NCBI RefSeq assembly: GCF_003991905.1
Contig: NZ_RSCL01000018.1
Location: 1-64,000, forward strand
Reading direction: 5' to 3'
Source: Dulcicalothrix desertica PCC 7102
GTDB taxonomy: Bacteria; Cyanobacteriota; Cyanobacteriia; Cyanobacteriales; Nostocaceae
Length of the DNA: 64,000 nt
Of this stretch, positions 1 through 64,000 are shown one piece after another. The notes beneath the pieces were generated by a model. It made no database searches, was not told the DNA's origin, and was given only the letters and a program-made list of their open reading frames with translations. The first letter of the stretch is position 1. Each line of letters opens with the position of its first letter. A program made the position numbers and the translations under genes.

Positions 1-114
1 TCTAGACTACTTCTTAAGTCTAGTCTAAAATGTACAACATGTCTAGCATGTCTGATGATTTGTTGTCCTATCTTTTACTCCTCGCTATCGTTTTTCAACA
101 TTTATGATTTATCA

Positions 115-157
115 CGATATATCGTTATCGTTCTAAATAATCTATCGCGATATATCG
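115..157. promoter_or_regulatory. Two CGATATATCG palindromes, possible operator
   Basis: The 10-bp palindrome CGATATATCG occurs at 115-124 and again at 148-157, exactly 33 bp apart (about three helical turns). Both lie downstream of the minus-strand gene at 224-751, so they would more naturally serve a gene outside the left edge. The repeated palindrome and its spacing are seen. An operator role is inference. Confidence 0.3.
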
Positions 158-223
158 AATTTGTCAAATCATGAATATAAATAGGGCGGGCAAGGATGCC
201 CACCCCACAAGACAAACTGTTGA

Positions 224-751
224 TTATGCTCCTCGGTCGCGCGTTAGGTCATAAATAACTTTCTCTGCGTACCAGTTATTTGTCCGGTTTGGGTATTTGA
301 ACTTAGCTTGGTTCAAAAGTCTGTTTATTCCTTGTATATCTCTGTGTAGCAAAGTTAGAAGCTGCGTGCGAAGTTTACTACTTACTTGGTCAATCGTAAT
401 AATGTTACGGTCTTGTTGCTGCTGTTGACTTCGAGAATAACTGGCGCCAGTTTTATTAGTACTTTTATTCGCTTGTAAGGCGCCAACACCAAGACCAACG
501 ATAGCAGCAGCACTCAGTAACAGTCCAACTTGAGACGCTTGTTCAGCTTCGCGTGAAGTAGAACTCAAATTAGCTTCTCGAACAGGAGTTGTATTTAATG
601 TTGCAGTAGCAAGTAAACTAGCCACAGCTGTCGCAGCCAAAATCTTTAAATTAGTCGATTGCTTAACAAGTTGATCAAATAATAGTTGCATATAGTTTAT
701 AACCAATAACTCATCCGTTACATCCGTTGCATCCGTTGCAAGCGTTGCCAT
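224..751 (-). CDS. Hypothetical protein with two hydrophobic segments
   Basis: I do not recognise this 175-residue protein. It has hydrophobic stretches at about residues 33-52 and 76-93, then a Gln-rich linker (about 108-113) and a charged C-terminal part rich in Arg, Asn and Leu. It may be membrane-associated. The first 14 codons lie inside a copy of the dispersed ATCCGTTGC repeat (709-750), giving the repetitive N-terminus MATLATDATDVTDE. The real start could instead be Met21 (position 691), which would leave the repeat in the leader. Neither start has a convincing ribosome-binding site. No operon partner is visible. Confidence 0.5.
   Translation of the reverse strand: MATLATDATDVTDELLVINYMQLLFDQLVKQSTNLKILAATAVASLLATATLNTTPVREANLSSTSREAEQASQVGLLLSAAAIVGLGVGALQANKSTNKTGASYSRSQQQQQDRNIITIDQVSSKLRTQLLTLLHRDIQGINRLLNQAKFKYPNRTNNWYAEKVIYDLTRDRGA
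709..750. repeat. Dispersed ATCCGTTGC repeat, copy 1
   Basis: Tandem 9-bp units of the type CATCCGTTA / CATCCGTTG / CAAGCGTTG. Related copies lie at 3067-3129, 16789-16880 and 35313-35368. Here the repeat overlaps the first codons of the minus-strand gene. The preceding bases (ATAACCAATAACTC) also match copy 3, so similarity extends beyond the tandem units. Confidence 0.75.
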
Positions 752-1231
752 ATTTCTACTATGCTTAAAAATTATGACAAAATTATGTCATTATTAAAAA
801 TATCAAATTATCTCTAGCCAATAAAAAACACTGCTTTCGTGTTCTCCCCTTTCAACGATGTTTTACGGGCGAGTGAAGAATTTTGAGTAGCAGTTATTGG
901 CGAAAGTTTAGCGAATAAGCGCGCGCAAAAATTTACCGACATGAGCTAGAGTGTTTTAAGTTATACATCTGTTTTCTCATGCCAGAGCTTAAAATGGCAA
1001 AGCAGGTATTACCTGAATTCAAAATATCTATAGGTATTATCGGAAAAAACTATCCAAAATCTATCTGAGTGTAGTTATGCTGATAGACCAAAGATAAAAA
1101 TTACTTTATCTTAAGATTGTTTGTGATTTATTAATCAAATACATAGCCAATATCAGTGTATTAATGCCGATACGGTTGTCAAAGGCAGTATACAAATATA
1201 GTTAGTCCCCATTTGAGTATATATATTATTT
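752..1231. other. Intergenic region without recognised gene
   Basis: About 480 bp, AT-rich, between a minus-strand and a plus-strand gene, so it should hold both promoters. I see no conserved ORF or clear terminator. A stretch near 890-900 (TTTTGAGTAGCA) recurs near 59034, suggesting small dispersed repeats. Confidence 0.4.
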
Positions 1232-3061
1232 ATGGCATTATTAGATTCTGAATTTGGCAAGAAGGAGACACGTACTGTCGGGAACGGTCTTCAGTCATTA
1301 TTTTTAATTATATTTACACTTGCCTCAATTACAGCAATGGGCGCCCGTCTAGCTCACTTGCAAGTGGTGGATGGCAAAAAGTACTCAGAGCGCGCGCAGT
1401 CAAATCGAATACGAGTTATTCCTAAACAACCAGAACGGGGTAACATTTTTGACCGTAACGGCAAACTGCTAGCAACAACTCGCTACCCACGTTCGGTGTA
1501 CCTATGGCCTATGACCCATACAAAATCGGGTTGGGACGAAAAAATCGGGCCGCGTCTGTCTAAAATTCTAAATATGCCACAAGAAGAAATCGAGCAGAAA
1601 CTCGAAGAAGCTGGCCCAAATTCTTCTACACTTGTGCGTATTGCTCGCGATTTGAGCATGGAAGAAGTTACTGCGCTCAAAGAATATCAGCATGAACTTC
1701 CTAACGTTGAGATTCACACCGAGGCAGTACGTTCTTACCCGCATAAGCACGAATTAGCTCACTTATTAGGATATACTCGTGAGTTAACGGCAGAACAACT
1801 CAAAAATAGGAAAAGTGAAGGTTATCGGCTTGGTGATGTAATTGGGCAAATGGGGGTTGAAAAAGCCTTTGAACAACACCTACGCGGAGAATGGGGTGGT
1901 CAAGAAGTCGAAGTTGATGGTCGTGGGCGCCCGCTCAAAACGCTAGGAGAAGTACAGGCAAAACAGGGTAAAGATTTACACTTAACTATTGATTTAGATG
2001 TTCAAAAAGCAGCCGAGAAAGCTTTGGGTGGTAGAAATGGCTCAATTGTGGTAATGAATCCAAACAATGGGTCTGTTTTAGCAATGGTTTCCCATCCCAC
2101 ATTTGACCCGAATGTTTTCTCAAAACACAAACCAAACCCAAAAGAATTACGAAATATTTTAGCAGGTGAAGGATATCCACTTGTAAATCGTGCGTTAAGT
2201 GCGTTTCCTCCTGCAAGTACCTTCAAAATTGTTACTACTGCTGCAGGCTTAGAATCGGGTAAATATAAATCGAATCTAATTTTACCAACATATGGGTCAC
2301 TCAATATTGGCGGTGTAACATTTGGTGAATGGAACCATGCTGGGTTTGGACCATTGGGATGGAATGGTGCAATGGCAATGAGTAGCGATACCTTCTTTTA
2401 CCAAATTGGTAGAGGTATAGGTGGTCAAATATTAATTGACTGGACGCGCAAATTTGGATTTGGTCAAAAAACCGGATTTGAATTTACAACCGAAGAGTCT
2501 AGAGGTTTAGTCCCAGATGAAAAATGGACGCTAAGAGCCTTAAAAATGCCTTGGACTATTGGACACACTATTAACATGACCATTGGTCAAGGCGCCTTGT
2601 TAACAACACCATTACAAGTAGCACGAATGTTTGCGGTGCCAGCTAACGGTGGTTATCTCGTGCAACCACATTTGTTCAAAGACAACGAAGATGCTAAAAA
2701 GTGGCGTAAATCAGTAGGAATGAAACCTGAAACAGTTAAAATTTTACAAGATGGTTTACGTAAAGTAATCACCGAAGGTACAGCAAAAGCGATGAATTCT
2801 CCAACAATACCCCCAATGGCTGGTAAAACAGGTACCGCAGAAGCTTGGAGAAAAGGCATAAAAGAGAACCACACATGGTTTGGCGGTTATGCTCCTGCGT
2901 CGAAACCAGAAATTTTAGTAGTTTCCTTTGTTGAACACTCTGGTGGTGGTGGTGGTAGCGTCGCGGCGCCGATGGCTTTACAAATTATGGAAGACTACTT
3001 CCAAAGAAAGTACCCTGGTAAATACAAAAAACCCGAAGTGAAGGAAGTAAAAACAAACTAA
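1232..3061 (+). CDS. mrdA: Penicillin-binding protein 2 (cell-elongation transpeptidase)
   Basis: Class B penicillin-binding protein that cross-links peptidoglycan in the periplasm, normally working with a RodA-type glycosyltransferase. The 609 residues show a single N-terminal membrane anchor (about 21-38), a PBP dimer domain (about 60-235) and a transpeptidase domain (about 260-590). Active-site motifs are visible: S329-T-F-K332 (catalytic serine), S384-S-D386 (SxN equivalent, with Asp in third place) and K532-T-G. The Gly-rich run before the last helix (about 571-575) is common in this family. Length fits PBP2. The ATG at 1232 has no strong Shine-Dalgarno. The next repeat element begins 6 bp after the stop. 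Confidence 0.92.
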   Translation: MALLDSEFGKKETRTVGNGLQSLFLIIFTLASITAMGARLAHLQVVDGKKYSERAQSNRIRVIPKQPERGNIFDRNGKLLATTRYPRSVYLWPMTHTKSGWDEKIGPRLSKILNMPQEEIEQKLEEAGPNSSTLVRIARDLSMEEVTALKEYQHELPNVEIHTEAVRSYPHKHELAHLLGYTRELTAEQLKNRKSEGYRLGDVIGQMGVEKAFEQHLRGEWGGQEVEVDGRGRPLKTLGEVQAKQGKDLHLTIDLDVQKAAEKALGGRNGSIVVMNPNNGSVLAMVSHPTFDPNVFSKHKPNPKELRNILAGEGYPLVNRALSAFPPASTFKIVTTAAGLESGKYKSNLILPTYGSLNIGGVTFGEWNHAGFGPLGWNGAMAMSSDTFFYQIGRGIGGQILIDWTRKFGFGQKTGFEFTTEESRGLVPDEKWTLRALKMPWTIGHTINMTIGQGALLTTPLQVARMFAVPANGGYLVQPHLFKDNEDAKKWRKSVGMKPETVKILQDGLRKVITEGTAKAMNSPTIPPMAGKTGTAEAWRKGIKENHTWFGGYAPASKPEILVVSFVEHSGGGGGSVAAPMALQIMEDYFQRKYPGKYKKPEVKEVKTN

Positions 3062-3066
3062 TAACT

Positions 3067-3129
3067 GGCAACGGATACAACGGATTTAACGGATGAGTTA
3101 TCCGTTACATCCGTTCATCATCCGTTGCC
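3067..3129. repeat. Dispersed ATCCGTTGC repeat, copy 2 (inverted arms)
   Basis: The left part reads GGCAACGGATACAACGG and the right part ends CATCATCCGTTGCC, so the element can fold into a long hairpin. It fills the gap between the penicillin-binding protein gene and the convergent peroxiredoxin-like gene and contributes the last codons and stop of the latter. It may also serve as a bidirectional terminator, though there is no T-run. Confidence 0.75.
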
Positions 3130-3669
3130 AATATTGTCGAACTGTTCTAATAGTTTCTCGACGCTGGCGTTATGGTCAATAAACGAAAATAAATGTCTAT
3201 AGCGCAGTTTACCTTCTTTATCCAATACAAATTGTCCTGGTAACGGCGCCCCTAAAGCTTGCCCAGTTTGATACGTCCGAAATATTCTACAACTGGGGTC
3301 ACTCAATAACGGCATTTTCAAACCTAAATCTTTAACTACGATTTGACTTTGCCTTTCATCGGTACTTGTTACCATTAATACTTCTATCCCACGATTGGTA
3401 AACTCCTCGTAATTCTCATTCAAAGCTTTGATGTGGGGAAAGCAAAACGGACAATACTGCTTTTCTGTAAAAATTCGAGTCAATGCTAGTAAAACAGGTT
3501 GCTTGTTACGATATTCTGACAACTTGACAACTTTACCGTTTTTCACATCCTGTAGCTGAAAGTCTGGTGTCAAAAAATTTATCAAAAGTTTGTCATATGC
3601 CGGAATGGGTAGAAAATTCCGTGCGAAACGCTCATTAAATAAACCCCTAAAATCTGTAGAAATCGCCAT
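3118..3669 (-). CDS. AhpC/TSA-family peroxiredoxin-like protein with CxxC
   Basis: Thioredoxin-fold protein of the AhpC/TSA group. Visible features are a beta strand leading to a CPFC motif (cysteines 81 and 84 counted from an upstream TTG, eight fewer from the ATG chosen here), the segment EVLMVTSTDE typical of peroxiredoxin-like folds, and GAPLPGQFVLDKEGK before the last strands. It probably reduces peroxides or acts as a disulfide reductase in the cytoplasm; substrate cannot be told. I chose the ATG at 3669 (MAISTDF) over the TTG at 3693. The last codons fall in a dispersed repeat. It lies just downstream of a canonical 2-Cys peroxiredoxin gene in the same orientation, separated by about 215 bp. 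Confidence 0.75.
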   Translation of the reverse strand: MAISTDFRGLFNERFARNFLPIPAYDKLLINFLTPDFQLQDVKNGKVVKLSEYRNKQPVLLALTRIFTEKQYCPFCFPHIKALNENYEEFTNRGIEVLMVTSTDERQSQIVVKDLGLKMPLLSDPSCRIFRTYQTGQALGAPLPGQFVLDKEGKLRYRHLFSFIDHNASVEKLLEQFDNIGNG

Positions 3670-3883
3670 ATTTATACTTAGTAAAGCATTCAACTTAATA
3701 GCAATGTACTAATTAAAAACCACAGTTAAACACGATTTGAGCGCAGTTGGTATTCCTTGACCTGTGAATTCTGCCCAATTTGGGTGAGAATAAAGCAAGA
3801 AACTATACGTGTTTACCTGTGGTTATTTCTATGATAATTCTAAAATTTTACTCCAATATCAAAAATGGAGCTAGGACAGGCGC

Positions 3884-4477
3884 CTACACACTCGCGAAGT
3901 AGACTTTGGACTTAACAGGGTCGGGGTTCATTGTCTTGTCACCAGGTTGCCAACCGGCAGGACAAACTTCATCGGGGTGCGACTGTACGTATTGAATTGC
4001 TTGTAGTGTTCGTAATGTTTCATCAACGCTACGACCAAATGCCAAGTTGTTGATAGTCGCGTGCTGAATTGTGCCATCTTTATCTATGATGAACAAACCA
4101 CGCAATGCTACACCTGCCGCAGGGTCGAGAACATTGTAAGCTGTGCTGATTTCTTTTTTGATGTCAGAAACAAGCGGGTAGTTTAGGTCACCTACACCAC
4201 CTGATTTACGGTCTGTTTGTATCCAAGCAAGGTGCGAAAATTCACTGTCAACTGAAACACCTAGTACTTCTGTGTTGACTTTCTTGAATTCTTCGTAACG
4301 GTCGCTGAATGCTGTAATCTCAGTTGGACAAACAAATGTAAAGTCTAAGGGGTAAAAGAATAGTACGACATACTTACCGCGATAGTCGGAAAGTTTTACT
4401 GTCTTAAATTCTTGGTCTAACACTGCTGTTGCTGTAAAGTCAGGAGCAGTTTGACCTACACGAATGCATTCTGTCAT
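3884..4477 (-). CDS. Typical 2-Cys peroxiredoxin
   Basis: Thiol peroxidase that reduces hydrogen peroxide and alkyl peroxides, recycled by thioredoxins or NTRC in cyanobacteria. The 197 residues contain the peroxidatic cysteine C50 in the signature [10 protein letters not shown] and the resolving cysteine C172 in EVCPAGW, so both catalytic cysteines of the Prx1/AhpC class are present. Length is normal. A good ribosome-binding site (GAGGGAG) precedes the ATG. The terminal YFASV resembles the C-terminal extension of sensitive eukaryotic-type 2-Cys enzymes. Confidence 0.93.
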
Positions 4478-4621
4478 TTATTATTCTCCCTCATTGCTTA
4501 CACATTTCTAATTAGCGCGCACAACTTTGGTGACTTTTGCACCAATGTTACGTTCTACGCTTTACTATTTAATTACGAACTGTTACAACTATATCATACT
4601 CATAACGATTTTGAGTAAATA

Positions 4622-6586
4622 ATGTTAGATGATTTAGATAAGCGGGAATGGTTGTTAACTAACGGTTTGGGCAGTTTTGCGAGCGGGACAGTTACGGATA
4701 TCCGCACCCGGACTTACCACGGGTGGTTTTTTGCTGCTTTAAAACCACCACTAGACCGCAGTTTACTGTTATCACATTTGGAAGCGAGTTTGGAGTTATT
4801 TGACCGTACTATACCTTTAGGTACAAACTACTGGGGAACGGGTGAGATTGAACCATCTGGATATAAGCTACTGCGTCATTTTAATATTAATCCGGTACCA
4901 ACATGGGAATGGGGAGATGCAGATTGGCGCCTAACTAGACGTTTGTTAATGCCACATGAAACTAATCGCTTATTGATTCAATACTGTTATAACGGTGCAA
5001 AGCCTGCCATATTAAGGTTAAGGTTACTAATAGCCGACCGCGATTTTCATCGTCAGCAAAAACAGGCGCCATCTTTAAAGTTTATCGAAATGTTGGGAGT
5101 ACAGCAAGTTTGTTTACAGGCAGACAATGGTGATATGGGTGTACCTTGGCATTTACGCTGGACGAGGGGAGAGTATAAGCAAGATGCTGTTTGGTACTGG
5201 AATTATAGTTTAAAAGAAGAAACCGCGCGTGGATTAGATGACAAGGAAGATTTATATAGTCCTGGTTATTTGAGTGTGGTAATGGAACCTGGAGATACTG
5301 TTACCCTGGAAACACGAGTTGGTTTTCCTGAAAGTTATCAAGATTACCTAACGGACGAAACTTTTGATAAAGCGGTAAGTGTCGAGCAACAACGCTTATT
5401 GGGAATAGGGGATAAAGAATTATTAAAAGCTTGTGACCAATTTATTGTTTATCATCAATATACTAATAGTCCAACAATCATGGCTGGATATCACTGGTTT
5501 GATGATTGGGGACGAGATGCTTTGATTGCGTTGCCAGGTTTATTGTTAGTTCCTAAGCGTTATGACCTTGCCAAGCAAATTTTAAATACTTTTGGTAATC
5601 ATTGTCGTTATGGTTTAATAGCAAATCATTTACCTATTGCAGACGGTGAAGCACTATATAACAGTGTAGATGTATCGTTCTGGTGGATTGAAACACTCGG
5701 GTTATACCTTGAAGCAACACATGATTGGGAATTTTTAGCTTTACAATATCCAGTCGTACAGCAAATTTATAAAGCTTATATTGGTGGTACTCGCTACAAT
5801 ATACATGTGGATTCTACTGATGGATTAGTCAGTTGGGATAACCAAAGTGTACCATTAACTTGGATGGATGCGGTAGTTGACGGGCGCCCTGTTACGCCTC
5901 GTCGAGGTAAACCAGTGGAAGTAAATGCGCTGTGGTATTCTGTTTTGTGTTGGGCATCGCGATGGACAGAAATTCTTAGCGAATTACCCAACCTGCCAAA
6001 TATAGATTATAAAAAACAAAGGCGCCTAGCGAAACAGTCAAGACGTTATGCAATGCAAGCAGAGTCAGTAAAAATATCACTGCAAAAATATTGGAATTCT
6101 AACTTGGGCTATCTTTACGACACAATAGAACCAGATGACCGTCGTAATTCTCAAATACGACCAAATGCCGTATTAGCATTATCATTTGCTCATTGTGGAT
6201 TTACACAACTACAAGGGCAACAAATACTAGAAGTAGCACGTACACGTTTATTAACACCATATGGTCTTCGTAGTCTTGATCCACTAGACCCTGATTATAT
6301 TGGTAAATACGCAGGCAATCAACAACAGCGTGATTATGCGTATCATCAAGGTACAGTATGGTGCTGGTTAATTGGTAGTTTTATTCGAGCTTGGCAAAGA
6401 TTTCATCCAAATGAACCATTACGCTTTTCCTTTTCACCTTTACTCGAACACTTTACTTCTCAAGCATGTATTAATTCAATTTCAGAAATTTTCGATGGTG
6501 ATGAACCATATACACCAAGAGGAGCAATAGCGCAAGCTAAATCTGTTGCTGAAGTCATGGGAAGTCTATATAAACGTCATCTTTAA
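4622..6586 (+). CDS. Glycogen-debranching enzyme (amylo-alpha-1,6-glucosidase type)
   Basis: Predicted to remove alpha-1,6-linked branch stubs from glycogen. The 654 residues show the N-terminal domain of bacterial/archaeal debranching enzymes (start EWLLTNGLGSFASGT, then RTYHGWFFAAL) and an (alpha/alpha)6-barrel catalytic part. The conserved acidic segment AGYHWFDDWGRDALIALPG is at about residues 288-306 and DYAYHQGTVWCW at about 570. This is the family of archaeal and cyanobacterial amylo-alpha-1,6-glucosidases (GDE_N plus GDE_C), different from GlgX. It is divergent from the peroxiredoxin genes and seems to be a single transcription unit. Confidence 0.88.
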   Translation: MLDDLDKREWLLTNGLGSFASGTVTDIRTRTYHGWFFAALKPPLDRSLLLSHLEASLELFDRTIPLGTNYWGTGEIEPSGYKLLRHFNINPVPTWEWGDADWRLTRRLLMPHETNRLLIQYCYNGAKPAILRLRLLIADRDFHRQQKQAPSLKFIEMLGVQQVCLQADNGDMGVPWHLRWTRGEYKQDAVWYWNYSLKEETARGLDDKEDLYSPGYLSVVMEPGDTVTLETRVGFPESYQDYLTDETFDKAVSVEQQRLLGIGDKELLKACDQFIVYHQYTNSPTIMAGYHWFDDWGRDALIALPGLLLVPKRYDLAKQILNTFGNHCRYGLIANHLPIADGEALYNSVDVSFWWIETLGLYLEATHDWEFLALQYPVVQQIYKAYIGGTRYNIHVDSTDGLVSWDNQSVPLTWMDAVVDGRPVTPRRGKPVEVNALWYSVLCWASRWTEILSELPNLPNIDYKKQRRLAKQSRRYAMQAESVKISLQKYWNSNLGYLYDTIEPDDRRNSQIRPNAVLALSFAHCGFTQLQGQQILEVARTRLLTPYGLRSLDPLDPDYIGKYAGNQQQRDYAYHQGTVWCWLIGSFIRAWQRFHPNEPLRFSFSPLLEHFTSQACINSISEIFDGDEPYTPRGAIAQAKSVAEVMGSLYKRHL

Positions 6587-6699
6587 CTTAAACAAGCTAG
6601 TAGGTTGGGTTACACGAAGCAAAGGCAACATAATTATTAATATTACTAATACGTGGTGCCATTTAATTTGTACTTGTTCGTATACTTTGTCCTAGAAGT

Positions 6700-7170
6700 C
6701 TATAATTTGTGGAGATAATATAAAAAATCTTCTAGCGGTTCTAAACTAGTTAAAGGTAACTTTTCGCTCTCGACTGATTTAACAAAACCTAATATAGTAG
6801 CTTTAGAATTAACCTCATCTATCTCGACTCCTATATAACCAATACGGTCTTCTCTAACTTCTGTGGGAATATAACAAAAATCTTGACTCTTGAGTACAGG
6901 ACGACATTCTAATAACCCTTTATCCTTAATAAATAAACCAGCAGTATCCATTAAGGGAGTTAAAATATTATTTAAAGCAGAACTTTTGGCAATATCAGTT
7001 TCTATATCAATGCACTGGCAGTAAAAGTCAACTGCAAGAACAGCTAAGGTATTAAAATATACTTGATTAGCTTTTGTTTGATTGCGGTGCTGTAGACTGA
7101 TTTTTTGAGCATTTGCAATCATTCTACTATCGATAGGTATCGTGATTAGATGAGATTGTTTAGAATCCAT
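6700..7170 (-). CDS. DUF1822 family protein
   Basis: Cyanobacterium-specific DUF1822-like protein. Recognisable features are the N-terminal LITIPIDSRMIANAQK, the segment ANQVYFNTLAVLAVDFYCQCIDIETD, and the central PTEVREDRIGYIGVEID. Function is unknown; these proteins are usually encoded directly downstream of a small sigma-70-like gene, as here. I chose the ATG at 7170 because GGAGAC sits 4 nt upstream of it, whereas the ATG at 7182 precedes that ribosome-binding site. The gap to the upstream gene's stop is then 19 nt, so the two are probably co-transcribed. Confidence 0.72.
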   Translation of the reverse strand: MDSKQSHLITIPIDSRMIANAQKISLQHRNQTKANQVYFNTLAVLAVDFYCQCIDIETDIAKSSALNNILTPLMDTAGLFIKDKGLLECRPVLKSQDFCYIPTEVREDRIGYIGVEIDEVNSKATILGFVKSVESEKLPLTSLEPLEDFLYYLHKL

Positions 7171-7189
7171 TGCTGTCTCCATATCTTAT

Positions 7190-7852
7190 TTACTCGCAAA
7201 GATACTGATTGAAATAAGGTGCAAACTTTTTACAAGACCTTTGGTAGAAACTGTAAATGGGTCCGTGTGTTGCTCCTATTTTAAATTCTTGAGCTATTTG
7301 TTCCCAAGATTTATCTTCCTCAATTTTCTTAAGTAAGATAGTTTGAAAGCTAGCATTGGGATTTCGATTAAACAACTCGTGTTGTAACAATCCTTCCGGG
7401 TCTTCTTTAATAAATGCTAGTAATTTTTCAGAAGGAAGAGGATTTAGTTCAGGAGAAATGTGAATATCATATATATTTACTTCATTTCCATCACCTGTAT
7501 ACGTGTAGATAGACATAATATCCCAATTAATCGAGTTAAAAGAGTTTATTTTTCGCTTTTTTAAAATAAATAAAAGCCATCCTATAATTGAACCTCTTGC
7601 TGGGTCATAATTGTGGATATTCTTACAAATATATAAGTAAGTATCCTGGAGAGCTTCTTCATAGACATAGTTTGATGCATCAGTTTGAGGTTTTGGTAGT
7701 TGGTCTATCTTTATAGTTAACTCACTAAAAAGTTTGGTCAATGCAATTTGCTTCTCTAACGATGCTTTATCCCTTGCTTTTTCATCTAGCGAACCATCAG
7801 ACGCTTTGATTGCAGCTTGTTTTGCTAATATTGCTAGGTCTTCGAGAGTCAT
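7190..7852 (-). CDS. Small sigma-70-like protein of the cyanobacterial DUF1822-linked type
   Basis: A 220-residue protein resembling cyanobacterial ECF-like sigma factors. The segment YEEALQDTYLYICKNIHNYD followed by RGSIIGWLLFILKKR matches the sigma region-2-like helices of this group. The C-terminal SWEQIAQEFKIG with the following helix looks like a region-4 helix-turn-helix. It could direct RNA polymerase to a small gene set, but its targets are unknown. It is coupled to the DUF1822 gene behind it. The ATG has GAGG 10 nt upstream. Its leader holds the 14-nt sequence TCACACGAACAAAG, repeated in front of the gene at 30451. An HTH-NACHT gene lies upstream on the same strand. Confidence 0.6.
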   Translation of the reverse strand: MTLEDLAILAKQAAIKASDGSLDEKARDKASLEKQIALTKLFSELTIKIDQLPKPQTDASNYVYEEALQDTYLYICKNIHNYDPARGSIIGWLLFILKKRKINSFNSINWDIMSIYTYTGDGNEVNIYDIHISPELNPLPSEKLLAFIKEDPEGLLQHELFNRNPNASFQTILLKKIEEDKSWEQIAQEFKIGATHGPIYSFYQRSCKKFAPYFNQYLCE

Positions 7853-8251
7853 AGCGAAAATCCTCTTCTTTGTTCGTGTGATTGAGTTTCAGCCATAATC
7901 GCGCTTCTTCCACTCACAAAGATTTACATATCCACATAAATCATCTTGAGTAGCGATAAACTTGGTTTCCGTGTAGACACCTAGTTCCAAAACAAACTAT
8001 TTCTCAGGGAAAGCTAGTTATGCACTATTCAAGAATTTGTTTTATATCTGTATATGTTGTTTGTCTCCACTCCTATAGTTGTTCTGGTCTATATATCTAT
8101 TTCCAGGGTTAGAGGTGAGATTTATGCACGAACTCGAAAAAGCCTAAAATATTTACATTTTGTTACAAAAAGGGTTTTAGATTCTGAACAACCGCAACAA
8201 TTACAAACAACTTATGTTTAATGAATATTGCTATAGTTGACAAAGAGGACT
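7853..8251. other. Intergenic region, leader element only
   Basis: About 400 bp between two minus-strand genes. Near 7868-7881 lies CTTTGTTCGTGTGA (minus strand TCACACGAACAAAG), identical to 30461-30474. No other gene or structure was recognised. Confidence 0.4.
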
Positions 8252-10561
8252 TTATTGCCATTCTCTGTCTTCAAGTTCACTAGTAGGTAACAATAAACTT
8301 GCTTCAATTTCCTGCTTGATAGCAGGTGTCACTTCACAATTGCTATTTAAGCAATCAAGCAGTAGCTGATTGGCGCCGTAGTAACGTTGCAGCACTTGTT
8401 GTTGCTCTTGGCTAAACTGCCAGCGGTGGCTAATATTACGATAATTAATGATTACCGTTTTTAACTGTTCAACCCAGACTTGGGAGTGTGTCTGCCACCA
8501 AACCTGAAATTTTTCTCGGTTTTGATTTGGATTCGGCAATTTCTGGCTAAGTTGTTGCAAGGCTTTATGAAGTCCGGCATCAAGAACAATACCCAAAATG
8601 TTCGAGAGAGCATCTCTACAGGCCTGTCCATAGGCAAAGTCCTGGCTGCTGTAGGTAGCACATTCCACCAGGTTATCTAACGCCGCATCCAGAAACATCC
8701 CCTGGTCAAGGGTGCAAGCAAGGGTAAAGTCAGAAGCGATGTGAGGAGTTTGGGCAAGGGCAAGGTAAAATGCACGGGCACTTGCAACCTTTGGTTGCTT
8801 AGGAGTAGTACTACATTTTTGGCTTGCCCACGTCAAGAATTCTTGTAGGTAAGGGTCTTGGGCGACTAGTGCATCAATGTGTTGCTTCATTAACTGTACT
8901 AAAGAGTCAGCACTCTTTAGCATAGCAGCGGTCAACAAGAATATTTCGCGCCAATGAGGATCACTGATGTGACTGACCAATCTTGCTAAAGCTTGCTCTA
9001 ATGCTTGTAGGTTATGGCTAGCAACAATTTTTCTAGCCGTGAAGTATTCGTGAAATGCTAGATAAGAGAAGGAGAAAATTCCCTCTGCCCGTTCTGTGAG
9101 TAGCCCATGTTGAGACTCTATCGCTTTCAACACCGCTTTACTTTCCAGTTGCAGTTCCTCTGGATCGGTTGGCATCTCAGGTAAATTACGAATATAGTCA
9201 CTAATGTATTGCTCAATAACGCGCTGCTCAAAGAAATATTGGCCCTCCTTAAAGGTTGCCGCTGCAATCTGACTAAACAACTTGAGCTTTTGTGGTAACA
9301 AAAACCCTCGATAAACGTTATCCCTTTCAACACCTCTAGCTTCATCCCATTTGCCTAAAAGAATATCTAGTCCTTGCTTGTAAAACTCAGTCCGCTTAGT
9401 TGGAAATTTTTCGTGACCGTCGAACACCCAACAGGCAAGATGCAGAAACAGGGGTGTGATAATAAGTTGCCGAAATTGCCAGTTTTCAGGTTCGTCCAGC
9501 TTCTGAATAAACTTAATAGACTGTGCTTGCCCATCTTGAGTGTTTGTTTTGGTAAATGCCACAAACCATTTTTTGGCAAAGCTAATGATTTGTTCTTGGG
9601 TAAATGGAGCAATTTCAACATCGGTAAAGCCTCGAAGCGCCAGTTTTCGAGCCGCCGTTCGACAGGTTGTTACAAACCTATTTTTGTGATATTTGTCCGA
9701 AAATCTGCGAATTTCTCTTAATACAGCATTACTTTCTTGATTAGTAACTTCATCCATGCCATCAAGCAACAGCAAAACTCTGCCTGCACCAAGTAGGGTT
9801 TCAATGATTGACGAGTCTTCTATTTTGGACGTGAGAAACTCCTGCGAGATATAGTTTAATAAGCTGAACTCACCGCGTCCCCGTAATTCTTCAGCAAAAT
9901 TTCTTAGTACGATGAAAACAGGAATCTGGTTTGCTGCGAAGGCGCCGAGGTTACACTGAATAGCGAGATGTTGCAAAAAGGTGGTTTTACCTGCCCCAGT
10001 TTTACCCAGCACCCTGAGTTTGGAGAAGGTTTCGACTGCCCGCGTACCTGGTATTTGCTTCTGGTCAATCTCACCTTTGCCAAAGCGGTCAAATTCCTCG
10101 ATATTAAAATTTTGTAGTTCAGATATTTCTAACCACTGTTGGCTAGCAATTTCCTCCAAAATATTGACATCAATATATATGTCATCTATCGCAACCGGAT
10201 GACCGATATCTAGCAACTGCAAGATACCACACTGGTCTTGAATTATTTTCTGGCGTTTTGAGCGCACTTGTTGCACCAAGACATCAATATCTGAGACAGG
10301 AGTCTGAGGGACTTCTCCAGGATGGGACAATTTGGCAGGGGGATCAACAGCTATATCCTGCCAATTCAATTCCAATATTGAACAAATTTCTATAAATATA
10401 TGACGCTCGACCGGGCGCCCAGAGAAAAACCGCCAAATGGGTTGTCTAGTCTTCAAACCAACTTCCCATGCTAAATTATCCTGAGTCCACCCCTTACTAG
10501 CAAACGCTCTTTTAGCGTGTTGAATTCCAATGTGTGATGCTTGGAGTGAGCGTTTGACCAT
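8252..10561 (-). CDS. HTH-NACHT NTPase, candidate bacterial NLR-like defence protein (copy 1)
   Basis: Large signalling NTPase. After an N-terminal helix-turn-helix-like domain (about 10-70, GWTQDNLAWEVGLKTRQPIW), a linker carries the conserved IYIDVNILEEI. A NACHT module follows, with P-loop GKTGAGKTT (about 189-197 counted from the upstream TTG) and Walker B LLLLDGMDEV (about 266-275). The rest is a long helical region with FSYLAFHEYFTAR, typical of NACHT/STAND proteins. Some bacterial NACHT proteins are reported to act in anti-phage defence; this role is inferred here. I start at the ATG at 10561 because MVKRSLQAS aligns with the start of the paralogue at 56301; an in-frame TTG lies 9 bp upstream. 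No separate effector domain is evident. Confidence 0.8.
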   Translation of the reverse strand: MVKRSLQASHIGIQHAKRAFASKGWTQDNLAWEVGLKTRQPIWRFFSGRPVERHIFIEICSILELNWQDIAVDPPAKLSHPGEVPQTPVSDIDVLVQQVRSKRQKIIQDQCGILQLLDIGHPVAIDDIYIDVNILEEIASQQWLEISELQNFNIEEFDRFGKGEIDQKQIPGTRAVETFSKLRVLGKTGAGKTTFLQHLAIQCNLGAFAANQIPVFIVLRNFAEELRGRGEFSLLNYISQEFLTSKIEDSSIIETLLGAGRVLLLLDGMDEVTNQESNAVLREIRRFSDKYHKNRFVTTCRTAARKLALRGFTDVEIAPFTQEQIISFAKKWFVAFTKTNTQDGQAQSIKFIQKLDEPENWQFRQLIITPLFLHLACWVFDGHEKFPTKRTEFYKQGLDILLGKWDEARGVERDNVYRGFLLPQKLKLFSQIAAATFKEGQYFFEQRVIEQYISDYIRNLPEMPTDPEELQLESKAVLKAIESQHGLLTERAEGIFSFSYLAFHEYFTARKIVASHNLQALEQALARLVSHISDPHWREIFLLTAAMLKSADSLVQLMKQHIDALVAQDPYLQEFLTWASQKCSTTPKQPKVASARAFYLALAQTPHIASDFTLACTLDQGMFLDAALDNLVECATYSSQDFAYGQACRDALSNILGIVLDAGLHKALQQLSQKLPNPNQNREKFQVWWQTHSQVWVEQLKTVIINYRNISHRWQFSQEQQQVLQRYYGANQLLLDCLNSNCEVTPAIKQEIEASLLLPTSELEDREWQ

Positions 10562-11133
10562 AACATACAAAACTCATAATAAAAGCTTTTAACTTAAATT
10601 TTTATTAAAACTATAGATTTTATAGACTTTTTGATGTTATTGAAAATCCGCTCAATTTAAATCATACAAAAGTAATAGATCCATTCTAATTTCATCCAAA
10701 TCAAACCATCCACAATTGAACTGTACTGATAATTCGAGGTACAGGCAGGAATACATTCTGTCTGAATACCCTATGGAGATTAACTTTTAAGCTTCTATGT
10801 ATAAGTTAACGCTTATAAATGACAAGTAGTATTGAGATATTATTAATTTTTATAAACTTTTGTAATAAAATCAACCAATATCACTTTATTTCATACTCTT
10901 TATACTATTCTAAGCTTTGCCAAGACTTGATCTCAAACACCCATCTGTCATGCTGGAGGAGTATAAATTCATAGTTTCTCTATAAACACTGGTTAGCTCT
11001 TTAGAGCGACGACAGTAAATAATAATCTTATTACGATAAATATAAGAGAGCAATATTATAAAAAGTTAAAAATTTCAAATGAAGTTTTTATAGTAATACT
11101 TGCTACGTCTCAACCTGATTTAAAAACTTACAT
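10562..11133. other. Divergent intergenic region
   Basis: About 570 bp, strongly AT-rich, between the divergent NACHT and desaturase genes, so it must contain both promoters. I recognise no small gene, repeat or clear operator here. Confidence 0.4.
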
Positions 11134-12018
11134 ATGTTATCAAAACAAGAACATAAAATAGATATTATAGGTAATATTCCTTTTATCTCAATTCATATTA
11201 TCAGCCTATTAATATTTTGGGTTGGTTTTAGTTGGGTTGCCCTTATTACATGTCTTAGCCTGTGGGTAATACGAATGTTTGGAATCACAGCAGGATACCA
11301 CCGTTATTTTTCACATCGGGCTTATAAAACAACACGTTGGTTTCAGTTTATTCTTGCTGTTTTAGGCAGTTCCTCAGCTCAGTTAGGTCCACTCTGGTGG
11401 GCAGCACGTCATCGTCATCACCACCGCTTTGCAGATACAGAACAGGATGTCCATTCCCCCATTATCAATGGTTTCTGGTGGTCGCACGTAGGCTGGGTGA
11501 TGTGTCCTAAATATTCTAAAACAGACGAACAGCAAGTGCGAGATTTAGCAAAATATCCAGAATTGAAGTGGTTAAACCGTTTTCATATAACTGTTCCCAT
11601 CGGGCTAGCAGTCATTGTAACTGTAATTGGTATTTTGTTCCAATTATATGTTCCTCAGCTAAAAACAACTGCTTTACAGATGCTTGTATGGGGATTTTGT
11701 CTAAGTACTTTGCTGCTTTATCACACGACTTTTACAATTAACTCACTGGCTCACATCTTTGGTTATCGTAGTTTTAACACAACAGACAGTAGTCGCAATA
11801 ATTGGTTTTTAGCTCTCATAACTCTCGGTGAAGGTTGGCATAATAATCATCATTATTATCCTGCTTCAGAACGACAAGGCTTTTACTGGTGGGAAATAGA
11901 TGTTACCCATTACATCCTTAAACTACTTTCATGGCTAAGAATCGTTTGGGATTTAAAAACCCCTCCCAGAAAAGTCTATGACCTCAAAGCTATTAAAAAT
12001 ACTGAGTACTATCTTTAG
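11134..12018 (+). CDS. Fatty-acid (acyl) desaturase
   Basis: Membrane di-iron desaturase that introduces a cis double bond into an acyl chain. All three histidine boxes are visible: H56RYFSH61, H93RHHH97 and H236NNHH240, with hydrophobic segments at about 15-50, 70-90, 150-172 and 185-205. Length (294) fits the delta-9 family. The surrounding sequence (GITAGYHRYFSHRAYKT, QLGPLWWAARHRHHHRFAD) seems closer to the acyl-CoA desaturase-like branch than to canonical cyanobacterial DesC, so I do not assign a symbol. It stands alone, divergent from the NACHT gene. Regiospecificity cannot be read from the sequence. Confidence 0.85.
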   Translation: MLSKQEHKIDIIGNIPFISIHIISLLIFWVGFSWVALITCLSLWVIRMFGITAGYHRYFSHRAYKTTRWFQFILAVLGSSSAQLGPLWWAARHRHHHRFADTEQDVHSPIINGFWWSHVGWVMCPKYSKTDEQQVRDLAKYPELKWLNRFHITVPIGLAVIVTVIGILFQLYVPQLKTTALQMLVWGFCLSTLLLYHTTFTINSLAHIFGYRSFNTTDSSRNNWFLALITLGEGWHNNHHYYPASERQGFYWWEIDVTHYILKLLSWLRIVWDLKTPPRKVYDLKAIKNTEYYL

Positions 12019-12302
12019 GAATTCTCACACTTTTCCCCCTTACCCTCTTTGAATAACGTGTTTTGCTACCAAAAGCAAACATGGTTTCACTGCTGTACCT
12101 TTGGATGTTTTAGTTCTAACTTATACAAATTATACGTTTTCAAACGCTTGCTAAAACATGATTTCTAAGAGAATGTTTGAAAAGTCAGACAAGGTATAAA
12201 TTGTCCCAAGATTAAAGCATATACTGAGATGCTACCCTCCGGGAAAACTGTGTTAACGTCCACGACTCATGACACAAAACAACACTTTTCAAACAACCTC
12301 TA

Positions 12303-12406
12303 ATATCATGTCCGGTTGATTACCCATAATTACCCGTTTCGGTAGAGACGCGATTAATCGCGTCTCTACAATGATTTTATTATGGTTACGTTACCGGACA
12401 TGATAT
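12303..12406. repeat. MITE-like element, 14-bp terminal inverted repeats
   Basis: The ends ATATCATGTCCGGT (12303-12316) and ACCGGACATGATAT (12393-12406) are perfect inverted repeats of each other. Inside lies a perfect 28-bp palindrome (12342-12369) with arm GTAGAGACGCGATT. No coding capacity. The structure fits a non-autonomous miniature transposable element. No target-site duplication could be defined beyond a possible TA. Confidence 0.75.
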
Positions 12407-12641
12407 AACAGCGAGGTGCTGAGGCGCCTTGCTTTTCCGTAGTTATATAGAGGCATTTTATACATAGTAAGTCTGAACATCTTATACATCATTTTTTATT
12501 ATATTTTGCAATAAACATTGCAATTTTGTAATAATAGTGTTAAATTTAATTTATAGCAAAAAGCAAACCAAAAAGTAAAACTTATCAAAAGTTTAGTAAT
12601 TGAAGAATTCGGTAGGCTGAACGACTACGCTATTGAATCTT

Positions 12642-12752
12642 TGCAGGACTTACGCATTTTTACGAAAAACTGTCATTCTTCGTTTCGCTAGCGAAGCAAA
12701 GAATCTCCGAGATACTTCGCTACACTCCGTTTCGCTCAGTATGACATTCTGG
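12642..12752. repeat. Probable dispersed repeat, TGTCATTCT / ATGACATTCT ends
   Basis: Contains GTCATTCTTCGTTTCG, CGAAGCAAAGAATCTC and CGCTCAGTATGACATTCT, in a pattern of partly inverted GTCATTC / GAAGC motifs. This is the general look of short dispersed elements in filamentous cyanobacteria. Only one copy is seen in the window, so the call is tentative. Confidence 0.4.
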
Positions 12753-12908
12753 ACTTTCTTGTTCCGACCTTTCTAAACGTAATTAAATTATACCTATAGT
12801 ACGTATAGCAAAGAATTCAAATGAACAGCGAAGCACTTAACTATAAAACATAGCGAGTGCAGCATCGAGCTAACAGTTTTTATACTAATTAATTTACATT
12901 AGGCAAAT

Positions 12909-13106
12909 ATGGATCAAGCTACCAAACTAACTTTAGAGCAAGAATTTAGTCTTAGAAACTTTAGCGACAAAGTGCAGGAAATGTCCCGCGAACAAGCTCA
13001 AGAGTTCTTGGTTATGCAGTATAAGCATATGATGATTCGGGAAACGATGTTTCAAAATCTTTTAAAACAAGAGTGGAAATTAGATATGAATTTCGCCTCT
13101 TTGTAA
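12909..13106 (+). CDS. nblA: NblA, phycobilisome degradation adaptor
   Basis: Small adaptor protein that binds phycobiliproteins and delivers them to Clp protease, driving phycobilisome breakdown under nutrient or light stress. The 65 residues match the family: LTLEQEFSLRNF at the N-terminus, then SREQAQEFLVMQYKHMMIRETMF, then LLKQEW. Length is typical (about 55-65). It lies 108 bp upstream of an allophycocyanin alpha paralogue in the same orientation, so the adaptor and a possible target are neighbours. AGGCAAAT precedes the ATG as a weak ribosome-binding site. Confidence 0.93.
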   Translation: MDQATKLTLEQEFSLRNFSDKVQEMSREQAQEFLVMQYKHMMIRETMFQNLLKQEWKLDMNFASL

Positions 13107-13214
13107 TCTAAAATTGCGAAGCAATTGGTAGAAACTGCTTATCACAAAGCTTTCGATACACACAAGCTTAACCGTTTCAAATAGATATAATTCAAACCTT
13201 TTAGGAATTAAAAA

Positions 13215-13700
13215 ATGAGTATTATTACGAAGATGATTACGAATGCGGATGCTGAGGTTCGCTATTTTACTCCTGGAGAAATTGAGCAGATCAAAATCTT
13301 TGTTAAAAGTGGTGAGCGCCGTCTACTTTTAGTCCAGGCTTTAACTCAGGGTCGCGACCGCATTATTAAACAAGCTGCAAGCGAATTGTTCCAGAGGCGC
13401 CCAAGTCTTGTTTCTCCAGGTGGGAATGCTTACGGCAGCGAGATGACTGCCACCTGCCTACGGGATATGGATTACTACCTCCGCTTGATTACTTACAGTG
13501 TTGCGGTTGGAGATGTTACACCAATTGAAGAGATTGGAGTCATTGGTGTTCGTCAAATGTACAGATCTCTCGGTACCCCAATTGAGGGCGTTGCTGAAGG
13601 TGTCCGTGCTATGAAGAACATTGCCAGCTCGCTGTTGTCTTCCGAAGATGCTAGCGAAGTAGGAACTTACTTCGACTACCTAATTAATGCTCTCAATTAG
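13215..13700 (+). CDS. Allophycocyanin alpha subunit paralogue
   Basis: Phycobiliprotein of the allophycocyanin alpha (ApcA) type, 161 residues. Signature segments are present: [47 protein letters not shown] with the bilin-binding cysteine in TATCLRD, and [10 protein letters not shown] near the end. It departs from usual core ApcA at several conserved positions (for example ALTQGRDRI and a YRSLGTP segment). There is no apcB partner, so it is probably a second, conditionally used copy (apcA2-like) rather than the main core subunit. A clear terminator follows. It could alternatively be a far-red or stress-specific variant, but no accompanying genes of such clusters are present. Confidence 0.88.
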
Positions 13701-13742
13701 GCAGACAACAGCCATGACTTGAAAAACCTACATAACCTTCTG

Positions 13743-13769
13743 AACCCAGTGAAATATCTGGGTTTTTTT
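13743..13769 (+). terminator. Rho-independent terminator
   Basis: AACCCAG (13743-13749) pairs with CTGGGTT (13758-13764), followed by a run of T. It lies 43 bp after the stop of the allophycocyanin alpha paralogue and ends the nblA/apcA-like unit. Confidence 0.85.
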
Positions 13770-13871
13770 GTATTCATCACATCAAGCTGGGTAAGCGCCA
13801 TTTTAGACACATAAAATCTGTAATATTACTCAATGTTTCGCAACAATTGGGGATGATTATTAAGAATATTA

Positions 13872-13905
13872 TCCTCACAAGTTCCTCAAATTATCTGCGT
13901 ATAAA
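13872..13905 (+). promoter_or_regulatory. TCCTCA direct-repeat promoter, site 1 (nitroreductase)
   Basis: TCCTCA at 13872 and 13883 (11 bp apart, separated by CAAGT), then an 11-nt spacer and TATAAA at 13900-13905. It lies 68 nt upstream of the nitroreductase ATG. This is a perfect-consensus member of the ten-site family described in the findings. Confidence 0.7.
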
Positions 13906-13956
13906 CAGAGTTGTGAAGCGGATGAGCGATTATAAGTTAGTAATGGGGACTTCAAA

Positions 13957-14991
13957 ATGTTTATGAGAACTGATATTTGGAATGTCCAAGAAACAGATTT
14001 TCCTGCAACTGGAACACCAGAGGAAAAACTCAAGTTTATTTTGAACTACGCAATATTGGCGCCTTCAAGTCACAATACCCAACCGTGGTGCTTTAAAATT
14101 GATTCAGGCGCCATATACCTACTTGCTGACCGCACTCGTGGTTTACCCGTTGCAGACCCAGATGGTCGGGAATTGATAATCAGTTGCGGAGCAGCGCTTT
14201 TTAACTTACGTATAGCCTTGCATCACTTTGGCTACACAGGTAAAATTAAGACTTTTCCTGACCCCACAAATCCAGATTTGCTAGCTTGTATCGAATTGGG
14301 TCATTCATCAGGGGAAACTACTGACGGAAAGTTACTGTTCCAAGCAATTAAAAAAAGACATACAAACAGACACGATTATCAAGATTGGAATGTTCCAGAA
14401 ACACTGCTTAAAACTTTGCAGAAAGATGCAATATCTGAAGGTGCTAATTTACAAATTGTCAAAGGTGACATTCTGCGTGCTACCGTTACAGAGTTAATTG
14501 CACAAGGCGACCACTTGCAAATGGCAGACCCAAATTTTCGTAACGAATTAGCAACTTGGGTGCGTCCTAGTACCAGCAAAAGTCATGATGGTCTTCCAAT
14601 TTATACTCATGGTATAGATGAACACTTTGAATTTGCTACGCCCTTGTTTGCTTTTGTCTTACGAACTCTGGATATGGGTTATTCAATTGCAGAACGTAGT
14701 CGGAAACTTTTAGAATGCTCACCTGCGATTGTAATTTTAACTACAGAATCTGATAAACCTGCCGATTGGCTAGCAGCTGGGCAAGCACTAGAACGGGTGT
14801 TATTAAGGGCACAAGTAGTTAAATTATTTGCATCTTTTTTGAATCAACCAGTTCAAGTACCAGAATTAAGAAGTCAACTGAGCAAGCTTCTTGGTGATAA
14901 AGGCTATCCACAAATTATGCTCCGTTTAGGGTTTGGGTTAGAAACGAAGCCAACACCAAGGCGAACAGTTGATGAGGTTGTATCTAATTGA
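13957..14991 (+). CDS. Acg-like nitroreductase-family flavoprotein
   Basis: Member of the nitroreductase superfamily of the Acg type, with a long duplicated-like fold (344 residues) rather than the short NfsB form. The hallmark LNYAILAPSSHNTQPWCF (about residues 29-46) is the FMN-contacting start of this group, and RHTNRHDY is also typical. In mycobacteria, Acg proteins are dormancy/hypoxia-induced and have been proposed to sequester or reduce flavin-linked substrates; a stress role is inferred here. GGGG 9 nt before the ATG at 13957 can serve as ribosome-binding site; a second ATG follows at 13963. The TCCTCA promoter directly upstream puts it first in the stress island. Confidence 0.82.
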   Translation: MFMRTDIWNVQETDFPATGTPEEKLKFILNYAILAPSSHNTQPWCFKIDSGAIYLLADRTRGLPVADPDGRELIISCGAALFNLRIALHHFGYTGKIKTFPDPTNPDLLACIELGHSSGETTDGKLLFQAIKKRHTNRHDYQDWNVPETLLKTLQKDAISEGANLQIVKGDILRATVTELIAQGDHLQMADPNFRNELATWVRPSTSKSHDGLPIYTHGIDEHFEFATPLFAFVLRTLDMGYSIAERSRKLLECSPAIVILTTESDKPADWLAAGQALERVLLRAQVVKLFASFLNQPVQVPELRSQLSKLLGDKGYPQIMLRLGFGLETKPTPRRTVDEVVSN

Positions 14992-15066
14992 AAAAATAAG
15001 CATAAAGCAAAGCCTTACCCTGCAACAGCAGTAATTACAGCACATCTTCAAAGTGAGGTATCTGTT

Positions 15067-15258
15067 ATGAAAAAAGAAGCGATGGATTCTTTAGAAGTAT
15101 TAGTTGATAAGTTTACATTAAGCGCCATTTTAGAGTTGCTAGAGCGAATATGCCATAAAAAGGCAGAAAACCTCAGAAATAATTGGGAAGACGAGACTTT
15201 GGCAAAATTATGGGAGAAAGCTGCAAGACAAATTGAACAAATAAATGTTGATATCTAG
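15067..15258 (+). CDS. Small conserved-looking acidic helical protein
   Basis: A 63-residue, mostly helical protein: DSLEVLVDKFTLSAILELLE, then ERICHKKAENLRNNW and a second amphipathic helix. I have a general recollection of similar small cyanobacterial proteins with an HKKAEHLR-type core but know no function. GAGG lies 8 nt before the ATG, a good ribosome-binding site. It follows the nitroreductase gene by 75 bp on the same strand and may share its TCCTCA promoter. Confidence 0.65.
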   Translation: MKKEAMDSLEVLVDKFTLSAILELLERICHKKAENLRNNWEDETLAKLWEKAARQIEQINVDI

Positions 15259-15286
15259 CTAAAAACAACACCATTCGCAGCAACGA

Positions 15287-15303
15287 GTTTCACAAGTTCC
15301 TCA
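15287..15303 (+). promoter_or_regulatory. TCCTCA direct-repeat site 2 (degenerate)
   Basis: GTTTCA-CAAGT-TCCTCA: the second half is perfect and the first half is degenerate. It lies 63 nt upstream of the start chosen for the DUF6544-like gene. No TANNNT is found at the standard spacing, so this is the weakest member of the family. Confidence 0.45.
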
Positions 15304-15366
15304 AATTAAGTAGTTGGGTGGTAAGGCTAAATGTATACAGAATATAAAAATAGAGGGGTCAGAAAA

Positions 15367-16200
15367 ATGATAGTCAAAATTCTACTTAGTATTGGTGTAT
15401 TGCTAGCAAGCGCATTCCTCACTTTAGGTATTGTGCAAGTAAGGAACGACCAAGAAGTTAGTCGAATTTGGCAAGCACTTTCAACTTCACCTGACTTAAA
15501 AAATAATTTTACTAAAGAAATGGTTGCAGAATTACCCGCTCCCGTACAACGTTATTTTTTGCATTCCATTGCGCTAGGAACCCCTCTGGCTTCTGGAGTC
15601 AATCTAAAAATGAGTGGTAATTTTAGGCTTAGTCAAGACAAACCGTGGTTGCCAATGGTAGGTGAAGAGATTATTTCAGATAAAAAAGGATTTGTTTGGA
15701 AAGCAGCCATTGGTAGCCCTCTTTCACAAATGCGAGGAAGTGATTACTATATTAATGGTTTGGGTCGAATGCGGTTTTCGCTTTGGGGGTTAGTTCCCTT
15801 CGTAAATGTCCAAAATCCTGATACTAACCGCTCTGCAATTGGACGATTAGCTGGAGAAATGGTATGGCTACCTTCTGGTTTGCTACCACAGCGCAGTGTA
15901 AGTTGGAAGGCAATTGATGAGAACACTATTCAAGCTAGTTTAAAGATTGACGGTGAACCAGTAACGCTGACACTCTTTATAGACTCAAACGGTAAGCTGC
16001 TGAAGTTATCTTTCCCACGTTGGGGAGAACAGAAAGAAGATGGTACTTACACTTACATTCCCTTTGGTGGAGAAATTCAGCAAGAACAAACATTTGCAGG
16101 ATATACAATTCCATCCCAGGTTAGTTTGGGCTGGTGGTTTGCTCGATACCATTACTCAGAGTTTTTCCGTGCCACAATTGAGCAAGCCAAGTTTAACTAA
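15367..16200 (+). CDS. DUF6544-like protein with N-terminal membrane anchor
   Basis: Resembles the DUF6544 family of unknown function. From the chosen start the first 20 residues form a hydrophobic anchor or signal (MIVKILLSIGVLLASAFLTL). A domain follows with LPAPVQRYFLHS (about 46-57), GEEIISDKKGFVWKA, and a C-terminal GGEIQQEQTFAGYTIPSQ. It probably faces the periplasm. I prefer the ATG at 15367 over 15331 because GAGGGG lies just upstream and the signal segment then starts at residue 1. It lies behind a degenerate TCCTCA site. Confidence 0.65.
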   Translation: MIVKILLSIGVLLASAFLTLGIVQVRNDQEVSRIWQALSTSPDLKNNFTKEMVAELPAPVQRYFLHSIALGTPLASGVNLKMSGNFRLSQDKPWLPMVGEEIISDKKGFVWKAAIGSPLSQMRGSDYYINGLGRMRFSLWGLVPFVNVQNPDTNRSAIGRLAGEMVWLPSGLLPQRSVSWKAIDENTIQASLKIDGEPVTLTLFIDSNGKLLKLSFPRWGEQKEDGTYTYIPFGGEIQQEQTFAGYTIPSQVSLGWWFARYHYSEFFRATIEQAKFN

Positions 16201-16216
16201 ACAATCTAATAACTTA

Positions 16217-16630
16217 TTATTTGACCAAGGTAGGAGCAGTGATAATATGGGTTGTTATTTGTAGTGAGTGGATTAAAGTGTTATGAATTATGCAATTTTC
16301 AATTGCTTGCTGTAAGCCAAGTTTATGCTTTGTTTCCAAAGAGCAAGGTAGACTGACATCAACTTGGAAATTATCTAGATGCGCGACAGGTCTAATCGAT
16401 TTATCAGCATTCACCGTAATGCTAAGACCCGAAGAATCAATGTTTCTGCTTTGCAAATATTTAACTCCATACAAACCAATACAACTACCAAGTGACGCCA
16501 ATAACCACTCTGGTGGAGTCATTCCCTTATCTTCACCACCATTTTCTTCTGGTTGGTCGCCAATTATATAATGATTTCTAGCTGTCGCTTTGAACTGTAG
16601 CTGACCTTCATAATTAATTTTAACTTGCAT
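16217..16630 (-). CDS. OsmC-family peroxiredoxin-like protein
   Basis: OsmC/Ohr-fold protein, expected to detoxify organic hydroperoxides or act in osmotic/oxidative stress. Visible features are the start QVKINYEGQLQFKATARNH, the segment TPPEWLLASLGSCIGLY with the first conserved cysteine, and AIENCIIHNTL with the second. I start at the ATG at 16630, which has GGAGGG 4 nt upstream and gives 137 residues, the usual family length. The longer frame (to 16675) would begin at a TTG with no support. It ends 17 bp from the convergent DUF6544-like gene. A TCCTCA promoter lies 117 nt upstream. Confidence 0.88.
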   Translation of the reverse strand: MQVKINYEGQLQFKATARNHYIIGDQPEENGGEDKGMTPPEWLLASLGSCIGLYGVKYLQSRNIDSSGLSITVNADKSIRPVAHLDNFQVDVSLPCSLETKHKLGLQQAIENCIIHNTLIHSLQITTHIITAPTLVK

Positions 16631-16729
16631 AAAACCCTCCAAATAATTATTAATGAAGGAAATCGTAAGCAGCAATAAGCTAGCGTTGCAGGGATTATAG
16701 AGTATAAGCTTTACTTACCCCTACTTTGA

Positions 16730-16763
16730 GTTATAGGCAAATATTTTGAGGAACTTGTGAGGA
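16730..16763 (-). promoter_or_regulatory. TCCTCA direct-repeat promoter, site 3 (osmC)
   Basis: On the minus strand: TCCTCA-CAAGT-TCCTCA (16763 to 16747), an 11-nt spacer, then TATAAC (16735 to 16730). It drives the OsmC gene 100 nt downstream. Confidence 0.7.
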
Positions 16764-16788
16764 AAGTTAGATTCGGGATAGAAAGATT

Positions 16789-16880
16789 GGCAACGGATGA
16801 TGAACGGATGTAACGGATAAGTGATTTTAAATAATTAGACTCTGCTTATAACCAAAAACTCATCCGTTGTATCCGTTGCA
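16789..16880. repeat. Dispersed ATCCGTTGC repeat, copy 3 (long hairpin form)
   Basis: Left arm GGCAACGGATGATGAACGG followed by TGTAACGGATAAG. After a central segment of about 35 bp, the right arm reads CATCCGTTGTATCCGTTGC. The left arm is the reverse complement of the right half of copy 2, so copies share an inverted-repeat design. It lies between the osmC and uspA promoters. Confidence 0.75.
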
Positions 16881-16929
16881 AAAAAAGCTGAGATTGAAAA
16901 AGTATCAATTTATTGCAAAAATGTAACAT

Positions 16930-16962
16930 TGAGGGGTTTGTGAGGGAAAATAGAATTATAAT
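16930..16962 (+). promoter_or_regulatory. TGAGGG direct-repeat site 4 (uspA), inverted orientation
   Basis: TGAGGG at 16930 and 16941, again 11 bp apart, is the family motif in reverse orientation (minus strand CCCTCA-CAAAC-CCCTCA). A perfect TATAAT sits at 16957-16962, 10 nt after it. The uspA ATG is at 16982, giving a short leader of about 13 nt if this -10 is used. Confidence 0.55.
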
Positions 16963-16981
16963 CAAGTAGCGAAAAAATATC

Positions 16982-17512
16982 ATGATTTACAAGAAAATTT
17001 TGGTTGCTCTCGATAAATCTTCACAAACTTGCATTGTCTTTGAAGAAGCATTAGGAATGGCTCAGAAGTACGGAAGCCAGTTAATGTTCTTTCATTGCAT
17101 CAATAGCAATAAACTAAATGAGCCGTTTTTATCTGTTGGCACTATTGGAGATGTTGATATGTACGGTGCTTTGCACAAACAGTACCAACAAAACTTACTT
17201 CACGAAATTCAACAAGTTGATATTTGGCTAGAAAGTTGCTGCCAGCAAGCCAATATCAAAAAAATTCCCGCACAATTTAAGCATGGATTTGGAGAAGCTG
17301 GTAAACAGATTTGCAGTTTAGCAGAGTCATGGGGTGCGGATTTAATTATATTAGGTCGCAGAGGGCACAGAGGGATTACAGAAATTTTGCTTGGTAGCGT
17401 CAGTAGTTATGTTCTTCATCACGCTCCTGCAAGCGTGTTGGTTGTACAAGAACAGATATTCACAAAGCATAAAAAATTTGTGATGACAACATCAACTCAA
17501 GCTGAAATGTGA
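16982..17512 (+). CDS. Universal stress protein (UspA family)
   Basis: Single-domain universal stress protein of 176 residues. The N-terminal KKILVALDKSS and the C-terminal ATP-binding signature are visible: LIILGRRGHRGITEILLGSVSSYVLHHAP matches G-x2-G-x9-G-(S/T), suggesting the ATP-binding subgroup. A tail of about 20 residues (KHKKFVMTTSTQAEM) extends beyond the usual end. It is likely a cytoplasmic dimer that helps survival under stress. It is divergent from osmC, and both genes carry a TCCTCA-type promoter. Confidence 0.9.
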   Translation: MIYKKILVALDKSSQTCIVFEEALGMAQKYGSQLMFFHCINSNKLNEPFLSVGTIGDVDMYGALHKQYQQNLLHEIQQVDIWLESCCQQANIKKIPAQFKHGFGEAGKQICSLAESWGADLIILGRRGHRGITEILLGSVSSYVLHHAPASVLVVQEQIFTKHKKFVMTTSTQAEM

Positions 17513-17594
17513 AGTTTTTATAAGTTTACGTAAATTTTATGTTAACAGTTGTTAAAAGTTAAGGGGGAAAGGTGCTATTTCAAACAGTACAGTT

Positions 17595-18188
17595 ATGAAA
17601 CTCAACCAAAAGATAGCGGTAACAACTTCCGGAGTTGCTCTAGGTTTTGCTGCAATAAAAGTCAGCCCAGTATATGCTATTACTCGAACTGTTGATTTTA
17701 CCATTACTGACGTTACTCAAACTGCTGCCTACGGAGGACCACCATTAGTTATAGAACAACCGCTTTCAGGTTTTTATAGCTTTGATGACCAATCAACACC
17801 CGTTGTAGTTCCTCCTGCGTCGCTTAATCTCTCTTTATTTCCTTTAACAGATTTTGGGTTTAATTTAAATGGGCGCCAGTTTTCGATTGAAGACATAAGC
17901 GGGTATGGCGGTACAGCAACAGACTTATTTATCAGCGGTTCTAAAGCGGAAGGGAATAATGTAGTAACAAATTTTTCTATTTTTGCGATTCCTAGACCAG
18001 GTTTTGCTGAACCTCGTTTTAATGGTTTTGCCCAAAGAGGTTCTTTTTTATATTCTTTAGAAGGCAAACCTCAGCTTCAAGTACGAACTACACCTGTGTC
18101 GGTTGCTGAACCAGCAACTTTAGCTAGTATATGTATCTTTGGACTTACTACTATATTTATTAAAAGAAAGATTGCATCAAATAATTAA
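17595..18188 (+). CDS. Exported PEP-CTERM-like protein
   Basis: Predicted secreted protein of 197 residues. It has an N-terminal signal-like segment (KIAVTTSGVALGFAAIKVSPVYA) and a C-terminal VAEPATLASICIFGLTTIFIKRK. The latter is the motif-hydrophobic-basic pattern of a PEP-CTERM sorting signal in a slightly divergent form (EPAT). The central part is beta-rich (DFTITDVTQTAAYGG) as in other cyanobacterial PEP-CTERM proteins. The stop overlaps the next start (TAATG), so it is translationally coupled to the glycosyltransferase-like gene. That suggests glycosylation of this or related surface proteins, which is inference. No TCCTCA site precedes it. Confidence 0.72.
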   Translation: MKLNQKIAVTTSGVALGFAAIKVSPVYAITRTVDFTITDVTQTAAYGGPPLVIEQPLSGFYSFDDQSTPVVVPPASLNLSLFPLTDFGFNLNGRQFSIEDISGYGGTATDLFISGSKAEGNNVVTNFSIFAIPRPGFAEPRFNGFAQRGSFLYSLEGKPQLQVRTTPVSVAEPATLASICIFGLTTIFIKRKIASNN

Positions 18189-19228
18189 TGAAAGTCCTAT
18201 TTGGTTGGGAACTAGGAGGAGGACAAGGGCACATTCAACGTCTTGTGGTGCTGGCAAGGGAACTTGAAATCTATGGATTCGAGCCAGTCTTTGCGCTCAA
18301 ATCCTACAATATTAAAGCGACAAGTTTTCCCTGGCAGATTGTCTTTGCTCCTCGCTTACCCTTTACTGGCAGGTCAGAATCTTACACATTTGCCGACATT
18401 TTAGAAACGTTTGGTTTTGGTAATTCTAATTTACTAAAATCGCATATCTTAGCATGGCAAGCGATTATAAAAGAGGTCAAGCCAAGTTTAATTATTACTG
18501 ACCATGCTCCTGGATTAGTACTAGCAGCAAAAAATATTGTGCCTACAATTGTTACAGGAGATGCTTTTACAGTACCGCCACCAGTTGAGATTTTTCCAAA
18601 CCTAAGAATTCCGGCGCCACTCGAATCACAACATCGTCAAGAGCAAGTTAGTAAAACAGTTAAGCAAATTCTTCAATATTCGGCGCCTTTAGGACAAATT
18701 CTTAATGGTGACACTAGTTTTATTTTTGGTATCCCTGAACTAGACCCATATCAGCATTTACGAACTCTGAACCAATACTTGAGTGTACACGTTACACCTA
18801 TTCCAAACAATTTATATAAAAGTGATGGTCATGCTTGGGCTTATTTGTACGATGACTATCCACACCGCAGTTTAGTTTTGAATACTCTCAAACCACAATG
18901 CGATTTTCAACCTTTAACAAAAGTACTAGCTGGAAAATCCCTTGCAATTCATCATGGAAGTTCAACAACTGCTATTACTTGTTTACTAGCGGGTATTCCT
19001 CAATTACTACTTCCCAAGCACTTGGAACACCAACTTAATACGGTTTCACTGTCTGGGTTAGGGGTAGCGAAGACAATTAACAATCCAACATGGGAAATTT
19101 TAGTAGCGAAAAGAGCGCAAGCTTACTTACTTGCAGAAAATGCTTTGCTCCAAGCTGAAAAACTTGCACATTGGAATCAAAACTTTATATCCGTTTTTGT
19201 CAAAACTTGTCTGAAATTTTTGAAATAA
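18188..19228 (+). CDS. GT-B fold glycosyltransferase-like protein
   Basis: Resembles UDP-sugar glycosyltransferases of the MurG/UGT type. The N-terminus MKVLFGWELGGGQGHIQRL is the acceptor-side glycine loop, SLIITDHAPG is typical of the group, and the C-terminal half has AIHHGSSTTAITCLLAGIPQLLLP with the nucleotide-sugar-binding HxG. Length (346) is slightly short for the family. Substrate is unknown. It overlaps the upstream PEP-CTERM-like gene by 1 bp and is surely co-translated. Confidence 0.75.
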   Translation: MKVLFGWELGGGQGHIQRLVVLARELEIYGFEPVFALKSYNIKATSFPWQIVFAPRLPFTGRSESYTFADILETFGFGNSNLLKSHILAWQAIIKEVKPSLIITDHAPGLVLAAKNIVPTIVTGDAFTVPPPVEIFPNLRIPAPLESQHRQEQVSKTVKQILQYSAPLGQILNGDTSFIFGIPELDPYQHLRTLNQYLSVHVTPIPNNLYKSDGHAWAYLYDDYPHRSLVLNTLKPQCDFQPLTKVLAGKSLAIHHGSSTTAITCLLAGIPQLLLPKHLEHQLNTVSLSGLGVAKTINNPTWEILVAKRAQAYLLAENALLQAEKLAHWNQNFISVFVKTCLKFLK

Positions 19229-19237
19229 CAGTTGGGT

Positions 19238-19271
19238 TGCTCACAAGTTCCTCAAGATTTTGTTTTAAGGT
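19238..19271 (+). promoter_or_regulatory. TCCTCA direct-repeat promoter, site 5
   Basis: TGCTCA-CAAGT-TCCTCA (19238-19254), an 11-nt spacer, then TAAGGT (19266-19271). It stands in front of a degraded coding fragment (19274-19423) and, further on, the peptidoglycan-binding protein gene. The original target may have decayed. Confidence 0.6.
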
Positions 19272-19273
19272 GA

Positions 19274-19423
19274 AATTATAGTATTAGTACTGATGTGAGT
19301 ACAGGTTATCCAAGCGTGCCAGGTGTGATTGGTAATGGTATGAATGTAGCCAAATTAATAACTAGAGAATCTGTGCGTAAAATAAAAGATGTACCAAAGT
19401 CATTGGTGGCGCCTCATCTTTAG
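19274..19423 (+). pseudogene. C-terminal remnant, possibly of an FAD-dependent oxidoreductase
   Basis: An open frame without a start reads STDVSTGYPSVPGVIGNGMN, then VAKLITRESVRK, and ends KSLVAPHL before a TAG. The spacing of Gly and Pro residues recalls the C-terminal FAD-contacting segment of phytoene-desaturase-like enzymes, compare GGSVPVVAMSGRNI in the intact gene at 21372-22916. It follows a TCCTCA promoter. I infer a decayed gene; the family call is tentative. Confidence 0.4.
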
Positions 19424-19504
19424 TAGAATTTGGCAAGATAAGTTACCCAAAATAAAGCGATAAAATAGTTAGTAATTTCTAAAAATGATAGATGAGGATA
19501 AACT

Positions 19505-19777
19505 ATGCTAGTTCAAACTCAATCTGTAAAGTTGGTCAATACCACTGATATGCCAGTTTTAGAACTAGGTGCTTGTGGGGAGGCTGTGAAATTTTTGCAA
19601 GTGCTACTTGTCGCTTATGGATTTTTGACTCGCGATTTCGTTAGCGATGAGTTTAACGGTAGAACAGAGCTATCAGTCAAAAATTTTCAAACCGTTCATC
19701 GTTTGTATGTGGATGGTATTGTTGGAAGCCAAACATGGCAAAAGTTAGCAGAGCTTGCAACTGAACACCATTATTAA
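19505..19777 (+). CDS. Peptidoglycan-binding (PGB_1) domain protein
   Basis: A 90-residue protein consisting of one PG_binding_1 domain: LELGACGEAVKFLQVLL, then NGRTELSVKNFQTVHRLYVDGIVGSQTW, the classic pattern ending in the DGIVG-xxTW motif. No signal peptide is seen, so either export is unconventional or it works inside the cell. GATGAGGAT upstream provides a ribosome-binding site. Such stand-alone domains are common in cyanobacteria, with no known function. It probably belongs to the stress island. Confidence 0.82.
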   Translation: MLVQTQSVKLVNTTDMPVLELGACGEAVKFLQVLLVAYGFLTRDFVSDEFNGRTELSVKNFQTVHRLYVDGIVGSQTWQKLAELATEHHY

Positions 19778-19848
19778 ATTAGAATGAAACTAACTGAATT
19801 CTCTGCTTTACGAGCAAACATCGCCGCCATTTTACTAATAGGTTGATA

Positions 19849-20100
19849 TCATTCATCGTTAATAAGCGTAAGTACTTTTGGCTGAAAACGCTTGACCTCC
19901 ACAGAACTGATTTCGGCTCCTTCTTGAGCGATATCTTCAATGTATCCAAATTGAGATACTTTTGCAGCCGATTCAGTTATGAAAGGACCAAAATAGTAAG
20001 TGCAATGAGGGTTATTAGTAACTACCTTTAGCCACCATGCTAATCTTAATTGTTCTAATAAAGATACAGTAATGTTTTCAGCAGTTTCTAAAATATTCAC
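19849..20100 (-). CDS. DUF1816 domain protein
   Basis: Cyanobacterial DUF1816 protein of about 83 residues. Key segments are LRLAWWLKVVTNNPHCTYYFGPF and YIEDIAQEGAEISSVEVKR. Function is unknown; the family is restricted to cyanobacteria and has been associated with phycobilisome-linker-like proteins. I place the start at the GTG at 20100, because GGAG lies 7 nt upstream, rather than at the TTG at 20115 that precedes that ribosome-binding site. Confidence 0.75.
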   Translation of the reverse strand: MNILETAENITVSLLEQLRLAWWLKVVTNNPHCTYYFGPFITESAAKVSQFGYIEDIAQEGAEISSVEVKRFQPKVLTLINDE

Positions 20101-20160
20101 AGTTTTTCTCCACAAATTGTTTTTCTAAGTAATTGGTAAAGTGTAGATTTAGATAGTCTT

Positions 20161-20874
20161 TTAGACTAATGATAGCGTTTGCAAACAAGTTCGGTTTGAG
20201 TTTGCTAATTGTAAGTGATGCTTAAACCATTGATTCGCTAATCTCGCAGTTTCTTCTAATGTTCCGGGTTCTTCAAACTTGTGGGATGCATTTGGGATAA
20301 CTTCAAGCCGTTTATCATGGGCTGGAATTTGTAACAATGCATCTTCATTCATGGTAATAGTTGGGTAATCTTCGCCACCTACAATCAGTAATGTAGGCGC
20401 CTGCAAATACGTAAGGTCAGAACCGATTAAGTATGTATAGGCACTACGCGCAACAACCGAGCAAACTTTCGTTCGTTGTGCTGCTGCTAATAGAGCCGCT
20501 CCGCCTAGGGCACTGGCGCCAAAGTAACCTATTTTAAGATTACAAGTCATCGCATTTTCCGCCAGCCAATCAGTTATGCCTACAAGTCGCGTTGCTAGAT
20601 GTAGGATATTACAACGAAAATGTTTGCTCCGTTGGTCGAGTCGGTCTTCTTCTTCCGTTAGCAAATGGATTAATATTGTTGCCCAACCAGCTTGGCGTAA
20701 GAGATGAGCAAGATAACGGAGTCGATGTTCGTACTTAATACTACTTTTGGCGCTTGGAATTACAACTATTCCCTGTGCGTCTTCAGGAATTACTAACTCG
20801 CCTTCTAGTTTGACTTGACCTAACTGGACAGTGATGATTTGCTCTTCTACTTCAAATGCTTGTTTTTTATACAC
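20161..20874 (-). CDS. Alpha/beta hydrolase (dienelactone-hydrolase-like)
   Basis: Alpha/beta hydrolase of 237 residues. Nucleophile elbow GYFGASALGG (Ser in GAS), acid in LIVGGEDYP and histidine in NASHKFEEPG are all present. The GASALGG elbow lacks the second glycine at the usual GxSxG place, a mild oddity. The group is related to hydrolases often fused to phosphoribosyltransferases in stress clusters. Substrate is unknown. GGAGGAA upstream of the ATG is a strong ribosome-binding site. It has its own TCCTCA promoter, 92 nt upstream, supporting a stress role. Confidence 0.8.
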   Translation of the reverse strand: MYKKQAFEVEEQIITVQLGQVKLEGELVIPEDAQGIVVIPSAKSSIKYEHRLRYLAHLLRQAGWATILIHLLTEEEDRLDQRSKHFRCNILHLATRLVGITDWLAENAMTCNLKIGYFGASALGGAALLAAAQRTKVCSVVARSAYTYLIGSDLTYLQAPTLLIVGGEDYPTITMNEDALLQIPAHDKRLEVIPNASHKFEEPGTLEETARLANQWFKHHLQLANSNRTCLQTLSLV

Positions 20875-20965
20875 AAAAATTCCTCCAATTTCTTAATTAT
20901 TACGGTTCTCTTACGGAATCGTTATATTTATTTCGCCACATTCCGAACTAGACAAGTTATGTTTA

Positions 20966-20999
20966 AGCCTAAACAACAAAATTGAGGAACTTGTGAAGA
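20966..20999 (-). promoter_or_regulatory. TCCTCA direct-repeat promoter, site 6 (hydrolase)
   Basis: On the minus strand: TCTTCA-CAAGT-TCCTCA (20999 to 20983), an 11-nt spacer, then TAGGCT (20971 to 20966). It serves the alpha/beta hydrolase gene starting at 20874. Confidence 0.65.
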
Positions 21000-21075
21000 T
21001 AATTTGCTATTACAATGCACGGATTTTATAAACGATGTGGGGATTACTGTATTTAATTTGTAATAAAATTGACAA

Positions 21076-21109
21076 TCCTCACAACTTCCTCAAACTTTTC
21101 ACATAATCT
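21076..21109 (+). promoter_or_regulatory. TCCTCA direct-repeat promoter, site 7 (DUF2949 gene)
   Basis: TCCTCA-CAACT-TCCTCA (21076-21092), an 11-nt spacer, then TAATCT (21104-21109). It is divergent from site 6 with about 75 bp between the motifs. It drives the DUF2949 gene and probably the FAD oxidoreductase behind it. Confidence 0.7.
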
Positions 21110-21139
21110 GACAATACAGTATTCATGAGGGGTAGTAAC

Positions 21140-21334
21140 ATGGAAACTACTAGAATGATTGAGTTGATCGGCTTTTTGCAGAAAGACCTGGCAATTCCAG
21201 CATCGGATTTGCAATTGGCATTACGGCACCCAGAGCAAACCCCTAGTTCCTTACCAATGATTTTATGGCAGTATGGTTTGGTAACTTTAAGTCAATTAGA
21301 CCAAATTTTTGACTGGTTGCAGAGGAGCTTTTGA
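21140..21334 (+). CDS. DUF2949 family small protein
   Basis: Small cyanobacterial protein (64 residues) of the DUF2949 type: FLQKDLAIPASDLQLALRH, then LPMILWQYGLVTLSQLDQIFDWL. Function is unknown. I use the ATG at 21140 (METTRMIELI) because GAGGGG lies upstream of it; the ATG at 21125 lies at that ribosome-binding site. The following oxidoreductase gene starts 37 bp after the stop, so an operon is likely. Confidence 0.78.
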   Translation: METTRMIELIGFLQKDLAIPASDLQLALRHPEQTPSSLPMILWQYGLVTLSQLDQIFDWLQRSF

Positions 21335-21371
21335 AGTTAACAATTTTTATAAAACTTAAGTACTATCACCT

Positions 21372-22916
21372 ATGAAAAGTTCCTCAACCGACATCATTAT
21401 TATTGGTGCAGGCATTGCTGGACTGGCAGCAGGTTGCTATGCCCAAATGAATGGTTATCGTACCCAAATTTTTGAGATGCACAACTTGCCTGGTGGTTTA
21501 TGTACCGCATGGAAGCGCAAAGGTTATGTATTTGATGGCTGTATTCACTATCTATTTGGCTCTGGAAAAAACCAGCCGTTTTATCAAATGTGGGAGGAAC
21601 TAGGTGCAGTTCAGGGTCGGCAGTTTGTCCATCACGATGAGTTTATGCGGATTGTGGCGCCGGATGGCAAAACTCTAATTGTCTATAGTGATCCCGACCG
21701 ACTCGAACGGCATATGTTAAGTCTCTCACCGAGTGACAAAAGGCTGATAAAGGAATTTTGTGCGGGTATCTGGGATTTTACCGACTTTGATATGTCCTTA
21801 CTCCAGCAAAAGCCAAAAGTTTTGATGAATCCTGTTGACTGGGTTCGTTTGAGTTGGAAAATGCTACCGTTTGTTGGATTACTTAATAAATGGGGGAAAA
21901 TCTCGGCATCTGAATTTGGCAATCACTTCCAAGACCCCTTTTTACGTTGTGCAATCCCACAAATGTTTGCTTGGAAAGACATTCCGATGATGGTCGGTAT
22001 GTCGCTGTTAGCATATACATTTAACAAAAACGCTGGGTTTCCAGTAGGCGCCTCATTAGAATTTGCGCGCGCTATTGAAAAGCGCTATTTAGATAATGGT
22101 GGTGAAATTCATTATTGTTCCCAAGTCGAGCGCGTTCTTGTGGAAAACGACCAGGCTGTGGGAGTGCGGTTGTATAGCAATGAAGAATATTATGCTGACC
22201 GTATCATTTCTGCTTGTGACGGGCGCGGTACAATTTTTGACTTGCTAGGAGGTAAGTATCTCAATCGCCAAATAAAAAAACTCTATGATGGTCATCTACC
22301 GTTACACTCACAACTTCAGGTTTCTCTTGGCTTAAATCGCGATTTATCTTCTAAACCTCACTGGGTTACTTACTTGTTAGAGCAACCAATAGTCATTGCT
22401 GGCGAGGAACGTTACGAAATTGGTGTCAAGCACTATTGCTTCGATCCTTCCCTAGCTCCTGCGGGTAAATCAGTAGTTATCGTGATGCTAAATACACCCT
22501 ACGATTACTGGCAGCGCATTTATGGACGGTCTATATATGATGCTGAACAAATACAAGAATCGCATATTCTCATCAATCAATTGGAGAAATTTTACCCTGA
22601 TATTAAAGCTGACATTGAATTTATAGATGTGGCTACACCCCTTAGTTATGAACGCTACACTGGTAATTGGCAAGGTTCAAACTGTGGCTGGTTGTTAACA
22701 AAAAAGACGATGTTTCAGATGGTCGCTGGTATAGACAAGACGCTGCCAGGTTTGGATAATTTTTATATGATTGGGCAATGGGTTGAACCTGGTGGTAGTG
22801 TGCCAGTAGTTGCAATGTCGGGACGTAATATAATTCAGCAAATTTGCCATGAGGACAAAAAGGTATTTATAACTACAACCCTTGATTCTAAAATTGTTAA
22901 GTCAAAAGCAATATAG
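21372..22916 (+). CDS. NAD(P)/FAD-dependent oxidoreductase of the phytoene-desaturase-like family
   Basis: FAD-binding oxidoreductase (514 residues) related to CrtI, carotenoid isomerase and retinol saturase. The N-terminal dinucleotide fold IIIIGAGIAGLAAGCYAQ is followed by NLPGGLCTAWKRKGYVFDG, which carries the conserved GG. The C-terminal FAD contact is IGQWVEPGGSVPVVAMSGRNI. It lacks diagnostic features of CrtI, CrtH or CrtO that I could name, so I give no symbol. A carotenoid- or polyene-modifying reaction is inferred. It is probably co-transcribed with the DUF2949 gene from a TCCTCA promoter. Confidence 0.82.
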   Translation: MKSSSTDIIIIGAGIAGLAAGCYAQMNGYRTQIFEMHNLPGGLCTAWKRKGYVFDGCIHYLFGSGKNQPFYQMWEELGAVQGRQFVHHDEFMRIVAPDGKTLIVYSDPDRLERHMLSLSPSDKRLIKEFCAGIWDFTDFDMSLLQQKPKVLMNPVDWVRLSWKMLPFVGLLNKWGKISASEFGNHFQDPFLRCAIPQMFAWKDIPMMVGMSLLAYTFNKNAGFPVGASLEFARAIEKRYLDNGGEIHYCSQVERVLVENDQAVGVRLYSNEEYYADRIISACDGRGTIFDLLGGKYLNRQIKKLYDGHLPLHSQLQVSLGLNRDLSSKPHWVTYLLEQPIVIAGEERYEIGVKHYCFDPSLAPAGKSVVIVMLNTPYDYWQRIYGRSIYDAEQIQESHILINQLEKFYPDIKADIEFIDVATPLSYERYTGNWQGSNCGWLLTKKTMFQMVAGIDKTLPGLDNFYMIGQWVEPGGSVPVVAMSGRNIIQQICHEDKKVFITTTLDSKIVKSKAI

Positions 22917-23087
22917 TAATTGTTAAGTTTTGTCAATTATTTTAGTTGCTGATTCTATTATTATAAATTGTAAATTTTGTCAATCAAGAATAATACTTTT
23001 ATTAGAAAATGAGTCAAAATAATAATATATAAAAAATAGGCATATCCTCAGACACTTCAAGCTACCTTTTGAGGAAGGAAGGTAAGT

Positions 23088-23699
23088 ATGAATAATAAAA
23101 TTTCTTGGAAAACACCGTTCGTGGTTGTACAAGTTTTTCTCACTACAGCGACACTAATAGCAGCCTTTGCTAGCCCCGCCTTTGCCGCACCAAAAGTTGA
23201 AATTGTCGGCGCCGGCTACGGTGGCAGTGGTTGTCCTGGAGGTTCCGCGAATGTTACCGTTAGCCCAGATGGTCAAGAGCTAACTATTCTATTCGATAAG
23301 TTTATGGCTCTTGGAAATAACTCTAGAGAAAGCCGCAAAAGCTGTAACTTGACTATTCCAATCAAAGTACCTCAAGGCTATCAAATTTCCCTTTATGATG
23401 CTGATTATCGAGGCTATGTTGCTCCTAAAACCATTGGGCAACTAAGAGCAGAGTATTTCTTCGCTGGTGGACGTGGGCCTGTTTTTTCGCGGAAATTCAA
23501 TGGTGAAACGCAGTACAACGTTCGAGACAGTTTAGCAACGGTTGCTGATGTCTGGTCGCGCTGTGGCGACAGTTTGAACATGCGGGTAAATGCTGCGATG
23601 TCGGCTAGTGGTCAAGGTATGGCTACTGTTGACTCCTTCGATCTCGCACACCGAGGTTTGATTTATCATATCAAATATCGTACCTGCCCTAGTAATTAG
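23088..23699 (+). CDS. DUF4360 secreted protein
   Basis: Exported protein of 203 residues with a signal peptide (TLIAAFASPAFAA, cleavage near residue 33) and one DUF4360 domain. It has the typical GYGGSGCPGGSANVTVSPDG, then RKSCNLTIPIKVPQGYQ, GGRGPVFSRKF and a final KYRTC. Four cysteines suit two disulfides. DUF4360 proteins are of unknown function and also occur in fungi. GAGGAAGGAAGG gives a strong ribosome-binding site. A half-site TCCTCA occurs upstream near 23045 without a clear second repeat. Confidence 0.85.
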   Translation: MNNKISWKTPFVVVQVFLTTATLIAAFASPAFAAPKVEIVGAGYGGSGCPGGSANVTVSPDGQELTILFDKFMALGNNSRESRKSCNLTIPIKVPQGYQISLYDADYRGYVAPKTIGQLRAEYFFAGGRGPVFSRKFNGETQYNVRDSLATVADVWSRCGDSLNMRVNAAMSASGQGMATVDSFDLAHRGLIYHIKYRTCPSN

Positions 23700-23725
23700 T
23701 AAAATTCAGATGATTTATCAGTATG

Positions 23726-23760
23726 TTTACTAACTATTGAGTTAATCAATAGTTAGTAAA
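23726..23760. terminator. 15-bp perfect stem-loop between convergent genes
   Basis: TTTACTAACTATTGA, loop GTTAA, TCAATAGTTAGTAAA: a perfect inverted repeat between the convergent DUF4360 and HlyD genes. It lacks a T-run, so it is best called a bidirectional transcript-end hairpin. Confidence 0.6.
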
Positions 23761-23811
23761 TGGCTAAAAATGATGAATTTCAGAATTATTACTTCCTATT
23801 GCGTGTAATAT

Positions 23812-25224
23812 TTATCGAAGTTTAATTTCACTACCATCATGAATCTGCTCGCTAGGATGCAGAATAACTAATTCTTCTTCTTTCAATCCTCGACGAATTT
23901 CTGCTTCAAAATCGCTGCGTCGTCCAACTTGAACCAGGCGCCGAACTGCTTTACCATCTTTAATTACAAACGTACACCATGATTGACCACAGCGAAACAG
24001 CGAACTTAATGGTGCCTTTAATATACTTTTCCCATCCCAAATTATAATTTTTACATCAACACGGTAAGCATCACCAAGAGATTTAGCTGTATCAACAAAA
24101 TCACCAATTACGTTGACACGCTGTTCTTCCACCCCCAAGGCAGAAACTTTGGTAAATGCAGAAGGTTCTATCCGTCTAACTTTTGCTTTAATTGCTTGAA
24201 TATCTCCTCCTTGGTCAATTAATATAGTGTCTCCGATTTGAATTTTGGTTGCATCACTCGAAAGTACATCAATAACTAGCTCTAGTTGCGAGATATTACC
24301 TACTTCAAGTACAGGTGTACCTGATGTAACGAACTGGGCACTTTCTTTTTGCACTCGCAGTACTTGGCCACTTACAGGTGAGTAAATATTAGTACGTGCG
24401 GCTTCATCTCTCAACTTTGAAAGTTCTGCTTCAACGCTGGCGATACGAGCATCATAGACTTTAAGTAAATAATCAGGGTCTTTTTGCTCTTGTTGTAAAA
24501 CTAAAAGCGTCGCGCGTGCAACTTCAACCTCATTGGCAGATGCTTTTGCTGCAAGCTTTACAGTTTCTAGTTCTTTAGCTTTAGTTATTTGATTAAGTTC
24601 TGCAACTTCCCTATTTTGACGGGGAATAGCACCAGATGTCTGTAATTGCTGGGCACGCTGAGTATCTCGTTGCGCTTGTTCCAATGCAGCTTGTGCTTGT
24701 ACAACTCTTGCCTCTGCTTGTTGCTGTGTTGCAAGTGCTGCTTGGATACGTTTTTGTGCTTGTTCGAGGTTGGCTGGCTTTGGGCGTTGCGTTGCTACTC
24801 CTTGACGTTGCGCGCGCCATTCTGCCAATCTTCCCAAAGCCTCTTTCACCGAGGAAGTCAGAGGAAGTGGGTCGATACGTGCGACTACTGCTCCTTGTTC
24901 AACTTTATCGCCTTCATCCAATTCTATTCGTGCGAGACGACCATCGACAGGCGCCGAAATTGTATAACGATTACGCACTCGTGTTTTACCTTCAGCATTA
25001 ACGCTAACCTGCAATTCACCGCGACTAAGGCGCCTGGTATCTACAGGAATAGGAGTAGGACGGAAAGCTTGTACAATTAAAACAACGGTAGTAAAAGCAA
25101 TTGTAAAATAGATAAACAGTTTGGGCGATATTTTAGGTAAGCGTTTCCTTAATCGTTTAGTTTCCGAAATTGGTTCATTCTCGTTCGGTTGTTCTTTTAA
25201 CCACCTGGAAGGTAAAAGTTTCAT
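23812..25224 (-). CDS. HlyD-family membrane fusion protein
   Basis: Periplasmic adaptor of an ABC efflux complex. The 470 residues show one membrane segment (about 34-52), a first biotinyl-lipoyl-like half (VDGRLARIELDEGDKVEQGAVVARIDP), a long Gln/Ala-rich coiled coil (about 130-280), and the second half (INIYSPVSGQV region). Beta-barrel and membrane-proximal domains lead to the end. It should connect the FtsX-type permease encoded upstream to an outer-membrane channel. A TCCTCA promoter lies 75 nt upstream, so the adaptor can be expressed separately from the permease, whose stop is 95 bp before this start. Confidence 0.88.
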   Translation of the reverse strand: MKLLPSRWLKEQPNENEPISETKRLRKRLPKISPKLFIYFTIAFTTVVLIVQAFRPTPIPVDTRRLSRGELQVSVNAEGKTRVRNRYTISAPVDGRLARIELDEGDKVEQGAVVARIDPLPLTSSVKEALGRLAEWRAQRQGVATQRPKPANLEQAQKRIQAALATQQQAEARVVQAQAALEQAQRDTQRAQQLQTSGAIPRQNREVAELNQITKAKELETVKLAAKASANEVEVARATLLVLQQEQKDPDYLLKVYDARIASVEAELSKLRDEAARTNIYSPVSGQVLRVQKESAQFVTSGTPVLEVGNISQLELVIDVLSSDATKIQIGDTILIDQGGDIQAIKAKVRRIEPSAFTKVSALGVEEQRVNVIGDFVDTAKSLGDAYRVDVKIIIWDGKSILKAPLSSLFRCGQSWCTFVIKDGKAVRRLVQVGRRSDFEAEIRRGLKEEELVILHPSEQIHDGSEIKLR

Positions 25225-25281
25225 GTTGAATTGTTTGTATATAAATTTACCTAGATGCTTAAATTGTGGCTATATATATTA

Positions 25282-25315
25282 AGATTAAACAGTAAAATTG
25301 AGGAAGTTGTGAGGA
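25282..25315 (-). promoter_or_regulatory. TCCTCA direct-repeat promoter, site 8 (hlyD-like gene)
   Basis: On the minus strand: TCCTCA-CAACT-TCCTCA (25315 to 25299), an 11-nt spacer, then TAATCT (25287 to 25282). It lies in the 94-bp gap between the permease stop and the HlyD start, giving the adaptor its own promoter within the exporter operon. Confidence 0.72.
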
Positions 25316-25318
25316 TGT

Positions 25319-27685
25319 TTATTCTCTCATTTTTAACACAGCAATTAAATCTAGGTTCTTCAAATGGCGCCGGACAATTAACCCAGAGATAATTGCAGCA
25401 ATTGTCACTACCACAAATGCGAAAGCGTAAGTTGCTTTAGTTACAACTAAGGGAATACGGTAAAGTTCTGAGTTGTAAGTTAGAGACATCAACGCACAAA
25501 AACCAAACCCGATTGCAAATCCCAAAGGTATTGCTAGAAGCGTTAAAACAGCTTGTTCACCTAAAAGAATCACTGAAATTTCTGCCTGGGTAAAACCGAT
25601 AACACGCAAAGTAGCCAATTCTCGACTGCGTTCGGATAAAGCTATACGCGCAGCGTTGTAAACCACCCCAAAGGCAATTACGCAAGCAAAGACAACTAAT
25701 ACAGTTGTAAAAACACCAAGACTACCTGCAATTGTTTCTTGAAAGCGCTTAATTGCCATTTCCCGCACGGTAACACCAGCTACCCCTGGTGTTTGCTTTA
25801 ACATTTTATACAATCTATCAATTTGCAAAGAGTCGGCTGCTAAATATGCTCCTGATACAGTTCTACCTTCGCGCATCAATTGATTTAATGCTTGTATATC
25901 CATGTATGCCGCGACACCAATTAATTCATCTACTAAACCAGCTACAGCGACTGTACGTGTAGGCCTTTCTGCTTCTAATACTTCCACCGTTAAAGTATCA
26001 CCGGGTTTAACACCTAAGATTTCTGCTAGTTTTGTTGTTAGTAGCACCCCATTGGATGGTAAATTCACAGGACGCAAATTTTTATTTAACAGGCGCCTTA
26101 GTTCTGCATTTGGCTCTAAACCTGTCAGTGCAATTCGGTAGTCACGGTGTTCAAAACGTAATTTAGCTGGTACAGCGCGGAATGTTTCGGTACGCAATAC
26201 ACCAGGTAGATGGGCAACTTCATACCGCACGCGCGAGGGTCGTGGTTCATTAAACACAATCATCACGTCTTCACGCTGAACGTTGCGAAATTGCACATCA
26301 ATTATGTGTTGCATTGCATCGCTAAAATAACTACCGACAACTAATATCGCCACTGCAAGAGCTATTCCAATGATAGAAAAACATGCTTGTATTGGCTTGC
26401 GTTCGAGGTTTCGCAGAATCATTCGACTTACAGGAGAAAGTAAACATTCAAACCCCAGACGTTCGATAATCGTAGGATGAAAATGTGCAGGTGGTTCGGG
26501 ACGCATTGCTTCTGCTGGTGGTAGCGAAACTGCTTTTTCCACTGCCATAAATCCACCAATCACCGCAGCACCACCACTAATTAAAATAGAGAGCATCACT
26601 AAACCAATTCCAGCTTCGTAGCGCAGTAAAGGAAACGAGAAAAACCTAGTATAGTTTTGAGTAACAGCAGCACCAAACCAGAGTCCAAGGGCTGTACCGA
26701 ATGCGGCGCCTGCCAATACAATAACTAAAACAAACTTTAAATAATGTAAACCAATATCTGTATTACTGTATCCGAAAGCTTTGAGAACTGCTATTTGGTC
26801 GCGTTGGGTGGCGATAAGCCGAGAAAGCAAGATATGTAAGAGAAACGCAGCAATTCCAAGAAATATAGATGGTACTATTGTTGCAGTTCCTTGGAGTTGG
26901 CTAATTTCTTCCGAGAGAAAACGGTTAGAAAGTTGGTAAGAACGACCATAGGCGCCAAAACCACCATAATTCTCTAAAAGTTTATCTAGGCGAAATATCA
27001 CATCAGCTTCAACAGCACCTCGCATACACGAAAGCGTCACATCATTAAATGCACCATCCATATTAAAAGCAGTACCTAAAGCTTCGCGTCCCATCCAAAA
27101 AACACCAAACCGTTCATTATCAGGGAAAACATCACCCGTTCCTTGAATAGCATAAACATACTCTGGTGAGAGCGCTATCCCCACAATTCGCAGCTTTTGC
27201 CAACGTCCATTAATAATGGCGCCAACAGAATCACCTAAATCTAGTTTGTGTACTTTAGCAAAGCTTTCGCTAATTAATACCTCATCATCTTTATCTGGTT
27301 GAATATAACGCCCCCGCCGAATAAAAATATCATTGAGCATTGGCATCTGTAGCCGTGGTATCGATATTAACCGCCCAGTTGCAGGTTCACTCCGTCCAGG
27401 AATATCGAGACTCACATCTGCAACCACTCGTGTTTGTACCTGTGCGACTCCAGGGATATCTTGAATTTGTATTGCTAAAGATTCTGGCGCGCGTTTAAGT
27501 TGAGCGAAAACCTGGGCAAAGCGGTACTGTTCGTAATAACTAGCTTGGGAAAGTTTTAATGAGTCATAAGCACTCAGCATCGAGACAAAACTGGCAATAC
27601 CACAAGCGACAACTAGCGCTATGGCAATAATTTGACCTCGCTGATGCATTAAGTCACGGGTAAGCTTTATATCGAGCGGTTTCAT
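25319..27685 (-). CDS. ABC transporter permease with two FtsX domains
   Basis: Membrane subunit of a type VII (MacB/LolCE-like) ABC system. The 788 residues contain an N-terminal membrane helix (about 18-38), a large periplasmic domain, an FtsX block of three helices (about 270-395), a fourth anchor (about 433-455), a second periplasmic domain and a final FtsX block (about 660-785). FtsX signatures are LIATQRDQIAVLKAFGYS and LSERSRELATLRVIGFT. It would pair with the ATPase at 28957-29715 and the HlyD protein to move a substrate across the envelope by mechanotransmission. The ATPase gene is separated from it by an opposite-strand gene. Confidence 0.87.
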   Translation of the reverse strand: MKPLDIKLTRDLMHQRGQIIAIALVVACGIASFVSMLSAYDSLKLSQASYYEQYRFAQVFAQLKRAPESLAIQIQDIPGVAQVQTRVVADVSLDIPGRSEPATGRLISIPRLQMPMLNDIFIRRGRYIQPDKDDEVLISESFAKVHKLDLGDSVGAIINGRWQKLRIVGIALSPEYVYAIQGTGDVFPDNERFGVFWMGREALGTAFNMDGAFNDVTLSCMRGAVEADVIFRLDKLLENYGGFGAYGRSYQLSNRFLSEEISQLQGTATIVPSIFLGIAAFLLHILLSRLIATQRDQIAVLKAFGYSNTDIGLHYLKFVLVIVLAGAAFGTALGLWFGAAVTQNYTRFFSFPLLRYEAGIGLVMLSILISGGAAVIGGFMAVEKAVSLPPAEAMRPEPPAHFHPTIIERLGFECLLSPVSRMILRNLERKPIQACFSIIGIALAVAILVVGSYFSDAMQHIIDVQFRNVQREDVMIVFNEPRPSRVRYEVAHLPGVLRTETFRAVPAKLRFEHRDYRIALTGLEPNAELRRLLNKNLRPVNLPSNGVLLTTKLAEILGVKPGDTLTVEVLEAERPTRTVAVAGLVDELIGVAAYMDIQALNQLMREGRTVSGAYLAADSLQIDRLYKMLKQTPGVAGVTVREMAIKRFQETIAGSLGVFTTVLVVFACVIAFGVVYNAARIALSERSRELATLRVIGFTQAEISVILLGEQAVLTLLAIPLGFAIGFGFCALMSLTYNSELYRIPLVVTKATYAFAFVVVTIAAIISGLIVRRHLKNLDLIAVLKMRE

Positions 27686-27694
27686 AATTATGTA

Positions 27695-27716
27695 GAGACG
27701 TTACATGTAACGTCTC
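27695..27716. repeat. GAGACG palindrome
   Basis: Perfect 22-bp palindrome with arm GAGACGTTACA. It is related to the GAGACG palindromes at 12342-12369, 30020-30100 and 40407-40452, 10 bp upstream of the permease start. Confidence 0.65.
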
Positions 27717-27864
27717 AAATCAAGGATTTATCAGCCTATCACCCAATTTAGCCTAAGTTTTGGCGCCGACTATTCCATCTGCCTCCCTCTAAAGTAGTAA
27801 ATTTACGATTTACTTACTTTGTTAAAAGTTTACATAAACTAATTTTTATTTGTATTAAGTTTTT

Positions 27865-27898
27865 TCCTCACAAATTCCTCAAATTATTTCCGTAATCT
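27865..27898 (+). promoter_or_regulatory. TCCTCA direct-repeat promoter, site 9
   Basis: TCCTCA-CAAAT-TCCTCA (27865-27881), an 11-nt spacer, then TAATCT (27893-27898). It faces the polymer-forming-like membrane protein gene, with a leader of about 145 nt. Confidence 0.7.
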
Positions 27899-28050
27899 CA
27901 AAACAGACTTAGCTAATGCAACGTACATTTGATAACAAGCGAGTAATTAAGCCAACAACGGTGGTATTGCTTTGCCATCTATTAATTTATTATTGGCAGT
28001 ATCCGAATGCGTGATTAATGGTGAATATAGGAATATGAGGGCAAAAGAAT

Positions 28051-28935
28051 ATGAAAGGTATCAAAAGAAACTCATTGATTCTGATATTGGTATCGGTCTT
28101 AAGTGTAATTGTTTTTTCTTTAACAGCTTTAGCGCAAACTGAAATTAATATCAACAAGAATAATATTATTCGGATTGGCGGTGATGTGGTTGTTGCTCCT
28201 AAGCAAAAGGTGGAAAATGCTCACGCGATAGGTGGTGACGTAACAATTGGTGAGGGTGCAAGAGTTACCCAGACAGCAATTGCAGTTGATGGTGATGTAA
28301 TTTTAGAAAAAGGCGCCCGTGTGGATGGCGATGTTTATGCTGTAGGTGGAGAAATTATTGCAGCGACCGGGGCTACCATTGGTGGTGCTTCTGGTACAGC
28401 TTTAGACAGTGGCAGATGGGGAACATACGGTTACCGAAGGAGGGGAATTGGTAACTTTTTCCGTTATCTTTTCCATATTGGATTTCACATTCTCAACGTC
28501 GCTGTAGTTACTATTATTGGTGTTTTACTTCTACTTTGGCGCCCAAATTTTTTGCTTAACCTAGCAGCAAATGTTAGAGAATATCCGCTTCAATGTGGAT
28601 TATGGGGTTTAGGCGGTTTGTTTGCGGTAATTTTGCTAATTATCTTCCTGGCAGTTAGTTTAGTCGGAATTCCATTGTTACCCTTAGTTGGTTTAGCTGT
28701 CACTATTGCATTCGTACTAGGAAATATGGGAATTGCTCTTTGGGTTGGGCAAAGAATTTTAACTAGGAGAGAACGAACAACTATGCAAGAATTTCTGATT
28801 GGGATGCTAATTTTGGGTTTAATCGGTTTGATTCCCGTATTAGGAGGACTTATGTCGTCAGTAGTAAATATTTTTGGTTTGGGTGCATTAATTACGTGGT
28901 TGCTAAGTAAAAGGCGAACAAGGTCTGTTGTATAG
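28051..28935 (+). CDS. Exported polymer-forming (bactofilin-like) protein with C-terminal membrane domain
   Basis: Signal peptide (about 1-28, ending in LTALAQ), then a short beta-repeat domain (about 30-115) with evenly spaced GGDV / DGDV / EKGARVDGDVYAVGGE units, similar to bactofilin-type polymer-forming domains. Four hydrophobic segments follow (about 145-166, 183-205, 210-235, 262-288). Such proteins are common near transporters and kinases, without a defined function. It lies in opposite orientation between the exporter's permease and ATPase genes and has its own TCCTCA promoter. GAGGG upstream of the ATG is the ribosome-binding site. Confidence 0.75.
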   Translation: MKGIKRNSLILILVSVLSVIVFSLTALAQTEININKNNIIRIGGDVVVAPKQKVENAHAIGGDVTIGEGARVTQTAIAVDGDVILEKGARVDGDVYAVGGEIIAATGATIGGASGTALDSGRWGTYGYRRRGIGNFFRYLFHIGFHILNVAVVTIIGVLLLLWRPNFLLNLAANVREYPLQCGLWGLGGLFAVILLIIFLAVSLVGIPLLPLVGLAVTIAFVLGNMGIALWVGQRILTRRERTTMQEFLIGMLILGLIGLIPVLGGLMSSVVNIFGLGALITWLLSKRRTRSVV

Positions 28936-28956
28936 ATGTTGTATAGATATTCAAAG

Positions 28957-29715
28957 TTACCATTCCAACTGAGTCGGAGATAATTTTTCTTTATTCAGTT
29001 TCACGTTTGTAATCTGTCCACTTCGCATTGTAATTACCCTATCAGCCATTGCTGCAATACCAGCATTGTGGGTAATAACTACCGTTGTCGTCCCTAGTTC
29101 CTGGTTTACCTGTTCCAAAGCTTCCAATACCAGTTTACCTGTTTGATAATCCAAGGCGCCTGTAGGTTCATCACATAATAACACTTCAGGACGCTTGGCA
29201 ATCGCGCGGGCAATAGCAACTCGTTGTTGCTCACCTCCTGACATTTGTGCTGGAAAGTGATTGAGACGTTCTTTTAGTCCGACTAAGTTTAACGCATCTT
29301 CAGGACGTAAAGGATGGCGAGCAATTTCCGTCACAAGTGCCACATTTTCTTTAGCTGTTAAACTGGGAATTAGGTTATAAAACTGGAAAATAAAACCAAC
29401 ACAATTGCGACGAAAACGAGTTAGTTCTGCATCACTCGCATTTTGCAAGTTATGTCCTCTGAAAAATACTTCACCGCTAGTTGGTACATCTAAACCACCA
29501 AGTATGTTTAATAACGTTGATTTTCCGCTACCACTAGCTCCTAGTAATACTACTAACTCGCCTTCGTAAAGTTCTAGGTCTATTCCTAATAATGCATGAA
29601 CTTCCACCTCACCCATGCGATAAACCTTAGTGATATTTTTGACATTAAATATGCCTACTAGTGGCATAGTTGACTCACTGTAAATGACTGAGTGTTTTTC
29701 TGGCAGATTGTCCAT
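28957..29715 (-). CDS. ABC transporter ATPase (LolD/MacB type)
   Basis: Nucleotide-binding subunit of the exporter. It has the N-terminal [14 protein letters not shown] typical of the MacB/LolD group, Walker [11 protein letters not shown]-loop FQFYNLIP, signature [14 protein letters not shown], Walker [13 protein letters not shown] and the switch histidine in VITHN. I use the ATG at 29715; an ATG at 29667 would also leave a complete domain, while the in-frame TTG at 29796 overlaps the upstream small ORF. It is expected to pair with the two-FtsX permease at 25319-27685. Confidence 0.87.
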
Positions 29716-29734
29716 AACCACACCGAATAGCTTA

Positions 29735-29974
29735 TCAAAATTGTTTATTCTTACTCTTTGGAGAATATATAATGTTTCCGTAATCTCCAATAGCAATTAC
29801 TTCATCATCTTGGCGCCAATTGTTATTTTCTATAACGTAGTCAAATTTTTCTTTTAATTCTTCGTCAGACAAACGTTCTAAACTTTTCGCCCATGATAGC
29901 CCAAAATTAAAGGGAAGTGAGATAGTTGATTCTTGTTGCCTAGTAGTATTTACAAATTTGTAATATTGTCCCAT
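29735..29974 (-). CDS. Small hypothetical protein upstream of the ABC ATPase
   Basis: A 79-residue ORF beginning [18 protein letters not shown] and containing [22 protein letters not shown] and a [15 protein letters not shown] segment. It looks like a small soluble protein and is biased like real coding sequence, but I do not recognise a family. It ends 19 bp before the chosen ATPase start and may be its leader gene in one transcript. The ribosome-binding site is weak. Confidence 0.5.
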
Positions 29975-30019
29975 TGCTCGTTACCCAATTTTTGTAAATA
30001 TTTGTAAAAATTAATTATT

Positions 30020-30100
30020 TTATAGAGACGCAATATTGTCTAGAGACACGATATCCTGTAGAGACGCAATATCCTTGAGAGACTCCATTAATGGAGTCTC
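30020..30100. repeat. Cluster of TAGAGACG repeats ending in a palindrome
   Basis: TAGAGACGCAATATTG, TAGAGACACGATATCC and TAGAGACGCAATATCC follow in tandem (about 30-35 bp period). Then comes a perfect 22-bp palindrome with arm GAGACTCCATT (30079-30100). It belongs to the same repeat family as 12342-12369 and 27695-27716. Confidence 0.65.
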
Positions 30101-30171
30101 TACAGTGTTACAAATAACACTATAATATTGTTAGCATTATTTGGAACATTTATCAATTGTTCAATTGCTTT

Positions 30172-30274
30172 ATACCATTTCTATATGAAGATGCGCTTTA
30201 TTACTCTTACTCCCCCCTTATTAAGGGGGGCAGGGGGGGATTTAATTATTTGCAGCTTCATATTAAATTGGTAT
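30172..30274. repeat. MITE-like element with ATACCAATTTAATATGAAG-type ends
   Basis: The left end ATACCATTTCTATATGAAG and the reverse complement of the right end (ATACCAATTTAATATGAAG) match at most positions. The interior has CCCCCCTTATTAAGGGGGG. A single such end is present at 51485-51499. It lies 3 bp from the stop of the 57-residue gene at 30278. Confidence 0.6.
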
Positions 30275-30277
30275 TAA

Positions 30278-30451
30278 TTAATAATGTTTTTTCTCACTTG
30301 GCTCACCTTCAAACGGTTGAACTCCTGTTTCAGGGAAATCATCGTCTCTAGGAGCAAAAATTCTAGACACTGCCCCGGAAAGGTAGGTAATGATTTTTTG
30401 AGGTACTTCTTTTACTGCTTGTAAAATTCCATTTGTATTAGAATTCGTCAT
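30278..30451 (-). CDS. Small 57-residue protein (FAPRDDDFPETGVQPFEGEP type)
   Basis: A short gene starting MTNSNTNGILQAVKEVPQKI, continuing ITYLSGAVSRIF and then FAPRDDDFPETGVQPFEGEP near the C-terminus. The acidic PETGVQPFEG tail resembles small conserved cyanobacterial proteins I have seen, without a known function. AGGGG lies 7 nt before the ATG. A TCCTCA promoter with TAATTT is 66 nt upstream, and the leader contains the TCACACGAACAAAG element. The position right after an OmpR-type regulator gene, plus a consensus site, makes it a likely direct target. Confidence 0.75.
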   Translation of the reverse strand: MTNSNTNGILQAVKEVPQKIITYLSGAVSRIFAPRDDDFPETGVQPFEGEPSEKKHY

Positions 30452-30499
30452 ATTTAACCCCTTTGTTCGTGTGAGATTGATTTAGATTACTCCCTTTTT

Positions 30500-30533
30500 A
30501 AATTAGAACAAAAACTTGAGGAACTTGTGAAGA
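30500..30533 (-). promoter_or_regulatory. TCCTCA direct-repeat promoter, site 10 (57-residue gene)
   Basis: On the minus strand: TCTTCA-CAAGT-TCCTCA (30533 to 30517), an 11-nt spacer, then TAATTT (30505 to 30500). It lies between the regulator gene stop (30586) and the small gene start (30451). Confidence 0.68.
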
Positions 30534-30585
30534 TGCGATTTTTAATTATAATTTATACTTATTCATATGTTTGTAAAAATTAATT

Positions 30586-32586
30586 TTATGATGTAAAGCT
30601 GGCTGCGCGCGAGTATCGCTCATTTAATTCAAGCAAGTGTTCATTTACCCGAATTAATTCCCTAGCGCGTTCTGCTACTTTTCTTTCTAACTCATCCTTA
30701 GATTTGCGTAAATCAGCTTCGATTTTTTTACGTGTACTAATGTCAGTAACCGTACCTAGCATTCGCATTGCTTCCCCTGCATCGTTATAGTAAAATTGAC
30801 CTCGCGCTTCAATCCAGTGAATGCTACCATCTTGCCAGACAATACGAAACTCGTGATGGTACTTAGTATGTTCTGAGCGAACCTGGTTGATTTTTGAATG
30901 TAAACTTTCCCGGTCAGATTTTAGAACGCAATTTATAAAAGTGTCAAAAGTACCATCAAATGAGCCGGGAGTCATACCGAACAACCGTTCGTGAGTTTCT
31001 GACCAACTTATTTGGTTAATCAATACATTCCAGTCCCAAATACCTATTTCAGCAGCTTCCAAAAAGAGCGCAAGTCGTTGGTTTTCTTGTTGTGCCATTC
31101 GCCGAACTAATTTTATCCGCTCTAAACGATTGATAATTCGGGTGACAAGTTCGGGACCAACGAACGGTTTACTAACAAAATCATCTGCACCAACACTAAA
31201 AACTTGATTGACAATATCTGCATCGTTATGAACTGTTAAAAATAGAATCGGTAACTCACTCCAATCAGAATGATTACGCACTGAAGAGCAAAGTTCAATG
31301 CCACTGACTCCAGGCATTTCTACATCTAAAATTAATAAATCTGGCTTGACTGCTTCCAGAGTTTCCCAAAATGCGCGCGGTTCGGCAAGAGTTTTGACTC
31401 TAAGCCCCCAAGGTGTAAGTAAAGTTTGTAGTAATTCTAATATCTTTGGGTCATCGTCTACAGCTAAAATAAGCGAATGCTCCTGAAACGGTATTGCATC
31501 GGTAGTATATTGAGAATGCTGCGGTTCTAACTCGATTTCTTGCCGCAAAGCTTTTATTAATGCACCAAGTTGTACAGCATTATTTAATGAAATAGTTTCT
31601 TCTTTGAGTAATCTTTCTATTTTGCGTGCAATTTTAGAACCTTCTGGAAAGCCAAAAGTACCAAGCGAACCTGCTAACGTATGCGCTTCTTTTTTCGCTT
31701 GGCAATGCAATTCTTGATTTAAAGCATTTTGAACTAATGCTTGAGATGCTTCTTCTAATATATTAACCTGTTCGGCAACTCGCCCTTTAAATTTCTGCCA
31801 AACTTTATTTATAGCCAAAGCAGTTTGTTGCGATTTTGACTCGGATTTGGAATGAGATACTGGATTTACTTGTAATTCGTAAGCTTCCTTCTGTTTACTT
31901 CCACTACTTTCTGACTGCGACTTGAGACGATAGCCTATACCGTACACCGTTTCAATTAAACTACTAGAGGCGCCTTTCTCTTTTAACTTCTGCCGCAAAC
32001 CTTTTATATGAGTACGAACTGCTTCCTCACCAGGAGTATCTTCGTAAGACCACAGATGCTCCAAAATCATACCGCAGCTAAACACCCGTCGGCTGTTTCG
32101 CAAAAAAAGCTCTAATAATGCATACTCTTTAGGAGTTAAAGGCACTAATTGGTCGTCATAACTAACCTCGCAGCTTGTGGGGTCAAGCCGTAATTTACCC
32201 CACTCCAGAATAGGTTGTGAAGTAACTCCTCCTCGACGCAATAGCGCACGAACACGAGCAACAAGCTCTTCAGCGTCGAACGGTTTAACTAAATAATCAT
32301 CTGCACCAGCGTCAAGTCCAATCGCTTTTTCGTGACTGCTATCTCGACCAGTTATTAAAAGGATTGGAACGAGCAAACCATGAGCGCGTATTTGCCGACA
32401 TAAGCTAATCCCGTCTAGCTTGGGTAGCATGACATCGAGAAGTAATAAATCGTAATCAAAGTTTTCAATTAACTCCCAACCCGATAAGCCGTTATTCGCT
32501 ACCTCGACGACGTAATTTTGATTGCGAAGAATGGCTGCAAGCGCCTCCGAGACAAATCCATCATCTTCCACAATTAAAATTTTCAT
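30586..32586 (-). CDS. Multidomain OmpR-type response regulator (REC-wHTH-HPt-REC-PAS)
   Basis: From the ATG at 32586 (666 residues) the order is as follows. REC (phospho-Asp51 in LLLLDVMLPKLDG), OmpR/PhoB-type winged helix (about 125-225, LTPKEYALLELFL and HIKGLRQKLKEKG), HPt (about 265-345, KEAHTLAGSLGTFGF), second REC (about 370-490, DLLILDVEMPGVSG), PAS/PAC (about 505-625) and a final coiled coil ending RYSRAASFTS. It is a DNA-binding regulator in a multistep phosphorelay. The OmpR-type wHTH normally binds direct repeats 11 bp apart, matching the TCCTCA motif of the preceding island, so I propose it as regulator (inference). The abrupt end without a kinase domain could be native or a truncation. 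Confidence 0.85.
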   Translation of the reverse strand: MKILIVEDDGFVSEALAAILRNQNYVVEVANNGLSGWELIENFDYDLLLLDVMLPKLDGISLCRQIRAHGLLVPILLITGRDSSHEKAIGLDAGADDYLVKPFDAEELVARVRALLRRGGVTSQPILEWGKLRLDPTSCEVSYDDQLVPLTPKEYALLELFLRNSRRVFSCGMILEHLWSYEDTPGEEAVRTHIKGLRQKLKEKGASSSLIETVYGIGYRLKSQSESSGSKQKEAYELQVNPVSHSKSESKSQQTALAINKVWQKFKGRVAEQVNILEEASQALVQNALNQELHCQAKKEAHTLAGSLGTFGFPEGSKIARKIERLLKEETISLNNAVQLGALIKALRQEIELEPQHSQYTTDAIPFQEHSLILAVDDDPKILELLQTLLTPWGLRVKTLAEPRAFWETLEAVKPDLLILDVEMPGVSGIELCSSVRNHSDWSELPILFLTVHNDADIVNQVFSVGADDFVSKPFVGPELVTRIINRLERIKLVRRMAQQENQRLALFLEAAEIGIWDWNVLINQISWSETHERLFGMTPGSFDGTFDTFINCVLKSDRESLHSKINQVRSEHTKYHHEFRIVWQDGSIHWIEARGQFYYNDAGEAMRMLGTVTDISTRKKIEADLRKSKDELERKVAERARELIRVNEHLLELNERYSRAASFTS

Positions 32587-32780
32587 GGCAAAAACTTTTC
32601 CTGGTATTACATGATTTTTAACCTGACGAAAGTTAAAATTATACGTACAATTCACTAACTCTTTAATTATTTCATCATATTAATATTTTTTTCAATTTTA
32701 ATACATAACTTAAAACTACTGTAACATAACTCAACATTCAGCTAGCAGGCGCCAACCTCTGATTCTGAAAAATTGCGTGA

Positions 32781-34097
32781 TTATCCGAAGCTTTCAGACA
32801 TATATATAGACGTATCTGAGCTACCACTGTCTACTAGTAAGCTAGTATTATTTTCTAAGTTTGAGGAGTTGCTGATTCTACGTTGAATAATTTGAATTAG
32901 CTGTTGTGGTTTAAAAGATTCTAGGTTAACAAAATTACCTGCTTGTAGCCATTGTAATTCTTGTAATGTTAATGTACTACGAATCTCATTAGGTAGCTGT
33001 ACTTCATCTACAGTCAAAGATGATTTTTCTACAAGTAGATTATTTTTATTAGCCAAGACTTGCCGAGGTGTGATACCTATATCAATAATAGTGACATTTG
33101 TATCTTTAAACCAGTCAGGACTTGTGCTGAGACGATGTACTACACATAAACCTTCGGATGTACAGTTGTGCAGTGCGTAAACTTTTAATTCTGGGTTGCG
33201 TCGTAGCATTTGCATTGTGGTATCAAAAATGCTTTGAGGGTATCCAGTAATACTAAGAATCGCACAATTATTTTCAAAGTGAAAGTTGTTAGCAATTAAA
33301 AACTGAGCTATATCTGCACTATCACAAACTACCAATCTATCAAAACTATAAGCTGTAACATCAAAATTAACTTGGGTCGGAATATTATACTCTTGTGCAG
33401 GCGCCAGTCTTCGCGGTATCTTACTATTTATACTTTCCCATCGATTTAATAATTCTAAAAATCGGGCTTCAGATATTGCTAACTTCTCAACTAGCTCACT
33501 TTTACGGTTTTTAACTACCTTTCCACTATATATAGCTATAACTCCAACAAGTAAACTAATAATTTCCCAATATTCCCAAGCGACTAAACTACCTAGCACC
33601 CCAGTCCCAATAATAATGACGCCCAATGTATATAATACTCTACTGTTTTTCTGTAACTCTTGGTCAGTAAGATTCATTGGACTACTATTTATTAAAGTCA
33701 AACCTATATTAAGTAACCCAACTGCACCAGCAATTATAAAATATACAATCGGTGATTTATAATCTTCGTATAAAGCATTACCTAGTGTAAAAGTAATTAA
33801 AGCATTGATAACAATGTAACTAGTAATATCAAGTCCCTTAGATTTAAATAAATAATTTTTAGGTTTAAGCTTGCGATGTAAAAAATAAAAAAGTTGCTTT
33901 GATGTAAAATTTAGAGTATTGTTTACAGAAATACCTATAATTAAATTTTGAAAGAACGTATCAGTAACTTTACTTAAATAATACGGCGTGGCAGTTCTAA
34001 GTTCAAAGGCAAATTCATGACCGCAATTTTTGCATTTGCCTTGATTTTCATATCTTTCTTTAAGTTTATTGTCAGTTCCGCATTGAATACACTTCAT
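32781..34097 (-). CDS. Zinc-ribbon membrane protein with TOPRIM-like C-terminal region (paralogue A)
   Basis: 438 residues. An N-terminal zinc ribbon has C3, C6, C22, C25. It is followed by four to five hydrophobic segments (about 85-205) and a soluble C-terminal region (about 245-400). The latter reads YSFDRLVVCDSADIAQFLI, then ILSITGYPQS, LKVYALHNCTSEGL and IDIGITPRQ. The pattern of strands and the ITPRQ segment recall the TOPRIM domain of topoisomerase VI A proteins, but the catalytic DxD is replaced by HNC, so it would be inactive. Apart from this speculative similarity I do not recognise the family. A close paralogue lies at 35372-36661. Confidence 0.6.
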   Translation of the reverse strand: MKCIQCGTDNKLKERYENQGKCKNCGHEFAFELRTATPYYLSKVTDTFFQNLIIGISVNNTLNFTSKQLFYFLHRKLKPKNYLFKSKGLDITSYIVINALITFTLGNALYEDYKSPIVYFIIAGAVGLLNIGLTLINSSPMNLTDQELQKNSRVLYTLGVIIIGTGVLGSLVAWEYWEIISLLVGVIAIYSGKVVKNRKSELVEKLAISEARFLELLNRWESINSKIPRRLAPAQEYNIPTQVNFDVTAYSFDRLVVCDSADIAQFLIANNFHFENNCAILSITGYPQSIFDTTMQMLRRNPELKVYALHNCTSEGLCVVHRLSTSPDWFKDTNVTIIDIGITPRQVLANKNNLLVEKSSLTVDEVQLPNEIRSTLTLQELQWLQAGNFVNLESFKPQQLIQIIQRRISNSSNLENNTSLLVDSGSSDTSIYMSESFG

Positions 34098-34135
34098 ATT
34101 ATTTTTCTGGTAGAAATTAAATTACACGATATATT

Positions 34136-34162
34136 AAAAAAGCCGAAGTATTTAGCTTCGAC
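34136..34162 (-). terminator. Rho-independent terminator (minus strand)
   Basis: On the minus strand: GTCGAAG, loop CTAAATA, CTTCGGC followed by six T. It lies 50 bp after the stop of the DUF4351 gene and before paralogue A. The opposite strand also ends in CTTTTT, so it may work both ways. Confidence 0.75.
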
Positions 34163-34212
34163 TTTTTGAGCTTTCATCTATGATACAAGAGCGCACGCCC
34201 TTAACGAACACG

Positions 34213-35169
34213 TTAAGATTGTCTTCCAAACCTAACTAGCAACTCCTCGCGTGGTAGCTGCGATAGTTGTATCAACAAAGGAGTAAATTCTTCTGGAGAT
34301 AGTGGTAATAGTGTTTCTACAATTGACTGAAGCTCGTTATCTACTGAGCCAAAACGAACTCGTAATAAATTTTCGATAGTAGTGCGTCGTTCCTCTTGGC
34401 GCCCTTCTTGACGACCTTCTTGACGACTTTGTTGTTGAATTTGTTCTTTCTCTTGTTGGTAAAGCGGCTTCAGTCTCATAATCAACTCCCTATCAGTTTC
34501 ATTTGTTTTCTTTTCAGCTGCCAAGTTGTTACGCAAGTTATACAATAATTCTAACCCTACTTCTTTGTAAGGGTTATTATCTGGCAACGCTTGGAGTTCG
34601 TCGATTGCCCGTTCTTGAACTTTGCCGCGTCCAAGAACTCTTAACCACAGCGTTTCGGGTATTTTGGGCAGTTGATGGATGGCAACTATTGCTGCTCGTA
34701 AACCCGGTGCTAAGAAATATACTCCTTTTGGCCAGCCTTTTCTTGCACTGGCGCCGAAGTACGACAGTTTTCTTTTAGATGCTGTTGGTGTTAATATCCA
34801 TACTTTTGGTATTTCTGAGGATTTTAATTTTTTATCTGCTTTTTTATTCTTATTCTTCTTATTGCTTTTACCTCTATTTGCCTTACGTCGTAAAAAAGCC
34901 TTTACTTCTAGCTGCTTAAGTAGACAATCTCCAATCTCATCTGCTGTTGCTGCGTTTCGATAAGGTTCGAGTATTGCGGGGTATTGTGCAAATTGCCCAA
35001 GTAGACCCAATGATTGTAAGTTTGCTTTTTGTTGTGAGTCGGGTGTGAAGTAAACATCAATTAACCTGATTTCCCCTGATACACGCTTGGGTGATTCGAC
35101 TTTTCCAGATGGCGCCAGTAATGCTTCCAAATAATCTTTACTAAATTGGTCGTGTATGAATATGGTCAT
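34213..35169 (-). CDS. DUF4351 / Rpn-type PD-(D/E)XK-like protein
   Basis: 318-residue cyanobacterial protein of the Rpn/DUF4351 type. It has an N-terminal domain (MTIFIHDQFSKDYLEALL, then SGEIRLIDVYF), a Lys-rich insert (about 105-120), a Gln/Arg/Glu-rich charged stretch (RQEGRQEGRQEERR at about 250-263) and the C-terminal DUF4351 helix pair (ENLLRVRFGSVDNEL). Relatives are often mis-annotated as flagellar or transposase proteins and some are PD-(D/E)XK nucleases. It sits between two paralogous zinc-ribbon genes, suggesting it inserted into or moved within that locus. A terminator follows it. Confidence 0.75.
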   Translation of the reverse strand: MTIFIHDQFSKDYLEALLAPSGKVESPKRVSGEIRLIDVYFTPDSQQKANLQSLGLLGQFAQYPAILEPYRNAATADEIGDCLLKQLEVKAFLRRKANRGKSNKKNKNKKADKKLKSSEIPKVWILTPTASKRKLSYFGASARKGWPKGVYFLAPGLRAAIVAIHQLPKIPETLWLRVLGRGKVQERAIDELQALPDNNPYKEVGLELLYNLRNNLAAEKKTNETDRELIMRLKPLYQQEKEQIQQQSRQEGRQEGRQEERRTTIENLLRVRFGSVDNELQSIVETLLPLSPEEFTPLLIQLSQLPREELLVRFGRQS

Positions 35170-35312
35170 TTAATTGGCGATTCCCTAATAAGTTTTGAAT
35201 GTTGTAACTCACATCATATTGTTTTTAACGTATATGTGTACTACCTTAAAGGAAATCAAATCAAACTTTTATTTTTTGTTTACGAAAAATTTATGTTAAT
35301 ATTCGCAATAAA

Positions 35313-35368
35313 TGATGAACGGATAGTAACAAATAACTTATCCGTTACATCCGTTATATCCGTTGCCA
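35313..35368. repeat. Dispersed ATCCGTTGC repeat, copy 4
   Basis: Left part GATGAACGGATAGTAAC, right part TTATCCGTTACATCCGTTA followed by TATCCGTTGCC. It lies directly next to the stop of zinc-ribbon paralogue B, again at a gene edge. Confidence 0.75.
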
Positions 35369-35371
35369 GTG

Positions 35372-36661
35372 TTACCCGAAGCTCTGAGTTGAGTAGATGT
35401 AAGTATCTGAGCTACTAGCTATCAGCAAACCGCTGTCGCTTTCTAAACTTAAAGTGTTTGCAATTCCCCGTTGAATGATTTGAATTAACTGTTGTGGTCT
35501 AAAAGATTCTAAATTAACAAAATTACCTGCTTGTAACCATTGTAATTCGTCTGGTGAGAGATTATTACGAATTTCACTAGGTAATTGACTTGCTTCGCTT
35601 GCTGATTGCGATGATGTTTCTATAAAAATATTCTTTTTGGCGCCAATTGCTTGGCGAGGTGTTATACCTATATCAATAATGGTAATATTACTGTTTTGAA
35701 ACCAGTTTGAACTTGTTCTGAGACGGTTGATTAAACCCAAACCTCTTGGTGTACAATTATGTAATGCATAAACTTTTAATTCCGGGTTACGTCGCAGCAT
35801 ATCCATCGTGGTTTGAAATATGCTTTCTGGATAACCTGTAACGCTGAGGATAGCACAGTTATTTTCAAAGTGAAAATTATTGGCGATTAAAAACTGTGCT
35901 ATATCTGCACTATCACATACTATTAATCTGTCAAAGCTATATGCTGTGACATCGGGGTTGATAGGAGTAGTTTGATTATTTAGGTTTTGCGGCGCCAAAA
36001 GTAGTTTTTGAATATTACCATTAACTCTCTGCCAGCGGTTAAGCCAGTCTTGATAATCTGATTCACCGATGAGAAATTCTTGGGCTACGCTGGTTTTATG
36101 TTGTAACGTGGCGCCTTTATATATAGAAAACATTGCTAAAAGTACTGCTATCACAAATACAGGAAATGACTTAAGTAATATAGTACTGCTAAATATACCG
36201 ATAATTAAAATACATATTCCTACAAATATAAGTGATTTTGTACTTGCTTTTCGACTTGCAGCATTAAGCTTTGGTGATTTGGTATTTTTGATAAGAGTCG
36301 TAATTATAATTATTTGATAGATGAAATTTGCAGTCAACCCACCAACTGTACCTCCAAAAGAGCTAAAGAATATAGTAAAAAATACCATGCCAAAAATGTA
36401 ACCGCAGCCAAATCCACCACTATTAAAAGCTTTGTTTCTAAATCTGTTATCTAAAAGATAAAACATCTGTTTGGGTGTAAAAAACAGAGTGTTATTTATA
36501 GAAATATCGCTAAGTGCTTTAGCAAACATTGGGTCAGTCAATTTCGTTGTACCCATGCTTGTTGGTTCAAACACGAAAGCATGACCGCATTTTGAACATT
36601 TTCCGTAGTTAGCTGTTCTGTCTTTGAGGTTATTGTCAGTTCCGCAATTGATACATTTCAT
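35372..36661 (-). CDS. Zinc-ribbon membrane protein with TOPRIM-like C-terminal region (paralogue B)
   Basis: 429 residues, same architecture as the protein at 32781-34097. Zinc ribbon C3, C6, C22, C25, hydrophobic segments at about 82-105, 107-125, 145-165 and 168-185, then YSFDRLIVCDSADIAQFLI, ILSVTGYPES, VYALHNCTPRGLGL and IDIGITPRQ. The C-terminal regions of the two paralogues are nearly identical, while ribbon and membrane parts have diverged, suggesting that the C-terminal domain is the constrained, functional part. The downstream edge is a dispersed repeat. Function is unknown. Confidence 0.6.
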   Translation of the reverse strand: MKCINCGTDNNLKDRTANYGKCSKCGHAFVFEPTSMGTTKLTDPMFAKALSDISINNTLFFTPKQMFYLLDNRFRNKAFNSGGFGCGYIFGMVFFTIFFSSFGGTVGGLTANFIYQIIIITTLIKNTKSPKLNAASRKASTKSLIFVGICILIIGIFSSTILLKSFPVFVIAVLLAMFSIYKGATLQHKTSVAQEFLIGESDYQDWLNRWQRVNGNIQKLLLAPQNLNNQTTPINPDVTAYSFDRLIVCDSADIAQFLIANNFHFENNCAILSVTGYPESIFQTTMDMLRRNPELKVYALHNCTPRGLGLINRLRTSSNWFQNSNITIIDIGITPRQAIGAKKNIFIETSSQSASEASQLPSEIRNNLSPDELQWLQAGNFVNLESFRPQQLIQIIQRGIANTLSLESDSGLLIASSSDTYIYSTQSFG

Positions 36662-36677
36662 AGTTATTTAGTAATCT

Positions 36678-37853
36678 TTAAATAATTTGATTTGCTAGCA
36701 AAACACTGTAATCTTCACGCTTGCGAATTAAACGGTGATTCCCGTTTTCGATTAAAACTTCTGCTGGTCTAGGACGGTGTAAAAAGTGTGACGACATTGC
36801 ATACCCATAGGCGCCGACATCTAAAATAGCGACAATATCATTAATATTCAACGCTGGTAACAAACAGTTTTTACCTAAATAGTCGCGCGAGTATGTTGTA
36901 TTGCCGCAAACATCTGTTTGATATAAATTAGAAGATGTAGAAGATGGATAAGCAATGATTTCTCGATAACCACCATGAACGCTAGGCACACTTAAATTAG
37001 CCACAGTAGTATCAACACCAACAATTTGTTTCTCCGATTGCCATTTAACCGAAACAACTTTAGCAAGTAGAATAGCACATCCAGCAATTGCAGCTCTACC
37101 AGGTTCAATCACTAATTGTATTGGGATATCTAATTTCTCTAAACAACAAGTTAACTCGGCGCCAAAAAATTCCCAATCAAAAGCGGCGCCACCATGACGA
37201 TAAGGATAACCAAACCCACCGCCAAAATCTAAATATTCCCAATCAGGTAATTTACCTGCAACACTAAAAACGCTTTCAATAGCTTGAGTAAAAGCAGTAG
37301 TAGCATTAGTACCAGTACCCCGATAGAAATGTAAACCGCTAACTTTCAACCCAGCATCACGAGCAATACTCGACGCTTTACCAAAATCATCAGGATGCAC
37401 ACCAATACGACTATCACCAGTCAACTCAGGAAAATTCAAACGCAACCCCAATCTTACCTCTTTTTTCTGATTCCAAAAATTATAAACCTGACAGAATAAC
37501 TCCAACTGTGAAACACTATCCAAATTAAACGTCCTAACCCCCCACTCCAAAACCATTAACATCTCATCATAATTAAGATTGCTACCACTATAAACAATCT
37601 TCTCTGGACTAAACCCAGCTTGCAGACCTAAATAAACATCCCCAGGAGTATTAGCATGAAGTCCCCACCCACAATCTTTAAAAATTTTGAGCAAAGCCAC
37701 ATTTCCATTCGTCACACTCGCAAACCGAAACTGCGTTCCATTATACCTAACAGATGCACTAATATGATTAATAGTTTGCCGTAACTTATCCGCATCATAT
37801 ATATATAGAGGCGAACCGTATACATCTAATAGTTCCTTAATTAAGTTTTCCAT
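36678..37853 (-). CDS. Fold-III PLP decarboxylase-like protein lacking the Schiff-base lysine
   Basis: About 391 residues with the alanine-racemase-type TIM barrel and C-terminal beta domain of diaminopimelate/ornithine decarboxylases. Visible are YGSPLYIYDADKLRQT, FGGGFGYPY (phosphate loop), LVIEPGRAAIAG, and the C-terminal VCGNTTYSRDYLG and DVGAYGYAMSS. The position normally occupied by the PLP lysine in YAxKAN reads FASVTNGN, so there is no lysine there, while most other cofactor-binding motifs remain. It may be a catalytically altered or non-enzymatic member. Its start overlaps the end of the asparagine-synthetase-like gene by 13 bp (ATG 37853; an in-frame TTG lies at 37871), so the two are translationally coupled. 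Confidence 0.78.
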   Translation of the reverse strand: MENLIKELLDVYGSPLYIYDADKLRQTINHISASVRYNGTQFRFASVTNGNVALLKIFKDCGWGLHANTPGDVYLGLQAGFSPEKIVYSGSNLNYDEMLMVLEWGVRTFNLDSVSQLELFCQVYNFWNQKKEVRLGLRLNFPELTGDSRIGVHPDDFGKASSIARDAGLKVSGLHFYRGTGTNATTAFTQAIESVFSVAGKLPDWEYLDFGGGFGYPYRHGGAAFDWEFFGAELTCCLEKLDIPIQLVIEPGRAAIAGCAILLAKVVSVKWQSEKQIVGVDTTVANLSVPSVHGGYREIIAYPSSTSSNLYQTDVCGNTTYSRDYLGKNCLLPALNINDIVAILDVGAYGYAMSSHFLHRPRPAEVLIENGNHRLIRKREDYSVLLANQII

Positions 37854-39592
37854 TTCTTGTAAAATCTCCAAACTTGACGAGGTAATACAAACGGATGATT
37901 CAACTCTTTTCTACCAGGTATTTCACCAAACACGTAAACTCGCCATAACTCCCACATAATTAGTAACCATAAAATTTCACCAACACGGCGCCCACTAACA
38001 GCAGCGCTCAATTCTCCACTGACAATTTTAGCTGCAATATCTGGCTGAAAAACACCTTCGCTACGTAAAATACCAGGATTTAACCAATCACCTAACTTAT
38101 CCCAAAACTCATGCAAACACCAAGAAGTTAACGGTACTCCCATACCACGCTTTTGGCGCCAAACGATTTCTTTTGGTAGCCAACCATCAACCGCGCGTTT
38201 CAAGATATACTTTTCACAACTACCTTGCAGCATTAATTCTCCACTCAAACGAAATGACCATTGCGTTAACGGTAAATCGCAAAAAGGAGAACGAACTTTT
38301 AACATGTGCGAAAACCCAATATTAGTAGCTCTAGGCTGAATATTTTGGGCGCCTTTTAACATTAGCGAAGCGCGCCGTAAGCGATGCATCAATTCATAAC
38401 TATATTTAGATTCAAGAGCTTCCTGTAACCAATCTTCGGCACTTAATGAATTAATTTGATGACGAACACCAAGTTGATAGACACTTTTCTCATAACCCCA
38501 AAGACGGTGAAAAGTTTTTATATACTGACGAATAAAACTTTCTTCTCCATCGGGGTGTTGAGCTTGATAAATAGCAGCAGCAATTAAAGGTTTATTTGTC
38601 CAACCAGCAAATAACTGGTCGCCATTTTCGCCATTAAATATTACCCTAGTTTCTTGACTAGCAGCTTGCGCCAAAAGAAACAAAGGTACTGTTACGCCAT
38701 CACCAAAAGGTAAATCAAGCGCTTTAACTGTAGGTATCAAAGCTTTCTGAATATCACCAGGACTAGCACCAACTTTTACCAAAGGGATATTTAAATGCTG
38801 TGCAACAATTTCTGCATATGGATATTCGGGAATACCTGCATTGCCAAAGTCAAGAGTATAAGCTTTGACTTTTACACCTGCTTGCACTAGTAACGCTGCA
38901 ATAATAGAAGAATCTAATCCACCTGATAAACAAACTCCTACAGGTTCATCATTTAAATCATTTATTTGACGATTAACAGCATCTTTAAGTAAAACTTGTA
39001 ATTCTTCTATTGCTGTGTTTTCATCATATATTAAATCTGTCGCCTGTTGGAATTGTAGTAGTTGTTTTTGTCGTATAAAATTAATTTCATTATCATTATA
39101 ATTCCAACTTAATTCTATACCAGCTTCTACAGCTTGAATTTGGCTAACTGGAGTTACAGGGGTAGGAACGTATGAAAAACAATTATACCCATAAAGTGCA
39201 GCGATATTAATCTCAGGCGCCTTTAGTAGTGGTAAAAGTAATTGCAACTGAGAAGCAAACCAAATTACTTGCTCTTGCTGCATCCAATACAAAGGAACTC
39301 GTCCAAATGGGTCTCGACCTAAAACTAGAGTACGGTCTTCAAGACGTACCCACGCATCAGGAAAATCATCCATTCCAGATGCTGATATCGAGACAATATG
39401 ATTTGATCTAATCTTAGCCGAATCTGGTTGAAAATTAGAAATATAAGCAACATTATATATAATATCGCTATCATTCTGAGCATCTAATTTATAATATTTT
39501 ACTTTAATCTTGCTGAAAAGTTTTTCGAGTTCTTGACTTTGATTATAACCCCAATAGCCAACAAAATGATAATTACAAGCGATGCTACCCAT
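37841..39592 (-). CDS. Asparagine-synthetase-like enzyme without glutaminase cysteine (1)
   Basis: 583 residues with an N-terminal Ntn-like domain and a C-terminal ATP-pyrophosphatase synthetase domain. The PP-loop SGGLDSS is at about residues 222-228 and NGENGDQLFAG lies further on. The N-terminus begins MGSIACNY rather than with Met-Cys, so the glutamine-hydrolysing cysteine is absent. Enzymes of this form join a carboxylate to ammonia or another amine, as in beta-lactam synthetases and lasso-peptide cyclases. It belongs to a three-gene minus-strand operon: the membrane protein gene ends 9 bp upstream and the decarboxylase-like gene overlaps its end. Confidence 0.85.
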   Translation of the reverse strand: MGSIACNYHFVGYWGYNQSQELEKLFSKIKVKYYKLDAQNDSDIIYNVAYISNFQPDSAKIRSNHIVSISASGMDDFPDAWVRLEDRTLVLGRDPFGRVPLYWMQQEQVIWFASQLQLLLPLLKAPEINIAALYGYNCFSYVPTPVTPVSQIQAVEAGIELSWNYNDNEINFIRQKQLLQFQQATDLIYDENTAIEELQVLLKDAVNRQINDLNDEPVGVCLSGGLDSSIIAALLVQAGVKVKAYTLDFGNAGIPEYPYAEIVAQHLNIPLVKVGASPGDIQKALIPTVKALDLPFGDGVTVPLFLLAQAASQETRVIFNGENGDQLFAGWTNKPLIAAAIYQAQHPDGEESFIRQYIKTFHRLWGYEKSVYQLGVRHQINSLSAEDWLQEALESKYSYELMHRLRRASLMLKGAQNIQPRATNIGFSHMLKVRSPFCDLPLTQWSFRLSGELMLQGSCEKYILKRAVDGWLPKEIVWRQKRGMGVPLTSWCLHEFWDKLGDWLNPGILRSEGVFQPDIAAKIVSGELSAAVSGRRVGEILWLLIMWELWRVYVFGEIPGRKELNHPFVLPRQVWRFYKKWKT

Positions 39593-39601
39593 ATTATTAA
39601 A

Positions 39602-40198
39602 TTATTTTACCTCAAAAGTTTCCTCACCAAGCACTCTACCATCTAATAACATTTGTACTTTCCACTTACCAACTGCGGCGCCGGAGTTGAGTGTATATTT
39701 ACAGTGAGTATCCCAAACGGACGTAGTAATACTTTTTGTTTCATAACTATTTTGCTTGACAGTTTGACCGCTAGGATTTATCCAATTACAAGATAAATTT
39801 AACTTTTGACCGACAGGTGCCTCTTTGAGAGTTACGCGGTAAAAAAACTCAGCATTACTTCCACTATTTTGAGTATTAGTAATTTTCTCACTTTGTACAG
39901 CTACACGAGCCAAGGAGCTACTACGCTGCTGTGAAATAAATATTCCGCTACCTATAATTAATACCAAAGCCGCAGCAACAGAGCCAAAAATCAACTTATT
40001 GCGACGTTTTTCGGTTTCCAAAGCTTGACTGCGTGCGACTTGCGTCATTGCTTCACCAAGTAACTCAGGAGGTAAATTCAACTCGTCAAGTATTTGCTTG
40101 ACTTGCTCTGGTTCGAGTTCTTGTTCTTGACGCTCTTTTAGGCGCCCTAGTTCTACGATTATTCGGTCTAGTTGTTCTTGGGTTAATCTTTGATTCAT
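39602..40198 (-). CDS. Single-pass membrane protein, C-terminal beta domain
   Basis: About 198 residues. A charged helical N-terminal part (QLDRIIVELGRLKERQEQELEP, then LNLPPELLGEAM) precedes one transmembrane segment (about 70-90). The extracytoplasmic domain holds LNLSCNWINPSG, WDTHCKYTLNSGAAVGKW and VLGEETFEV, resembling DUF3859-like domains. Two cysteines may form a disulfide. The start is uncertain: the ATG at 40198 (MNQRLTQEQ) looks more natural than 40222. It is first in the operon with the asparagine-synthetase-like and decarboxylase-like genes. Confidence 0.65.
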   Translation of the reverse strand: MNQRLTQEQLDRIIVELGRLKERQEQELEPEQVKQILDELNLPPELLGEAMTQVARSQALETEKRRNKLIFGSVAAALVLIIGSGIFISQQRSSSLARVAVQSEKITNTQNSGSNAEFFYRVTLKEAPVGQKLNLSCNWINPSGQTVKQNSYETKSITTSVWDTHCKYTLNSGAAVGKWKVQMLLDGRVLGEETFEVK

Positions 40199-40406
40199 AG
40201 AATAATTAAAGTAATGAACCATAAAGGAAGAGATAGCCGTTATAACATATTTTTAAAAGCGACTACAGAGCGGCTTGCTTCAATTCCGTAAAAAACTCGC
40301 TACTTAGAAAGACCTTTACCTCCTGTTAACTTATTTAAATCGGTCTACTATATAATTTCTATAACAAAAGCAGAATTTTATGCATATTCAGAAAAATTTC
40401 TCTGTA

Positions 40407-40452
40407 CAGACGCGTTCACGCAGTGTCCCGCAGGGATTAATCGCGTCTCTAC
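40407..40452. repeat. GAGACG-type inverted repeat
   Basis: ACAGACGCG ... CGCGTCTCT with an interior containing CCGCAGGGATTAAT. Same family as the palindromes at 12342, 27695 and 30079. It lies directly upstream of the flavin monooxygenase start at 40459. Confidence 0.5.
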
Positions 40453-40458
40453 CACCAT

Positions 40459-41568
40459 ATGCCTCCTAAACCTCAGTTAGAATTTAATTGGTGCGCTCCT
40501 GTTTCTGGTGATGGTTTTTACTTAGGATTACCAACTTGGGAACGTTCACCAGAGTTTGAATATATAGTACAAATATTTAGAACTGCTGAAAAATTTGGCT
40601 TCAAGCAACTTTTAATTGGTATGGGTTTTACTCATCATACTTTGGAAGCATGGACTTTAGCGACAGCAGTACTAACACAAACTAACTATGCAAGTGCAAT
40701 GGTGGCAGTGCGTCCAGGTTTTATTAGCGCACCTGTTCTTGCAAAAATGGCTGTTACATTAGACCATATCAGTCGAGGGCGCCTTTCACTAAATATTGTT
40801 ACAGGTGGTAGACCAACTGAGCAAGCGATGTATGGAGATTATTTAGACCATGACGGACGATATCGTCGTACCCGTGAGTTTATGCAAATTTGCCGGCAGT
40901 TATGGTTGAATAATATTGCTTTTGATTTTGATGGAGAATTTTATCAGCTTCAAGGTAGCAAATTAGAAACTTTGCCTTTACAACCAGGTGGCCCTACATT
41001 TTATTTTGGTGGTGCTAGCGACATGGCGCAACAAGTAGGCGCCGAGTTGAGTGATGTTTATTTAATGTGGGCTGAAACGTTTGAACAAATAGAAGCTCGA
41101 ATTCATAAAATGCGTCTATTAGTAAAAGCTTGTGGTCGTGAAAAGTTGGTAAGGTACGGTGTACGAGTTAACATTATTACTCGCTCTACTGAGATAGAAG
41201 CAAGAGAAGCGGCAAGAGAAATGATATCTAAAGTTAACCCTGATATACTTACTAAAGCCCGTGCTACAGAATATCCTAATACTAAGCGTGAAAGTGTTGG
41301 GCAAGGGCGCCAATGGGAGTTACGGGCTAATTCTACCGACGAATGGTATATTGAACCACATCTATGGGCAGGTATTTCTATAGTTAGAAGCGGCGCCGGA
41401 ATGACTATTGTTGGTAGTTATAAGCAGGTAGCGGAATATGTAGTCAAGTATATTAACTTAGGAATAACGGTATTTATTTTATCAGGTTATCCTCACTTAG
41501 AAGAGTGCGAGAACGTTGGAAGAAATGTTCTACCCCTAGTTAGAGAAAAATATTTGAAATTTATATAA
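40459..41568 (+). CDS. LLM-class flavin-dependent monooxygenase (SsuD-like)
   Basis: Bacterial luciferase-like, FMNH2-dependent monooxygenase of 369 residues. Features typical of the alkanesulfonate monooxygenase branch are FNWCAPVSGDG at the start, GFTHHTLEAWTLATAVLTQT, SRGRLSLNIVTGGRP and YFGGASDMAQQV. No ssuE, ssuA or ssuB neighbours are present, so sulfonate use is not supported by context. In a biosynthetic setting it could oxidise an amide, amine or thioether. The start follows a repeat directly, with no clear ribosome-binding site. Confidence 0.83.
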   Translation: MPPKPQLEFNWCAPVSGDGFYLGLPTWERSPEFEYIVQIFRTAEKFGFKQLLIGMGFTHHTLEAWTLATAVLTQTNYASAMVAVRPGFISAPVLAKMAVTLDHISRGRLSLNIVTGGRPTEQAMYGDYLDHDGRYRRTREFMQICRQLWLNNIAFDFDGEFYQLQGSKLETLPLQPGGPTFYFGGASDMAQQVGAELSDVYLMWAETFEQIEARIHKMRLLVKACGREKLVRYGVRVNIITRSTEIEAREAAREMISKVNPDILTKARATEYPNTKRESVGQGRQWELRANSTDEWYIEPHLWAGISIVRSGAGMTIVGSYKQVAEYVVKYINLGITVFILSGYPHLEECENVGRNVLPLVREKYLKFI

Positions 41569-41692
41569 AATTTATATAATTTATTTCTTTAGGTTCATTA
41601 TATATACATCACAAGGAACAGGATAGAATAATGATTTTATACGAAATTAGATTATTATGCAATTAAACTGAATTAACATAAAATTATATTAT

Positions 41693-42211
41693 ATGAATGA
41701 GAAAAATCTAGCAAATAATCAAACAGCTTATAGTGTCGCCCACGAAATTCATGGACGTGTTCGTTTTCATGTATATCGACTGGCAAAAGATTCTAAATAT
41801 GCTGAGAAGTTAAAGGCTTTAGTCGAGTCAGATTCTAGAGTTACACAGGTTCGCATCAATACTCAAGCTGCATCTATTGCCATTAGTTATGAATCAGATC
41901 TTTCTGATGAACAAATGCGCGAACATTTTATTAATTTGATTCAAACGGCTCCAAATATTGCTACTCCAAAACGATTTACAGCTTCGTCAATTACGTCGGC
42001 TATTTTTGACGCAATTGTAAATTTAATCGATAGCGCACGTAATATAAATAAGGTTCGTAAAGGAATTACAAAAAAACCTTCTAAACCTGACTTTTGGGAG
42101 CGAGCATTACAAACTCTAAAAGCCACAATGAAAACCTTAAAATCAGCGACCATGTTTGTTTTACCTAAACGCTCATCACAGGCGCCATCTACTTTATCAA
42201 GTAGTAATTAA
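41693..42211 (+). CDS. HMA-like domain protein without metal-binding CxxC
   Basis: 172 residues. The N-terminal part (HEIHGRVRFHVYRLAKDSKYA, then VRINTQAASIAISYE) has the beta-alpha-beta pattern of the HMA/HMA2 domain. There is no CxxC in it, so metal transfer is unlikely. A basic tail follows (about 95-172, Lys/Ser-rich). Relatives occur as accessory proteins near transporters. Its last 23 bp overlap the end of the convergent amidase gene. Confidence 0.62.
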   Translation: MNEKNLANNQTAYSVAHEIHGRVRFHVYRLAKDSKYAEKLKALVESDSRVTQVRINTQAASIAISYESDLSDEQMREHFINLIQTAPNIATPKRFTASSITSAIFDAIVNLIDSARNINKVRKGITKKPSKPDFWERALQTLKATMKTLKSATMFVLPKRSSQAPSTLSSSN

Positions 42212-43466
42212 TTATGGACTCTAAATCCTTGGCTATTTTCAAAATTAACTTATCTTGAAAAGAATTGGCGACAATTTGCAAACCAATAGGTAAACCTTGT
42301 GGACTCAACCCACAAGGTATAGATATACATGGAAAACCAAAATAACTAAACGGTAGAACAAATTTTCTATTTAATTGATAGACTTTTGTATCTGCTTGAA
42401 TATTTGGCGCCGTCGTTGGAGTAGTCGGTGTAATTATTGCGTCAACTTGTCGGAATACATTTTGGATATCACCGAACTCCCAAAGTCTTTGCTTTTGAGC
42501 TTTTTGGTAGCTGTTACCAGAAATAGCGACGCCTTTACGTAAATCATAATTAACTTTATCACCAAATAAATGATGTTGATTTTGATATTCTTGCAATACT
42601 TGGTTAAATTCGTGTAAAGCAATAATTGAGTAATTTGTTTCATTAAAATTACTTAATAATTTACTTTGTATATTAATAATTTCTATGCCAGCTTGTTTAC
42701 AACTATATATTACACGGTGAATTGCGGCGGCAACTTCTGTATCAACTCCACGAAATGTATAATTATTAACAATACCTAACTTATATGTAGATGGAGGTGA
42801 CATATTGGGTAACGCCAGGGGATGTAAAATGGCATTAAATAATATTTTTACATCTGTGACTTTACTTGCCATTACACCAACTGTATCAAAACTTGGCGCC
42901 CGTTTAAAAACACCATCTGTACTAATTAGAGACTGAGTAGGTCGCAACCCAACTATTCCCGACCAGCTAGCAGGGACACGTATCGAACCTCCTGTGTCTG
43001 TACCAATACCACCAACACATAAATTTGCTGCAACTGCTGTAGCTGTACCACTCGAAGAACCACCTGGAGAATAATTCGCATTTACCGCACTGCGAACATT
43101 ACCATAAAAACGGTTCTTTCCTGTAATATCGGCGCCAAACTCACTTAAATTGGTTTTACCCAAAATAATGGCGCCTGCTTGTTTTAATCTTGTTACAATA
43201 TCCGCATCTACTACAGGTGTACGTTGGTGAAACAATTCTGTACCAACAGTAGTAAATATGTTCGCAGTGTCGATATTATCTTTTATTACTATCGGTATAC
43301 CATGCAATAATCTTTTGACCTTACCAGCTTTGATTTCTGAGTCAAGTTGCATTGCTGTTAATAACGCTTCTTGCTCAGTAACGGTAATGAAAGCATTTAA
43401 TTCTGGATTTAACTTGTAAATTATTTTTAAGTAATGTTGAGTTAGATTGTATAGGGATTGGTTCAT
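42189..43466 (-). CDS. Amidase-signature family amidase
   Basis: Amide hydrolase or transferase of the amidase-signature family (GatA/AtzE-like), 425 residues. The Ser-cisSer-Lys triad is visible: K62 in IPIVIKDNID, the serine run PGGSSSG at about 137-139, and S161 in DTGGSIRVPA. No gatB or gatC is adjacent, so a tRNA-dependent role is unlikely. A role in hydrolysing or forming an amide of a small molecule fits the neighbouring amide-forming synthetases. Its start codon is only 17 bp from the divergent synthetase start at 43484. Confidence 0.85.
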   Translation of the reverse strand: MNQSLYNLTQHYLKIIYKLNPELNAFITVTEQEALLTAMQLDSEIKAGKVKRLLHGIPIVIKDNIDTANIFTTVGTELFHQRTPVVDADIVTRLKQAGAIILGKTNLSEFGADITGKNRFYGNVRSAVNANYSPGGSSSGTATAVAANLCVGGIGTDTGGSIRVPASWSGIVGLRPTQSLISTDGVFKRAPSFDTVGVMASKVTDVKILFNAILHPLALPNMSPPSTYKLGIVNNYTFRGVDTEVAAAIHRVIYSCKQAGIEIINIQSKLLSNFNETNYSIIALHEFNQVLQEYQNQHHLFGDKVNYDLRKGVAISGNSYQKAQKQRLWEFGDIQNVFRQVDAIITPTTPTTAPNIQADTKVYQLNRKFVLPFSYFGFPCISIPCGLSPQGLPIGLQIVANSFQDKLILKIAKDLESIINYYLIK

Positions 43467-43483
43467 AAGATGACGAACGCATT

Positions 43484-45196
43484 ATGTTATTTAACGCTTT
43501 TTTTAACCGTGAATCTATAGCTGCACCGGGCAATGTAGTAACCACCTGGCAGATAGCTTATGGTTATGTAGACTCACTCTCGGTAGAGAATATATTTTGG
43601 AGAGATAATAAAGTTATAATTATTGCACCCGATAGTAAAGCCGTTGCGTTTAGCTCTAACCAACGGTTTGTTGTTGTTGGTGATGTCTGGTTGAGTAATC
43701 GACGAGAGTTAAGCGTTGCTTATAGTATCTCAATAAATAATGATATTCAATTAGTCGCGCAGCTATGGGAAAAATTTGGGATTGAATCTTTAAAGTTACT
43801 AGTTGGTATGTTTGGACTGGTAATTTGGGATAAAGATGAACAAGTTTTATATTCAGCACGCGATTGTACTGGTTCCCGTACTATTTACTATACAACTAAT
43901 GGTTTGACTCGTTGGTTGGCGCCTTCATTAAGAACACTTGCACCATACCGTTCTAAAGATTTAGATGTGGTAGCGTTGCGTGATTATTTGTGCTGTGCTT
44001 TTGTACCTGGGAATAGAACTTTGTGGAATGATGTTAAAGAATTGCGTCCAGGAACGATATTAAAATTGCCTTCAGGAGAAATTCATTCCTTTTGGCAACT
44101 TAAAGAGCAAATTATTGATAGTGATAAAGCTTTATCATGGCATGGGGAAAAGTTACGGCAGCTTTTAGACCAAGTTATTAAAGAATATTTACCTCAAAAT
44201 CAACCTGTAGGAGTTTTGCTTTCGGGTGGTTTAGACTCTAGTAGTGTGACTGCACTTGTAAGTAAGCTTCATAACGCACCAGTTCATACTTTTTCGATTC
44301 ACTTCGGCGCCGAATGTCCAAACGAGTTAGAATTTTCGAGTATGGTGGCAGACCATTGTCAAACTCAGCACCACATTCTCGAAATTACTTTTAAAGATAT
44401 GTGGGAACGTTTGCCTGAAGTGATGACGCATTTGGATGACCCGATAGGAGACCCTTTAACTGTACCAAATTTATTGGTAGCTCAACTTGCGCGCGAATAT
44501 GTTGGAACAATACTCAATGGTGAGGGTGGAGACCCTTGTTTTGGCGGTCCCAAAAATCAACCGATGTTGATAAATAATCTATATGGTTCGGTGACAAATC
44601 AAGATACTTTACAAGCTTATTTAACTTCTTTCCAAAAATGTGCCGTTGATTTACCGTTGTTACTTAAACCGGACGTATGGAAAGCAGTTAGTAATGCCCC
44701 ATCGGTATTTACTGAAGATTTATATTCAAAAGATAACTATTTAAATAGATTGATGGCGATTAATATTAAATATAAAGGCGCCGATCAGATATTGACTAAA
44801 GTCAATAATACGAGTACTGCTGCTGGGTTGCTAGGACTTTCGCCTTTATTTGACCAGCGAGTTGTAGATTTAAGTATGCAAATACCTCCACAGTATAAAT
44901 TATCTGGAGTCGAAGAAAAAGCGGTTTTAAAGCAAGCAGTAGCAGATATAGTACCCGATGCGATTATCAATCGTCCAAAAAGTGGCATGATGGTACCAGT
45001 CCAGCTAGGTTTTCGTAAATATTGGCAACGCGAAGCCAGAAGTTTATTATTAAATAGAAACGCAATGACGGCGCCGTATTTTAATCAAAGTTTAATTAAA
45101 GATTGGCTAAACTACCGTGGTGATACGTGGAGAAGATACGGTGTTAAACTCTGGTTACTCGTTAGTTTAGAAATTTGGTTACAAGTTAATCGTTAA
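43484..45196 (+). CDS. Asparagine-synthetase-like enzyme without glutaminase cysteine (2)
   Basis: 570 residues, same general architecture as the protein at 37841-39592 but clearly distinct in sequence. The N-terminal Ntn-like domain starts MLFNAFFNRES, with no cysteine 2. The PP-loop SGGLDSS is at about 246-252 and NGEGGDPCFGG at about 344-354. It also resembles the macrolactam-forming synthetases that work without glutamine. The presence of two glutaminase-dead members in one 8-kb region argues for a specialised pathway. It is divergent from the amidase gene and followed by an antiporter gene 49 bp later on the same strand. Confidence 0.83.
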   Translation: MLFNAFFNRESIAAPGNVVTTWQIAYGYVDSLSVENIFWRDNKVIIIAPDSKAVAFSSNQRFVVVGDVWLSNRRELSVAYSISINNDIQLVAQLWEKFGIESLKLLVGMFGLVIWDKDEQVLYSARDCTGSRTIYYTTNGLTRWLAPSLRTLAPYRSKDLDVVALRDYLCCAFVPGNRTLWNDVKELRPGTILKLPSGEIHSFWQLKEQIIDSDKALSWHGEKLRQLLDQVIKEYLPQNQPVGVLLSGGLDSSSVTALVSKLHNAPVHTFSIHFGAECPNELEFSSMVADHCQTQHHILEITFKDMWERLPEVMTHLDDPIGDPLTVPNLLVAQLAREYVGTILNGEGGDPCFGGPKNQPMLINNLYGSVTNQDTLQAYLTSFQKCAVDLPLLLKPDVWKAVSNAPSVFTEDLYSKDNYLNRLMAINIKYKGADQILTKVNNTSTAAGLLGLSPLFDQRVVDLSMQIPPQYKLSGVEEKAVLKQAVADIVPDAIINRPKSGMMVPVQLGFRKYWQREARSLLLNRNAMTAPYFNQSLIKDWLNYRGDTWRRYGVKLWLLVSLEIWLQVNR

Positions 45197-45245
45197 TATT
45201 ATTATTGTATTGAGGGTGTTTTCCTTTTATCAAAAATAAAAAACA

Positions 45246-46964
45246 ATGGCAGCAGAACATGGTCTGATTCTAGATTTCACAACTGTTTTGGCTACTTCAG
45301 CTTTAGGGGGATATTTAGTCAATCGATTGCGTCAACCTGTTTTACTCGGTTATTTAGCTAGTGGAATGATTGTTGGGCCGTTTGGTTTCAAGCTTCTTAG
45401 TGATGTAACGCGAATTCAGTCTCTTGCTACGATTGGTGTTGCTTTTCTGTTGTTTGCGCTTGGAGTTGAATTTTCACTTTCGGAACTCAAAAGAGTCAAA
45501 GATATTGCCTTAAAGGGCAGTTTATTGCAAATAGGTTTGACTACTGCTGTTGTTGCATTATTGACAATTTTAACCGGTTGGGTTGAGGGGATTCTCCAAG
45601 GTATTTTTTTAGGAGTTGTTCTGTCGTTTTCTTCGACAGCGGTAGTATTAAAAACGCTTGCAGAACGAGGTGAGACTTATACTCTCCACGGTCAAGTTAT
45701 GTTAGCGATTTTAATTGCTCAAGACTTAGTACTAGGGTTCATGTTAGCTTTGTTACCTGCTTTAAACCAACCTAGTAGTATTGTATTCGCAATCGGCGCC
45801 GCTTTATTAAAAGTTATAGTTTTTTTAGCTTTATCTGTAGGATTTAGTCGTTGGATAGTACCTGGGTTAATTACTCGTGTTGCTGCAACCGAAAACAGTG
45901 AATTGTTTTTGATAACAGTAATTGCACTATGCTTAGGAGTCGCATTAGTTACAGCTAAACTGGGTCTTTCGATAGAAATGGGCGCCTTTGTTGCAGGTTT
46001 AATGGTTTCTGGAGTTGATTATTCAGACCATGCGTTAGCAAAAGTATTACCGCTACGAGATACTTTTGCATGTCTTTTCTTTGCCTCAATTGGTATGTTA
46101 ATAAACCCAGGTATTTTACTGCAAAACTTTGGGCTGATATTGGTTTTAGTGACTTTAGTAATGTTGGGTAAAGCAATTATTATTTTACCCATTGTTGTCA
46201 AATTTGGTTATTCTATCAAAACTGCTATTATTACAAGTTTAGGAATCAATCAAATCGGAGAATTTTCATTCGTATTGGCATTGGCTGGTTTGCGACAAGG
46301 ATTAATTACAGAAAAAACTTATTTGCTTTTATTGGGCACAACAGCCATTACTTTGGTGCTTACACCTATCTGGCTGAATATTTCTCCTTACCTTGCTGAT
46401 AAATTTACTCAAGTACCTTTATTTGCAAAGTATTTAAGCAACGTGATACAACCAACGCTTTTATCGATTCCAGAAACTATAAATGGTCATGTTGTTGTAG
46501 CTGGTTACGGCAGAGTTGGACAAATTATTGTCAACATACTTCAAAATCAAGGATACCCAATTTTGGTGATTGAGAATAGTGAGGCTGCAATTCAACGTTT
46601 GAGAATGCAGAAAATTCCTTATATTTTTGGTGATGCAGATTCGGAGTTAGTATTAGAGAAAGCTCATTTAAAAAATGCCAGTGCTTTAGCTATTGCACTA
46701 CCTGACCCTTCTAGCACTCGTTTGCTTTTACAACGAGCGTTGAAGATTGCACCTTCTTTAGATGTAATTGCGCGTTCACATTATAATAACGAGATTGATT
46801 TGCTGACTCAAATGGGCGCCAAAGAAGTAGTACAGCCTGAATTTGAAGCTGCTTTGGAATTAGGCGCCCACTTGCTAGCAAGTTTGGGTGAAGCTGACGA
46901 ACATATACATAGTGTGATTAAAAATATCCGTATAGATAGATATCGCAGTATTCGACCGTTATAA
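45246..46964 (+). CDS. CPA2 cation:proton antiporter with RCK/TrkA-N domain (KefB/C-like)
   Basis: 572 residues with about 12 predicted membrane helices (about 5-390) and a C-terminal NAD-binding RCK domain (about 411-540, beginning HVVVAGYGRVGQIIVNIL, a GxGxxG motif). GIGVAFLLFALGVEFS and KLGLSIEMGAFVAGLM are typical of this family. It probably exchanges K+ or Na+ for protons under redox or nucleotide control. It lies 49 bp behind the second asparagine-synthetase-like gene in the same orientation, so the pair may be an operon, possibly providing ion homeostasis or self-protection. Confidence 0.88.
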   Translation: MAAEHGLILDFTTVLATSALGGYLVNRLRQPVLLGYLASGMIVGPFGFKLLSDVTRIQSLATIGVAFLLFALGVEFSLSELKRVKDIALKGSLLQIGLTTAVVALLTILTGWVEGILQGIFLGVVLSFSSTAVVLKTLAERGETYTLHGQVMLAILIAQDLVLGFMLALLPALNQPSSIVFAIGAALLKVIVFLALSVGFSRWIVPGLITRVAATENSELFLITVIALCLGVALVTAKLGLSIEMGAFVAGLMVSGVDYSDHALAKVLPLRDTFACLFFASIGMLINPGILLQNFGLILVLVTLVMLGKAIIILPIVVKFGYSIKTAIITSLGINQIGEFSFVLALAGLRQGLITEKTYLLLLGTTAITLVLTPIWLNISPYLADKFTQVPLFAKYLSNVIQPTLLSIPETINGHVVVAGYGRVGQIIVNILQNQGYPILVIENSEAAIQRLRMQKIPYIFGDADSELVLEKAHLKNASALAIALPDPSSTRLLLQRALKIAPSLDVIARSHYNNEIDLLTQMGAKEVVQPEFEAALELGAHLLASLGEADEHIHSVIKNIRIDRYRSIRPL

Positions 46965-46984
46965 ATAGAAGCCAAAATTATTAA

Positions 46985-48892
46985 TTAAAGTTTCAGATGG
47001 TTGGAGCATTTAGTTTGAACTGCAGTTGGAAGCTTAACGCTAAAAGTTGCACCTTTACCTATAATACTATTAACGACTATTTCACCTTTGTGTAAGTTAA
47101 CGCACTGTTTAACTATTGATAACCCTAAACCAGTACCAGAAACAGTGGATACATTATTTGCACGATAGAAAGAATCAAAAATACGAGCTATATCCTCTGG
47201 GGGAATGCCAATACCTTGATCTTCAACATTAAATACTATCGCTTGCTCATAAAAATTTACATCTAATTTAACCTCACTGTCAATAGAAGAATATTTGAGG
47301 GCATTTTCTAATAAATTTGTAATAATATGACAAACCAGTTGAGAGTCAAGTAATGCTTCTATACTAGAAGTCGGCGCCATAAACTTGAGACGATTTTGGT
47401 TTTCACTGTTATTAATTAGAGTGTTAATAATATTTTGGCATAGCTTTACTACATCAACATTTTTAGGTTTAAATTGTAGAGCATTAGCCTCGACTTCAGA
47501 TAATATTAGTAAGTTTTGAACTATTTCTGTAATACGTTTAATAGAAGTTTCTATTTTATAAAAATGTGCTTGTTTTTTTTCTTCAGTAAGATTATTGATA
47601 TAATACTGTAACATATCACACGAAGATTGAATCGTCGCAAGCGGTGTGCGAATTTCATGAGATGTTGTCGCGATAAATTTAGTTTTAGATTCGCTTAGTT
47701 CACGTTCTCTTTGTAGAGCTTTTAATATTTGTTCTTCTGCTTGCTTACGATGGGTTATATCTTTAGCCACACCAGCCATTCTAAATAAATTACCATCTTC
47801 GTCGTATATAGGAAAGGTTCGGTCACGTACCCAACGCATTGTACCATCAGGACGAATAATGCGATATTCTTCGTCCATATTACAGGCATTGTCACCAACT
47901 GCAACAGCACTTACTCGCTCTATATCGTCAGGATGAACGAATTTGAGAAAAGACATTGGATTAGAATAAATTTCATTACAAGGACGACCCCAGATTTTTT
48001 CATAACCAGGGCTAATATAATAGAAGTTACTTATGTCTAAATCACATACCCAAAATACTATTTCTGCATGATTTGCGAATTGCTGAAATTTTTCTTCTCT
48101 TTCTATAAGCGAAATTTCTGCTAATTTGCGCGAAGTAATATCTTCTGCAATTCCTACTTGACGATACGAACTACCGTTTTTCTGATTCACTACAAATGTT
48201 CGTTGATAAACCCAACGAACTTTACCATCAGGGCAAATAATTCTATATTCTTGCTCTAAAGTGCAGTTTTCTTTTCCCAAACATGCTTTTAATACCATTT
48301 CCCTATCATCAGGGTGGATTGATTCAAAAAGTAACCTAGGATATTCGTAAATAGAAGCACACGAATAACCCCAAATTTTTTCAAAGCCAGAGCTTATATA
48401 ATAACAATCACTTATATCTGGCGCAAAAATCCAAAAAGCAATATCTAGATTATCGAGTAGCTGAGAGAAGCTCTCCTCAATATCTATTAACTCAGGATCA
48501 ATCAAAGACAAGTTTGGCAAGGTTATTTCTTCAGCGAGGCTTGCAATATACTCAATATTATCCGTGTTTTCGTACCTAAACGCGCGGTTATGTATCCATT
48601 TTATAGACCCATTAGCCGTTACTATACGATATTTTTCATCCATTGTCCCTGAAAGCCTTAATCTTTCGAGCGAGTTTAATATCCGCTTCTGGTCATCAGG
48701 ATGGATGAAATCAATAAAAGATTTTGGGCATTTATAAAGACTTGCAGCATTACAACCCCAAATTCTTTCATAAGCAGTACTAACGTAGAGTGTTTGACTC
48801 AAATCAGCGGAAAACGCCAAAAACACTTGGTTGGTGCTTTCTAGCACTTGGTTCAACAACGTTCCTATTTTTGGCAAGTCACTGAATTCCAC
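46985..48892 (-). CDS. Histidine kinase with three PAS domains (paralogue 1)
   Basis: 635 residues, no membrane segment, so a cytoplasmic sensor. Three PAS/PAC units (about 15-125, 140-255, 270-380), each with a FWxxxxDIS.YYISxGYEKIWG-like core, precede HisKA (phospho-His at about 412 in SHEIRTPLATIQ) and the HATPase domain (N-box NLLENALKYS, G1 DQGIGIPPED, G2 GTGLGLSIV). The start is GTG at 48892, supported by GAGGAGG five nt upstream. It is a close paralogue of the kinase at 51956-53836. No response regulator is adjacent. Confidence 0.88.
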   Translation of the reverse strand: MEFSDLPKIGTLLNQVLESTNQVFLAFSADLSQTLYVSTAYERIWGCNAASLYKCPKSFIDFIHPDDQKRILNSLERLRLSGTMDEKYRIVTANGSIKWIHNRAFRYENTDNIEYIASLAEEITLPNLSLIDPELIDIEESFSQLLDNLDIAFWIFAPDISDCYYISSGFEKIWGYSCASIYEYPRLLFESIHPDDREMVLKACLGKENCTLEQEYRIICPDGKVRWVYQRTFVVNQKNGSSYRQVGIAEDITSRKLAEISLIEREEKFQQFANHAEIVFWVCDLDISNFYYISPGYEKIWGRPCNEIYSNPMSFLKFVHPDDIERVSAVAVGDNACNMDEEYRIIRPDGTMRWVRDRTFPIYDEDGNLFRMAGVAKDITHRKQAEEQILKALQRERELSESKTKFIATTSHEIRTPLATIQSSCDMLQYYINNLTEEKKQAHFYKIETSIKRITEIVQNLLILSEVEANALQFKPKNVDVVKLCQNIINTLINNSENQNRLKFMAPTSSIEALLDSQLVCHIITNLLENALKYSSIDSEVKLDVNFYEQAIVFNVEDQGIGIPPEDIARIFDSFYRANNVSTVSGTGLGLSIVKQCVNLHKGEIVVNSIIGKGATFSVKLPTAVQTKCSNHLKL

Positions 48893-48966
48893 TTTATCCT
48901 CCTCAATTAATACAGTTTACATATGTAATCACTAAATTATCACACTACATTCAACAATTTTTTATA

Positions 48967-49011
48967 GATATACATGATATACATGATATACAAAGTATAC
49001 AAAATATACAT
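48967..49011. repeat. AT-rich tandem repeats (GATATACAT)
   Basis: Two copies of GATATACAT and degenerate ones follow each other in the leader region of the kinase gene, giving a short AT-rich tandem array. It may be a binding site or a slippage product. Confidence 0.4.
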
Positions 49012-49139
49012 TTTAATCAATGCTGTCCTTAAAATTTATTTTGGTTAAAATCTTTACTTTTATGATAAATTCTGAAATTATTAAACAAAGCTGTTTTTGT
49101 CATGTATAACCATTTACTTCAGAGGAGAAAATTAGCTCT

Positions 49140-49817
49140 ATGTCATTAGCCGTACTGTTGAAATCCAATGAGAATCAAAAGATTAACAGTGTTAGATTAT
49201 TAGACTACGTAAAAAGTCTGTACGGTGATATTCCAGTATCGCCATGTCCATTCACTGAAGCGGAAATTGACGAGCTATCGAATACCAATGAATTGTTGGT
49301 TTATCTACCTGCAAGACTTACAATGCAGGAGTTATGCAATATTTTTGGTATCAGCGCCAATGTTAACTTTGAGCATGAAACCATGATTAGAAACAGCATG
49401 GTTAGTGAAGACCAATGGTTTATTGTATCTGCGAGCAAGGCGCCAGAACTCATTGATAAAACAGGTCTTTTTGCGAAGCGAGTCTATGAAGATGAAGGTC
49501 TTCATGGAATGGACTTCAGAAGATATTTGGCATTTGCAGCTACTTTTAAATATCATTTTGGAGAATTTCCAGACCAAACATATTGGTGTTTTTTACTATC
49601 GGGAAGCTATGACCGTAGTGGAGTATCAGTAGTCGGGCTTGATTCAAAGGGTGTCTTAAGTCATCATGGTTGGATGCGAAATTTCAAAGCAAAGTTCTGT
49701 GGTTCAAGATATATAGTTATCGCCCCTAGAATTGAAATATTGCCTTCTACAAAATCCTTACAAAGGGCACGCCGAGGCAAGCCAGGAGCTAGCGGGAAGG
49801 AAGCAGGAATGGAGTAA
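49140..49817 (+). CDS. Hypothetical protein
   Basis: 225 residues that I do not recognise. Visible segments are a helical N-terminus, a central ELLVYLPARLTMQELCNIFG that could hold a small helix-turn-helix, then WFIVSASKAPE, and a Gly/aromatic-rich YWCFLLSGSYDRSGVSVVGLDSKG. It has no signal peptide or membrane segment. The basic, low-complexity end (RARRGKPGASGKEAG) may be a tail or a frameshift product. GAGGAG 12 nt before the ATG is a ribosome-binding site. It forms part of the cassette between two paralogous kinases. Confidence 0.55.
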   Translation: MSLAVLLKSNENQKINSVRLLDYVKSLYGDIPVSPCPFTEAEIDELSNTNELLVYLPARLTMQELCNIFGISANVNFEHETMIRNSMVSEDQWFIVSASKAPELIDKTGLFAKRVYEDEGLHGMDFRRYLAFAATFKYHFGEFPDQTYWCFLLSGSYDRSGVSVVGLDSKGVLSHHGWMRNFKAKFCGSRYIVIAPRIEILPSTKSLQRARRGKPGASGKEAGME

Positions 49818-49982
49818 TAATTACTGCATTGTCAGCAATAATTGAATATGATTTGTTTAGTCCTGCATTTTATGCATTTCTCGATGAAACCTTGTGTTGA
49901 ATGCGGCTAAACAATCGAGTTTATTGGTGTAGTCATTTTGAATCTTGGATTTTAACACGTTAATTTAACACGTTAATATAAC

Positions 49983-51485
49983 ATGAACAATTACGAACAA
50001 GCAATTCAAGCATGGAAAGATAAAATTGGCGCTACTAAAGTAGAAGTTTCTACAGAGCAAAGAGAAAAGTACATGCAAAACATTACAGAATATCAAGCTG
50101 AACCTCCAGTAGCTATATTAAGACCCGCAAGTAGAAGTGATGTTGAAGCAATTGTGGCAGTTGCAAACAAATACCATGTACCTATTTATGTTGTAAGTAC
50201 TGGAAAAAACTGGGGTATTGGCTCAAAAGTACCAGTCAAAAATGGATGCGCTTTAGTAATCCTTAGCGACATGAAAAATATAATAGAAGTAAATGAAAAA
50301 TATCGATATGCAATTATTGAACCAGGAGTTACTCAAAAACAATTATCTGATTATTTACAGAAGAATACAAATTTAATGTTACCTTCCACTGGGTCTGCAG
50401 AAAATACTAGTATTGTAGGAAATATTCTAGACAGAGGTAGTGTTTTCTTTAATCATCGCTATGATTTTCTGACTGGGCTAGAGGTATTATTAGCCAACGG
50501 AAAAGTAGTAAGAACAGGCTTTTGGCATTACTTTGATTCTAATCAAACAAAAGTACCAATGTTTTTCCATCCTCCTGGTGTTGGTCCGGACATTAAAGGT
50601 ATATTTACACAATCGAATTTAGGAATTGTCACTGCTATGGTAGTACGTCTTAAACCTCGTATACCAAGCACTATTGTATATGCAGAACTTAAAGAAGATA
50701 ACTTTGTCGCATTCATAGATGCTTTTATCAAGCTTAAGGAAAATAACTTGATAAATAATTGGTTGATGATTACTAATACAAATGACCCAAGAACGACTGT
50801 TGCAAATCAATTCAATTATACAGGAAATTGGTCAGCTATATTTAATTTTTATGGAACAGAACAACTCAGGGATTTGTATAAAAAAGAAGTTGAAAAGGAA
50901 ATTCATAAATTGTGCTATAATTTATTTTTTATAAATAGTAATATAGAAGAAAATTTAAACCATAGATATCATTTAATATTACAAAAACTATATAATGGGA
51001 TACCCTCTAATTATAGTATTGAAACAATGGGAGAAATGAATAGTTTTGATTTTACAAATTCGGATTATGAGGTTGATTTTTGTAAAGAAATATCTGGTTT
51101 TAGAGCTGTTGCACCAGCAGTACCTCTTGAAGCCAGGGCAATGAAAGAAGTAATAGATTTAGTAAATAAAGTTTCTAAAGAATTTGAGATAACACCTTTT
51201 CATAATTTCGTGACTATAGGAGATATGGCTGTTGAAGGACTATTCAGAGCATATTTTAACCGAGAAAAAGAGGAAGAAATAACAAAGGTAAATCAATGGG
51301 CTGAGGAGTTGGACAAGGAATTAGAAAAAATAGGTATTTATCCTTATCGTATGAGTATTAAACAAATGAATTACTTTAGTAATCGTCAGACAGATACTTA
51401 CTGGGAAACTATCGCAGCTATTAAAAAGCAACTAGACCCTAATAATATTATTTCTCCTGGGAAGTATTGCTTAGAGAATATCTAA
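49983..51485 (+). CDS. VAO/PCMH-type flavin oxidase
   Basis: 500-residue FAD-linked oxidase of the vanillyl-alcohol oxidase / p-cresol methylhydroxylase family. The FAD-binding domain reads AILRPASRSDVEAIVAVANKY, STGKNWGIGS (pyrophosphate loop), GNILDRGSVFFNHRYDFLTGLEVLLANG and FTQSNLGIVT. The C-terminal end is NNIISPGKYC, typical of this fold. It likely oxidises a phenolic or other small substrate using oxygen or a cytochrome. A covalent-flavin histidine could not be pinned down. No electron-transfer partner is nearby. Confidence 0.82.
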   Translation: MNNYEQAIQAWKDKIGATKVEVSTEQREKYMQNITEYQAEPPVAILRPASRSDVEAIVAVANKYHVPIYVVSTGKNWGIGSKVPVKNGCALVILSDMKNIIEVNEKYRYAIIEPGVTQKQLSDYLQKNTNLMLPSTGSAENTSIVGNILDRGSVFFNHRYDFLTGLEVLLANGKVVRTGFWHYFDSNQTKVPMFFHPPGVGPDIKGIFTQSNLGIVTAMVVRLKPRIPSTIVYAELKEDNFVAFIDAFIKLKENNLINNWLMITNTNDPRTTVANQFNYTGNWSAIFNFYGTEQLRDLYKKEVEKEIHKLCYNLFFINSNIEENLNHRYHLILQKLYNGIPSNYSIETMGEMNSFDFTNSDYEVDFCKEISGFRAVAPAVPLEARAMKEVIDLVNKVSKEFEITPFHNFVTIGDMAVEGLFRAYFNREKEEEITKVNQWAEELDKELEKIGIYPYRMSIKQMNYFSNRQTDTYWETIAAIKKQLDPNNIISPGKYCLENI

Positions 51486-51499
51486 TACCAATTTAATAT
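51485..51499. repeat. Solo MITE end (ATACCAATTTAATAT)
   Basis: Matches the right inverted end of the element at 30172-30274 but no partner inverted end is seen nearby, so it is probably a fragment. Confidence 0.45.
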
Positions 51500-51704
51500 A
51501 AATTCGCATATAATAGTGTCGTAAACACCTAAAATATAGCACCCCATCCTCATCTGGTTAGAAAGCTTTATATTTTTGACTCAGTTAAATTTTGTCAATA
51601 AATTTACCGCTACTAATGATGATATTTAATCTATAGCTATTGACGCGCCGATTATTAGATAATATATTTAGAAATAGAATATTCAATAAAAATTCACAAT
51701 CATA

Positions 51705-51959
51705 GTGAAAGAAAGAATACTAGAAACCCTGAGTGAGAAAAACTGGATGTGGATGGAAGAGTTAAGGTCACACTTTATGTTGTGTGACCTTCAAACTCAC
51801 TACGTCTTTATAAATCCCGAATTTAGTAGCGCCATTGCTAACTTATCTGAGCAAGGATTCATAAGGATTATCAATCGCTTAGAAATAAAAGGATATTACA
51901 AAAAAACTGGCAAAATAGTTGAATTGGTAAACAGTGCCAGTTTCGCGAAAAAATGTTAA
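51705..51959 (+). CDS. Small hypothetical protein, winged-helix-like
   Basis: 84 residues from a GTG start: ERILETLSEKNWMWMEELRSH, then AIANLSEQGFIRIINRLEIKG. The alternation of helices followed by a short beta hairpin suggests a winged-helix fold, but I cannot assign a family. The stop overlaps that of the convergent kinase by 4 bp. It shares the region between two paralogous kinases with an unknown gene and a flavin oxidase. Confidence 0.5.
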   Translation: MKERILETLSEKNWMWMEELRSHFMLCDLQTHYVFINPEFSSAIANLSEQGFIRIINRLEIKGYYKKTGKIVELVNSASFAKKC

Positions 51960-53836
51960 TGACTCAACGGCAAGATAAGTGTAAAAGTCGTTCCATTCGC
52001 AATATCACTATTAACAGTTATTTTACCTTTATGTAAATCAACACATTGCTTAACAATCGCAAGTCCTAAGCCAGTTCCACCAATATTGCCAATGTTATTA
52101 GCACGATAGAAGGAATCGAAGATATATGGTAAATCTTCATTACTAATACCAATGCCTTCGTCTTTAACCACAAAAGTTACTTGATTTTGAGTACAGTCAA
52201 CAGAGAATTCAACTTTGCTATCTTGATTTGAGTATTTTAAGGCATTATCGAGCAAATTCGTAATGATGTAGGTTACAAGTTTAGGGTCGATAACAGGCGC
52301 CTGGTTAACTGCATTTTCACTGATGGATAATTTTATGTTTCTTTGTGTAGCAGTAAAAGAGACTACCATTGCTATAACATCCGAGCAAAGTTTAGCAATA
52401 TTAGTACTACAAGGCTGGAATTGCAAAGCATTAGCTTCAGCTTCTGATAATAGCAAGATGTCTTGGACAATTTGAGTAATGCGTCTAACAGCAGCTTCAA
52501 TCTTCTGAAAATGTTTTTCTTTTTTTTCTTCAGTCAATTGGTCTTTGTAATGCTGCAACATATCGATTGAAGACTGGATTGTCGCTAATGGTGTACGTAT
52601 TTCGTGCGAGGTGTTAGCAATAAAGTTTGATTTAGCATTACTGAGTTCGCGCGCACGTTGTAAAGCAATGAGGGTCTTCTCTTCAGCCTGCTTACGAAGT
52701 GTAATATCCTCAGCAATACCCACAACTCTAAAAGTATTTGCTGAAGAATCTTGAATTGGATAAGTACGGGCGTGTATCCAACAAATTGTACCATTTGGAC
52801 GCACAATACGGTACTCCACATTCATTTGTGTAGAATCTTTTTCTATTGCGGCAAATACTCTTGGTTTATCCTCTGGTAGAATCGATTCGATGAAAGATAA
52901 TGGGTTTTCGTACAATGAAGCGCAACTTTTACCCCAAACTTGTTCATAATTAGGACTTATATAAAGCACTTGGCTAGCGTCAGGGGTAATTAACCATGAA
53001 ACGTGACCAATATTTTCTGCTAGCTGACGGTATTGCTCTGAACTTTGAACTAACGTAGTTTCCGCTTGCTTGCGTTCAGTAATATCGAACGCAATACCAG
53101 CCATCCGAAATAGGTTGCCTTGTTCATCGTACACCGGGAATGTTTTGTCTCTTACCCAACGAACGGCGCCATCAGCACGGATAATTCGGTATTCTTCATC
53201 CATGTTGCAGGCATTTGGTCCAGTTGCAGCAGCTATTATACGTTCTAAATCATCAGGATAAACAGATTCTATAAATGACCTAGGATTTTGGTAAATATCT
53301 TCACAACTTTTACCCCAGATTTTTTCGTAGCCAGGATTAATATAATAAAATTTACTGGCATCAGGTTCACACACCCAAAAAACAATATCAACATTGTTAG
53401 CAAACTGCTGAAACCTTTGCTCGCTCTGTTTTAAAGCAAGCTCGGTCATCTTTTTGTCTGTAATATCCTCAGTTGTGCCTATAATATATTCTATGTTACC
53501 ACTTGTATCAAGCGAAGCAAACGCATGGTTATGTATCCATCTAATTTGATTATCAGGGCGAATAATACGATATTCTTCATTTAATTGGGCGCCTTGTATT
53601 AAACTTTGAAGTGCTGTATTTACTCTCTCTTTGTCTTCAGTATAAATGCTTTCGAGAAAAGACTTTGCACCTTCATTGAAATTAGTCATTTGGCGCCCAA
53701 ATATGTTTTCGTAAGTAGGGCTTGTGTAAACTATTTGACTTAAATCAGCGGAACAAACCCAAAAGGCTTGATTATTATTCTCAAATAGTTTACCCAGAGG
53801 GCTGTTTGCTAAAACTTGCCAGTCATTAATATTCAT
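51956..53836 (-). CDS. Histidine kinase with three PAS domains (paralogue 2)
   Basis: About 626 residues from the ATG at 53836 (an in-frame TTG lies at 53875). Three PAS/PAC units (FWVCSADLSQIVYTSPTYE, FWVCEPDASKFYYINPGYE, SWLITPDASQVLYISPNYE) precede HisKA with phospho-His at about 411 (SHEIRTPLATIQ) and the HATPase (NLLDNALKYS, DEGIGISNED, GTGLGLAIV). It is soluble and close to the kinase at 46985-48892, including the same PAS arrangement, so the two come from a duplication. No partner response regulator is adjacent, though a REC-EAL and a REC-kinase protein are encoded further on. Confidence 0.88.
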   Translation of the reverse strand: MNINDWQVLANSPLGKLFENNNQAFWVCSADLSQIVYTSPTYENIFGRQMTNFNEGAKSFLESIYTEDKERVNTALQSLIQGAQLNEEYRIIRPDNQIRWIHNHAFASLDTSGNIEYIIGTTEDITDKKMTELALKQSEQRFQQFANNVDIVFWVCEPDASKFYYINPGYEKIWGKSCEDIYQNPRSFIESVYPDDLERIIAAATGPNACNMDEEYRIIRADGAVRWVRDKTFPVYDEQGNLFRMAGIAFDITERKQAETTLVQSSEQYRQLAENIGHVSWLITPDASQVLYISPNYEQVWGKSCASLYENPLSFIESILPEDKPRVFAAIEKDSTQMNVEYRIVRPNGTICWIHARTYPIQDSSANTFRVVGIAEDITLRKQAEEKTLIALQRARELSNAKSNFIANTSHEIRTPLATIQSSIDMLQHYKDQLTEEKKEKHFQKIEAAVRRITQIVQDILLLSEAEANALQFQPCSTNIAKLCSDVIAMVVSFTATQRNIKLSISENAVNQAPVIDPKLVTYIITNLLDNALKYSNQDSKVEFSVDCTQNQVTFVVKDEGIGISNEDLPYIFDSFYRANNIGNIGGTGLGLAIVKQCVDLHKGKITVNSDIANGTTFTLILPLSH

Positions 53837-53952
53837 ATGAAATACTTTTAAACTACCCTGACATATTTTACCCAAATGTGACTACATTTAAGTAAAATTT
53901 TATAATAGTTAAGAATTAAATTTATTTTTCGATTTAGCGACATACTTATGTC

Positions 53953-56301
53953 TTAAGGCTGATGTAAAAATAAACTTTCTTTTATTGATTGACATGTATT
54001 ATCTGACGAATTACTGCTCGCATTATTAAGACAATCGAGTAGCAGTTGGCAGGCATTCCAATATTGCTCAATTAATTTACATTCTTTCAAATTAAATTCC
54101 CAATTATAACCAATCTGAAAATCTTCAATCATTATACTCCGTAATTTCTCTATCCATACGGCGCCGTGTAGTTGCCACCACAATCTTAAAGTTTGCCTAT
54201 CTTCGTCTATATTTGGTAGTTTGCTACGTAAATCGTATAAAATATCACTTAATAAATCGTTATCTGCTAGCAGATGTTTAAGGTCAAGTGCTAAATGCAT
54301 TGCTCTTAAGCGCTGGTGGAAAACATCAGGAGTAATAGCTAAACTAATTGCGAATGCATGAGTTAATGCCATATCTAAACTCATTTTAATAGGCAGATTG
54401 GCGGCTAGGTAACAATCTAAATGTAGTGTGATATCTTGGTTATATGCCAATGGATGCTCACTAGGCAGTCCATGCGTGAAGTAGAACGCGCGTATAGCAG
54501 TCTTATATAAATTTGTAGTACTTGTTTTACTAGTAACATCTATTAATTCTGATTTTTGCAATACCCAATTTATAAAGCTTTGTAATTTCGGGTTGGTAGC
54601 AATAATAAGGTCAATTTGCTGCTTCATCAAAATTAATAAATTATCAGCCGATGGTAGCATTTCGGCGACGAGTAAAAATATTTCCTTCCAGGATTGTACG
54701 TGTATATAATTAACTAACTCATCTAAACTGTTTGAATTAACGTTAGCGACAATATCGCGCGCTGTTAAATACTCTTGAAACGTTAAATGAGAAAATGAAT
54801 AAATTCCTCGTGCCCTTTGTACTAATAATCCATGTTGTGCTTCGATAGCTTTTAAAATTGCATAACTATCTAGTAACAGAGCTTCCGTATCTTCAATATT
54901 TTTTGATGTATATGATTGGCGTAAATAATTTGCAATCAATTGTTGAGTTCTACTTTCTGTAAAATAATATTGATTTTCTGTAAAATAAATTTTTGCGATC
55001 TGGCTCAGTAATTTAATTTTATCCAATAGCGAAAAATAGCGATATAACTCATCTCTTTCAATTCCTCTACTTTCATCCCAACGTATTAAAAGTAATTCTA
55101 AACCTTGTTTATAAATTTCAGAACGCGAACGAGGAAAGTCACCATGAGTGTGAAATAATAAACAAGCAATACTAAGTAATAAAGGTGTTGTCGTTAGTTC
55201 ATGAATCTGCTGATTTTGTGAAAGTTGAAGCTTTTGAATAAATTGTTCAGCTAAAGTTTTTGCTGCTGCAAAGGAAGTTTGAGCCACAGTCAAAAACCAT
55301 TGATACACAAAAATTACAATTTGAGATTCACTAAAATCAACTATTTCGACTTCTACAAAATATCTAAAATTATATAATTGTGCCGCTGTTCTACACGTGA
55401 TAATAAATCTACACTTGTAGAATTTTTCTGTAAAGCTATTAATTTCTGTAATTATATTTTTGCTAATGCTTTCCTGAACTTCGTCTAATCCATCAAGTAA
55501 AATTAAAACTCTTCCATCTTGAAGGATAGCGTTAAGCTCTAAATGATTTATTTCATTATTTAAGCATTCAAGTATATAATCAAATAGACTTTGATTATAT
55601 ACTTCGTATTTTTCAGCAAAAGTTTTTAGGCTGATAAGAATAGGAATACTATCTGCTAGCAATTTGCCTTGACTACAGTAAATTGCAATCGCTTGTAAAA
55701 ATGCACTCTTACCTGAACCTGGTCTTCCTTGTACTATTATTCTTGGGTATTTGACTGCAATATCAAACCCTGATTGTTGAGATTTTTTTATCTCTAATCG
55801 ATTAAGTTGAGACAAATTTAGTTGAGACAAGTTTAAATTTGGCTTGAGATTTTGCAAACTCTCAATTTTTAACCATTTGTGACTTGATATTTCTTCTGAT
55901 ACATTAATATCAACGTAAACATCCTTTAAATGCAAAGGACGGGAAACATCTAAAAAACGTAGAGTCCCACACTGGTGCTGAGTTTTGTCTTTGAGTACTG
56001 ACTTTATTTTTTTTTCATAGTCAGAAGGTAAAGCTGTGCTAATTTTTATAGACTCTATATTTTGCTCTTGAGTATTTTCGTCTGCTTGAATTATTTCTTC
56101 GGGGTTAATATTCAAACTCTGGCAAATTTCATGAAAAACCTGTCGTTCTACGGGTTTTCCAGAAAAAAACTTCCAAATTGGCTGACGAGTTTCTAAACCA
56201 ACTTCACTTGCCAAATTTTCTTGCGTCCACCCTTTGCGTTTGAAAGCTTGTCTTGCCTTTCTTATACCTTCAGACGACGCTTGTAGCGACCTTTTTCCCA
56301 T
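53953..56301 (-). CDS. HTH-NACHT NTPase, candidate bacterial NLR-like defence protein (copy 2)
   Basis: 782 residues, same architecture as copy 1 at 8252-10561. The HTH-like start is MGKRSLQASSEGIRKARQAF followed by GWTQENLASEVGLETRQPIWKFF, then the conserved VYVDINVSEEISS. The P-loop GRPGSGKS is at about 192-199, Walker B VLILLDGLDEV follows, and FSHLTFQEYLTARD starts the helical C-terminal part. Both walls of the NTPase are intact. An insertion with LNLSQLNLSQLNRLE before the P-loop distinguishes it from copy 1. Defence function is inferred from the family. Confidence 0.8.
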   Translation of the reverse strand: MGKRSLQASSEGIRKARQAFKRKGWTQENLASEVGLETRQPIWKFFSGKPVERQVFHEICQSLNINPEEIIQADENTQEQNIESIKISTALPSDYEKKIKSVLKDKTQHQCGTLRFLDVSRPLHLKDVYVDINVSEEISSHKWLKIESLQNLKPNLNLSQLNLSQLNRLEIKKSQQSGFDIAVKYPRIIVQGRPGSGKSAFLQAIAIYCSQGKLLADSIPILISLKTFAEKYEVYNQSLFDYILECLNNEINHLELNAILQDGRVLILLDGLDEVQESISKNIITEINSFTEKFYKCRFIITCRTAAQLYNFRYFVEVEIVDFSESQIVIFVYQWFLTVAQTSFAAAKTLAEQFIQKLQLSQNQQIHELTTTPLLLSIACLLFHTHGDFPRSRSEIYKQGLELLLIRWDESRGIERDELYRYFSLLDKIKLLSQIAKIYFTENQYYFTESRTQQLIANYLRQSYTSKNIEDTEALLLDSYAILKAIEAQHGLLVQRARGIYSFSHLTFQEYLTARDIVANVNSNSLDELVNYIHVQSWKEIFLLVAEMLPSADNLLILMKQQIDLIIATNPKLQSFINWVLQKSELIDVTSKTSTTNLYKTAIRAFYFTHGLPSEHPLAYNQDITLHLDCYLAANLPIKMSLDMALTHAFAISLAITPDVFHQRLRAMHLALDLKHLLADNDLLSDILYDLRSKLPNIDEDRQTLRLWWQLHGAVWIEKLRSIMIEDFQIGYNWEFNLKECKLIEQYWNACQLLLDCLNNASSNSSDNTCQSIKESLFLHQP

Positions 56302-56354
56302 AGCTTTAATTCTCGTTTTTGTGAATGTTAAACAAGATGCAATTTATTATACTA

Positions 56355-57548
56355 CTATTTTTTAGTAAGCATTGCTTCTAATTCTGATTTAGATAATGAA
56401 TTGCTAAACAATGAGCCTTGCATGTAATGGCAATTTTTTTGACGAATATAGATTAGCTCTGCCTCTGTATTCACTCCTTGAGCAATAATTCTAAGATTAA
56501 GATTATTTGCCATATTGATTAAGGCATCGGTAATTGCTGACTTTTGCAAGTCACTTGTAATTTGGTGAATGAAATAAGGATCAAGTTTAAGAGTATTAAT
56601 AGGTAGCTTTTTGAGACAAATCAAAGAAGAATTGCCTGTCCCAAAATCATCAATAGCTATTTCAATGCCTAGTTCACGCAATTGATGTATTATATCTATT
56701 GAGTTGTTCAAATTTTGCATAATCACATTTTCACTCACCTCAATTTGTAGTTTACTGGGTTCTAATGAGTAATTACTAATGGCTTCCTTTACAGTAAGGA
56801 TAAAATTTGAATTATGGAATTCTTGTGCTGATATATTTACCGAAATTGGTAATACATTATACCCTAGTTTTGTCCATGCTTGAATCTGTTCACAAACAAG
56901 TTGTATAAAGCAGGCGCCAAGTGGAATTATTAAATCAGTTGATTCCGCTAAAGGAATTAATTCAGAAGGATAAACTGATCCTATTTCAGGATTGTTCCAA
57001 ATTACAAAACTTTCAGCAGCTACAACTTTTTCCGAAATATTAACAATAGGTTTATAAAACAGCTTAAACTCTGATTTTGCGTTTGATTCTAACGCACGAC
57101 GTAAATTAGCTTCAATAATTTTTATTTCAGGAGTGAAAGTTAGAATATCATCTTTAGCAGACAAGTATTTTCGCAAAATCTCTTGCTTTGATAAACGGCT
57201 AAGTATAGCGCTCAATAATTCAGCACGAGTAAATGGTTTGGTAATGTAGTCGTCCGCTCCCAAATCCATACCTTGACGAAAATTACCTTTTCCTGCTTTT
57301 GCCGTCAAAAAAATAAATGGAATTGTTGCTGTCACAGGTTCTTCACGTAAAGCAGTCAGCACACTATAACCATCCATTTCAGGCATCATCAAGTCACATA
57401 AAATCAAATCAGGTACTTCAGATACTGCTTTTTGCACCCCGACTCGACCATTTTCTGCTTCTACCACTTCATAATTCTCAGCTTCGAGTAGCTCTAATAT
57501 GTTCTCACGTACTCCTAGCTCATCTTCAATTACTAGTACTTTAGTCAT
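56355..57548 (-). CDS. Response regulator with degenerate EAL domain
   Basis: 397 residues: REC with phospho-Asp52 (LILCDLMMPEMDG), a linker helix, and an EAL-type c-di-GMP phosphodiesterase domain (about 145-395). The EAL motif itself reads ESF, the NISAQEF, EVSEN, DDFGTG and LKLD motifs are retained, but the catalytic-loop glutamate in AEGVE is Gln (IAQGVNTEAE). Activity is therefore doubtful; it may bind c-di-GMP or regulate partners. It is transcribed with the NACHT gene behind it (53 bp gap). Confidence 0.83.
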   Translation of the reverse strand: MTKVLVIEDELGVRENILELLEAENYEVVEAENGRVGVQKAVSEVPDLILCDLMMPEMDGYSVLTALREEPVTATIPFIFLTAKAGKGNFRQGMDLGADDYITKPFTRAELLSAILSRLSKQEILRKYLSAKDDILTFTPEIKIIEANLRRALESNAKSEFKLFYKPIVNISEKVVAAESFVIWNNPEIGSVYPSELIPLAESTDLIIPLGACFIQLVCEQIQAWTKLGYNVLPISVNISAQEFHNSNFILTVKEAISNYSLEPSKLQIEVSENVIMQNLNNSIDIIHQLRELGIEIAIDDFGTGNSSLICLKKLPINTLKLDPYFIHQITSDLQKSAITDALINMANNLNLRIIAQGVNTEAELIYIRQKNCHYMQGSLFSNSLSKSELEAMLTKK

Positions 57549-57754
57549 TTCATTTTTACTCTACTACTTGAATTATGTAATATATATTACCGACAAACCT
57601 AATTTTCTCATTAAAGCATATTTTATATCTTGCGTATAAATACTGAAAATATTTTTAACATTGATGTTAAATCAACCAAAACAATCAAATCAAACATAAA
57701 AAATAATTTATTTTTTTCTAAATAAATAGTATTTAACTTATACTTCCGCAAGGA

Positions 57755-58900
57755 TTATGATTCAGAATATAAGGGCAAAGTTACCACTACCGTTGTGCCG
57801 GCGCCGACTGCGCTTGTTATTTTGATACTACCCTGGTGTAATTCGACGCATCTTTTCACGATTGCCAGTCCTAAACCAGTACCTTGAATCCCACGCACAT
57901 TACTCGCACGGTAAAAATTTTCAAATAAATGATTTTGATCACTTTCAGGAATCCCAATTCCTTGGTCTTGTATCTGAAAGACTACGGTATCATTTTGACC
58001 ATTTAGAGTAAAATAAATATTGCTATTTTTAGGTGAGTACTTAACCGCATTCGAGAGTAAGTTTGTCACAATACAGCTAAGTAGTTCTTCATCCATTTCA
58101 GCTTGAGAATAGTCTCCAGAGGCAGTAAAAACGATGTGATGTTCTTGGCTAACGCTTAATTGCATAACATCTATAATTTCTTGGCAAAATACATCTAAAT
58201 TTATAGGTTGAGGACGAAACTTGACGCGACCAACTTCATTGCGCTGGATAAATAGTATTTCATCTAAAAGTTTTAGCATTTGCTCGATTGCATTTTCTAT
58301 GCGCTTTAAATATCTACTATTTTGTTCTGAGGTAATTTCGTCAGAGTAAAGCTGTATTAGATCAACAGACGCACGAATTGTACTCATTGGAGTCCTAAAT
58401 TCATGGGAAATCATTGAAATAAATTGTGATTTGACCTGATTCAATTCCTGTTCTTTAACCAGCGCTTCGCGCGTGTTTAACTCGCTTTGCTGTATTTGGT
58501 TTAGAATTAAACCTCGTTCTATTGCATAACGAACTGCACGCAATAGCTGTTTAGTAGAAATTTCATTTTTCACTAAATAATCTTGCGCTCCTTCAACCAT
58601 TGCTTGCAGTCCTAATTGCTCATCGTTTGTTCCTGTTAAAACAATAATCGGAATGTTTGGAACCTTAAAGCGGAAGCCTTTAACAGTGTCAAGTCCTGTT
58701 GAATCTGGAAGACGCAGGTCTAGTATGACTATATCAAACTTATGTTGCGACTGTGACAACTTTAAAGTACAAAGCTCTATTGCCTCACTAAGTCGCTCGA
58801 CATGACTTACATGCCATTTTGCTTGATGGGTGTACTCCAGAACTTCCTGTATCAATTCTGCATCGGTAGGGCTGTCTTCTACTAGTAAAACATGAATCAT
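57755..58900 (-). CDS. REC-histidine kinase hybrid
   Basis: 381 residues. An N-terminal REC (IVILDLRLPDSTG, acceptor Asp at about 62) is followed by HisKA (phospho-His at about 165, ISHEFRTPMSTI) and HATPase (NLLSNAVKYS, DQGIGIPESD, GTGLGLAIV). This REC-first order is common in cyanobacterial phosphorelay kinases, which receive a phosphate from another kinase. It could relay to the REC-EAL protein encoded just downstream, which is inference. A divergent or decayed region follows upstream. Confidence 0.86.
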   Translation of the reverse strand: MIHVLLVEDSPTDAELIQEVLEYTHQAKWHVSHVERLSEAIELCTLKLSQSQHKFDIVILDLRLPDSTGLDTVKGFRFKVPNIPIIVLTGTNDEQLGLQAMVEGAQDYLVKNEISTKQLLRAVRYAIERGLILNQIQQSELNTREALVKEQELNQVKSQFISMISHEFRTPMSTIRASVDLIQLYSDEITSEQNSRYLKRIENAIEQMLKLLDEILFIQRNEVGRVKFRPQPINLDVFCQEIIDVMQLSVSQEHHIVFTASGDYSQAEMDEELLSCIVTNLLSNAVKYSPKNSNIYFTLNGQNDTVVFQIQDQGIGIPESDQNHLFENFYRASNVRGIQGTGLGLAIVKRCVELHQGSIKITSAVGAGTTVVVTLPLYSES

Positions 58901-59334
58901 AGCAAATCTAAGTTTGAGTTAAACTTTGATTTTTTAGTTTTAAGTTATAAAACGAATTATAACCCTGGTATACCAGTTACATATTTACCATGAATTTTCA
59001 ACTCTTAACTTTAAGATTTATGATGATTCTCTTCTTTTGAGTAGCAACTGGCGCCTCTTAAAGGTTACTTCAGATTGTTGTACGACTCGTAATAATATGC
59101 TTTTTACAACTAATGAAAAATATGAGTTAAATATAAAAATATCTAAAATTGTAGATAGCTATTTAGCGATTAATGGATGAATCTTGAATACTTTAGGCGA
59201 AAAATTATTTTCCTATGACTAAAAAATATCTTGATTTTTTACCTCCGTACACGAGTTAAATAAGTGATATAGAAACGCTTTTACGAAGTGTCTTACTCTT
59301 AATTTTTGCCTCTTTACAAAGATTTTAACAGTAA

Positions 59335-59742
59335 TTAGATCTGTTGAAGACCCTTTTCTAGCTCAACGAGTAATTTTTTGCTTCCTTCTAATTCCAATTT
59401 TTGAGATGATCTTTCTAGTTTGTCCGCAGCAATGTACATTTTTATAGCTCCAACATTTGCGCTCGCTCCTTTAAGATTAGCTCACATCTTGCACCGTTCT
59501 CAACAAGCTCAAAGAAACCGGGCTTCTTTACGAAAAACTAGGGGTTTCTAGCAAAATCTTTCTCAAGAAGCCCGGTTTCTCGGACTGGTGCAAGATATAA
59601 GTTAGGAAATTTTCTTTAACATCTGTAATACTTCTTGCCCGTTAGCAGCAACATCAGCATTGTAAGCTAAGTTTTGCAACTGTTTTATAGCATTATTTTG
59701 GTTTACGATGTTATCTTCTCTAACTAAGATTCGGAATTTAGA
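59335..59742 (-). pseudogene. REC and HPt fragments of a decayed hybrid kinase, split by a MITE-like element
   Basis: On the minus strand a REC beginning is readable (RILVREDNIVNQNNAIKQLQ followed by ADVAANGQEVLQMLKK, then an in-frame stop). After the repeat at 59486-59596 comes an HPt second half (NLKGASANVGAIKMYIAADK, ending ELEKGLQQI). The phospho-His and the rest of both domains are lost. These pieces match the REC-HPt end of a large hybrid sensor kinase; the kinase part was not seen. Confidence 0.65.
59486..59596. repeat. MITE-like element with ATCTTGCACC ends
   Basis: Ends ATCTTGCACC (59486-59495) and GGTGCAAGAT (59587-59596) are inverted. Nested inside are AAGAAACCGGGCTTCTT and AAGAAGCCCGGTTTCTC, a second inverted pair. 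The nested design resembles dispersed elements known from Nostocales. It lies within a decayed REC/HPt gene. Confidence 0.72.
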
Positions 59743-59942
59743 TTTATTGATTGAACAAGTATTAATAATGTATTCTCACGAAGACAAAGTTTTTGCTTTA
59801 GTTTTGTTTATGAAAACAAACAATTAGAGTTTAAAATAAACATAATAAACATTTTTGTATACACTGATTAAAAAGTGTATGTGATAGCATTAAAACACAA
59901 GGTTATCAAATAGCCAATCTTACACATTTGATATAAAATTTT

Positions 59943-60015
59943 CTCACCTTCTGCTTGCTGCCTCCCCTTTTCCTTACCAATAAGGAAAATGCTTATAGCA
60001 AAGGTGAGGTTTTTT
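59943..60015 (+). terminator. Stem-loop followed by T-run
   Basis: CTCACCTT (59943-59950) pairs with AAGGTGAG (60001-60008), with a nested TTTTCCTTA / TAAGGAAAA pair inside, followed by GTTTTTT. It lies 60 bp upstream of the decayed response regulator. No intact plus-strand gene precedes it, so it may be left over from a lost gene or belong to a leader. Confidence 0.5.
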
Positions 60016-60075
60016 ATCTAAATCATTTATATTTATTAAGTAATTAGCTTAAAAATATGAGAGAGTCAACTTTTT

Positions 60076-60736
60076 ATGTTCAAGATATTAGTTATTGATG
60101 ATGACCCAATTGTTAGAACCGTACTGAAACGAACCTTAGACAATCAAGGTTATGATATAACGATAACTAACAATGGTGAAGAGGGGATTTATTACGCAAA
60201 GCAAATTCGCCCAACCTGGAGAAGCAGAAAATAGAGTTCGAGGTTTAGATGCTGGGGCGGATGAGTTTATTTATAAACCAATTGAAATGAATAAACTAAA
60301 AGCGCGCGTGCAGGATTAAGATTATATCAACTACCTGAAGATTTAAAGTGCCAGAAGCAGACACTTGACACACTCAAGCAAAATTTGCAAACTCCTGAAA
60401 GCTGCTGAATATGTACAGTCACTTTTGCCGTCTCCATTATTTGGGAAAGTAACAACAGAGTCGTTATTTCTTCCTTCCACACACTTAGAGGGTGATAGCT
60501 TTGACTATTATTGGATTGATGATGATAATTTAGCCATTTACCTTTTGGATGTATCAGGTCATGTTTCTTGATTCTTTACTTATACTTTGAAATATTGAAG
60601 TTTTTAGCTGGTATATTTAATTTTTTTAAATGAAAGGGGACGTGGCTTAAAAATTATGTATTCCATTGCAGATGAATTAAATTACAAAGTCCAACCAGAT
60701 AATTGTTGCTGCTTGTTCATGAGTAAAAAGTTTTAA
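60076..60736 (+). pseudogene. Broken REC-PP2C phosphatase-RsbW-like regulator
   Basis: An intact start reads MFKILVIDDDPIVRTVLKRT up to YYAKQIRP. Then about 45 codons are missing and the frame shifts to GEAENRVRGLDAGADEFIYK. After further frameshifts comes a PP2C/SpoIIE-type segment, AAEYVQSLLPSPLF then YWIDDDNLAIYLLDVSGH. Finally there is a fragment of an HATPase_c_2 (RsbW-like) end, RGLKIMYSIADELNYKVQ then CCLFMSKKF. The parent would be a REC-phosphatase-anti-sigma fusion. At least three disruptions make it non-functional. Confidence 0.72.
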
Positions 60737-60748
60737 TTATAAAAGGAT

Positions 60749-62974
60749 ATGTTTACACATACATCTGTTCTTACACAAGCTGAAGTGCAATCTGTAATCA
60801 TCAATGATGCGTTGGTAGTTGTACCAAATGCAACGGTGATGGACGCAATCTCGCAAATGAGTGGTGTCCGTACCAGCTGTTTAGCAACCACAATAGCTGA
60901 TAGCCCATTGGATGTATATATAGAGGCTCGATCTAGCTGTGTGTTAGTTGTTGAAGATAATCATGTATTAGGTATTTTCACAGAGCGGGATGTAGTGCGT
61001 CTCATGGCGCAGAAGCTACCACTTCAAGACTTGAAGATAAGTGAGGTGATGACTTATCCCGTAATTACCTTGCGCTCGTCAGCTTTCACGGATATATTTT
61101 TTGCACTTAATCTGCTCCAACAGTATCGTATTCGTCATTTACCCATTGTTGATGAGGACGATCTCCTTGTGGGATTGGTGACTCATGAGAGTTTGCGGCA
61201 AAACTTGGGACCTGCGGATGTATTGCGGTTGCGCCTTGTGGCAGAGGTGATGAGTTCTCTTGTAATTTGTGCTAATCCTGAAACTTCCATGATCGCAATT
61301 GCCCATTTAATGGCGAAGCATCGTGTCGGTTCTGTGGTTATTATTCAAAACCAGAAGCAAATGGAGACACAGCTAGAACCATTGCCTATTCCTGTAGGTA
61401 TTATCACAGAACGTGATCTTGTGCAGTTTCAAGCATTGAATTTGGATTTAGAAACTTGTCCAGTAGACGCAGTGATGAGTACGCCAATTTTTACGGTAAA
61501 AGCAGAGGATTCCTTGTTGATGGCGCAGCAAATTATAGAGCAGCGCCGCATTCGCAGGGTAGTAGTGACGGGTTCTCAAGGGCAATTATTGGGCATTGTA
61601 ACCCAAAGCAGTCTTTTACAAACACTTAACCCCTTAGAGTTATACAAGTTTACTGATATTTTAGAAAAGAAGATATTGCAATTAGAGGCAGAAAAAATTG
61701 AGCTTCTACAAAATCGTACAATTCAACTAGAGCAACAAGTAAATGATCGTAAGCAAGCAGAAGCCCGTCTGACCGAAACCAATCAGCAACTTGCTATTTC
61801 TAACGAGCAACTTGCCAGTGCCACTCGCCACAAAGACGAGTTTCTCGCCAACATGAGCCACGAACTCCGCACACCCCTAAATGCCATTTTAGGGATGACG
61901 GAAGGTTTACAAGAGGAAGTATTTGGCAACACCAACGAACAACAAAAAAAAGCATTGCAAACTATCGAACACAGTGCTACTCACCTACTCAAGTTGATCA
62001 ACGACATCCTAGATTTGGCAAAAATTGAAGCCGGACAGGTTGAACTTGAATACGCCCCCACCTCTATTAGCACGCTTTGCCAAGCGAGTATATTATTTAT
62101 CAAACAACAAGCCTATAAAAAACGCCTCAAACTTAACCTTGAATTGGCGCCTAATCTACCCGATTTGCTGATCGACGAACGTCGCATTCGACAGGTGTTG
62201 ATTAATTTGCTTAATAATGCTGTAAAATTTACCCCAGAAGGCGGCAGCGTTACCTTAGAAGTAACCCTTGAATTATCCACTAGCACTACCACCCCCAACA
62301 ATGCAATGCGTTTTGCCGTAATTGATACAGGCATTGGCATTGCCTCAGAGGAATTGAAAAAACTATTTCAGCCTTTTGTTCAAATTGATAGTGCCCTTAA
62401 CCGTCAATATCAAGGAACGGGTTTAGGGTTATCCCTGGTTAAGCGGATTGTGGAACTACATGGAGGTAGCATTGGGGTAAGCAGTCAAGTTGGTATGGGC
62501 AGTCGATTTATGGTGTATCTTCCCTGTCCAGATGTGCCGCTTTCATTCCCGGAACCTTTGCCAAGATTGGTTCCTCAGTTAACTAGCACTACCTCCGAAG
62601 CGGTTACAACTTCGCCCTTAATTTTGATTACAGAAGATAATGAAGCCAATATTATCACCATTTTTAGTTACCTCAAAGCCAAAGGTTATCGCCTTATCTT
62701 GGCAAACAACGGTCAAGAAGCGATTGCATTAGCACATTCCCAGCAGCCTGATTTAATCTTAATGGATATTCAAATGCCAGGAATGGATGGATTAGAAGCG
62801 ATGAAACACATCCGCAGTCATCCTAACCTGGTTAATATCCCAATTGTCGCCTTGACCGCTCTTGCGATGCCAGGTGATCGGGAAAAATGTCTAGAAGCTG
62901 GAGCCAATGACTATCTCACCAAGCCAGTCAAGCTCAAGCAACTAGCTGCCACAATTCAACATTTTTTAAGCTAA
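60749..62974 (+). CDS. Hybrid histidine kinase with four CBS motifs
   Basis: 741 residues. Two CBS pairs form the N-terminus (about 20-150 and 165-295, with GIFTERDVVRLMAQKLPLQD and GIITERDLVQF), followed by a coiled coil (about 305-360). HisKA comes next (H371 in ANMSHELRTPLNAI), then HATPase (NLLNNAVKFT, DTGIGIASEE, GTGLGLSLVKRI) and a C-terminal REC (LILMDIQMPGMDG). CBS pairs bind adenosyl ligands, so energy charge or AMP/ATP may control the kinase, which is inferred. The ATG lies close to AAAAGGAT, a short ribosome-binding-site spacing. It follows a decayed regulator by 12 bp. Confidence 0.88.
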   Translation: MFTHTSVLTQAEVQSVIINDALVVVPNATVMDAISQMSGVRTSCLATTIADSPLDVYIEARSSCVLVVEDNHVLGIFTERDVVRLMAQKLPLQDLKISEVMTYPVITLRSSAFTDIFFALNLLQQYRIRHLPIVDEDDLLVGLVTHESLRQNLGPADVLRLRLVAEVMSSLVICANPETSMIAIAHLMAKHRVGSVVIIQNQKQMETQLEPLPIPVGIITERDLVQFQALNLDLETCPVDAVMSTPIFTVKAEDSLLMAQQIIEQRRIRRVVVTGSQGQLLGIVTQSSLLQTLNPLELYKFTDILEKKILQLEAEKIELLQNRTIQLEQQVNDRKQAEARLTETNQQLAISNEQLASATRHKDEFLANMSHELRTPLNAILGMTEGLQEEVFGNTNEQQKKALQTIEHSATHLLKLINDILDLAKIEAGQVELEYAPTSISTLCQASILFIKQQAYKKRLKLNLELAPNLPDLLIDERRIRQVLINLLNNAVKFTPEGGSVTLEVTLELSTSTTTPNNAMRFAVIDTGIGIASEELKKLFQPFVQIDSALNRQYQGTGLGLSLVKRIVELHGGSIGVSSQVGMGSRFMVYLPCPDVPLSFPEPLPRLVPQLTSTTSEAVTTSPLILITEDNEANIITIFSYLKAKGYRLILANNGQEAIALAHSQQPDLILMDIQMPGMDGLEAMKHIRSHPNLVNIPIVALTALAMPGDREKCLEAGANDYLTKPVKLKQLAATIQHFLS

Positions 62975-63044
62975 ACCGTTGGCGCCATTTGTTACTTGTG
63001 AGAAATCCAGGTTGGGATGGTCTGTTTATTTCTGCCGTTGTATA

Positions 63045-63830
63045 CTAGGTAGGTGAGGCTAATTTAGTACAAAAATATATATTTTCATCTGCGATCAAGC
63101 CGTATTTTTTAGATTTCTCAACTCCCAATTCTTGTGCGTAATTGTCAATTTTTACAGCAAACCCAGCTTTTTCTAATTTCTCTTTATAGTCAAGACCATA
63201 CATTCTCACATGGTCATGATGCCCAAAGAGACGCTCTCTTTCCTCAGATGACAAGTCACTAGAGCCTTCAAGCGTTTGAGCCAAATTATTGTCAAGGGGT
63301 ACATGCAAAATCGCCCATCCACCTGGTTTTAAGACTCGGCATAATTCTGACATTGCTTGCCAATCATTTGGAATATGTTCTAGAACATGACTGCACAGGA
63401 TTACATCAAATACATTATCTGGATATTGAATATTTGTAACATCCATTTGTACCATTGCTTGTTTAAGTTGCAAGTCAGCACTCAAATAATCAATATTAGC
63501 CAGATTTGCAATAGCTTTCTCAAGTAAGTATTCTGGCGCCACATGAAGAACTTTTAAATTTTCTCTAAGTAAATTGGTTTTATTTTTTATATAAAGCCAT
63601 AACAAACGATGTCTCTCTAAAGATAAACATCTTGGACATATAGCATTATCTCGCTTTTGCGCGCCAAATGGTAAAAACGTTTGGAAATCTTTTCCACAAC
63701 AAGGACAAAAAACTTTATCACCTGCATACCATAGCGCCCGCAGTATAAGAAAAGGTGTTCCCATTTTAAATAATAAAGAACGTCTTTCTAAAAGATACTG
63801 ATAGATTTTGAGAAAAAGAGACCGTTTCAT
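63045..63830 (-). CDS. Class I SAM-dependent methyltransferase with N-terminal zinc motif
   Basis: 261 residues. An N-terminal part with C42, C44, C45, C65 and C68 (FCPCCGKDF, ICPRCLSLERHRLLW) resembles a zinc-binding module often seen in such enzymes. A methyltransferase-11-type fold follows: VLHVAPEYLLEKAIAN (shortened motif I), YLSADLQLKQAMVQMDVTNI, then FDVILCSHVLEHIPND and LKPGGWAILHVPL. The substrate is unknown; similar proteins occur in glycan or lipid clusters. It is transcribed toward the decayed region and is downstream of a partial membrane protein gene. Confidence 0.83.
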   Translation of the reverse strand: MKRSLFLKIYQYLLERRSLLFKMGTPFLILRALWYAGDKVFCPCCGKDFQTFLPFGAQKRDNAICPRCLSLERHRLLWLYIKNKTNLLRENLKVLHVAPEYLLEKAIANLANIDYLSADLQLKQAMVQMDVTNIQYPDNVFDVILCSHVLEHIPNDWQAMSELCRVLKPGGWAILHVPLDNNLAQTLEGSSDLSSEERERLFGHHDHVRMYGLDYKEKLEKAGFAVKIDNYAQELGVEKSKKYGLIADENIYFCTKLASPT

Positions 63831-63858
63831 AAAGAACTCTGGTGAAATGATATAATTT

Positions 63859-64000
63859 TTATTTGCTAGAATTATCTGCTTGTTTAATATGCTGTAATCC
63901 AGAAGAATCTAAGAGCAATATGATTCCGCCAGGTAGAGATAAAAACCAACTTAGCATTGTTATAGTTACAGATAACAATAATGCTTGCTCTACAGCTAAA
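63859..64000 (-). CDS. Partial C-terminus of a membrane protein (possibly UPF0104 / flippase-like)
   Basis: On the minus strand the last 46 codons of a gene enter from the right edge: EQALLLSVTITMLSWFLSLP, then GGIILLLDSSGLQHIK and a short polar tail. The hydrophobic segment followed by SLPGGI resembles the end of lysylphosphatidylglycerol-synthase/UPF0104 membrane proteins. It ends 28 bp before the methyltransferase start, so the two are probably one operon. Confidence 0.5.
   Translation of the reverse strand, partial: LAVEQALLLSVTITMLSWFLSLPGGIILLLDSSGLQHIKQADNSSK

Follow-up and report, generated by a model that had tools for sequence, protein, structure and literature searches.

The reading that accommodates the data best, and to which we give a probability of about three in four, is that a FixL-type kinase and an RcaC-type regulator drive class-II promoters of stress, redox and fermentation genes at low oxygen, these promoters being marked by a TCCTCA-N5-TCCTCA box. 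The box itself, its spacing to a -10 element, its enrichment, the kinds of genes behind it, its linkage to one clade of regulators and the FixL-like PAS domain with a conserved histidine were all computed directly. In the window (the whole stretch of DNA that was analysed, 64,000 nucleotides from Dulcicalothrix desertica PCC 7102), an earlier note had claimed ten sites with 11-bp-spaced half-sites. Eight of these are strict sites with at most one mismatch, compared with a chance mean of 0.12 and a maximum of one in 100 dinucleotide shuffles of the window, whereas those at 15287 and 16930 are weak. When three mismatches are allowed, the pattern is only weakly enriched (48 versus 33.9), so that the signal resides in the strict sites. 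A TA starts exactly 12 nt past the repeat in 8/8 strict sites, as had been proposed, but the TANNNT form given to it fits to the letter in 6/8, with TATAAA and TATAAC as the exceptions. The spacer of the box is conserved as well (consensus TCCTCACAAgTTCCTCAaATT). The sites are as follows:

13872..13888, plus strand: box, 0 mismatches; -10 TATAAA at 13900-13905; upstream of the Acg-family FMN oxidoreductase gene
15287..15303, plus strand: weak box, 3 mismatches; degenerate in its first half-site and lacking TA at offset 12
16747..16763, minus strand: box, 0 mismatches; -10 TATAAC at 16735-16730; upstream of the OsmC-like gene
16930..16946, minus strand: inverted box, weak (2 mismatches); ahead of the oppositely running Usp gene
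19238..19254, plus strand: box, 1 mismatch; -10 TAAGGT at 19266-19271
20983..20999, minus strand: box, 1 mismatch; -10 TAGGCT at 20971-20966
21076..21092, plus strand: box, 0 mismatches; -10 TAATCT at 21104-21109
25299..25315, minus strand: box, 0 mismatches; -10 TAATCT at 25287-25282
27865..27881, plus strand: box, 0 mismatches; -10 TAATCT at 27893-27898
30517..30533, minus strand: box, 1 mismatch; -10 TAATTT at 30505-30500; closely follows the regulator gene 30586-32655

For the last of these, the next listed same-strand ORF, 721 nt off, encodes a LolD/DevA-like ATPase. The island comprises the following genes:

13957..14991, plus strand: Acg family FMN-binding oxidoreductase, Rv3131 type (NF047509, 347 bits, cut-off 199)
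15331..16200, plus strand: DUF6920/DUF6544 protein
16217..16675, minus strand: OsmC-like protein (PF02566); listed start TTG, the true start may be further downstream
16982..17512, plus strand: universal stress protein, Usp (PF00582)
19505..19777, plus strand: small protein with a peptidoglycan-binding domain (PF01471)
20161..20874, minus strand: alpha/beta-hydrolase-like protein (weak match, PF02129, 21.6 bits, cut-off 23)
21125..21334, plus strand: DUF2949 protein (PF11165)
21372..22916, plus strand: CrtI/CrtH-like FAD oxidoreductase (scores under the NCBIfam cut-offs)
23812..25224, minus strand: exporter membrane fusion protein, RND_mfp family (TIGR01730, 110.9 bits, cut-off 94.9)
28051..28935, plus strand: 294-aa protein with no Pfam match at E 0.001
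30586..32655, minus strand: RcaC-type hybrid response regulator, REC-wHTH-Hpt-REC-PAS_3 (Pfam); probable start 32586

The CrtI/CrtH-like gene and the DUF2949 gene possibly form one operon, and no fermentation enzymes were found among the island genes scanned. The confinement of the sites to 13.8-30.6 kb stands for the window and fails for the genome, which contains a second dense island (C11:214426-238222) and scattered sites. A gene on the same contig, C11, that resembles 19505..19777 by eye likewise lies behind a box.

That the sites are promoter elements of the class-II activator type, with the layout of PhoB/OmpR-type promoters, is supported because their layout, TA spacing, orientation, avoidance of coding sequence and spread across many genomes with the TA kept all agree. 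Among 103 distinct intergenic sites, TA occupies offset 12 in 99, compared with about 9% at each other offset, and outside the window, where the search pattern did not include TA, it does so in 91 of 95. By contrast, the TA present in 44/44 sites of 40 regions outside the order is no evidence because it was part of the search pattern; these regions, picked before their gene content was known, were drawn from 12 genomes among the 24 with a composite match, not all sites of those 12 being used. The sites follow gene orientation, as had been suggested, with a same-strand start within 300 bp for 88/103 and an opposite-side start for 35/103. Occurrence inside genes had been named beforehand as telling against a promoter; in the loci examined, of the 117 sites matched to within one mismatch, 7 lie inside ORFs of at least 100 aa, which make up 76% of the sequence, and thus the boxes avoid coding sequence. 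The proposed scan of this and other genomes shows enrichment both across the order (684 matches versus 84 for the reversed pattern in 243 genomes) and, for the composite of box and TA, across the class (140 versus 4 in 116 genomes). The geometry is that of the pho box, with 11-bp direct repeats (one helical turn) lying across the -35 region and a constant spacing to the -10 TA, whereas the sequence, the regulator architecture and the regulon all differ. Two conserved blocks at fixed spacing could also belong to a promoter recognized by an alternative sigma factor, with no activator site, but this is quite improbable: a tandem 11-bp repeat is accounted for by an activator dimer and not by a sigma -35 element, the -10 has the ordinary TAnnnT form in 69/103 sites, and the boxes are linked to a regulator. 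That the sites, which do recur and cluster in islands, are a dispersed repeat or a mobile element can be practically dismissed given their avoidance of genes, orientation with genes and presence in several orders, and given that in the 45 bases compared only the box, an AT-rich stretch and the -10 are conserved. Both readings were rejected on positional composition, gene avoidance and orientation.

Judging from sequence, the likely reader of the box is the REC-wHTH-Hpt-REC hybrid regulator encoded at 30586-32655, which has a paralogue on C11. The RcaC family is defined by an N-terminal receiver, an OmpR/PhoB winged helix, an Hpt domain and a C-terminal receiver in one chain, and Pfam finds all four in this protein, an order that it has in common with RcaC of chromatic acclimation in Fremyella and Synechococcus PCC 7335. 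The L box of RcaC, TTGCACA-N4-TTGCACA, is likewise a pair of 7-mers at 11-bp spacing; however, the half-site here is TTCCTCA, so that the 7+4 layout alone agrees. Furthermore, a FixL-like PAS kinase, fused or box-controlled, would take the place of the photoreceptor RcaE, and the putative targets are fermentation and stress genes rather than phycobilisome genes. Passages of one study describe RcaC as responding to light and activating via a phosphorelay (PMC8256508), and activation through a phosphorelay is what we propose for the box regulator too.

In the clade of the window regulator, 10/10 members have a box within 10 kb, compared with 0/24 in another clade, to which a GGDEF-bearing regulator belongs; three rows of this second clade (L069, L251 and L325) lie on short stretches of 5-8 kb. 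On the regulator tree, the near-box label changes 9 times versus a shuffled mean of 21.4, and none of 500 shuffles is as low; a recount of 24 labelled rows, with flanks wider than the 1.5 kb of several rows, adds no site except beside L335. Sites that deviate at no more than one position are present at 12/20 close-relative loci versus 2/20 paralogue loci, and of the 27 regulators in seven box-rich genomes, 9 have a site no more than 10 kb away, where 0.93 would be expected. The remaining 8/20 close-relative loci lack a site over a distance of about 10 kb; six of them belong to two genera of one family and have boxes elsewhere in their genomes, one is a 7.4-kb contig, and one, in G056, is kinase-fused. 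Among the matches listed for distant relatives in cyanobacteria (L243-L257), 14 of 15 have no box at up to one mismatch. The recognition helices differ little, mostly VRTHIK or VRTQIK versus V[RT][SA]HIK, and a plasmid search returned nine records, all below 60% identity. Could the box, although a real anoxia or stress promoter element, be bound by a different OmpR/PhoB-type regulator, the RcaC-type genes being mere neighbours? The window regulator has no box of its own within 0.6 kb upstream at up to three mismatches, many box islands (e.g. L113-L119 and L123) contain no regulator with the same winged helix at E 1e-12, and families f20 and f32 have box-rich genomes in which regulators from other sub-clades adjoin boxes. 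Nevertheless, an RcaC-type gene lies within 2 kb of some f20/f32 box clusters (G135 C19, G189 C139, G090 C1), the winged-helix search of the loci gave a single regulator of non-RcaC type (L040, 46 bits), and the contrast between the two clades speaks against mere proximity; we regard this alternative as unlikely.

With respect to the input of the RcaC-type regulator, some of its relatives are fused to a kinase with a PAS domain whose best PDB matches are FixL (2.2e-21) and DosP, and in several the kinase and the regulator share one chain. The window and C11 copies both come without a kinase and without a FixL-like PAS domain; a single PAS kinase of this kind was found in D. desertica, encoded separately on contig C1 and behind a perfect box of its own. 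In FixL, a histidine is the axial heme ligand, and this residue and the arginine that follows have known roles; the aligned histidine is retained in 26/27 PAS domains and the arginine in all five that were aligned for it. A HisKA-HATPase transmitter follows the PAS, an arrangement shared with FixL-FixJ. The output differs: the linked regulator has a Trans_reg_C domain of the OmpR/PhoB type, with Hpt and receivers and often in the same chain, in contrast to the NarL-type FixJ, and the host is an oxygenic phototroph. The composite box occurs in 18 of the 20 class genomes with a FixL-like PAS versus 13 of the 96 without; across the order, at least three boxes are present in 49/108 genomes with the PAS versus 23/135 without, 59/108 with the PAS having fewer than three and 10/135 without it at least five. 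The box is probably under the control of an oxygen-sensing family of relay proteins, of which no description was found in the literature searched.

Under the preferred scenario, the TTCCTCA-N4-TTCCTCA repeats would span about -40 to -24 in place of a -35 box, with a sigma-70-type TAnnnT at a fixed distance beyond. A winged-helix dimer of the RcaC-type regulator (the window or the C11 copy) would bind there and recruit RNA polymerase. The FixL-type heme-PAS histidine kinase, supplied in D. desertica by the boxed gene on C1, would provide the input: we infer that its PAS binds heme and oxygen and that, under anoxia, when oxygen drops, the kinase would phosphorylate the receiver/Hpt chain, whereupon the regulator would turn on stress-protein, redox and fermentation genes. 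More broadly, we are inclined to think, with less assurance, that many cyanobacteria of several orders possess a dedicated oxygen-to-promoter relay that reads this box for fermentation, hydrogenase and dormancy genes and in its fullest form is one polypeptide of about 1,100-1,800 residues. That form would unite a FixL-type heme oxygen sensor with the histidine kinase, the phosphorelay and the DNA-binding domain.

For oxygenic phototrophs, daytime excess of oxygen alternates with anoxia, which they meet in symbioses, soils and dark mats. According to passages of a review, hox and nifJ in cyanobacteria are controlled by CyAbrB1/2, SigE, RpaA and LexA, as worked out mainly in Synechocystis, with SigE and nucleoid proteins implicated there in the control of fermentation and hydrogenase (PMC13421787); as described in part of another paper, ChlR controls low-oxygen genes and binds a palindrome via an iron-sulphur cluster (PMC4463661). 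As far as these passages go, the targets and trigger of all these systems overlap with those of the box regulon, the direct repeat setting the latter apart from ChlR, and neither text names an RcaC-type regulator or a TCCTCA box there. Among the papers listed, mostly from outside subscription journals, none gives TCCTCA in connection with a direct repeat and a response regulator, and nothing pointing to the box turned up in the work on RcaC and the L box, on low oxygen and Usp, or on nifJ, hox and fermentation, nor under TCCTCACAA as a cyanobacterial promoter string. If real, the relay would be an anoxia master regulator absent from those review passages. With box, regulator and candidate heme sensor travelling together, oxygen control of fermentation and hydrogenase becomes directly testable; the box would also make the anoxia regulon of uncultured cyanobacteria accessible from sequence and might supply an oxygen-controlled promoter part.

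The genes behind the boxes come from loci chosen by regulator-match rank or by site clusters and mismatch rank, not by gene content. After omission of four short or doubtful frames from 103 before alignment, the 99 first genes include 11 Usp (five of which adjoin a fused regulator, in loci retrieved for that regulator), 8 PEP synthase, 5 pyruvate:ferredoxin oxidoreductase (PFOR) and 4 Hsp20 genes, and HoxU and PflA are present too; hydrogenase subunits, pyruvate formate-lyase (PFL) with its activase and the Acg/Rv3131-type oxidoreductase are also among the first genes, fermentation enzymes being a minority. The 34 first genes from other orders include 4 PEP synthases, 3 of the radical-SAM activase type, 1 PFL, 3 Usp, 2 Hsp20 and 1 HypA. 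Given the kinship of the genomes, and with near-copies from sister genomes among the first genes, these counts and the p-values overstate independence. In a control set of 66 ORFs (68 before removal of one first gene after a box and one regulator of the studied set), no ORF resembles the Usp, Hsp20, PflA, PFOR, PEP synthase or HoxU queries, and all 356 ORFs of the control loci yield one weak Usp-like match. Across the order, an upstream box was found at 4/29 nifJ, 2/30 PEP synthase and 0/29 recA loci, a weak test, perhaps because most sampled genomes have no close regulator.

Heme PAS domains are able to respond to NO or CO, and Usp, OsmC, Hsp20 and Acg-type genes count among those of general stress. 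Together with the response of RcaC to light, described in passages of PMC8256508, this makes it conceivable, if rather doubtful, that the relay senses nitric oxide, redox state or light instead of oxygen and serves a general stress or dormancy regulon of which fermentation is one part. Against this stand the best matches of the PAS, the oxygen sensors FixL and DosP, and the presence among the targets of PFOR, hydrogenase genes, PFL activase and PFL, the last of these carrying its glycyl radical domain. The oxygen-responsive regulon that we favor also brings to mind the mycobacterial DosR/DevR dormancy regulon, in which Acg/Rv3131-type oxidoreductases, universal stress proteins and Hsp20 similarly come under one box, although that box is a palindrome read by a NarL-type regulator, whereas the box described here is a direct repeat linked to an RcaC-type regulator of the OmpR/PhoB class.

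The 64-kb window contains 8 copies of the strict sequence TCCTCA-N5-TCCTCA (with the T before each half-site, TTCCTCA-N4-TTCCTCA), at most one mismatch being accepted, where shuffled sequences lead one to expect 0.12; the version with up to three mismatches is in slight excess (48 vs 33.9). All eight strict sites are intergenic, and in all eight a TA starts exactly 12 nt past the repeat. The earlier note had claimed a family of ten sites, and eight of these stand, the remaining two, at 15287 (three mismatches) and 16930 (two mismatches, inverted), falling into that weak three-mismatch class. The fixed spacing to the TA, also described in that note, is found in 99 of the 103 distinct intergenic sites collected, and in 91 of the 95 outside the window, which were retrieved with a search pattern that did not contain the TA; at other offsets, TA is seen in about 9%. 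The form TAnnnT accounts for 69 of the 103 sites. Conservation extends to the spacer: for the 103 sites the consensus reads TCCTCACAAgTTCCTCAaATT, followed by an AT-rich stretch and then the TA.

Could the box be simply a repeat, in which case it would be met inside genes as well? Of the 117 sites that deviate by no more than one base, only 7 fall within open reading frames of at least 100 aa, although such frames cover 76% of the sequence of the scanned loci. A gene starts on the same strand within 300 bp of 88 of the 103 distinct intergenic sites, and on the other side of 35. Judging from its sequence context, the TCCTCA-type box is most probably a promoter element. Counting the TA at offset 12 as part of the -10 element, the half-sites of the box lie at about -40 and -29, where class-II activators such as PhoB and OmpR have their sites, in agreement with the layout proposed in the earlier note.

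The confinement of the sites to 13.8-30.6 kb holds for the window only: contig C18, which begins with the window, belongs to a genome of 11.4 Mb, and a second box island is present in the same genome at C11:214426-238222. Across the order, the box with its spacer, one mismatch allowed, has at least one match in 174 of 243 genomes, with 684 matches in total vs 84 for the pattern read backwards, single matches per genome being at about the background level. In the class, the composite of the box, 11 free positions and TA is found 140 times, spread over 31 of 116 genomes, vs 4 times for the reversed pattern.

What kinds of genes follow the box? Among 99 of the 103 first downstream genes (four doubtful frames were left out), Pfam identifies 11 universal stress proteins (Usp), 8 PEP synthases, 5 pyruvate:ferredoxin oxidoreductases (PFOR), 4 Hsp20, 2 NuoF/HoxF-type subunits and 2 alternative oxidases, and NCBIfam adds HoxU and a pyruvate formate-lyase activating protein (PflA). 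A later set from other orders (12 genomes, 40 regions and 44 sites, three of them inside open reading frames) gave 34 first genes, including 4 PEP synthases, 3 radical-SAM/Fer4_12 proteins, 3 Usp, 2 Hsp20 and one each of pyruvate formate-lyase, phosphofructokinase and HypA. For 66 control reading frames, none of these families is among the 25 shown of 88, and direct comparison found no relative of Usp, Hsp20, PflA, PFOR, PEP synthase or HoxU. Sampling loci across the order gave an upstream site for 4 of 29 nifJ genes, 2 of 30 PEP synthase genes and 0 of 29 recA genes. The first window gene encodes an Acg/Rv3131-family oxidoreductase (NCBIfam, 347 bits); the scanned genes of the window island are of the stress, redox and exporter kinds, with no fermentation enzyme among them. 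On C11, a PEP synthase gene follows a box, and there is a distance of about 0.4 kb from a box to an acetate-CoA-ligase-type gene (558.8 bits, slightly below the cut-off of 567).

The candidate regulator is encoded in the window itself:

30586-32655, minus strand, window regulator with receiver, OmpR/PhoB winged-helix, Hpt, receiver and PAS_3 domains

This domain order is that of RcaC. A paralogue, 55% identical, is encoded in the C11 island. Loci of the closest relatives in other genomes have a site (no more than one mismatch) within about 10 kb in 12 of 20 cases, and loci of paralogues in 2 of 20; the 8 close-relative loci that lack one within this distance count against the linkage, as does the fact that in families f20 and f32 the regulators next to boxes fall into other sub-clades. 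In a tree of 91 receiver-winged-helix sequences, all 10 members of the clade of the window protein are box-adjacent (support 88/90). The box-adjacency label changes 9 times on this tree vs a shuffled mean of 21.4, with none of 500 shuffles as low (24 labelled rows; near-copies contribute to this result, and the bootstrap had yet to converge). Of the 27 regulators of the RcaC kind in seven box-rich genomes, 9 are within 10 kb of a site, vs 0.93 by random placement.

The genome encodes a third RcaC-type regulator, with a C-terminal GGDEF domain (L093; C11:134757-136661). Flank scans detected no TTCCTCA box near it or in its clade of 24 (support 80/62; 0 box-adjacent with wider flanks scanned, three rows on stretches of 5-8 kb, domains checked for the GGDEF-bearing member only), and related regulators may therefore read other boxes. 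In another genome (G135:C19:249000-296000; L120-L122), a box island next to a sister-clade regulator of 623 aa has the variant spacer TCCTCATAAGTTCCTCA, and this spacer is also found near a sister regulator in G227 (L433).

Several relatives of the window regulator (L074, L075, L076 and L091, with 4, 5, 5 and 3 receiver stretches, respectively) are much longer and extend through PAS, HisKA and HATPase domains. The PAS domain directly before HisKA has its best solved-structure match in FixL (2.2e-21), followed by the oxygen sensor DosP. Of 27 such domains, 26 retain the residue aligned to the heme-ligating histidine of FixL, the sole exception coming from G265, a genome without the composite box. 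Among the kinase-fused regulators with surroundings examined, 10 of 11 have a site within 10 kb (tallied by hand; the exception is in G056). In the genome of the window, a single PAS of this type is found at E up to 1e-10; it is part of a free-standing 680-aa kinase (REC, PAS, HisKA, HATPase) encoded on contig C1. Upstream of the kinase gene, and on its strand, are a perfect box and a 64-aa frame, so this gene appears to be itself under box control. In two genomes, a short cysteine-rich protein (CPCCS...HVRGN...WFCR) is encoded between a box and the gene of the kinase or regulator, with no Pfam family assigned to the L033 protein:

L033:3459-3653 (source genome, contig C1), cysteine-rich short protein
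L074:11886-12086, cysteine-rich short protein

In the class, the composite box is present in 18 of 20 PAS-bearing genomes vs 13 of 96 that lack the PAS (Fisher 5e-11, tallied by hand; because the genomes are related, such p-values do not reflect independent samples). In the order, at least three boxes are found in 49 of 108 genomes with the PAS vs 23 of 135 without it; the counter-cases are 59 PAS genomes with fewer than three boxes and 10 non-PAS genomes with at least five.

The simplest account of these computed results, namely the box, its promoter geometry, the kinds of downstream genes and the linkages, would be a phosphorelay from the FixL-like kinase to the RcaC-type regulator. Under this scenario, a FixL-like heme kinase, fused or separate, would feed the regulator, which would bind TTCCTCA-N4-TTCCTCA and, as oxygen falls, activate stress, dormancy and fermentation genes; the binding of heme and oxygen, the phosphotransfer, the binding of DNA and the induction in anoxia are inferred. 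Each part has a known relative (RcaC and the L box, PhoB promoters, FixL, the DosR regulon), and what appears to be new is the combination, in which an RcaC-type DNA-binding relay is coupled to a FixL-type sensor. Among the papers listed in searches of an open-access library, none was recognised as a description of the box or the regulator. A 2026 review names CyAbrB1/2, SigE and RpaA as regulators of hox and nifJ and gives ChlR for low oxygen, the word RcaC being absent from its text (PMC13421787); a hydrogenase review names LexA and AbrB-like proteins (PMC4463661).

The window has further features of its own. Both CGATCG (7.7 expected) and GCGATCGC, the usual cyanobacterial HIP1, are absent from positions 1-64000, and the palindrome GGCGCC occurs there 89 times vs 2.8 expected from base composition; it is a HIP1-like iterated palindrome with another core. 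Dispersed intergenic inverted repeats like TAGAGACG...CGTCTCTA were noticed by eye at about 12340-12370, 27690-27718 and 30020-30110, TAGAGACG occurring 7 times in the window with both strands counted. Finally, the minus strand encodes, close together at 32781-34097 and 35372-36661, two proteins of 430 aa that resemble each other and have a CxxC zinc-ribbon-like N-terminus, also recognized by eye.
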